A DNA stretch of 26,694 bases from positions 1-26,694 of the forward strand of contig JACNFQ010000057.1 of NCBI GenBank assembly GCA_014384545.1. The letters are read 5' to 3'. Under the pieces are notes generated by a model, which had not been told where the DNA came from, ran no database searches, and was given only the letters and a program-made list of their open reading frames with translations. The translations under genes were made by a program, and so were the position numbers. Every line of letters starts with the position of its first letter. The first letter of the stretch is position 1. Positions 1 to 26,694 of the stretch are shown one piece after another. Source of the DNA: a bacterium. GTDB lineage: Bacteria > UBP7 > UBA6624.

Positions 1-1
1 T

Positions 2-829
2 GGGCGTGCTCGGCGTCTCTGGAAGTGTGCCAAACTGATCGTGAATAGGTGGGGGGGCAACCTCCCCCAGCAGCCGAAAGACCTTCAATCCCTTCCGGGT
101 ATAGGACCCTACACAGCAGCGGCTGTTGCCTCGTTGGCATTTCAAATCCCCATCGCGGCAGTGGATGGGAACATCACGCGCGTATTAGCGAGGTTCTATC
201 GGTATTCCCATCAAGTAGATACTGCAAAAGGGAAGCAAGAGCTGCAAGCCTTGGCAGACAGATTCCTTGATACTAAGAGACCAGGAGCACATAATGAATC
301 GCTTATGGATTTGGGGGCAACAATCTGTAAACCCAAGTCGCCACACTGTTCATCTTGCCCTCTTTCTTCTTGGTGTCTCTCTTTTCAGGATGGGGACGCC
401 ACTAAGTTCCCCCTTCTTGCCCCCAGAAAACGGCCTCCCCACAGGGATGTTGCCCTCGCCTTCCTCTTGGATAAGAACGACCGTATTCTTCTCGTCCAAC
501 GACCACCTGGAACGATGCTGGAAGGACTTTGGGAGATTCCCGGAGGTAAAGTCAAGAAAGGAGAATCTCTTGAAGAAGCCGCCCAAAGAGAACTGAAGGA
601 AGAGACAGGCATTCAGGCGCGCCCCGTCAAACCCCTTGGGTCGGTACAACACAGGTATACCCACCTCTCTGTCACCTTGCATCTCTTCCAGATGGAATTC
701 GTCTCACAGGAAGAAGAACGTTCCCGAAAGATCGTTTGGTCTGATAGGGAGACCTTATCCCGGCTACCTATCCCAACGGGGACCCGCAAAGCACTTGCTC
801 TGATGGAGCCTAGGATACCCATATGCTGA
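2..829 (+). CDS. mutY: A/G-specific adenine glycosylase MutY (5' end outside window)
   Basis: Base-excision repair glycosylase that removes adenine opposite 8-oxoguanine. The reading frame is open to the left edge (GRARRLWKCAKLIVN matches the MutY region after the GLGYYxRARNL motif), so the gene is cut by the window and the GTG at 41 is not its start. Visible parts in order: the helix-hairpin-helix LPGIGPYTAAAVASLAF, the catalytic-Asp segment VDGNITRVLARFY, the iron-sulfur loop C-X6-C-X2-C-X5-C (CKPKSPHCSSCPLSSWC), and a C-terminal MutT-like domain. That domain carries a complete Nudix signature (G-X5-E-X7-REL-K-EE-TG-I). Most MutY C-terminal domains bind 8-oxoG but have lost these catalytic residues, so a pyrophosphatase activity is possible here. 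The stop overlaps the next start by 7 nt (ATGCTGA), suggesting translational coupling. Confidence 0.96.
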   Translation, partial: GRARRLWKCAKLIVNRWGGNLPQQPKDLQSLPGIGPYTAAAVASLAFQIPIAAVDGNITRVLARFYRYSHQVDTAKGKQELQALADRFLDTKRPGAHNESLMDLGATICKPKSPHCSSCPLSSWCLSFQDGDATKFPLLAPRKRPPHRDVALAFLLDKNDRILLVQRPPGTMLEGLWEIPGGKVKKGESLEEAAQRELKEETGIQARPVKPLGSVQHRYTHLSVTLHLFQMEFVSQEEERSRKIVWSDRETLSRLPIPTGTRKALALMEPRIPIC

Positions 830-1872
830 GAATCTACTTGATGGCGGGAGGTAGGGGAACTCGACTTTGGCCCCTATCCTCTTCGGTTCCTAAGCCCCTC
901 CTACCCCTACTTCCCGAAGGGCGGACCTTTCTAGAGGAAACGGCTGAACGCATCTCGGCACTTGCCCCACCCTCTCAGTGGATTTTAGGAGCGGGAACTG
1001 GAGCGATTGAGGGGCTGGCACATGCTTTACGAAACAAGTGGGATGGGTTTCATTCATTAGAGGAGCCTGGTCCTCGCGATACGGCACCTGCTCTTCTCTA
1101 TCTAGCTGCCACATTGCGAAATGGAGCGTTTGGTGGGTGTGGTGATGATATCGTCCTTGCCGTTCCTGTTGACCAATGGATGGACCGACCCGACGATTGG
1201 GTCTCTGGTGTTCGCAAAGGGGTTCCTTTAGCCGAAGAAGGGTACTTAGTAACACTTGGCATCAAACCGACCCATCCCGTTCCAGGATACGGCTATATCA
1301 AACCTGATAAATCTCTTGGGGATGGTTTTGGTGTACTCTCCTTTCTAGAGAAGCCCGATGTGGACGAAGCTACAACCCTTATTCAGGATGGCTGTCTGTG
1401 GAACAGTGGAACCTTTTTGTTCAAAGCCGAAGACATGGCAAAAGCTGCAAGAGAGATTGCTCCTCGCCTTTGGGAGGGTATCTTGGGTGTTGTGGGTCGT
1501 TCCCACCGTGCCGACAAGCCTGGTGATGCGTTCCTCACCTTACCCAAGACGAGTTTTGATGTCGTCATTGCCCAAAGCCACCCTCAGGTTGCCGTCGTTC
1601 CCTGTAATCCAGGCTGGAGAGATCTGGGCACATGGGAAGCTGTAGCTTCTTTTTGGGAGGAGGGGGGAACAGACCCTCTCGCGAAACAACTCGTTGAGGT
1701 AGATAGCAAAGGAAACCTCGTCCATACCCCAGGAAAGACAGTCGCTTTGGTGGGCGTAGAGAACCTCGTCGTTGTGGAGGGTCCTGAAGGTCTACTGGTC
1801 TGTGCTCGCTCTGCGGCGCAGAGAGTCAAAGAAGCAGTTTCTCGCCTTGAAAAAGGCTCTTCTCCAAAGTAG
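823..1872 (+). CDS. manC: Mannose-1-phosphate guanylyltransferase
   Basis: Cytoplasmic nucleotidyltransferase expected to make GDP-mannose from mannose-1-phosphate and GTP for cell-surface glycans. The N-terminal activation loop is at residues 7-26 (AGGRGTRLWPLSSSVPKPL). Further family landmarks are EEPGPRDTAPALLYLA, the metal-site region VPVDQWM, GYGYIK, FLEKP followed by CLWNSGTFLF, and FDVVIAQ with WRDLGTWEAV near the end. At 349 aa it is the single-domain form, without the fused phosphomannose isomerase domain of long ManC proteins. It begins inside the mutY stop and is presumably cotranscribed with mutY. The substrate is assigned by family similarity; another hexose-1-phosphate is possible but less likely. 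Confidence 0.92.
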   Translation: MLRIYLMAGGRGTRLWPLSSSVPKPLLPLLPEGRTFLEETAERISALAPPSQWILGAGTGAIEGLAHALRNKWDGFHSLEEPGPRDTAPALLYLAATLRNGAFGGCGDDIVLAVPVDQWMDRPDDWVSGVRKGVPLAEEGYLVTLGIKPTHPVPGYGYIKPDKSLGDGFGVLSFLEKPDVDEATTLIQDGCLWNSGTFLFKAEDMAKAAREIAPRLWEGILGVVGRSHRADKPGDAFLTLPKTSFDVVIAQSHPQVAVVPCNPGWRDLGTWEAVASFWEEGGTDPLAKQLVEVDSKGNLVHTPGKTVALVGVENLVVVEGPEGLLVCARSAAQRVKEAVSRLEKGSSPK

Positions 1873-1901
1873 GATTCGCTGGTTTAGGGCATCGGGCACG
1901 C

Positions 1902-1974
1902 GCTCCCGTAGCTCAACTGGCAGAGCGTCGCCCTCCGGAGGCGAAGGCTGCAGGTTCGAATCCTGCCGGGAGTG
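1902..1974 (+). tRNA. tRNA-Arg (anticodon CCG)
   Basis: A complete 73-nt cloverleaf. The acceptor GCTCCCG pairs with CGGGAGT (one G-T pair), the D stem is GCTC/GAGC, the anticodon stem TCGCC/GGCGA has loop CTCCGGA, and the T arm is GCAGG-TTCGAAT-CCTGC. The anticodon at 1935-1937 is CCG and reads CGG. Discriminator G is at 1974 and CCA is not encoded. The ribosome-binding site of the next gene starts 7 nt after the tRNA, so the two may share a transcript. Confidence 0.97.
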
Positions 1975-1980
1975 CCCAAT

Positions 1981-1986
1981 AGGAGG
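1981..1986 (+). promoter_or_regulatory. Shine-Dalgarno site for the 1998 GTG start
   Basis: AGGAGG lies 11 nt before the GTG at 1998 and fixes that start. It is one of few strong Shine-Dalgarno sites in the window, consistent with this gene being translated from a leadered message that includes or follows tRNA-Arg. Confidence 0.75.
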
Positions 1987-1997
1987 ATTTTGACATC

Positions 1998-2930
1998 GTG
2001 AAATGGCTCATACTTGGTGGAACAGGAAAGATCGGTAGCCGGTTGATATCCCGCTTGCTCCAAAGGGGAGAAACTGTTGTTCTTTCTACCCGTTCTGCCC
2101 CTAGGAAAGGGGAATGGAGAAAGGGCGTTTGGACCGTCTTTGCTTGTGATGATGAAGCGTCTCCAGCCTTTATTGAGGCCTTTGGCAATGCAGATATTCT
2201 TGTCAATCTTGCTGGCGAAGAGATCGCTTCCCACCCTTGGACCGAGGAGAGGAAAGAGGAGATTGTCCGTAGCCGTGTTCAGACCACTTCACTCCTCTCT
2301 TTCCTCATGGCTCATGAAGGGGAGAACATACCCAAAGTGTGGTTGAACGCCAGTGCTGTGGGTATCTACGGCTCGGGCGTAGGAACTGCTCATGAGGAGA
2401 CACCCTCGGTCCCCAGTTTCTTATCGGAGACTTGCCAAGCATGGGAGGCTGCTGTGGAATCGCCCGCAGGCGTTCGTACGGCGATTCTCCGCTTTGGAGT
2501 TGTCTTGATGAACGAGGGGGGTGCCTTTCCGAAAATTCAGATTCCTTTCCGCTTTGGGTTTGGTGCCTGGTTGGGTTCAGGCAACCAGTACTTCCCTTGG
2601 GTTCATGTCCACGATGCAGTAGAGGCAATTCTCCAAGTCGCGCGCAATCCCGAAGCAATCGGTGCAATCAATATCGTCGCTCCTGTTGAGGATTCAGCAA
2701 AGTCCTTCGCCCTTGCCCTAAATGACGCTTGGGGTCGTCCCCGCATACAGATGGTTCCCCCATTCAAATGTCGTTGGCTGGGTGGACTTTATCGGGCTAT
2801 GAATGGCGAAAGGAGTGTTTTGGCACTTGAAGGCCGCCCCGTCTCTGCTGAAAAACTCCTTGGTCTGGGCTATCGATTCCAATACCCCAAAGCGATAGAC
2901 GCATGTTCCGCTTTGCTCGCTTCTACTTAG
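1998..2930 (+). CDS. TIGR01777-family NAD(P)-binding epimerase/SDR protein
   Basis: Extended short-chain dehydrogenase related to E. coli YfcH. The N-terminal Rossmann motif is GGTGKIGSRL. Family hallmarks follow: ILVNLAGEEI, W(T)EERKEEIVRSRVQTT, NASAVGIYG, VRTAILRFGVVL, PWVHVHDAVEAI and INIVAP, with a conserved C-terminal segment (RWLGG...ALEGRPVSAEKLLGLGY). The substrate of this family is not established. Its 310 aa is usual for the family. The GTG start is chosen because of AGGAGG at 1981-1986, and it follows tRNA-Arg closely. Its last 8 nt overlap the convergent crcB end. Confidence 0.9.
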   Translation: MKWLILGGTGKIGSRLISRLLQRGETVVLSTRSAPRKGEWRKGVWTVFACDDEASPAFIEAFGNADILVNLAGEEIASHPWTEERKEEIVRSRVQTTSLLSFLMAHEGENIPKVWLNASAVGIYGSGVGTAHEETPSVPSFLSETCQAWEAAVESPAGVRTAILRFGVVLMNEGGAFPKIQIPFRFGFGAWLGSGNQYFPWVHVHDAVEAILQVARNPEAIGAINIVAPVEDSAKSFALALNDAWGRPRIQMVPPFKCRWLGGLYRAMNGERSVLALEGRPVSAEKLLGLGYRFQYPKAIDACSALLAST

Positions 2931-3276
2931 AGAAGACTCCCGCAAGGAAAAGACCACCTTTTGCCAAGGCGAGTCCTGCCCCTACAGACAGAAATGTGTA
3001 AACCCAACCAGCAAGGAGGGGATCGCGTCCTGCACCCACCCCCTCTAGGGTCATTGCACTGAAAGTCGTCAGCCCCCCCAAGAATCCGGTCAGAATAAAG
3101 AGTGCTGGTAGCCCACTTTTTTGGGACAAAGTCGGATAAACAAACCCTACCAAGAGTGCCCCCAATAGGTTGACAGGTAGGGTAGATCGCATCCCAAACC
3201 CCAGCCACAACGCGACACCATACCTGACCGAAGCACCCAAGGCACCCCCAATTGCAACCGCAAACCATTCAGCCAT
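2923..3276 (-). CDS. crcB: Fluoride ion channel CrcB/FluC
   Basis: Small four-helix membrane protein that exports fluoride as a dual-topology dimer. Characteristic segments are GGALGASVRYG at the N-terminus, LPVNLLGALLVGF with the conserved Asn, and GFLGGLTTFSAMTLEG containing the Phe-box TTFS. The final hydrophobic helix ends in GLFLAGVFSK. The start at 3276 (MAEWFAVAIGG) gives 117 aa, the normal family length; longer upstream in-frame starts would run into the divergent gene at 3299. A TATCAT box lies 9 nt upstream on this strand. I see no fluoride riboswitch in the 22-nt divergent spacer, and no second crcB copy in the window. Confidence 0.93.
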   Translation of the reverse strand: MAEWFAVAIGGALGASVRYGVALWLGFGMRSTLPVNLLGALLVGFVYPTLSQKSGLPALFILTGFLGGLTTFSAMTLEGVGAGRDPLLAGWVYTFLSVGAGLALAKGGLFLAGVFSK

Positions 3277-3298
3277 ATGTGTGGGATGATAACCCCCC

Positions 3299-4348
3299 AT
3301 GGTTCGCATCGGTATCATTGGCTTGCCCCAAGCAGGCAAATCCACCCTCTTTGATCTCTTCAGGAGAGGCGGTTCAGAACGAACAGGACGTCATGGCGAA
3401 AGGATGGCGATGGCTCACGTTGGTGATCCTCGACTAGAGGGATTAGAGGGCGTCTACAACCCCAAGAAGACGACCCATGTCCAGATTGAAGTCGTAGATC
3501 CACCCCTAGGTGGCACCACTTCGTTTTCGTCCCGAGAAACGGGGCGGATGAGAGACCTTCCCGGTTTGCTCGTTGTCGTTAGAGCGTTCCTGAACCCTGC
3601 CCTGCCTCACCCACTAGGACGAATTGACCCCCTTGGGGATTTGTCCCACTTGGTTCAGGAGGCTGCCTTCCAAGATTTAGCCCAAGTTGAAGGGGCATTA
3701 GAGAGGATTCAGGGCGAATTGGCGAAGGGTCTCAAAGACCGCTTACCCGTTGCCCATGCTCTTGAACGATTACACCCTACCCTTTCAGAAGGTTGTTTTC
3801 CTTCTTTGTCCGAAGAGGATGAAGTTCTATTGGCTTCTTTCGGTCTTCTAACCCTAAAACCCTGGCTGGTAATCTTCAATCTTGATGAAGGGGACTTGGG
3901 GGCAGGTGAAGCGTTCCTTTCAGAGGTTCAGGCAGAGTGGCCTGGAATAACATCCTGTGCTGGGAGTATCGCCGTGGAGGGAGAGATACAGGAGTTAGAT
4001 GCAGAAGACCGAAGGGCTTTCTTAGAGGACTTGGGTTTGGCTGAACCCTTACGAGACCGTCTCCTACGAGAAGTGATTCACTCTTTAGGCAAACAGGTCT
4101 TCTATACGGGGGGGCCCACCGAAGTAAGGGCTTGGTTGGTGCCTCAAGGAGCAACAGCCCAAGAAGCGGCAGGTGCTATCCACGCCGACTTGGCTCGGAC
4201 TTTCGTCCGTGCCGAACGGTTCCCCGTAGATGACTTGATTCGATTGGGTAGTGAGAAAGCGGTCAAGGACGCTGGATCTTGGAGCTTGTTGGGTCGAGAA
4301 GCCGTGATAGGGAGTAGAGACTGCCTCCTTATTCGTCACACAGGGTAA
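3299..4348 (+). CDS. Divergent YchF/Obg-like P-loop NTPase
   Basis: The P-loop GLPQAGKST is at residues 8-16. The segment VGDPRLEGLEGVYNPKK matches the YchF region PDPRLDKLAEIVKPKK. The C-terminus has the TGS/DUF933 pattern of YchF (GPTEVRAWLVPQG, AAGAIHADLARTFVRAERF, LIRLGSEKAVKDAG). It differs from true YchF in three ways: the DIAGLVKGASKGEGLGNKFL switch-II segment is replaced by VDPPLGGTTSFSSRETG, the switch-I TIEPN motif is absent, and the guanine/adenine-recognition motif is NLDEGD. It is probably a paralogue with altered nucleotide switching, though ribosome association is possible. TGATAA lies 6 nt upstream of ATG, a weak match to the leaderless box seen at other genes here. Confidence 0.82.
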   Translation: MVRIGIIGLPQAGKSTLFDLFRRGGSERTGRHGERMAMAHVGDPRLEGLEGVYNPKKTTHVQIEVVDPPLGGTTSFSSRETGRMRDLPGLLVVVRAFLNPALPHPLGRIDPLGDLSHLVQEAAFQDLAQVEGALERIQGELAKGLKDRLPVAHALERLHPTLSEGCFPSLSEEDEVLLASFGLLTLKPWLVIFNLDEGDLGAGEAFLSEVQAEWPGITSCAGSIAVEGEIQELDAEDRRAFLEDLGLAEPLRDRLLREVIHSLGKQVFYTGGPTEVRAWLVPQGATAQEAAGAIHADLARTFVRAERFPVDDLIRLGSEKAVKDAGSWSLLGREAVIGSRDCLLIRHTG

Positions 4349-4870
4349 CTACCCCTCCCAACGCGCTTCGCCATCTCCCCCATTGGCGCGGGCAAGAACG
4401 AAGAGATAATCAGAAAGTCTGTTCAAATACTGTCCGCCCAGCACATTCGATGCCCCCTCTGGTAGTTCCCAAAATGCCCGTTCTGCTCTGCGGACAATCG
4501 CTCGTGCCAAATGGAGTGCGGCAGCCTGAGGAGGTCCACCCGGCAGAACGAAGTTCTGGAGAGGTGGCAGGTCCTTGTCAGCAAGGATGAGGTCCGCCTC
4601 CAATCTTGAGAGCATTTTCGGGATTAGGCGTTCTTCGCTTCCGGGAGTAGACAAATCGGCACCTAGAGCAAATAGATCTTCTTGGATTCGTTTGAGGCTC
4701 TCGATAGGTTCTGCTCCCAGAGAGATAGCCAAACCGAGAGCGCTATTCGCCTCGTCCACCTCTCCATAAGAGCGGACTCGTGGGGAGTTCTTAGGCGTTC
4801 GACTCCCGTCACCCAATCCTGTTTCGCCCCCGTCTCCTGTTTTGGTTGAAATGCGTGGCAACTTCTCCAT
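4349..4870 (-). CDS. Cob(I)alamin adenosyltransferase, PduO type
   Basis: Transfers the adenosyl group of ATP to cob(I)alamin, making coenzyme B12. The ATP-binding N-terminus STKTGDGGETGLGDGSR and RVRSYGEVDEANSALG are canonical. FVLPGGPPQAAALHLARAIVRRAER and YLNRLSDYLFVLAR near the C-terminus hold the residues typical of the trimeric PduO fold. Its 173 aa is normal. It is the last gene of a leftward operon and starts 9 nt past the proline dehydrogenase stop. A TAGAGT box 6 nt before the ATG also suggests its own leaderless transcript. No B12-dependent enzyme is encoded in the window. Confidence 0.94.
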   Translation of the reverse strand: MEKLPRISTKTGDGGETGLGDGSRTPKNSPRVRSYGEVDEANSALGLAISLGAEPIESLKRIQEDLFALGADLSTPGSEERLIPKMLSRLEADLILADKDLPPLQNFVLPGGPPQAAALHLARAIVRRAERAFWELPEGASNVLGGQYLNRLSDYLFVLARANGGDGEARWEG

Positions 4871-4876
4871 ACCGCT

Positions 4877-4882
4877 ACTCTA
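4877..4882 (-). promoter_or_regulatory. Putative -10 box (TAGAGT), leaderless arrangement
   Basis: On the minus strand TAGAGT is followed by exactly 6 nt and the ATG of the adenosyltransferase gene. It overlaps the stop codon of proline dehydrogenase, so it could add an internal promoter to the operon. It matches the TANNNT-N6-start pattern seen at several other genes here. Confidence 0.45.
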
Positions 4883-5803
4883 CTTTCCCAAGACCGCCCT
4901 CAAAAAGAACAGGAGGTTGGCAGGGCGTTCAGCCAATCGTCTCATGAAATATGGGTACCATTGAGGTCCAAAAGGAATGTAAACCCGTACACGATATCCA
5001 TCGTCACGAAGTCTCTCTTGGAGGGGGCGATTGATACCATGGAGCATCTGAAACTCAAATCCCTCCCTTCCCCTCCCCTTCTCTTTGGCTTCTTTCAAGA
5101 TGGAGGTGGCAAGGATGGGGTCGTGGGTTGCAAATTCAGGATACCCCCCCTCATCAATCCCCTTGCCCAACATTCTCTTAGCTAGGGTCAGATAGGCCTT
5201 CCTAATCGGCAGTAGCCCTTGGAACGCCACTTCTGGTCTTTCGTCATACGCCCCTTTACATAGTCGGACGCGTACCCCCTTAGGTATCAACGCGTCCAAA
5301 TCTTGGACCGACCGGTGCAAATACGCTTGGAGCACAATCCCCAAACCCAGCCCCTCCGTCCTCAGCGCAGAAAAAACACCTACCGTTTTATCCACAGTAT
5401 CGCTCTTTTCCATATCTACAGTAAGTGCAACACCTACCCTTATCGCTTCATCTAGGAGAGACGCTAGGTTCTCCTTGAACAAATCCGAAGAGACCGCCAG
5501 TCCTATCTGTGTCGGTTTGAGGCTAACGGTAGCCTGCTCCAACTCGGCTGCTGCCTGAATCACCTCTAGGGTTCCCCTTCTAGAAGCAGAAGCCATCTCC
5601 TCGTCTCCGCTCTCCCCCAGCAGATCTAGACAGGTAAGGAATCCTTCTTTAGAGAGCCTCTTGGCAACCCTGACGGCATCGGCTAGATGGTCTCCAGCAA
5701 TAAACCTTGAAACGACATGTCGAGAGAGAGGAAATCCCCTGACAAATCTCTCCATCTGTTCCGATCTCCCCCACCGAATCAGGAGATTGCGCAAGAGCGT
5801 CAA
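4880..5803 (-). CDS. Proline dehydrogenase (monofunctional, FAD)
   Basis: Oxidises proline to pyrroline-5-carboxylate with FAD and passes electrons to the quinone pool. Beta/alpha-barrel landmarks are RVRLCKGAYDE, FATHDP, FEFQMLHGI and the terminal YIPFG..WYPYFMRRLAERPANL, which holds the substrate-binding arginines. The P5C dehydrogenase half of bifunctional PutA is absent. Of several in-frame TTG codons, the one at 5803 is preferred: it forms a TTGA overlap with the stop at 5802-5800 of the upstream reading frame, has a G-rich stretch just before it, and gives 307 aa starting MTLLRNLL, normal for the family. A longer start at 5818 is the alternative. The premature TGA in the upstream gene would weaken translational coupling to this gene. 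Confidence 0.93.
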   Translation of the reverse strand: MTLLRNLLIRWGRSEQMERFVRGFPLSRHVVSRFIAGDHLADAVRVAKRLSKEGFLTCLDLLGESGDEEMASASRRGTLEVIQAAAELEQATVSLKPTQIGLAVSSDLFKENLASLLDEAIRVGVALTVDMEKSDTVDKTVGVFSALRTEGLGLGIVLQAYLHRSVQDLDALIPKGVRVRLCKGAYDERPEVAFQGLLPIRKAYLTLAKRMLGKGIDEGGYPEFATHDPILATSILKEAKEKGRGREGFEFQMLHGINRPLQERLRDDGYRVRVYIPFGPQWYPYFMRRLAERPANLLFFLRAVLGK

Positions 5804-5943
5804 TGACCCCACCCCCAAGAGAGTGCTATGCGGGTTTCTAGATCTCCATTATCCCGTTCCACATCCCGTAATACTTCTAGTTCCCACCACCTATCTCCAG
5901 TAGGTGCCCTCAACCAGAATCCCACAGATGTCTTGCGCTCTTC
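5800..5943 (-). pseudogene. C-terminal continuation of the 5944-6537 gene beyond an in-frame TGA
   Basis: Directly after the TGA at 5946-5944 the same frame stays open for 47 codons to a TGA at 5802-5800. The translation begins EERKTSVGFWLRAPTGD and ends with RIALSWGWGH. It shows the alternating polar/aromatic pattern of transmembrane beta strands, like the upstream part. Its stop overlaps the proline dehydrogenase start as TTGA, the same junction type used by other genes here, so 5800 looks like the original gene end. Reading the TGA as an amino acid gives a protein of about 245 aa. Confidence 0.65.
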
Positions 5944-6537
5944 TCAACTCGTTTGGAATGTTGCGAGATGCTCTACGCGCACCCCAGCTGGATAATCGGA
6001 AGGTTTCCAGAGGTCTAAGCCTGCTCGCCATAGATGGTCTAATTCGCCATCTTGTGTTCCTTCATAAGCCAAACCCGCTCCCCAGTTCAAAGGACCCGTA
6101 AAAAGAGCACCATCCCATGAGCCACCTACACGCGTGAACAACCCCCACGACATCTTATCCTGCCGTCTCAATGGCAACCCAAAGACGACCCCCCAATCCA
6201 TCCCTCCCACATCTCCATTGGGCGCCTCAAATCGTGAACGATAACCGAATTGAATCGGCATCCCCACCCCACCCTTGTCAGGACTATCTTTGCCCTGTAA
6301 GAATCCCCCCCCAATGGACCAAGCCGCATTTCCCTCCAATGGAAACGCCACGCTCCCTTCCCACAACACCGCCTTATCTCCGTCGTCCCTACCCAAAGAG
6401 AGTTCTGCCCGCCAAGATCCTTGGGACAGCGTCGGGTTGCTAGGCGTCCATCGGCTTCCCTCAGTACCCAAGAATGGGGAGGGAGCAACTGCCAAGAGGA
6501 AGAAGAGGAAGAGAAGGGGGAAGGGGAGGATGCGCAT
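5944..6537 (-). CDS. Exported beta-barrel-like protein, apparently truncated by in-frame TGA
   Basis: A hypothetical protein with a clear signal peptide (MRILPFPLLFLFFLLAVAPSPF). It is rich in Gly, Trp and alternating hydrophobic residues (LWEGSVAFPL, AWSIGGGFL, MPIQFGYRSRF, MDWGVVFGLPL, SWGLFTRVGGSW, LNWGAGLAYEG), which suggests an outer-membrane beta-barrel of unknown role. No named family is recognised. The ATG at 6537 is supported by TAGAAT exactly 6 nt upstream. The stop TGA at 5946-5944 cuts an otherwise continuous frame that runs on for 47 codons to 5800. The cause could be a nonsense mutation, a base-call error or read-through. It heads the operon with proline dehydrogenase and the adenosyltransferase. 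Confidence 0.75.
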   Translation of the reverse strand: MRILPFPLLFLFFLLAVAPSPFLGTEGSRWTPSNPTLSQGSWRAELSLGRDDGDKAVLWEGSVAFPLEGNAAWSIGGGFLQGKDSPDKGGVGMPIQFGYRSRFEAPNGDVGGMDWGVVFGLPLRRQDKMSWGLFTRVGGSWDGALFTGPLNWGAGLAYEGTQDGELDHLWRAGLDLWKPSDYPAGVRVEHLATFQTS

Positions 6538-6543
6538 AGAGGG

Positions 6544-6549
6544 ATTCTA
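6544..6549 (-). promoter_or_regulatory. -10 box TAGAAT, leaderless start for the barrel-like gene
   Basis: TAGAAT on the minus strand is followed by CCCTCT and the ATG at 6537. The spacing is identical to that before hisS, the 576-aa gene and the CpxP-like gene. No Shine-Dalgarno site is present. The box sits on one arm of a 30-nt hairpin (6546-6575). Confidence 0.65.
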
Positions 6550-6575
6550 GACTCGGGCATTCGCCCCAGTCTAGA
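6546..6575. other. Strong inverted repeat (TCTAGACT arms)
   Basis: TCTAGACT...AGTCTAGA arms extend inward as GGGC/GCCC around a 4-nt loop: 12 pairs with one C-C mismatch. It overlaps the predicted -10 box of the leftward gene. This makes it a candidate operator or a boundary hairpin for the repeat-rich spacer; a terminator is less likely because there is no T-run. Confidence 0.6.
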
Positions 6576-6672
6576 TGTCACGCTCCCCTCCCGACGTGCA
6601 ATCCCCACAACCTATGGTTACTCCCACCCTTCAAGTTGTCCAAGGGTGGGATACCAAGGGCTTCGCCCTTTT
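6576..6672. other. Gene-free spacer with two hairpins
   Basis: No gene is supported here. Two inverted repeats stand out: CCCACCCTT/AAGGGTGGG at 6623-6650 (9 bp, 10-nt loop) and AAGGGC/GCCCTT at 6656-6670 (6 bp, 3-nt loop, followed by TT). They lead directly into the 85-bp tandem repeat and look like part of an intergenic repeat family. Confidence 0.5.
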
Positions 6673-6890
6673 GGGATTGCACGACCCACTCCGGGGTGGT
6701 GGATGGCTAGACTCTCTCCCAGTCCCTATGAACTTGAGCGTGTCCCCGCTTCGCCGAGGGATTGCATGTCCCGCTCCGGGGTGGTGGATAGCTAGACTCT
6801 CTCCCAGTCCCTATGAACTTGAGTGTGTCCCCGCTTCGCCGAGGGATTGCATGTCCCGCTCCGGGGTGGTGGATAGCTAGACTCTCTCCC
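6673..6890. repeat. 85-bp tandem repeat, about 2.6 copies
   Basis: Units start at 6673, 6758 and 6843 (each GGGATTGCA...), with period 85 bp. Copy 3 stops after 48 nt, at CTCTCTCCC. Copies 2 and 3 are nearly identical; copy 1 differs at a few positions (CACGACCCAC versus CATGTCCCGC, GGATGGC versus GGATAGC). Each copy contains TCCGGGGTGGTGGAT, GCTAGACTCTCTCCC and CCCCGCTTCGCCGA. Open frames across it are low-complexity artefacts of the repeat. Confidence 0.9.
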
Positions 6891-6894
6891 CCCC

Positions 6895-7035
6895 TTATCT
6901 TTTGGTGCTCCTGGGGGTAGTTGGATCCTCTTCCCTCTTTTTCTCATTGATCATCCAAGCTAAGTCGCGACTCAAGTCTTGTATAGAAGATGGTGCGGGC
7001 AAACCCTTGCGATGCCACCGGGGTAGATTGACCAC
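6895..7035 (-). CDS. Possible 46-aa protein downstream of tRNA-Ala
   Basis: A GTG at 7035, 2 nt after the tRNA-Ala 3' end, opens 46 codons to TAA at 6897-6895. The translation includes GLPAPSSIQDLSRDLAWMINEKK and ends REEDPTTPRSTKR, a plausible small, basic, soluble protein with one predicted helix. There is no Shine-Dalgarno site or TANNNT box at the GTG, and in-frame TTG or ATG codons further in are alternatives. It could be a remnant of a longer gene or a chance frame. It belongs to no family I recognise. Confidence 0.3.
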   Translation of the reverse strand: MVNLPRWHRKGLPAPSSIQDLSRDLAWMINEKKREEDPTTPRSTKR

Positions 7036-7036
7036 T

Positions 7037-7107
7037 TGGAGCCGGGGGGAATCGAACCCCCAACTGGTGATTGCGAACCACCTGTTATTCCGTTTAACTA
7101 CGGCCCC
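7037..7107 (-). tRNA. tRNA-Ala (anticodon CGC)
   Basis: A 71-nt cloverleaf on the minus strand. Acceptor GGGGCCG/CGGCTCC carries the alanine identity pair G3-U70, discriminator A is present, and the D stem is GTTA/TAAC. The anticodon stem GGTGG/TCACC has loop TTCGCAA, and the T arm is GGGGG-TTCGATT-CCCCC. Anticodon CGC reads GCG. CCA is not encoded. It is divergent from tRNA-Ser across a 49-nt spacer. Confidence 0.95.
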
Positions 7108-7122
7108 AATACCGAGAAGTTG

Positions 7123-7128
7123 ATTCTA
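7123..7128 (-). promoter_or_regulatory. Putative -10 box for tRNA-Ala
   Basis: TAGAAT on the minus strand lies 15 nt before the tRNA-Ala 5' end. I see no good -35 hexamer at 16-18 nt. It uses the same hexamer as the protein-gene promoters in this window. Confidence 0.5.
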
Positions 7129-7140
7129 CTGGGGCGGTTC

Positions 7141-7146
7141 TAGAAT
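7141..7146 (+). promoter_or_regulatory. Putative -10 box for tRNA-Ser
   Basis: TAGAAT lies 10 nt before the tRNA-Ser 5' end at 7157. A TTGATT at 7120-7125 could act as a -35 element with a short 15-nt spacer. The context GGTTCTAGAAT also occurs before the 576-aa gene at 19683-19692. Confidence 0.55.
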
Positions 7147-7156
7147 CCCCTTACAC

Positions 7157-7246
7157 GGTGGGATGGCCGAGCGGACGAAGGCGCACGCCTCGAAAGCGTG
7201 TAGGCGGTGATGAATCGTCTCGGGGGTTCGAATCCCTCTCCCACCG
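7157..7246 (+). tRNA. tRNA-Ser (anticodon CGA)
   Basis: A 90-nt class II tRNA. Acceptor GGTGGGA/TCCCACC is followed by discriminator G, the anticodon stem CACGC/GCGTG has loop CTCGAAA with anticodon CGA at 7191-7193 (reads TCG), and there is a long variable arm and a T-loop TTCGAAT. CCA is not encoded. Confidence 0.97.
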
Positions 7247-7283
7247 GAGGCTTGTCGCCCCTCTCCTGCCTAACGGCTCTACA

Positions 7284-7289
7284 TAGAAT
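7284..7289 (+). promoter_or_regulatory. -10 box TAGAAT, leaderless start for hisS
   Basis: TAGAAT is followed by CCCACT and ATG at 7296, placing the expected transcription start at or within a base or two of the start codon. No Shine-Dalgarno site is present. It would drive the hisS-aspS-dipeptidase operon. Confidence 0.65.
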
Positions 7290-7295
7290 CCCACT

Positions 7296-8543
7296 ATGCC
7301 TCACCAACGCCCGAAAGGAACCCGCGATCTTGATGCGGGGCTAATGGCTCGATTTGAGGATATTCGGTTTTCTTTTGTGAGGATTGCCGAAGAGATGGGG
7401 TATTCTCTGGTGGAGTTCCCTGTACTGGAAAGTGTTGATCTCTTTGAGCGTTCTACCGGAGAAACGACCGATGTCGTTCAAAAGCAGATGTACCGGCTTC
7501 AAGACGGTGCAGGTAGAGATTTGGCACTTCGCCCTGAAGGGACGCCAGGATTGGTGCGCGCTGCGATTCAGGAAGGGTGGTTGGGTGGTCGGAATGGCGA
7601 ACGGTTTGCCTACTATGGTCCTTTCTTTAGGTACGAGCGCCCCCAAAAGGGGAGGTATCGGCAGTTTGTTCAGTTGGGTGCCGAGTTTATTGGATCGGAT
7701 ACGCCTCAAGCTGATGCAGAGACGATTCTCCTCTTAGCCCAACTCCTTGAGGAGTTAGAGATTGAACATACCTTCAAGATAAACACACTAGGAACGCCCA
7801 AAGAAAGAGAAAACTACCGAGAAGTCCTTACATCTTGGCTTACAGAAAGAAAAGAGAAACTACCTAAAGAAGACCAAGCAAACCTAACCCGCAACCCCTT
7901 GCGGATCCTTGATAGTAAGCGTCCCCAAACGCGCGCCTTGTTGGGGGATGCCCCCACCATCTTGGATCAATTGGGCGAAGCATCTAAGAGTAGGTTTTCA
8001 AGAGTGATTTCTCTGTTGGAAGAAGCAGATATCCCTTTTGAGGTGGATCCCTTTCTTGTTCGAGGGCTGGACTACTACACCCAAACTGTCTTTGAAGCTG
8101 TGGGGGCAGAAGGGGCCCAAGATGCCTTTGGCGGGGGGGGGAGATACGACGGTTTGGTAAAGACCCTTGGTGGACCCGACCTTCCCGCAGTCGGTTTTGC
8201 TGCAGGGGTAGATAGGTTAGCCCAGGCAACGGACTACTTCGAGGAGCCGCTTCCCTGCCTCTTGATTCCTTTGGGTGATGTGGGGAGAGAAGAGGCATGG
8301 CATCTCGCTCTAGAGCTGTGGGCAGAGGGTATCTCTGTAAGAGTGGCATGGCACGAAGATAACCTCTCAAAAGCCCTGAAACGAGCACATGCCAGTGGGG
8401 CTGCTTGGGTCATGATCTTGGGCGAAAATGAACTCAACGCTGAAGTGGCTACCTTGCGAAACATGGAGACCGGCAACCAAAAGACCGTCCCTCTCAAACC
8501 CTCCCTTATCAAGAGAGCTTTGGGTCAAGATGAAGATGAATAA
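7296..8543 (+). CDS. hisS: Histidyl-tRNA synthetase
   Basis: Class II synthetase charging tRNA-His. The N-terminus PKGTRDL is typical. Motif 1 lies around [10 protein letters not shown] with the [16 protein letters not shown] segment; motif 2 is [24 protein letters not shown]; the histidine-specific motif is [22 protein letters not shown] and [10 protein letters not shown] form motif 3. The C-terminal anticodon-binding domain starts near [11 protein letters not shown]. Its 415 aa is normal. The start is fixed by the ATG with an upstream TAGAAT box. It overlaps aspS; hisS-aspS pairing is common in bacteria. Confidence 0.97.
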
Positions 8544-10257
8544 GGGTCTGGGCGGGCGTCAACTTGCAGGGGAGCTCCGGGCAACGGATGCGGGCAACCC
8601 CGTTCGCCTCTTGGGATGGGTCCAAACCCTGCGTGAGTTTGGTGGGAAGTCTTTCCTTGACCTCCGTGATGTCTCAGGGTTGGTCCAAGTCGTTCTTGAA
8701 GGCGACTTCCCTCGCCCGAGGAGAGAGTGGGTCGTTGAGATCATAGGCACGGTTCGAATGCGCCCCGACCCCAACCCCGATTTGCCGACGGGTCAGGTTG
8801 AGATCGTTGCCGATGCACTTTCCGTTCTCAACGAAGCCCAGACCCCCCCTCTTTATGTAGATAAGGACGACAACGAGCCCGATGAGCTGCGGTTCAAATA
8901 TCGCTACCTAGACCTTCGGCGCCCTCAAAGGGGGGAGGTGCTCGCTTTGCGTAGCAAGATCGTCCACTCACTAAGGGATCTCCTCCACAACGAGGGGTTC
9001 TTAGATGTGGAAACGCCCGTCCTGACAAAAAGTACCCCCGAAGGTGCTAGGGATTTCCTTGTGCCTAGCAGGGAACGCAAAGGGTCTTGGTATGCCCTTC
9101 CCCAAAGCCCTCAGTTGTTCAAACAGACCCTTATGGGGAGTGGCATTGAAAGATACTACCAGATCGTGAGATGTTTTCGTGATGAGGACTTGCGGGGCAA
9201 CCGTCAACCCGAGTTTACTCAGTTGGATTTGGAGATGGCGTTTGTCAATGAAGAGGATATCTTTGGGTTGGGTGAACGCCTCTTTGGTGCTGCAATGACG
9301 TCTGCTGGGCACCCCCTCTCAGCACCTTTTATCCGGATGACCCACACCGATGCTCTAAAGAACTACGGCATCGACAAACCTGATACCCGTTTCCCAGCCC
9401 CGCTTTACGACCTTGCCCCCACCCTTGGAGGAAAAGGAATCAAGTTTTTGGATGGTGCTTTGGAGAAGGGCGGGATTGTGGTGGGGATGGCGGTTGCAGG
9501 GTTCTTTCCCAGTAGGAAGGTTGTGTCCACGCTTGAAGAGCACGCCAAGCGCATGGGTGCAGGTGGTTTGGCTTGGGCGGTTCGTGAAGGGGGTTCTTGG
9601 CGGGGAGGGGTTGCGGGGTTTGCTGACCACGTCGCCTTGGATGAGAGTATTAATCTTTGCGGCGTGGCAGGAGACGGTGTTCTCTTTTTTGCTTCTGGAG
9701 ATGCGCTTTCTAGCAGATTGGGTTTGGGAGCAGTCCACCGTTCGCTTCGGGATAACGGCGACTTGGGTAAGCCCAACACCCCCCACGCTTTCTGTTGGGT
9801 AACAGACTTTCCCCTTTTTGAATCTGACGGAGATGGTGGGGTAGTCCCTAGCCACCATCCCTTCACTCTTCCACGAGGAGATCTTCCTCTGTTAGAGAAT
9901 GACCCCCTTTCCCTTTCTAGCTATGCCTACGACTTGGTGATGGACGGGGAAGAGATTGCTAGTGGTTCACTTCGCTGCCATAACCACGACCTCCAGATTC
10001 GAATCCTCAAGACGTTGGGGCATAGCGAGGAATCCCTTGGAGAGAGGTTTGGTTTTTTCCTAGAGATGATGAGGTATGGTCTCCCTCCCCATGGGGGATT
10101 AGCCGTAGGTATTGATCGGTTGGTGATGCTTCTAACGGGGTCACCCAGCATTCGGGACGTCATTGCGTTTCCCAAGTCTGCCAGTGGCGTCTGTTTCCTG
10201 ACCGATGCTCCTGGAGTTGCAGACCCACATAGCCTAGACGGCCTTCTTGACACTTGA
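8530..10257 (+). CDS. aspS: Aspartyl-tRNA synthetase, bacterial type
   Basis: Class II synthetase charging tRNA-Asp. The N-terminal OB fold ([29 protein letters not shown]) is followed by motif 1 ([32 protein letters not shown]), motif 2 ([27 protein letters not shown]), a bacterial GAD insertion, [13 protein letters not shown], and motif 3 ([20 protein letters not shown]). Two adjacent ATGs at 8530 and 8536 are possible starts, both inside the end of hisS (overlap 14 or 8 nt). A longer in-frame extension to 8428 is rejected because it reads through hisS coding sequence without homology. Length is 573-575 aa. Whether it also charges tRNA-Asn cannot be judged from this window. Confidence 0.96.
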
Positions 10258-11198
10258 TTCCGGTCTTTGACCTCCATTGCGACACCCTGACCAAGGGGGG
10301 GGCAGAGGGGCTGTCAGGCGACCCCAACCTTCAATGGGATTTGCCTCGGTTCAAACAGGGAGGAGGGCAACTCCAAGTCCACGCTATCTTCACCCCCCCA
10401 AAACTCCGTATGGGAGACGCGACCCTCTTTGCAATCTCCCATATTGGAGAATGGGAGAGATACCTAAGAGAAAACGAGGTGGGTGCGGTGCGTTCCCAAG
10501 CGGACTTGGAGGGAGAAGGTTCTCTTTCCCTCTTAGCTTTGGAGGATGGTGCACCCTTGGGCGGAGAACTGTCCATGTTGGATTTTTTCTTTGAACTGGG
10601 AGTCCGCTTGATTACCCTCGTTTGGTCCTGCGACAACGAGGTGGGTCGGGGGGTAACGGGCACAGGCCCCGCCCTAACTCCGTTTGGGAAGAACCTCCTT
10701 ACTAAGATGGAAAACCTTGGAGTCGCTGTCGATCTCTCCCACGCTAGCGAGGGGCTGTTTTGGGATGTTCTGGAAAGGGCAACCAAACCCCCTTTAGCCA
10801 GCCATAGCAACGCCCGTGCCTTAAGAGACCATCCCCGCAACTTGACAGATTCTCAACTCATCGCACTGGGCAAGAAGGGGGGGCTTGTCGGACTTACCTT
10901 TGTCCCTGCATTCATTGGATGCCCCCCCTCAAAGGAGGTGGAATGGGAGTTTGCTCTGGAGGAGGGAGCCAGCCAACTAGCGAACCATGCACGCCACATC
11001 GCTGACTTGGCAGGAGTGGAAATCTTGGCTTTAGGGAGTGATTTTGATGGCACCACGAATCCTGTCGTGGGGGATGCCTCGGGCTACCAAGAGGTTCTCC
11101 TCCCCGCTCTTGACGGTGTCGGGTTTTCTAGGGTTGAAGTGGAAGGCATTTTCCACGCCAATGCCCATCGCTACTTGTCCACAGTTCTTCCCACCTAA
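10254..11198 (+). CDS. Membrane dipeptidase, peptidase family M19
   Basis: Zinc-dependent dipeptidase of the renal-dipeptidase fold. The N-terminal metal motif is FDLHCDTL (HxD). Further ligand segments are [17 protein letters not shown] and [17 protein letters not shown], with [10 protein letters not shown] near residue 260 as the family-typical C-terminal signature. There is no signal peptide, so it is probably cytoplasmic. Its 314 aa is slightly short for the family. The TTG start at 10254 overlaps the aspS stop as TTGA, giving [10 protein letters not shown] with the metal motif at the expected distance from the N-terminus. It is the last gene of the hisS operon and converges on mutS with a 24-nt gap. 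Confidence 0.92.
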
Positions 11199-11222
11199 GC
11201 GCTGAACACTTTGGGAGAGATG

Positions 11223-13643
11223 CTAGAACAGCCCTTGCTGAGCGGGAGGTTCGGGCTCGGCGGGGGGTCGGTCTTGGGCAGGGGACAAGTGCCCAAGGTC
11301 GTCCAAGATCTCCTGCGCTCTTCGCAATACCAACGGGGGAAACCCAGCCATTTTCGCAACTTCTATCCCATAGGACCTATCCGCCCTCCCCTCCCCCACC
11401 TGATGGAGGAAATGAATCTTGGGCCCCTGCCTGGCAACCTCCATCTGGAGATTGAAGATCCCCTCCCTTTCCTCCATGGCGCAGAGTTCATGGTAGTGGG
11501 TGGCAAAGAGAGTTCGACACCCCAAGTGGGCTAGATGTTCAGCCACCGCTTGGGCAATTGCCATCCCGTCATAGGTTGCGGTCCCTCGTCCAATCTCGTC
11601 CAAGATAACAACGCTCTTTTTCGTCGCTTGGTGAAGGATAGCGGCCGTCTCCGACATCTCAACGAGGAAAGTACTACGACCTTCTGCAATTGCATCACTG
11701 GAGCCAATGCGTGCAAAGAGAGCATCCACTACCCCAAAACGGAAGGAGTTTGCTGGGACGAAAGCTCCTGCCTGCGCCAAGACAGCCAACAGCCCCGCGG
11801 TGCGGATATAGGTGCTTTTTCCTGCCATGTTAGGACCTGTCACCAGCCCCAAGATACGACTCGGTCCCATCTTGAAGGGATTGGGGACATAGTCGCCCAT
11901 AGGGAGGGAAGCCTCCGCCACGGGGTGTCGGCTTTCCTCAGCAACAAAGTCGCTCCCCTCCTCTAATATCGGACGTACCCAACCTCCTTCCTCGGCAACT
12001 TGGGCAAGGGATACCTCGGTGTCCAGCCCTCCCAAGCGATCTGAGAGCTCTAAGAGCACCCTAGCGCTTTTCTCAACATCCAAAACCAGCCTAGCGAACG
12101 CAGAGCGTTGGGCGGCGCGCCAACGCTCTTCTGCCAAGAGAAGTTCTTTCTCTCTCTCCTTGAGTTCTTCTGTGAAATACCTCTCGGCATTCGCCATCGT
12201 CTGTTTTCGGATATAACCCTCTGGAACCTTCTCTAGATGAGTCTTTGTGATCTCAATATACCACCCAAAAACACGGTTGTGTTTTACCCGAAGACTGGGT
12301 ATTTGCCTCTTCTCTCTCTCCTCTTGTTCGTACCCTCTAAACCAACTTACCCCTTCGTTCTTTATCCTGTCCCACTTGGCTAACACCTTGTCAAAAGAGG
12401 GGCGAATAAACTCCTCTATATCGGGATTATCTGGGAGTGCTTCTTCAAGCAACGCCAGCAATTTCAAGGGGGGCTCTATCTCCCACCCCTCTGCCTTTTG
12501 CTCATTGAGAAGCGTATGGGCTTTACGGGCACGCAACAGCGCTTCCCTGATTGCTACTAAGTCTCTGGGAAGTGCTCTACCCGCCTCTACCCGCCAAGCC
12601 GCTCGTGCCAAATCGGGAGTTCCTTTCAGCACTGAAGTTACCGTTTCACAGAAAAGGGGTCTCTCTACCAGCCATTCCAATCGATTCCACCTCTCTTCAA
12701 TCCTCTCTCTTGAAGTAAGAGGGGCTTCTAGTCTCTCTGTGAGTTCCCTTCGGCCCATCGCCGTTTGAGTCTTGTTGCAGAGGGCAACGAGGGATGGCGC
12801 TTCCCCAGAAATCCCCAGTTGGCGCGCTGTTACTCGGTCTATCAACATCCGGTCGCCATCACGCTCTATCCCCACACCCAGGGATAGCCCTTTCTTCCAT
12901 TTTCCCACTCGGTCAGCAAACCCCAAGGCGTGGGCTAATGCTACTTTGGACTGTGTCACCCCACGCAAACCCATCCCCTCCACTTTTTCAGGAGAGAGGA
13001 ATCTCTCTAGGGGTCTTATCTCTTTGGTGGGAACTGGATAGGTGCTTCCCAAACGCCATCTACCCCTAAGACGGGCAATCTCTGTCACAGAGATTTTCCC
13101 AGAAATAATGACCTCTGCAGGCACCCTTTTCTCTATCGCTTCAGTCACCTTGTCAAATCCTGAACTCCTGGGAACTTGTTGGAGTTTCGCTTGCCCCAAA
13201 CTAACCTCCAGCGAGGCTAGCCCCCAAGCAGTCTTTCCTCCATGAATCGCTAAGAGCCAATTGGCATCCATCCCCAAATGGCCCTCAGCCGTCAGGGTTC
13301 CTGGCGTAATCACCTCCACGACTTCTCGTCTCACAAGCCCTTTCGCTACCGAAGCATCTTCCACTTGGTCAGCAAGTGCAACCGAGTAACCTCGCTTGAC
13401 CAACCTGCGGATGTAGTCTGAAGCACTCCTCATAGGAATCCCACACATCGGTACGGACTCTCTCCTACCCGTGCGACGACTCGTCAAGACTAAGTCCAGA
13501 ATCTCCGAAGCCACAACAGCATCATCCCTAAACATTTCGTAGAAATCTCCCAGTTGGTAGAGGACAATCGCCTGAGGGTGCTCTGCCTTCAGGGAAAGGT
13601 ATTGCCGGATCATCGGTGTAGCGAATTTTTCCCCCGTTGGCAT
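11223..13643 (-). CDS. mutS: DNA mismatch repair protein MutS
   Basis: Mismatch-recognition ATPase. The N-terminal ATPMIRQYLSLKAEHP and GDFYEMFRDDA (F-x-E mismatch wedge) lie within the first 40 residues. The Walker A GPNMAGKSTYIR is near residue 605 of 806, then SDAIAEGRSTFLVEMSE, Walker B VVILDEIGRGTATYDG and TLFATHYHEL. The C-terminus ends in QQGLF, resembling a beta-clamp-binding peptide. The start MPTGEKFATPM at 13643 is chosen over the upstream in-frame start at 13691 for family length and because TACGAT lies 7 nt upstream. No mutL occurs in the window. Confidence 0.97.
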   Translation of the reverse strand: MPTGEKFATPMIRQYLSLKAEHPQAIVLYQLGDFYEMFRDDAVVASEILDLVLTSRRTGRRESVPMCGIPMRSASDYIRRLVKRGYSVALADQVEDASVAKGLVRREVVEVITPGTLTAEGHLGMDANWLLAIHGGKTAWGLASLEVSLGQAKLQQVPRSSGFDKVTEAIEKRVPAEVIISGKISVTEIARLRGRWRLGSTYPVPTKEIRPLERFLSPEKVEGMGLRGVTQSKVALAHALGFADRVGKWKKGLSLGVGIERDGDRMLIDRVTARQLGISGEAPSLVALCNKTQTAMGRRELTERLEAPLTSRERIEERWNRLEWLVERPLFCETVTSVLKGTPDLARAAWRVEAGRALPRDLVAIREALLRARKAHTLLNEQKAEGWEIEPPLKLLALLEEALPDNPDIEEFIRPSFDKVLAKWDRIKNEGVSWFRGYEQEEREKRQIPSLRVKHNRVFGWYIEITKTHLEKVPEGYIRKQTMANAERYFTEELKEREKELLLAEERWRAAQRSAFARLVLDVEKSARVLLELSDRLGGLDTEVSLAQVAEEGGWVRPILEEGSDFVAEESRHPVAEASLPMGDYVPNPFKMGPSRILGLVTGPNMAGKSTYIRTAGLLAVLAQAGAFVPANSFRFGVVDALFARIGSSDAIAEGRSTFLVEMSETAAILHQATKKSVVILDEIGRGTATYDGMAIAQAVAEHLAHLGCRTLFATHYHELCAMEEREGIFNLQMEVARQGPKIHFLHQVGEGRADRSYGIEVAKMAGFPPLVLRRAQEILDDLGHLSPAQDRPPAEPEPPAQQGLF

Positions 13644-13650
13644 AAGGGCT

Positions 13651-13656
13651 ATCGTA
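13651..13656 (-). promoter_or_regulatory. -10 box TACGAT, leaderless start for mutS
   Basis: TACGAT on the minus strand is followed by 7 nt and the mutS ATG. There is no Shine-Dalgarno site. It fits TANNNT-N7-start. Confidence 0.5.
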
Positions 13657-13712
13657 TGACAATTGACACACTGCCCACATCCGAACCCCACCAGATTACC
13701 TTAGGTCGGAGC

Positions 13713-13968
13713 GTCCACGCCCCCGCATGTGGCAAGGCGTGGACATGAGGGACGTAGGCCAAGACCGGGCGCTGGCGTCTGGTCTTGCGCCGGAGCACCC
13801 GACATGGTGGCTCGGAGAGCCACAATCCTTGCCCTAAAGTGGTGACCTCCCTAAAGGGATGTGGCAAGGCGTGGAAGGGTCGCCCTAAAGGGATGGGTTG
13901 TATGTGGCGACGGGACAGATGCGACGGCGACTGTTCCGTCGCCCTAACGGGATGGGGTGAGGCGAGGG
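13713..13968. repeat. Intergenic palindromic repeat block (shared with 26440-26694)
   Basis: The gene-free stretch between mutS and fixX is made of repeat elements. A perfect 9-bp inverted repeat GTCCACGCC/GGCGTGGAC with a 14-nt loop lies at 13713-13744, followed by ATGAGGGACG. The 21 bases at 13789-13809 recur exactly at 26674-26694. The half-palindrome ATGTGGCAAGGCGTGGA recurs at 13859-13875. CCCTAAAGGGATG-like copies occur near 13848, 13883 and 13942 (last as CCCTAACGGGATG). Much of it is related, partly in inverse orientation, to the block at the right end of the window. I see no transposase or credible ORF. Confidence 0.85.
13921..13942 (-). terminator. Hairpin beyond the fixX end, possible terminator
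   Basis: A perfect 7-bp inverted repeat GCGACGG/CCGTCGC with an 8-nt loop lies 26 nt past the fixX stop. It has no T-run, so intrinsic termination is uncertain; it may simply be part of the repeat block. Confidence 0.3.
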
Positions 13969-14301
13969 CTAGCCGTGGGCGTTGCGGATGCCAAAACCAC
14001 CCTTAGGGAAGACCCAAAGGATGTGGTCTGGGGCTAGTATTTGGCAAGTACCACACTCAATACAGTTCTCCCATCCAATCTCTAGTGCGCCATCTTCGCC
14101 CTTTTCGTAAACCTTAGCTGGGCACGCCCACTGGAGGGCTTCAAACGCCTTGTTGCCCCAATCCCGGTCATCACCAATACAAGTAATGTGGGTTTCGGCA
14201 TGGTGGTCGTGGTTGATAGTGAATAGTTTTTCTTCGATCGTCGTTGCCTGTGTGACGCCTTTGGCGTCGCCACCTTCGTTATCTGTTGAGCTATCGTTCA
14301 C
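13969..14301 (-). CDS. fixX: Ferredoxin-like protein FixX
   Basis: A [4Fe-4S] ferredoxin-like partner of the FixC flavoprotein. TIEEKLFTINHDHHAETHI aligns with the FixX N-terminus. The cluster Cys are in the segment ALQWACPAKVY and in NCIECGTCQI, giving four, and the family C-terminus is WVFPKGGFGIRNAHG. The GTG at 14301 is preferred because it overlaps the fixC stop as GTGA; another in-frame GTG lies at 14319. The preferred start gives 110 aa, with a short acidic N-terminal extension before the conserved region. It is the last gene of the pnt-fixCX operon. Confidence 0.93.
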   Translation of the reverse strand: MNDSSTDNEGGDAKGVTQATTIEEKLFTINHDHHAETHITCIGDDRDWGNKAFEALQWACPAKVYEKGEDGALEIGWENCIECGTCQILAPDHILWVFPKGGFGIRNAHG

Positions 14302-15608
14302 TTGCCTAAAACCCGCCACATCTTGTATAGGTCCGAAAGGAGAGCCAAAGGTCTCTTGGCTTTGAAAACGGCCTTAACCAAGTCCTTTTTCTTCTGCCCT
14401 TTGGCTGTTCCATCCACAGTGAACAACGACCGAAGGGCATCTGTCATGATTGCTGGGTAATCTTCCATAATGTCCCGCCTACTGCGAAAGAAAGGGAAAA
14501 CGCCCTCGTACGACTTAAGGTCCTTCAAGATGAAAGAGTCCTCTAGCCGCGTGCGGTATCCCGACAACCCCTTCGCAGATAGATCGTCACTAGCTATTGC
14601 TTCTAGCGCGGCTTCGCCAGCCATCCGTCCACTAGCAAAGGCGAAATTGCTCCCCTCGCGATGGACCGCATTCACCATCAAGGCAGCATCCCCGGTCATC
14701 AAGAAACCGTCAGAAACCAAAGGGGGAAGACTTGTATACCCCCCCTCGGGAATAAGGTGCCCACCATATTCAAGAGTTTTTCCTCCTTCCAACAGAGGTC
14801 GAACGACGGAATGGTTCTTTACGTTCTCTAACAATTCGTAAGAGGCAAGTTTGAGGTCGGCAAAGTCTGTCACCAACCCACCCACCCCTACGCTAACTGT
14901 GTTCTTGTTGGTATAAAGGAAGGCATACCCCAAACAGCCTTGGGTAATGTCACCGAAGATCTCAAAGGTCTTGCCTTCCCCCGCACCCACCCCAAATCGT
15001 GCTTCAAGTACCCCTTGGGGCAATTCAATGACCTCTTTCACCACAAGGGCGACTTCGGAAGGGTCGGGGCGTTTTCCAAAGCCCGCTTTCCAAGACGCAA
15101 AGGCGTTTACTCCCTCACCCGATATCACGATCTTGGCAGGTATCTCTCCGTTGGGGCGGTCGGTTGCCACACCCACCACTCTTCCTTCTTCCATAAGGAG
15201 GTCTGTAACGACGGTGGCGGGCAGCAGCATTGCACCTGCTTTCTTCGCCTCCCCCGCCATCCACTTATCAAAGGGAGCCCGCAGAACGGTATAAGCATTT
15301 GCAGGACCATCCTCTGATTCAGCAAAGGCGCTGTCGGCAAAACCAAACTTCGCCACGCTGCCACCATCTGTCACCCAGTAATTCTGTTCGGTAACGGGGC
15401 GTTCCAAGGGGGCGCTCTGCCAAAAATTGGGAACGATAGGAGATAAAGAGGAAGAGTAAATCACACCACCCATCAGGTTTTTTTCTCCAGGTGCTTTACC
15501 TCTTTCAACCTGAAGAACTTTGGCCCCCCCTTTCGCCAATGTAATCGCGGCGGCGTTTCCTGCAGGACCAGCCCCAATCACAACGGCGTCAAATGCGGGC
15601 ATTCCCAT
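14298..15608 (-). CDS. fixC: FixC / electron-transfer-flavoprotein:quinone oxidoreductase-like flavoprotein
   Basis: FAD-dependent dehydrogenase that in FixABCX or ETF systems passes electrons to quinone. The N-terminal FAD motif is VVIGAGPAGNAAAITLAKGG followed by VLQVERG. The ETF-QO/FixC-specific PGEKNLMGGVIY, RAPFDKWM and the second nucleotide-binding segment GFLMTGDAALMVNAVHREGSNFAFASGRMAGEAAL are present. Its 436 aa matches FixC; it is shorter than mitochondrial-type ETF-QO because the ferredoxin domain is separate (FixX). It begins 18 nt after pntB and ends overlapping fixX. No fixA/fixB (etfBA) genes are nearby, so its electron donor is unknown. Confidence 0.94.
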   Translation of the reverse strand: MGMPAFDAVVIGAGPAGNAAAITLAKGGAKVLQVERGKAPGEKNLMGGVIYSSSLSPIVPNFWQSAPLERPVTEQNYWVTDGGSVAKFGFADSAFAESEDGPANAYTVLRAPFDKWMAGEAKKAGAMLLPATVVTDLLMEEGRVVGVATDRPNGEIPAKIVISGEGVNAFASWKAGFGKRPDPSEVALVVKEVIELPQGVLEARFGVGAGEGKTFEIFGDITQGCLGYAFLYTNKNTVSVGVGGLVTDFADLKLASYELLENVKNHSVVRPLLEGGKTLEYGGHLIPEGGYTSLPPLVSDGFLMTGDAALMVNAVHREGSNFAFASGRMAGEAALEAIASDDLSAKGLSGYRTRLEDSFILKDLKSYEGVFPFFRSRRDIMEDYPAIMTDALRSLFTVDGTAKGQKKKDLVKAVFKAKRPLALLSDLYKMWRVLGK

Positions 15609-15626
15609 ATCCCTACCCTACTCTGT

Positions 15627-17069
15627 CTATAGCTCCTTGAGTTCGTTGGTCAGTTCAATCATCATCTGCTTGCCGTCGCCGAAGAGCATGAGCGTGTTGT
15701 CCTGCCCAAACAACGCATTCTCAATGCCAGCATACCCCACCCCCCTGCCCCGCTTATTGACGATGACCGTCGTTGCTTTCCAAACTTGAAGAACCGGCAT
15801 CCCGGCAATCGGGCTGTTGGGATCGGTCTCGGCAGCGGGGTTCACGACATCGTTTGCCCCAATCACAAGGACGACATCGGTCTCGTTAAACTGGGGGTTG
15901 ATTTCGTCCATTTCAATGAGGAGTTCGTAAGGCACATTCGCTTCAGCTAAGAGGACATTCATATGTCCGGGCATCCGTCCCGCTACAGGATGGATAGCGA
16001 ACTGAACCTGAACGCCCATCCCTTGTAGTTCTTCCATGAGTTCCCTTACATTGTGCTGAGCTTGGGCAACCGCCATCCCATACCCTGGCACGACAACGAC
16101 CCGTTCGGCAGCCTCAAAAATCATCGCTGCTTCTTCGGAACCTACTGGCTTGTAAGTAATCGCGGGGCCATCACCTGCGACCGCTTCTCCCCCCTCTTGC
16201 CCAAACCCACCCAACATCACGCTAAGGAGGCTCCGATTCATCGCTACGCACATGATATTCGTCAGAATCAGCCCACTTGCACCCACCAACGCACCACTCA
16301 CGATAAGGATTGTCCCCCCCACATTTCCGTCCATGAGAAGAATAAAACCAGCTGCGGCGGCGGCCATCCCCGAGTAAGAGTTTAAAAGAGCGACCACAAC
16401 AGGCATATCTGCGCCCCCTATAGGGATCACCACCAATTTGCCCAAAAGGAGTGCCAATCCCGTAAAGAGATAGACCGCCAATCTGGGATCTATTACGCCC
16501 ATTGATGCCAAAATGGGAAGGGCAACCAATGAAAGAAAGAGGATGCCATTTAGCAGTTGTTGACCCTTGAACGTTACGGGGTTACTCAACTTGAACCCAC
16601 CAATCTTGACACCATGGAGTTTGGCGTAGGCGATGTAAGAACCCGTAAGCGTGACAGAACCGATAAGAACGGTCAAAAAGACCACCCCAACACCCCCCGC
16701 CCCACCCAAGTTCTCAACGAAAGCACCCTTGTAAGACTGAAAGAAGAACCCCAAAGCAACCAAGACTGAGGCAAGCCCCCCAAAGCCGTTGAATAAAGCG
16801 ACCAACTCGGGCATACCTGTCATCTCTACCCGCTTTGCAGCGACACCACCAATCAGAGAGCCAACCGCTAGGGCAATGAGGACCTCCATCCAAGTTACCT
16901 CTGTCAATAAAGGAACTGTAAGGAGAACCGCCAAGAGCATTCCCCATGCCGCCGAGCGGTTTCCTGCTTGGGCGGTCTTGACACGCCCAAGTTTCTTGAT
17001 GCCCATGATGAAAAAAGCGATAGCCACCAAATAGCCTAGGTTCGTTACAAAAGAAGGGAGTTGAATCAT
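15627..17069 (-). CDS. pntB: NAD(P) transhydrogenase, beta subunit
   Basis: Membrane and NADP(H)-binding subunit of the proton-translocating transhydrogenase, which uses proton-motive force to drive hydride transfer from NADH to NADP+. The N-terminal 280 residues form many hydrophobic helices (LGYLVAIAFFIMGIKKLG, LVALGFFFQSY, VALPILASMGV, LVVIPIGGADMPVVVALLNSYSG). The C-terminal soluble domain has VVVPGYGMAVAQAQHNVRELME and PVAGRMPGHMNVLLAEANVPYE, plus DVVLVIGANDVVNPAAETD and KRGRGVGYAGIENALF. Its 480 aa is normal. It starts 3 nt after the pntAB stop. Confidence 0.97.
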   Translation of the reverse strand: MIQLPSFVTNLGYLVAIAFFIMGIKKLGRVKTAQAGNRSAAWGMLLAVLLTVPLLTEVTWMEVLIALAVGSLIGGVAAKRVEMTGMPELVALFNGFGGLASVLVALGFFFQSYKGAFVENLGGAGGVGVVFLTVLIGSVTLTGSYIAYAKLHGVKIGGFKLSNPVTFKGQQLLNGILFLSLVALPILASMGVIDPRLAVYLFTGLALLLGKLVVIPIGGADMPVVVALLNSYSGMAAAAAGFILLMDGNVGGTILIVSGALVGASGLILTNIMCVAMNRSLLSVMLGGFGQEGGEAVAGDGPAITYKPVGSEEAAMIFEAAERVVVVPGYGMAVAQAQHNVRELMEELQGMGVQVQFAIHPVAGRMPGHMNVLLAEANVPYELLIEMDEINPQFNETDVVLVIGANDVVNPAAETDPNSPIAGMPVLQVWKATTVIVNKRGRGVGYAGIENALFGQDNTLMLFGDGKQMMIELTNELKEL

Positions 17070-17072
17070 TTT

Positions 17073-17393
17073 CTACCCCTTTTTCCGCCCAAACATCGCT
17101 AACATTCTGTCGGTCACCATAAACCCACCCACGACATTGATCATCGCTAGAGCGATCGCTGCCAAACCCAGCCACCGTGCCAAGCCGGGGTTATACCCAG
17201 CAGCCAAGAGCGCGCCTACGATGGTGATACCGGAAATCGCATTTGAACCGGACATTAACGGTGTGTGGAGTGTGGGGGGCACCTTTGTAATCAACTCAAA
17301 CCCCACGAAGGAACCTAATACCAATAGGTAAAGCCCCACCATAACGGGTGAAAGCAGCTCAATCGCTACCCCAGCGTTTTCTAGTGCATCCAT
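17073..17393 (-). CDS. pntAB: NAD(P) transhydrogenase, alpha subunit membrane part (PntAB)
   Basis: A small membrane subunit carrying the C-terminal helices of PntA. It has three or four hydrophobic segments (LLSPVMVGLYLLVLGSFVGFELI, AISGITIVGALLAAG, WLGLAAIALAMINVVGGFMV) and the conserved VPPTLHTPLMSGSNAISG motif between them. Its 106 aa as a separate polypeptide is typical of the three-subunit enzyme known from Rhodospirillum rubrum. The ATG overlaps the pntAA stop by one base (TAATG). Confidence 0.95.
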   Translation of the reverse strand: MDALENAGVAIELLSPVMVGLYLLVLGSFVGFELITKVPPTLHTPLMSGSNAISGITIVGALLAAGYNPGLARWLGLAAIALAMINVVGGFMVTDRMLAMFGRKKG

Positions 17394-18520
17394 TACGCCA
17401 TTGCCTCCTTGATTCGACTCTCAACAATCTCACCACCCTTCGTAACGACCATCGGTCCTACGATCTCATCATCCGTTTCAACACCCACGACACCCTCAGT
17501 CGTCATATGGGCTAAGAGAGTGACAAGGTTGCGGGCATAAACTTGGCTGGCATGGACAGGAACGAGGGCGGGAATATTCGTTGGTCCCAAAATGCTTACA
17601 CCTTGATGAACGACTGTCTCTCCAGGACTCGTTAACTCGCAGTTGCCCCCATTTCGTGCTGCCATATCAACGACGACAGAACCGGGTTTCATCCCCTCTA
17701 CCATCTCCTTACTCACCAAGACAGGAGCCTTGCGTCCAGGCACCAAAGCGGTGGTAACGACAGCATCTGCCGCTGCGATTCGCTCTGAAAGTATCTCTCT
17801 TTGCCTTGCCAAAAACTCATCACTAACTGCCCGTGCATACCCACCGTCGCCACTCGTCTCTTCTTCCTCCATATCTACCTCAATAAAACGACCACCTAGA
17901 GATTCCACCTCCTCTTTCGTTTCTGGGCGAATATCACTGACCTCAACGCGTGCCCCCAGCCTCCGTGCTGTTGCTATCGCCTGAAGCCCCGCTACTCCCG
18001 CCCCCAGTATGACCATTCTTGCAGGGGATAGGGTTCCCGCAGCCGTCGTCATCATCGGGAAGATACGAGGAAGTTTATCCGCCGCCATCAAAACCGCTTT
18101 GTAGCCAGCGATATTACTTTGGCTGCTAAGTGTATCCATCGATTGTGCCCGAGAGATTCGAGGAAGGAACTCCATCGCCATCGCTGTAATGCCCGCCTTC
18201 GCAAGAGCATCCATCATCTTCAAGTTAAGGAACGGATCGATAGACCCAATGAGTATTGCTCCTTTTGTGAGGAGTTTCAGTTTTGCTTTCCCCACGGGCC
18301 CCACCGTCAATACAACCTCCGAACCCCATGCGTCCGAAGCGCCACCCATCGTGGCTCCTATCTCCTCATAGGAACGATCCAAAGCACCCGCGGCTTCCCC
18401 CGCACCCTTTTCAACGACGACCTTATGTCCTTGGGCGAGCAACCTCTTCACACCATCAGGATTGATAGAGACACGAAACTCGTTTTCACCTTGCTCGTTA
18501 GGAACGCCTATTGTTGCCAT
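17393..18520 (-). CDS. pntAA: NAD(P) transhydrogenase, alpha subunit NAD-binding part (PntAA)
   Basis: Soluble NAD(H)-binding subunit, related to alanine dehydrogenase. The N-terminus has GVPNEQGENEFRVSINPDGVKRL. The segment MEFLPRISRAQSMDTLSSQSN is the conserved RxxxxQxMDxLSSQ region, and the Rossmann motif is VILGAGVAGLQAIATARRLGARVEVSD, with GGNCELTSPGE later. Its 375 aa is the stand-alone length. The start is supported by AAGGAG 6 nt upstream. It is the first gene of the five-gene operon. Confidence 0.97.
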   Translation of the reverse strand: MATIGVPNEQGENEFRVSINPDGVKRLLAQGHKVVVEKGAGEAAGALDRSYEEIGATMGGASDAWGSEVVLTVGPVGKAKLKLLTKGAILIGSIDPFLNLKMMDALAKAGITAMAMEFLPRISRAQSMDTLSSQSNIAGYKAVLMAADKLPRIFPMMTTAAGTLSPARMVILGAGVAGLQAIATARRLGARVEVSDIRPETKEEVESLGGRFIEVDMEEEETSGDGGYARAVSDEFLARQREILSERIAAADAVVTTALVPGRKAPVLVSKEMVEGMKPGSVVVDMAARNGGNCELTSPGETVVHQGVSILGPTNIPALVPVHASQVYARNLVTLLAHMTTEGVVGVETDDEIVGPMVVTKGGEIVESRIKEAMA

Positions 18521-18526
18521 TCGCTT

Positions 18527-18532
18527 CTCCTT
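18527..18532 (-). promoter_or_regulatory. Shine-Dalgarno site of pntAA
   Basis: AAGGAG on the minus strand lies 6 nt before the pntAA ATG. It contrasts with neighbouring genes that have no Shine-Dalgarno site but a -10 box at that distance, indicating that pntAA is translated from a leadered mRNA. Confidence 0.75.
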
Positions 18533-18585
18533 GTTGGGGTCTTCTCTTGCCCGTGGAAACCCACTTCCTGTAAGCCCAAAGGGGT

Positions 18586-18591
18586 ATTCTA
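18586..18591 (-). promoter_or_regulatory. Putative -10 box of the pnt-fixCX operon
   Basis: TAGAAT on the minus strand lies 65 nt before the pntAA ATG. If used, it gives a leader of roughly 60 nt that contains the AAGGAG site. I see no convincing -35 element. The A+T-rich stretch just upstream (TTAACTTTATCCATAAAAAG) is the most AT-rich piece of the spacer. Confidence 0.45.
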
Positions 18592-18647
18592 TGGCGTGGG
18601 GTTCTTTTTATGGATAAAGTTAAGGTCTAAAACAGGTGTACTAACCG

Positions 18648-19649
18648 TCAAACCCATTGCAAAAGCACCTTGCCCATAGCAGAGCCCGTTTCTAACCTTT
18701 CGTGGGCAAGGGAAATCTCTTCAGCGGGGAACAGCATGTCAATCATGGGCTTGATTGCCCCTTTTGCAACCAACGGGAGAATCTCGTCCTCCAGATCCCG
18801 TCCGCAACCCATTGTGCTCCCCATCACCGTTTGGTTCTTGATGAAGAGATGGGGCAAGTTGATTTCTCCTTTGGGTCCCGTCGTGGCACCACAAGTCACA
18901 AGCCTACCATTTCTTGCCAAGACCTTCATAGAACGATTCCATGTCTTTGCTCCTGTATGTTCAATCACCACATCAGCCCCGGAAGGAGAGACCGCTCTTG
19001 TTGCAGCAACCACATCTTCCTTATCGGGATCCACCAAGAGATCCCATCCCCGATTCCTCCTCTCTAATTGCTCAAGCTTAGGACCTCTAGCAGTTCCCAC
19101 CGTCTTAGCACCAAGGAGGCGTGCTATTGAACCTGCTGCATCCCCCACACCACTTGATGCACCCCACACAAAGACGGTTTCGCCCTGGTGCAACTTCGCT
19201 CGTCGCACCAACATCGTCCACGCTGTCAGTGTAGCCAAGGGAAACGCTGCTGCCGTTTGGTTATCTACCTCACTGGGCAAACGAATCCACAGATTAGCAG
19301 GGCGGACGACATGGGAGGCGTGTGACCCATCTACCCTTTCGCCATGGATACCATAATCAGGCGCTATGTGATCACCAATCCCTGGGCTAAGGAAGACCCT
19401 ATCTCCCACCTTAAAGTCCTCCACTCCCGTGCCGATATCGAGTACGACTCCCACTCCATCGGCACCAGGAACGATCGGATACGAGACACCCGGAATCCCC
19501 TTTCTGACCCAAATATCTAAGTGGTTTAGCCCCGTTATTTCCATTTCAACAAGGAGGTTTCCTGGAGGGGGCTTATCGATATTGAATGGCTCAAAGTCTA
19601 AGACTTCAAGTCCCCCCGGAGCTTTGATTCTTACCCTTTTCCCTTCCAC
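18648..19649 (-). CDS. MDR-family alcohol dehydrogenase/quinone reductase-like protein
   Basis: Medium-chain dehydrogenase/reductase. The N-terminal GroES-like domain runs to about residue 130 and includes ITGLNHLDIWVRKG and PGADGVGVV. The nucleotide-binding motif VWGASSGVGDAAGSIARLLGAK is at 161-182, followed by VIEHTGAKTW, CGATTG and a terminal AMGKVLLQ. The catalytic-zinc Cys is replaced (Asn 42 in LNHLD) and the four-Cys structural-zinc loop is absent, so a zinc-independent reductase is likelier than an alcohol dehydrogenase. The GTG start is supported by TATGAT exactly 6 nt upstream. It lies upstream of pntAA in the same direction; the intergenic promoter suggests separate control. The substrate is unknown. 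Confidence 0.88.
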   Translation of the reverse strand: MEGKRVRIKAPGGLEVLDFEPFNIDKPPPGNLLVEMEITGLNHLDIWVRKGIPGVSYPIVPGADGVGVVLDIGTGVEDFKVGDRVFLSPGIGDHIAPDYGIHGERVDGSHASHVVRPANLWIRLPSEVDNQTAAAFPLATLTAWTMLVRRAKLHQGETVFVWGASSGVGDAAGSIARLLGAKTVGTARGPKLEQLERRNRGWDLLVDPDKEDVVAATRAVSPSGADVVIEHTGAKTWNRSMKVLARNGRLVTCGATTGPKGEINLPHLFIKNQTVMGSTMGCGRDLEDEILPLVAKGAIKPMIDMLFPAEEISLAHERLETGSAMGKVLLQWV

Positions 19650-19655
19650 AAACTC

Positions 19656-19661
19656 ATCATA
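19656..19661 (-). promoter_or_regulatory. -10 box TATGAT, leaderless start for the MDR gene
   Basis: TATGAT on the minus strand, GAGTTT spacer, then the GTG at 19649. The spacing is the same 6 nt as at the ATG-initiated genes, which supports GTG as the true start. Confidence 0.6.
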
Positions 19662-19686
19662 CTTTCTCCCTTTGGGGAAACGGTTC

Positions 19687-19692
19687 TAGAAT
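19687..19692 (+). promoter_or_regulatory. -10 box TAGAAT, leaderless start for the 576-aa gene
   Basis: TAGAAT, six Gs, then ATG at 19699. The G-run could also act as a weak ribosome contact, but the box position leaves essentially no leader. It lies divergently, 25 nt from the MDR-gene box. Confidence 0.6.
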
Positions 19693-19698
19693 GGGGGG

Positions 19699-21429
19699 AT
19701 GTCACCCGAGCGACCCGCCTCCGAGGACCGACAGGGCGAACCTGAACCCGCTCCAGAAAGTCCCCCTAAGAAGAGAATGCTTTCGTTACAGGGTCTCCTT
19801 GATGCACTTAGAGCTCTTTTTGTGCGCACACCGCGCGAGTTGCCAGTACCACCAAGCGAGGAGAACGCACCCCTAGAAACGGAACCCGATTCCCCTTCAG
19901 AAGAGCCTCCAGACTTGGAGTCTCCCTCTAACAAGGAGCACCTTGATTCAGATAAAGAAGAAGTGCAAGACAAGGTTGCATCTAATCCCCTATCTGGAAA
20001 GGGACTTCTAGAAGCATTTCGTTTTCTTCTAAGGGGAAAGGACAGCGAAGAACCTTCCACAATTACCCCTCCAACCCCAGAGAATCAAGGAGATGAACCG
20101 CCACCAAAGAGAGGTTTTTCTTGGGGCAATATCCTTGATGGTCTTGGTGCGATCGGTCGTTTGGGTGCTCCCAAATCGCCCACAATCGCTGTCGTTATAC
20201 CCCAATCTTTTGGAGCCCCTTCCCAAGACACCCCACAAGGCAATTCCCCTCTGCCCCTGACATCCCTCTTGGGAAGGGCACCTCCCTTGCCCCCCCATCG
20301 CAAGGAGCGAACTCTCCAACGACTCCTCCAAGTGCCCTGTGGCTTTGCCCATCTCCAGATTCTTTCTGAGTGGCCTCCACCGGGGGTGCGTCCAAGCGGG
20401 GGATTCCTTTGGGAGAAGAGCCCCACTTGGCTTGCCGGACGAACGACGGGTACGGGAGTCTTGCGCCATCTAGATGCCCAAAGTGAAGTGGGACCGGGTC
20501 GGATTGTTTGGGGAGAACCCAAATGGGATAATCCTTCCAGAGGTTTGGTTCATTCCTTCCTCATGGGTCCAGGAAAGGTAAAAGAGTCAGTAGTACAGAA
20601 GTGGCTAAGTGAAGTCTTTCTGCGGGCAGGACAGTCGTTAGATAGCGCCTTTCAAGAGATCCTAGAACGAGAAGCGACCAAGGATGGAGAACGCTTCTTG
20701 CCCATTCTTCCGCTCCTGTCTGCGGTCGCAGAAACGCCCCTGTCCTTGGGAGGTCGTTCTGGATTGTTCGGGCTCCTGAAACCGAAGCCTACCCCTCCTT
20801 CTCCTCCATCTCTAGAAACCCTCAAGGCTTGGCTAAACCTCCTGACTGTCCCCGCAACGATCCATTCCCTCTTACCCCACTACCGAAAGAGTCGTATCGC
20901 TACTCTGACCGCTATCGTCCCTTCCCAGTCTCGTATTACCTTGGGGTGGGAGAATCTTGAAATCGAAGACTTGGAGGGAGAAAAAGTCCTTGTGCCCCGA
21001 GCCTCCCTAGGCGAACCCACGATGACGCTCCACCCTCGGAAGGACCTCATGTGGGGGACAACAGGTGGTGCTTGGAACCGAAAGAGAGACGAGGGGGAAG
21101 TGGGATGGATGGCTCGCCTTGCGATCGAGAAGGCAATTCATTATGGTGGCTGGCTAAACCTATTGGAGAAGGAAGCTCTGTCGGGTTGGCAAGCCGTCTG
21201 TAATCTCCTTGACGAAGGCCCCACTCTCCAACTGACAGGCGAGAGACGATGGCCCTGGACAGAAATGCTCGTTGCTCAAGTGATGGGAGATAGGAAAGAC
21301 CTACCCGAAATCTCCGAAGAAGTCCTCTCTAGAATAAATCCTGAATCCCATGGTGGGGTTGGCTCTCCACAAAGTCCTTTTGGCTCCCATGTTCGGGAGA
21401 TTATTCGCGCCGTGGGAGAAGAGTATTGA
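19699..21429 (+). CDS. Unrecognised 576-aa protein with triplicated N-terminal motif
   Basis: No known family is recognised. Residues 1-160 are rich in Pro, Glu, Ser and Lys and probably disordered. They contain three copies of a short hydrophobic helix: QGLLDALRALF (31-41), KGLLEAFRFLL (101-111) and GNILDGLGAIG (143-153). Copies 1 and 3 follow a PPKKR/PPPKRG basic patch. The remaining 400 residues look globular, with many Trp/Gly turns (WPPPGVRPSGGFLWEKSP, LMGPGKVKESVVQKWL, MLHPRKDLMWGTTGGAWNRKR-like segments). There is no signal peptide or transmembrane helix. The ATG at 19699 is supported by the TAGAAT-N6 box. It is the first gene of a three-gene overlapping operon with a Nudix hydrolase and a membrane protein, which may hint at shared function but proves nothing. 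Confidence 0.85.
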   Translation: MSPERPASEDRQGEPEPAPESPPKKRMLSLQGLLDALRALFVRTPRELPVPPSEENAPLETEPDSPSEEPPDLESPSNKEHLDSDKEEVQDKVASNPLSGKGLLEAFRFLLRGKDSEEPSTITPPTPENQGDEPPPKRGFSWGNILDGLGAIGRLGAPKSPTIAVVIPQSFGAPSQDTPQGNSPLPLTSLLGRAPPLPPHRKERTLQRLLQVPCGFAHLQILSEWPPPGVRPSGGFLWEKSPTWLAGRTTGTGVLRHLDAQSEVGPGRIVWGEPKWDNPSRGLVHSFLMGPGKVKESVVQKWLSEVFLRAGQSLDSAFQEILEREATKDGERFLPILPLLSAVAETPLSLGGRSGLFGLLKPKPTPPSPPSLETLKAWLNLLTVPATIHSLLPHYRKSRIATLTAIVPSQSRITLGWENLEIEDLEGEKVLVPRASLGEPTMTLHPRKDLMWGTTGGAWNRKRDEGEVGWMARLAIEKAIHYGGWLNLLEKEALSGWQAVCNLLDEGPTLQLTGERRWPWTEMLVAQVMGDRKDLPEISEEVLSRINPESHGGVGSPQSPFGSHVREIIRAVGEEY

Positions 21430-21881
21430 GAAAGAGGCTGGTGGATTGCCATGTGATTCATGAAAGGGAGGATGGGAAACGCCGGTGCCTTCTCCTAAAG
21501 AGAGCTCCTGGAAAGATCTATTCGGGGTGTTGGAGAATGGTCGCTGGAAAAGCGAAGAAGGGAGAGTTGAGATGGGAAACAGCGCTAAGAGAACTCAGAG
21601 AAGAGACATCTCTAACGCCGACTTCTTTTTTCTCGGTTCCTGTCGCAAACCGATTCTACGAATGGGAAACCGACACCCTGCACGAAGTGCCCGTCTTTCT
21701 TGCTTTGGTCAAGGAAAAAACCTTCGTTCTGGATGATGAACATACCGAGGGTGAATGGGTGGGACTAGAAGAAGGAATGTCTCGCTTGGACTGGCCCGGG
21801 CAAAGAGCGGGTTTGCTTGCAGCCTGGGATCTGTTGGATTCACCCATTCTTAGAGAGTCCTTGGAGATTGCCCTCTCATGA
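21426..21881 (+). CDS. Nudix hydrolase
   Basis: Hydrolyses a nucleoside diphosphate linked to another moiety; the substrate is not predictable from sequence. The Nudix box is G-KAKKG-E-LRWETAL-REL-R-EE-TSL, with the usual Gly near the end replaced by Ser, as in some dNTP pyrophosphatases. The preceding strand CLLLKRAPGKIYSGCWRMVAGKAKKGE is typical. Length is 151 aa. The TTG start overlaps the previous stop as TTGA and its own stop overlaps the next ATG as ATGA, so all three genes are likely translationally coupled. 8-oxo-dGTP or dihydroneopterin triphosphate are possible substrates. Confidence 0.88.
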   Translation: MRKRLVDCHVIHEREDGKRRCLLLKRAPGKIYSGCWRMVAGKAKKGELRWETALRELREETSLTPTSFFSVPVANRFYEWETDTLHEVPVFLALVKEKTFVLDDEHTEGEWVGLEEGMSRLDWPGQRAGLLAAWDLLDSPILRESLEIALS

Positions 21882-22519
21882 TTCCTCTTCTTGTGGGGGG
21901 GGTCGGTCTCTCTTTGGTCCATGCCCTTCTTCCCAACCACTGGATGCCTCTTTCTCTGTTAGCTAAGAGAGAAGGGTGGTCTACAGCGATGCTGGCAAGG
22001 GCTTCTGTTCTCGTAGGAACAGCCCATGTCGCTTCTTCCATATTGTTGGGTTTGCTCGTTGGTGGGCTTGGTATTGGCTTAAGTGGGTTTTCAGAGGGTT
22101 TGCTCCATGCTCTTTCTGGAACGGTTCTCGTTCTATTAGGAATTTGGGTTTGGCGCTCGGGTGGGCACACCCATTTGGGTGGTGGTCATAGCGAAACCCA
22201 CAGCCACACCCACGAACCCCCAAAGGACGGGGTTTCGGGGAAAATGCTTTGGGGATTGGCTCTATCTATGTTCCTTTCGCCTTGTGTGGAGTTAGAAGCT
22301 TACTACCTTCCGGCATCCACGTTGGGTTGGAAAGGTATCTCGCTTCTTTCCTTGACTTACTTCTTTGTAACCGTTCCAGCGATTGTCGCTTTGGCCTTGA
22401 TGGGGCGCAAACTCCAAAAACTATTTGCCAAAAAACTCCATTGGTTAGAACATAATGAAGGAAAAGTAACAGGCATACTCCTTATCCTGCTGGGTATCTT
22501 TACCTTCTTTGCCGACTAA
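21878..22519 (+). CDS. Polytopic membrane protein with His-rich loop, probable metal transporter
   Basis: About six hydrophobic segments in 213 aa. Conserved-looking polar positions lie in the membrane (HALLPNHWMP at 15-24, GTAH at 47-50, LSPCVELEAYYLP). A His-rich hydrophilic loop at 97-112 (HTHLGGGHSETHSHTH) separates the two halves. This architecture resembles the NicO/RcnA and UreH/TauE-like transporter groups, where His-rich loops bind Ni, Co or Zn. I infer metal transport; the ion and direction are unknown. The ATG overlaps the Nudix stop (ATGA). The gene converges on the epimerase gene, with stop codons overlapping at 22516-22519. Confidence 0.7.
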   Translation: MIPLLVGGVGLSLVHALLPNHWMPLSLLAKREGWSTAMLARASVLVGTAHVASSILLGLLVGGLGIGLSGFSEGLLHALSGTVLVLLGIWVWRSGGHTHLGGGHSETHSHTHEPPKDGVSGKMLWGLALSMFLSPCVELEAYYLPASTLGWKGISLLSLTYFFVTVPAIVALALMGRKLQKLFAKKLHWLEHNEGKVTGILLILLGIFTFFAD

Positions 22520-23538
22520 AGAAAGTGGCGGATTATCGACAGGGCGCCTTCGCGCCAAGGCACACGATGTCCTGTTCCTGGTGCCTGAAGAGCATCCAGA
22601 TTATCCAAATACCAATCGTAGGTTCTCTTCATCGTCTCGGCGTTTGAATGTTGTGGTTGCCAACCTAGGGCTTTCAGTTTTTCAATTGAGACCCAAGAAT
22701 CCTGGTCTGCTGTTCCGTAAACCCACTTATAGAGTGGCGAGAGGTTTGCTGCTTCTAGGACTGCCAACATCCCCTTGGCAAACCCCGCATGGGTAGGCAG
22801 AATGCGGCTTCCCGTACCCGCATGGGCAAAGAGTTCACCCAAATCTGATTTCACGGTTCCAAACCTCTCGGCACCTACATTAAATGTGGAATTTCCCTCT
22901 TCTATGGGACAGTTTAGAAGGGTTTGGACAGCAGATACCAAGTCGGCTACATCTAGGAGTTGATATCTGTTCTCTCCATTCCCAATCACAGGAATCTTGC
23001 GCCCTTCCCTTACCCAATCAAAGAGGATTTGAAAAACCCCTAATCTCTCCGGACCAATGAATGTCTTGGGTCGTACAACGGCTACAAAGAGACCTTTTTT
23101 CCGAAACGCCGAGCAGATCAGTTCGGCAACGACCTTACTCTCTCCATAGGGTCCTACCCCTACCATTTCATCCTCCTCGGTAAGGGGATGGTGGTCAGGA
23201 ATGCCATAAACCGCCGTACTTGAGATATGTACAACCCGCCTTACACCCACATCAAGGGCGGCTTGGAGCACGGTCGCAGTGCCTTGCTCGTTAACATCAC
23301 GAATCTCTGCAGGTTTCCACAGGGGCAGTGCTGCAGCTCCATGAATCACTTGGTCAGCATCCTTGAAAAGGTCGCGCAATAGGTCTATGTCACGAATGTC
23401 GCCCACGACCCTCTTGATTCCTTCTCTATCTTCAACATCTCGAAAAGGTGCAATATCAAGTAAGGTCTGCTCGCCAGAAATCCCTCTAGAGAGGTGGAAC
23501 CCTAAGAAACCACCACCACCCGTAATCACTGTTCTCAT
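22516..23538 (-). CDS. NAD-dependent epimerase/dehydratase (extended SDR)
   Basis: Rossmann motif VITGGGGFLGFHLSRG, then GDIRDIDLL, HGAAALPLW, the Ser of HISSTAVYG and the catalytic pair in YGESK. VVRPKTFIGPERLG and NRYQLLDVADLVSAV are typical of the 3-beta-hydroxysteroid/sterol-carboxylate dehydrogenase-like and UDP-sugar epimerase branch. Its 340 aa is normal for extended SDRs. The substrate cannot be assigned. The start is supported by TAGGAT 6 nt upstream, with no Shine-Dalgarno site. Confidence 0.88.
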   Translation of the reverse strand: MRTVITGGGGFLGFHLSRGISGEQTLLDIAPFRDVEDREGIKRVVGDIRDIDLLRDLFKDADQVIHGAAALPLWKPAEIRDVNEQGTATVLQAALDVGVRRVVHISSTAVYGIPDHHPLTEEDEMVGVGPYGESKVVAELICSAFRKKGLFVAVVRPKTFIGPERLGVFQILFDWVREGRKIPVIGNGENRYQLLDVADLVSAVQTLLNCPIEEGNSTFNVGAERFGTVKSDLGELFAHAGTGSRILPTHAGFAKGMLAVLEAANLSPLYKWVYGTADQDSWVSIEKLKALGWQPQHSNAETMKRTYDWYLDNLDALQAPGTGHRVPWREGALSIIRHFL

Positions 23539-23544
23539 AGGGAA

Positions 23545-23550
23545 ATCCTA
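23545..23550 (-). promoter_or_regulatory. -10 box TAGGAT, leaderless start for the epimerase gene
   Basis: TAGGAT on the minus strand, TTCCCT spacer, then ATG at 23538. It fits TANNNT-N6-start. Confidence 0.55.
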
Positions 23551-23696
23551 GACTAAGAGGGTAATAATGAGGGAGAAAAGGAGGTTTGGAGGCGATTTCG
23601 CCCCCTTTCGTGGAAACTATGGGGCTTTTTTTACCCTATAGGGATTCGGGGACGTATTGTGGGGGCGATCGTTCACCGATAACACCTCCTCCCCCA

Positions 23697-23723
23697 GGGG
23701 GCGGCTCCAGCGGAGTCGCCCCC
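23697..23723 (-). terminator. GC-rich hairpin after the TPR-like gene
   Basis: GGGGGCGGCTCC/GGAGTCGCCCCC forms a 12-pair stem (one G-T) with a 3-nt loop, beginning 4 nt past the stop of the leftward gene. Its placement suggests transcript termination or end protection. No T-run follows on either strand. The rest of the 190-nt spacer (23539-23727) shows only short palindromes such as GGCGATTTCGCC. Confidence 0.45.
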
Positions 23724-23727
23724 GCCT

Positions 23728-24903
23728 TTATTCTGAGAGGATTTCCCGAATGCGCTTTACCCTTCGATGGTTCTCAAAGGTGGGTCCACCTTCAAGAGGC
23801 ACGTACTCTTTGGCTCGTTCCAGTAATCGTCTTTCAAGTGCGATACGAATGACTGGTGGAGCTCCTTTCATCGCAGCTAAACGGGCACTAGCAACGAGGG
23901 TACCAAAATCAACAGCTTCATTAATAGCAGCCAAAATACCATCTGTCCTTAAGTCGCCCCCCCGTTCCAAGTCTGAAATGCCTTCTAAGATAACGGAATA
24001 GGGAACAAGGTGAGAGATGCCAGCCCAAGCACGCGCCTCACGATAGGACTTAAGGAAATGACGCATCTGGACGATATCTCCATCCGAGGCAGCGAGGTTT
24101 GCCAAATCGAGTCGCACCATAGATGCATTCTCTACTGCCTTGCCCTTCACTGCATCATCTAAGAATCTATTCCAATGTTCTCCCCCTTCCAACCTCTTAC
24201 CAGCCAACAGGTCGCAATGACCCCGGCAATACTCAACCAAGGGATCGTCATTATTCGTCAACCCCTCCAGAGCTTCCATTCCTCCCCTTGCATATCCGCC
24301 CTCACAACAAATCCATGCCCTTAGAACTTGGAGATTGATTCTGTTTTGGTGGGGAATATGTGGCTCAAGTAAGCTCTCATTGGCAACATCCAGTGCGAGA
24401 GACAGCCTTCCGAGCCCAGCTAATGCTCGAGCCCGCAAGAAGGCCTCTTCGGCTCCAGGTTGCCCCTCCATCAGGTCTAGTGCTTCTTGGAACTTGTGCT
24501 CTTCACAGGCTAAATCGGCAACCGTTCTCAACGCGCGCCTAACCGTATCTGTATCGCCTGAACCCCTTGCAATTTCAACAGCTTCCTTCAGGTAAACCGA
24601 AGCGATAGCAGGATCGCCCAACCAAGAATGGACAATTCCCTCTAACATCAAGACACGCCCGTACCGAACGGGGTGTTCTTGGCGATTCAAGTGTTGGTGC
24701 TGCGCATCAAGAATAGCTAAAGCTGCAGGATACTCACCTTGGGCGATGCGGATGCGCGCGCGTATGATTTCTCTCCAAACACCCTCCACTTTATCTTCGG
24801 GCTCGTCATATTGATCCAAGACCAAGAAGGCCCCACGCACCCCCGATTCTGTGTAAGCCTTCCTTACCTGTTCTAAGACATCGTCCCAATCCACATTACT
24901 CAT
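23728..24903 (-). CDS. TPR-like helical repeat protein
   Basis: A soluble all-helical protein with degenerate tetratricopeptide-type repeats: GEYPAALAILDAQHQHL, GDPAIASVYLKEAVEIARGSGD, HKFQEALDLMEGQ, GRLSLALDVANESLLEP and GGYARGGMEALEGL. Such proteins usually act as scaffolds; no enzyme domain is seen. Two in-frame ATGs exist, at 24912 and 24903. The second is preferred because GATAAT lies 7 nt before it, giving 391 aa beginning MSNVDWDDV. It is divergent from the mgtC-family gene with a 38-nt spacer containing both -10 boxes. Confidence 0.8.
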   Translation of the reverse strand: MSNVDWDDVLEQVRKAYTESGVRGAFLVLDQYDEPEDKVEGVWREIIRARIRIAQGEYPAALAILDAQHQHLNRQEHPVRYGRVLMLEGIVHSWLGDPAIASVYLKEAVEIARGSGDTDTVRRALRTVADLACEEHKFQEALDLMEGQPGAEEAFLRARALAGLGRLSLALDVANESLLEPHIPHQNRINLQVLRAWICCEGGYARGGMEALEGLTNNDDPLVEYCRGHCDLLAGKRLEGGEHWNRFLDDAVKGKAVENASMVRLDLANLAASDGDIVQMRHFLKSYREARAWAGISHLVPYSVILEGISDLERGGDLRTDGILAAINEAVDFGTLVASARLAAMKGAPPVIRIALERRLLERAKEYVPLEGGPTFENHRRVKRIREILSE

Positions 24904-24910
24904 CCCCCCC

Positions 24911-24916
24911 ATTATC
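24911..24916 (-). promoter_or_regulatory. -10 box GATAAT before the TPR-like gene
   Basis: GATAAT on the minus strand, seven Gs, then ATG at 24903. The G-run resembles the one at the 576-aa gene (19693-19698). Confidence 0.45.
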
Positions 24917-24928
24917 CCCTATAACCTA

Positions 24929-24934
24929 TACAAT
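24929..24934 (+). promoter_or_regulatory. -10 box TACAAT, leaderless start for the mgtC-family gene
   Basis: TACAAT (within TATACAAT) followed by 7 nt and the ATG at 24942. There is no Shine-Dalgarno site. It is back-to-back with the box of the divergent TPR-like gene. Confidence 0.55.
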
Positions 24935-24941
24935 CCAACCC

Positions 24942-25328
24942 ATGCCCATAAATGAAACGCTTATTCGCCTCGTTCTTGCCGCCCTCTTGGGAGCAGGAGT
25001 GGGATGGGAGCGACAACGTGCCGATAAACCCATAGGGATTCGAACGCTGGCATTGGTTTCGATGGGTGCCGCCCTTTTTACCCTAATTGGTATCCTCTTT
25101 ACCGATGAAATCCATGGACCCTCTCGAATGGCTGCGAATGTAATCACAGGGCTGGGCTTCTTAGGAGCAGGGGTTATCTTTAGTACGGGCTCTGAACCAA
25201 GAGGGCTTACGACAGCCGCCTTGATTTGGTTTACGGGTGCTGTAGGCATCGCTGTGGGTGCAGGGTTTTGGGAGTTGGGTCTGGCTGGAGCTGTTCTTGC
25301 GGTCCTTTTCCTTCGCCTAAGAACATAA
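24942..25328 (+). CDS. MgtC/SapB-family membrane protein
   Basis: An inner-membrane protein covering only the hydrophobic MgtC domain. The conserved series is RLVLAALLGAGVGWERQRADKPIGIRTLALVSMGAALFTL, ARMAAN-type NVITGLGFLGAGVIF and RGLTTAALIWFTGAVGIAVGAGFW. Its 128 aa lacks the soluble C-terminal domain of Salmonella MgtC, as in the short SapB-type members. The role in this organism is unknown; relatives are linked to magnesium limitation and modulation of the F-type ATPase. Confidence 0.9.
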   Translation: MPINETLIRLVLAALLGAGVGWERQRADKPIGIRTLALVSMGAALFTLIGILFTDEIHGPSRMAANVITGLGFLGAGVIFSTGSEPRGLTTAALIWFTGAVGIAVGAGFWELGLAGAVLAVLFLRLRT

Positions 25329-25338
25329 GGAGCGTTGG

Positions 25339-25344
25339 TAGAAT
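25339..25344 (+). promoter_or_regulatory. -10 box TAGAAT, leaderless start for the CpxP-like gene
   Basis: TAGAAT, CTCCCT, then ATG at 25351: identical spacing and near-identical spacer to the barrel-like gene (CCCTCT) and hisS (CCCACT). Confidence 0.65.
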
Positions 25345-25350
25345 CTCCCT

Positions 25351-25998
25351 ATGAAGATTTCTGCCCTTTTTCTTGTGTTATACCTGTTGGGAATTGTCCC
25401 AGGCGAGTCCACTAATCCCATCGAAGTTTCCCTCTCAAATCCTGAGGATCTCTCGGTTTCCTCAACTGAGGAAGAGGTTCTTCCAGCGTCTCCAGAAGTT
25501 GATGTTCTCTCTACACCCCCTACACTTACATCCTTAAGTGCAGAAGAGGTTTTGGGATTCCTAGAGGGGAAGGGGATGGGGATGGCTAAACCTGCAGAGA
25601 TGAACCATTTTCCGGGACCTATGCATGTCCTTGAACTCCGTGAGGAACTGGATCTATCCGAAGATCAAATCGCCATGGTCTACGGTTACCGCTTGGATAT
25701 GCTCGAAGAAACAAAATCAAAAGGTTCATTACTGATTACTATGGAATACAACATAGACCAGTGGTTCTTGGCTGCTTCAAAAGGGGCCTCGGTAGACGAA
25801 ACCGATTTGTCTAGAATGTTGAGGGCGAGTGCCCTCTTAAGGGGGCAGATTAGGTATACACATCTACATGCACACCTGCTAACCGCAATGGCATTGTCGC
25901 CTCAACAGATTATGGACTACGACACCCTTCGTGGTTATGGGGAAGAGTCTTCGGACAACGCACCTATGGATCATGCAACCCACGACCATAACCACTAG
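25351..25998 (+). CDS. CpxP/Spy-like periplasmic protein with His-rich tail
   Basis: An N-terminal signal peptide (MKISALFLVLYLLGIVPGES) is followed by a low-complexity acidic linker to about residue 70. A helical core (75-195) contains MAKPAEMNHFPGPMHVLELREELDLSEDQIAM and ALSPQQIMDYDTLRGYG. The paired L-S-x-x-Q segments resemble the LTxxQ repeats of CpxP/Spy/ZraP-type periplasmic chaperone or metal-sensor proteins. The C-terminus ends in a His-rich tail (HATHDHNH), suggesting metal binding. The family call is by pattern, not by a known close homologue. The start is supported by TAGAAT-N6-ATG. A small lipocalin-like gene follows 6 nt after the stop. Confidence 0.72.
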   Translation: MKISALFLVLYLLGIVPGESTNPIEVSLSNPEDLSVSSTEEEVLPASPEVDVLSTPPTLTSLSAEEVLGFLEGKGMGMAKPAEMNHFPGPMHVLELREELDLSEDQIAMVYGYRLDMLEETKSKGSLLITMEYNIDQWFLAASKGASVDETDLSRMLRASALLRGQIRYTHLHAHLLTAMALSPQQIMDYDTLRGYGEESSDNAPMDHATHDHNH

Positions 25999-26004
25999 CA
26001 TACC

Positions 26005-26436
26005 TTGACCACCAATCCCCTCAATCGGTTAGAGAAAGAGATGGGGTGGCTTGTCGGTTCTTGGATTGGGAAAGGAGTCTGGCACTTTCAAGGGGATGCC
26101 CCTATGTCCGGTTCCCTTGAGGCGCGATGGGTCGCGGGCGGGACCTTTTTGGAGATTGTTGAGTTGGTTCAAGACAACGACGGAAAAACCGTCCATGAAG
26201 ATCTCCTTTTGATTCACGCAAAAGAGCATGGATTTGAGGCATTACATCTCATGGACGGTGAAATCTTGCCATTAGCAGTCATTGCTAAGCCAGGATGCCT
26301 TGAGTACAGCCCAAAAGAGGGGCATGAAGGTCCCCATTGGACCCATGAAAAGAGAGCGAAAGGATTTGCCTTGCGACTGTGGTTTGGACCTCCAAAGGGA
26401 CAACCACAGATTACCTTCGCCTATACCGCACCCTAA
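26005..26436 (+). CDS. Small lipocalin-like beta-barrel protein (DUF1579/nitrobindin-like)
   Basis: Its 143 aa are dominated by beta strands. The N-terminal signature EKEMGWLVGSWIGKGVWHF matches the opening L-x-G-x-W-x-G motif of lipocalin-like DUF1579 and nitrobindin-type domains, followed by GSLEARWVAGGTFLEIVELV. There is no signal peptide. The putative TTG start lies 6 nt after the previous stop; an in-frame ATG at 26041 (MGWLVGSW) would remove the first helix. Function is unknown. It is cotranscribed with the CpxP-like gene by spacing. Confidence 0.65.
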   Translation: MTTNPLNRLEKEMGWLVGSWIGKGVWHFQGDAPMSGSLEARWVAGGTFLEIVELVQDNDGKTVHEDLLLIHAKEHGFEALHLMDGEILPLAVIAKPGCLEYSPKEGHEGPHWTHEKRAKGFALRLWFGPPKGQPQITFAYTAP

Positions 26437-26439
26437 CTA

Positions 26440-26694
26440 GCGTCCACGGGTCGCCACATGTCGGGGCGTAGACATGAGGGACGGAGGTCATTTAGGGCGA
26501 CCACCACTTTAGGCCAAAGCTTCCACGCCTTGCCACATACGGGGGCGTGGACATGAGGGACAGAGGTCATTTTGGGCGACCACCACTTGGGCAAAGCTTC
26601 CACGCCTTGCCACATGCGGGGGCGTGGACATGAGGGACGGAGACCAGAGAAGGACGCTTGCGTCCGGCTCTGTGCCGGAGCACCCGACATGGTG
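26440..26694. repeat. Tandem 77-79 bp palindromic repeat, runs off the window end
   Basis: Three unit starts (GGGGCGTgGACATGAGGGAC) lie at 26463, 26542 and 26619, with spacings of 79 and 77 nt. Each junction carries a TCCACGCC...GGCGTGGA inverted repeat around a 14-nt loop (TTGCCACATGCGGG at 26607-26620). Units also share GGTCATTT(T/A)GGGCGACCACCACTT. The last 21 bases duplicate 13789-13809 exactly, so this is the same family as the block between mutS and fixX. No gene is present here. Confidence 0.9.

Follow-up and report, generated by a model that had tools for sequence, protein, structure and literature searches.

Introduction

In the Deinococcus-Thermus group, a -10 motif of the form TANNNT is located 6-7 bp before the open reading frame, and a classical -35 element is mostly absent (PMC12340547; de Groot 2014, as cited there). 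In D. radiodurans this motif is found at about one third of the genes and coexists with a GGAG-type ribosome-binding site elsewhere, and in reporters an element of the same kind, at the same spacing, proved to be a -10 and was sufficient without a -35 element (PMC12340547). In Actinobacteria and other bacteria with so-called TA-led genes, a TA-like signal is found about 10 bp before the start codon of about 20% of the genes or more, alongside genes led by a Shine-Dalgarno (SD) site (Zheng 2011, PMC3160421; M. tuberculosis, PMC3898074). The middle positions of this signal are uninformative in high-GC genomes, and the signal reads TATAAT in medium-GC genomes (PMC3160421). According to the account given in PMC9581028 of the GeneMarkS-2 scan, which used NCBI representative genomes, about a fifth of bacterial species are predicted to use leaderless transcription (Lomsadze 2018). 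In the literature collection searched, we found nothing relevant on leaderless genes in candidate phyla or on insertions in sigma factor region 3.

Here we analysed a stretch of 26,694 nucleotides (the window; contig JACNFQ010000057.1 of assembly GCA_014384545.1) from a bacterium of the lineage UBP7; UBA6624, together with the genome to which it belongs and two related genomes. An earlier note on the window had proposed that TANNNT boxes lie exactly 6-7 nt before ten of its start codons and that transcription starts at the start codon. We conclude, with a probability of about 0.92, that a housekeeping -10 box 6-7 nt from the start codon gives rise to leaderless mRNA at about 40% of the genes that open a transcription unit.

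Materials and methods

The draft genome (G000) to which the window belongs, as contig 32, comprises 1.39 Mb and is 78.8% complete. Among the genomes compared, G001 and G002 share the family of G000 and the rest are related at the level of the domain alone; the GC content is 52% in G000 and 36% in both relatives. Membership of the Deinococcota was also checked: the nearest genomes compared form one family, and the next level shared is only that of the same domain. A search with hisS gave only distant matches, with identities no higher than 43%. The letters analysed comprised 869 kb of G000, which is 62% of that genome, approximately half of G001 and a third of G002. 16S rRNA was sought in the sequence covered of the three genomes for its anti-SD sequence, and none was found.

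Gene starts used in the counts were set by a home-made coding model that is blind to upstream motifs. Divergent genes are those arranged back to back with an adjacent gene on the opposite strand, each of which must own a promoter; operon-internal genes lie within 20-25 nt of a neighbour on the same strand. The gap is the distance in nucleotides from the last T of the box to the start codon. The box, its position and consensus, its mutual exclusion with SD sites, its presence at tRNA genes and its recurrence in the two related genomes were computed, and from these we infer the exact 5' ends, leaderless translation and the dispensability of a -35 element.

Results

In the 869 kb of G000, TANNNT was present at a gap of 6 or 7 nt in 42 of the 118 divergent genes (36%) versus 3.4% expected, that is, about 4 genes by chance (p = 2.9e-31). 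Gap 6 accounted for 25 of these genes and gap 7 for 17, against a background of about 2 per position, and gap 8 was at background (1/118). Among operon-internal genes the box was found in 16 of 289 (6%), a small excess over chance. The comparison with shuffled and operon-internal controls that the earlier note had suggested thus came out in favour of its central claim. When alternative in-frame starts were allowed, 57 of the 118 divergent genes were boxed; allowing for false hits at a rate of about 0.05 per position, we place the true share close to 40%. The same pipeline found the peak in Thermus pTT27, the positive control (8/40).

Such boxes could arise artefactually from base composition, or from a choice of starts that follow TA-rich stretches or upstream TAG and TAA stop codons. 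This would explain at least one of the listed cases, the adenosyltransferase gene described below, and may account for some of the slight excess at operon-internal genes. As a general explanation, however, it is refuted by the controls, and we regard it as extremely improbable. The starts had not been chosen by the motif, and 1000 shuffles gave a mean of 4.2 boxed divergent genes and a maximum of 14, versus the 42 observed. The rise was sharp and confined to gaps 6 and 7, whereas the E. coli negative control was flat in the same pipeline (0/26). With starts fixed by alignment of G000 and G001 orthologs, which is independent of the motif, 13 of 28 divergent genes (46%) were boxed versus 5 of 99 internal genes (5%).

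The commonest forms among the 57 boxes were TAGAAT (17) and TAGGAT (15), and position 5 was A in 80-85%; the box is most often TAGRAT. The density of TAGRAT is 7-fold higher in intergenic than in genic sequence. The earlier note had remarked that a recognisable -35 element is generally missing, and this was borne out: the best match to TTGACA at a spacer of 15-19 equalled that in shuffled sequence (p = 0.44). An extended -10 (TGN) was found at 5 of the 57 boxes versus 3.6 expected, which is not above chance. Because neither element exceeds chance, the -10 element appears to suffice by itself.

The box lies at the distance of a ribosome-binding site. It might therefore be a translation signal on a leadered mRNA, either a non-SD or AT-rich ribosome-binding motif, such as those of Bacteroides, or, in the form TAGGAT, a degenerate SD sequence. 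TAGGAT does carry AGGA at SD spacing, so that single TAGGAT genes are ambiguous. The commonest form, TAGAAT, however, has none of the SD cores tested. Of the boxed starts, the 42 with no AGGA in the box all lacked an SD site, in agreement with the earlier note, which had seen no convincing separate SD site at the boxed starts of the window; 15 of the 61 unboxed divergent genes had one. The box gathers at genes that open a transcription unit and is rare at operon-internal genes, which need a ribosome site equally. Moreover, TAGRAT precedes the mature 5' end by 7-16 nt in 11 of the 22 tRNA genes (p = 7e-19). Since tRNA genes are never translated, the box is a transcription signal and not a ribosome-binding site, and we hold the translational reading to be very improbable. 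The mutual exclusion of SD site and box, together with the tRNA genes, indirectly identifies the box as a -10 promoter element.

In the established geometry of sigma70 promoters, a -10 box ending 6 nt upstream would make the first nucleotide of the start codon the +1 position. On this geometry the mRNA is almost certainly leaderless, starting at the start codon.

The pattern recurs in the relatives. Orthologs of G000 and G001 share their box status more often than expected by chance (odds ratio 4.3, p = 0.006), and G002 alone shows the peak (16/52, p = 7e-7). Taken alone, G001 is weakly significant for TANNNT at gaps 6 and 7 (p = 0.015); in this genome of 36% GC, boxes of the form TA[GAC]RAT are spread over gaps of about 6-13 nt, implying that some of its genes may have leaders of a few nucleotides. 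The spacing rule proposed for the window is thus sharp in G000 and looser in G001. The G001 spread would also suit a reading in which the boxes are real -10 elements, but short leaders of a few nucleotides are made and translation depends on some feature that is not a 5' start codon; the gap-7 class, which would permit +1 at the base preceding the start codon, fits it as well. We consider this unlikely, since the peaks of G000 at 6 and 7 are sharp and gap 8 is at background, meaning that selection acts on how far the box lies from the start codon itself.

The boxes at individual starts in the window are collected in Table 1.

Table 1. Hexamers ahead of gene starts in the window
Gene	Hexamer	Assignment	Position	Strand	Distance to start	Remark
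hisS	TAGAAT	-10 box	7284..7289	+	6 nt before ATG (7296)	ortholog box in both relatives
barrel-like gene	TAGAAT	-10 box	6544..6549	-	6 nt before ATG (6537)	
576-aa gene	TAGAAT	-10 box	19687..19692	+	6 nt before ATG (19699)	
MDR/zinc-dehydrogenase	TATGAT	-10 box	19656..19661	-	6 nt before GTG (19649)	
CpxP-like gene	TAGAAT	-10 box	25339..25344	+	6 nt before ATG (25351)	
epimerase	TAGGAT	-10 box	23545..23550	-	6 nt before ATG (23538)	
mutS	TACGAT	-10 box	13651..13656	-	7 nt before ATG (13643)	
mgtC-family gene	TACAAT	-10 box	24929..24934	+	7 nt before ATG (24942)	
TPR gene	GATAAT		24911..24916	-	7 nt before ATG (24903)	not TANNNT, weak
adenosyltransferase	TAGAGT		4877..4882	-	6 nt before ATG (4870)	TAG doubles as stop codon of the gene before it
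manC	TAGGAT		811..816	+	6 nt before ATG (823)	inside upstream gene; missing from the earlier note
fixC	TAGGGT		15615..15620	-	6 nt before ATG (15608)	missing from the earlier note; not conserved in relatives
tRNA-Ser	TAGAAT	-10 box	7141..7146	+	9 nt before mature 5' end (7156)	
tRNA-Ala	TAGAAT	-10 box	7123..7128	-	14 nt before mature 5' end (7108)	

The hexamers that the earlier note had placed 6 nt before hisS, the barrel-like, 576-aa, CpxP-like, epimerase, MDR and adenosyltransferase genes, and 7 nt before the mgtC-family gene, are exactly where it put them. The hisS and barrel-like genes are the best-supported cases in the window, a box being kept in G001 and G002: the hisS orthologs of both have TACAAT 7 nt ahead of ATG, and the barrel-like orthologs have TAGAAT (G001) and TAAAAT (G002), both 6 nt ahead of ATG. 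The products of the barrel-like, 576-aa and CpxP-like genes matched no Pfam family. The MDR and 576-aa genes have start codons separated by 49 nt, and the MDR ortholog of G001 has TAAGAT 12 nt ahead of the aligned ATG. The epimerase box includes AGGA at a distance compatible with an SD site and, taken alone, may be read either way.

The proposed mutS box holds if the ATG given in Table 1 is used, as suggested by MutS domain I, which begins at residue 9; an alternative start, the upstream GTG at 13691, has another box, TAAGGT at 6 nt. The hexamer of the TPR gene does stand at the proposed distance, but it is a weak example because it does not have the form TANNNT. The TAGAGT of the adenosyltransferase gene is probably a coincidence, since its first three letters are the stop codon of the gene before it, 9 nt from the start, and the orthologs in G001 and G002 both lack a box and carry GGGAGG at SD distance. 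The pntAA gene and the 1998 gene, to which the earlier note had assigned a strong site, have an SD-like site and no box. The leaderless reading given in the earlier note is supported, but its description of the pattern as window-wide was too broad, as many operon-internal genes have an SD site instead. The boxes of tRNA-Ala and tRNA-Ser are 12 nt apart and point away from each other.

Divergent pairs are tightly spaced. Pairs less than 60 nt apart make up 39%, 40% and 50% of divergent pairs in the three genomes of the family versus 10% in Thermus and 8% in E. coli, these controls being small samples (G000 versus E. coli, p = 0.048). Boxes stand on both sides in 16 of 59 divergent pairs, about as independence predicts, and no clear fixed spacing was found between the mirrored boxes of divergent promoters. 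In seven pairs boxed on both sides the start codons are 24-43 nt apart, and therefore the upstream half of each promoter falls in the opposite gene.

Regions 1.1, 1.2, 2, 3 and 4 are all present in the primary sigma factor. In G000, G001 and G002 an insertion of about 86 residues interrupts its region 3, and a search of 290 genomes found this segment only in these three. The region 2 motif that reads the -10 element (YATWWIRQAITRA) and the region 4.2 helix TRERVRQIE are intact. Six extra residues are located in the turn of the region 4.2 helix-turn-helix of G000, and G001 is without them. Region 3 is the domain adjoining the stretch of DNA immediately upstream of the -10 box. That the insertion is connected with the -10-only promoters is a conjecture. 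It is conceivable, though rather doubtful, that the insertion adds a contact upstream of or at the -10 box, giving a polymerase that needs the -10 element only and allowing divergent leaderless starts about 25-50 bp apart, which would amount to a lineage-specific re-tooling of sigma70.

Discussion

Our results are best accounted for by the following arrangement. The box, mostly TAGRAT, is the -10 element of the housekeeping promoter. Where it ends 6-7 nt short of a start codon, RNA polymerase would start at the codon or within 1 nt of it. As this leaves no room for an SD site, the ribosome would take up the leaderless mRNA by its 5' start codon. Leaderless promoters would serve about 40% of the genes that open a transcription unit, and operon-internal genes and some first genes would instead be led by an SD site or translationally coupled.

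An arrangement known chiefly from two phyla is thereby extended to a lineage that has no close relatives among the genomes compared. The results also provide a rule for correcting gene starts in the lineage, namely to choose the start codon, which may be GTG, found 6-7 nt downstream of TAGRAT. Promoters of tRNA genes can be used to test leaderless calls independently in the genomes of uncultured organisms. Finally, the unusual sigma factor makes the question of what replaces the -35 element testable in vitro.

The leaderless arrangement is already known from Deinococcus-Thermus and Actinobacteria; new here are the lineage, the distance of about 25-50 bp between divergent start codons, and the 86-residue insertion in sigma region 3. 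With the genes of Actinobacteria and other TA-led genes the present system shares a TA-type signal before the start and a mixture of leaderless and SD-led genes, but this medium-GC genome prefers G at the third position, giving TAGRAT. The likeness to Deinococcus-Thermus extends to the TANNNT form, the spacing of 6-7 bp, the usual absence of a -35 element and the share of genes concerned. However, the commonest form is TAGRAT here and TACACT there, the lineage is another one, with GC contents of 52% and 36%, and divergent pairs less than 60 nt apart are far commoner here (39-50%) than in the Thermus sample (10%).

Results and discussion

The TANNNT -10 boxes that end 6-7 nt before start codons are also found in divergent gene pairs with a box on each side. 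The start codons of such pairs are only 24-49 nt apart, both at seven loci (L128, L008, L112, L129, L127, L044 and L049) and in two pairs within it (see the table). With boxes on both sides at this distance, the two promoters of a pair overlap and should exclude each other. A Pfam search at an E-value of 0.01 gave no match for three boxed genes of the window.

Features of the window and of genome G000
Feature	Position	Strand	Remark
Divergent double-boxed pair	window 19649-19699		MDR gene (-), 576-aa gene (+)
Divergent double-boxed pair	window 24903-24942		TPR gene (-), weak box; mgtC-family gene (+)
576-aa gene	window 19699-21429		boxed, no Pfam match
CpxP-like gene	window 25351-25998		boxed, no Pfam match
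Barrel-like gene	window 5944-6537		boxed, no Pfam match
Primary sigma factor gene	contig 55 (L055), 3327-4814	-	orthologs L167 (G001), L166 (G002)

The GC content within this one family is 52% in G000 and 36% in its relatives G001 and G002, and the boxes of hisS and the barrel gene are retained across all three despite this difference. In G001, the box of the barrel gene directly follows a tRNA end. In the window, an intergenic tandem array (6673-6890; 2.6 copies of an 85-bp unit, 96% matches) adjoins the divergent tRNA pair. Another intergenic array, with 77-79 bp units, lies at the contig end (26439-26642), and similar-looking sequence is also present after mutS, near 13700-13960. These 77-79 bp units may belong to a dispersed repeat at which the assembly broke off.

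Region 3 of the primary sigma factor is split by a conserved insertion of about 86 residues. All three genomes of this family encode it, and a search of 287 further genomes gave no instance of it. In region 4.2, comparison showed that the G000 protein carries six additional residues in the turn that joins the two helices in the -35-reading helix-turn-helix, and thereby differs from both G001 and canonical SigA.
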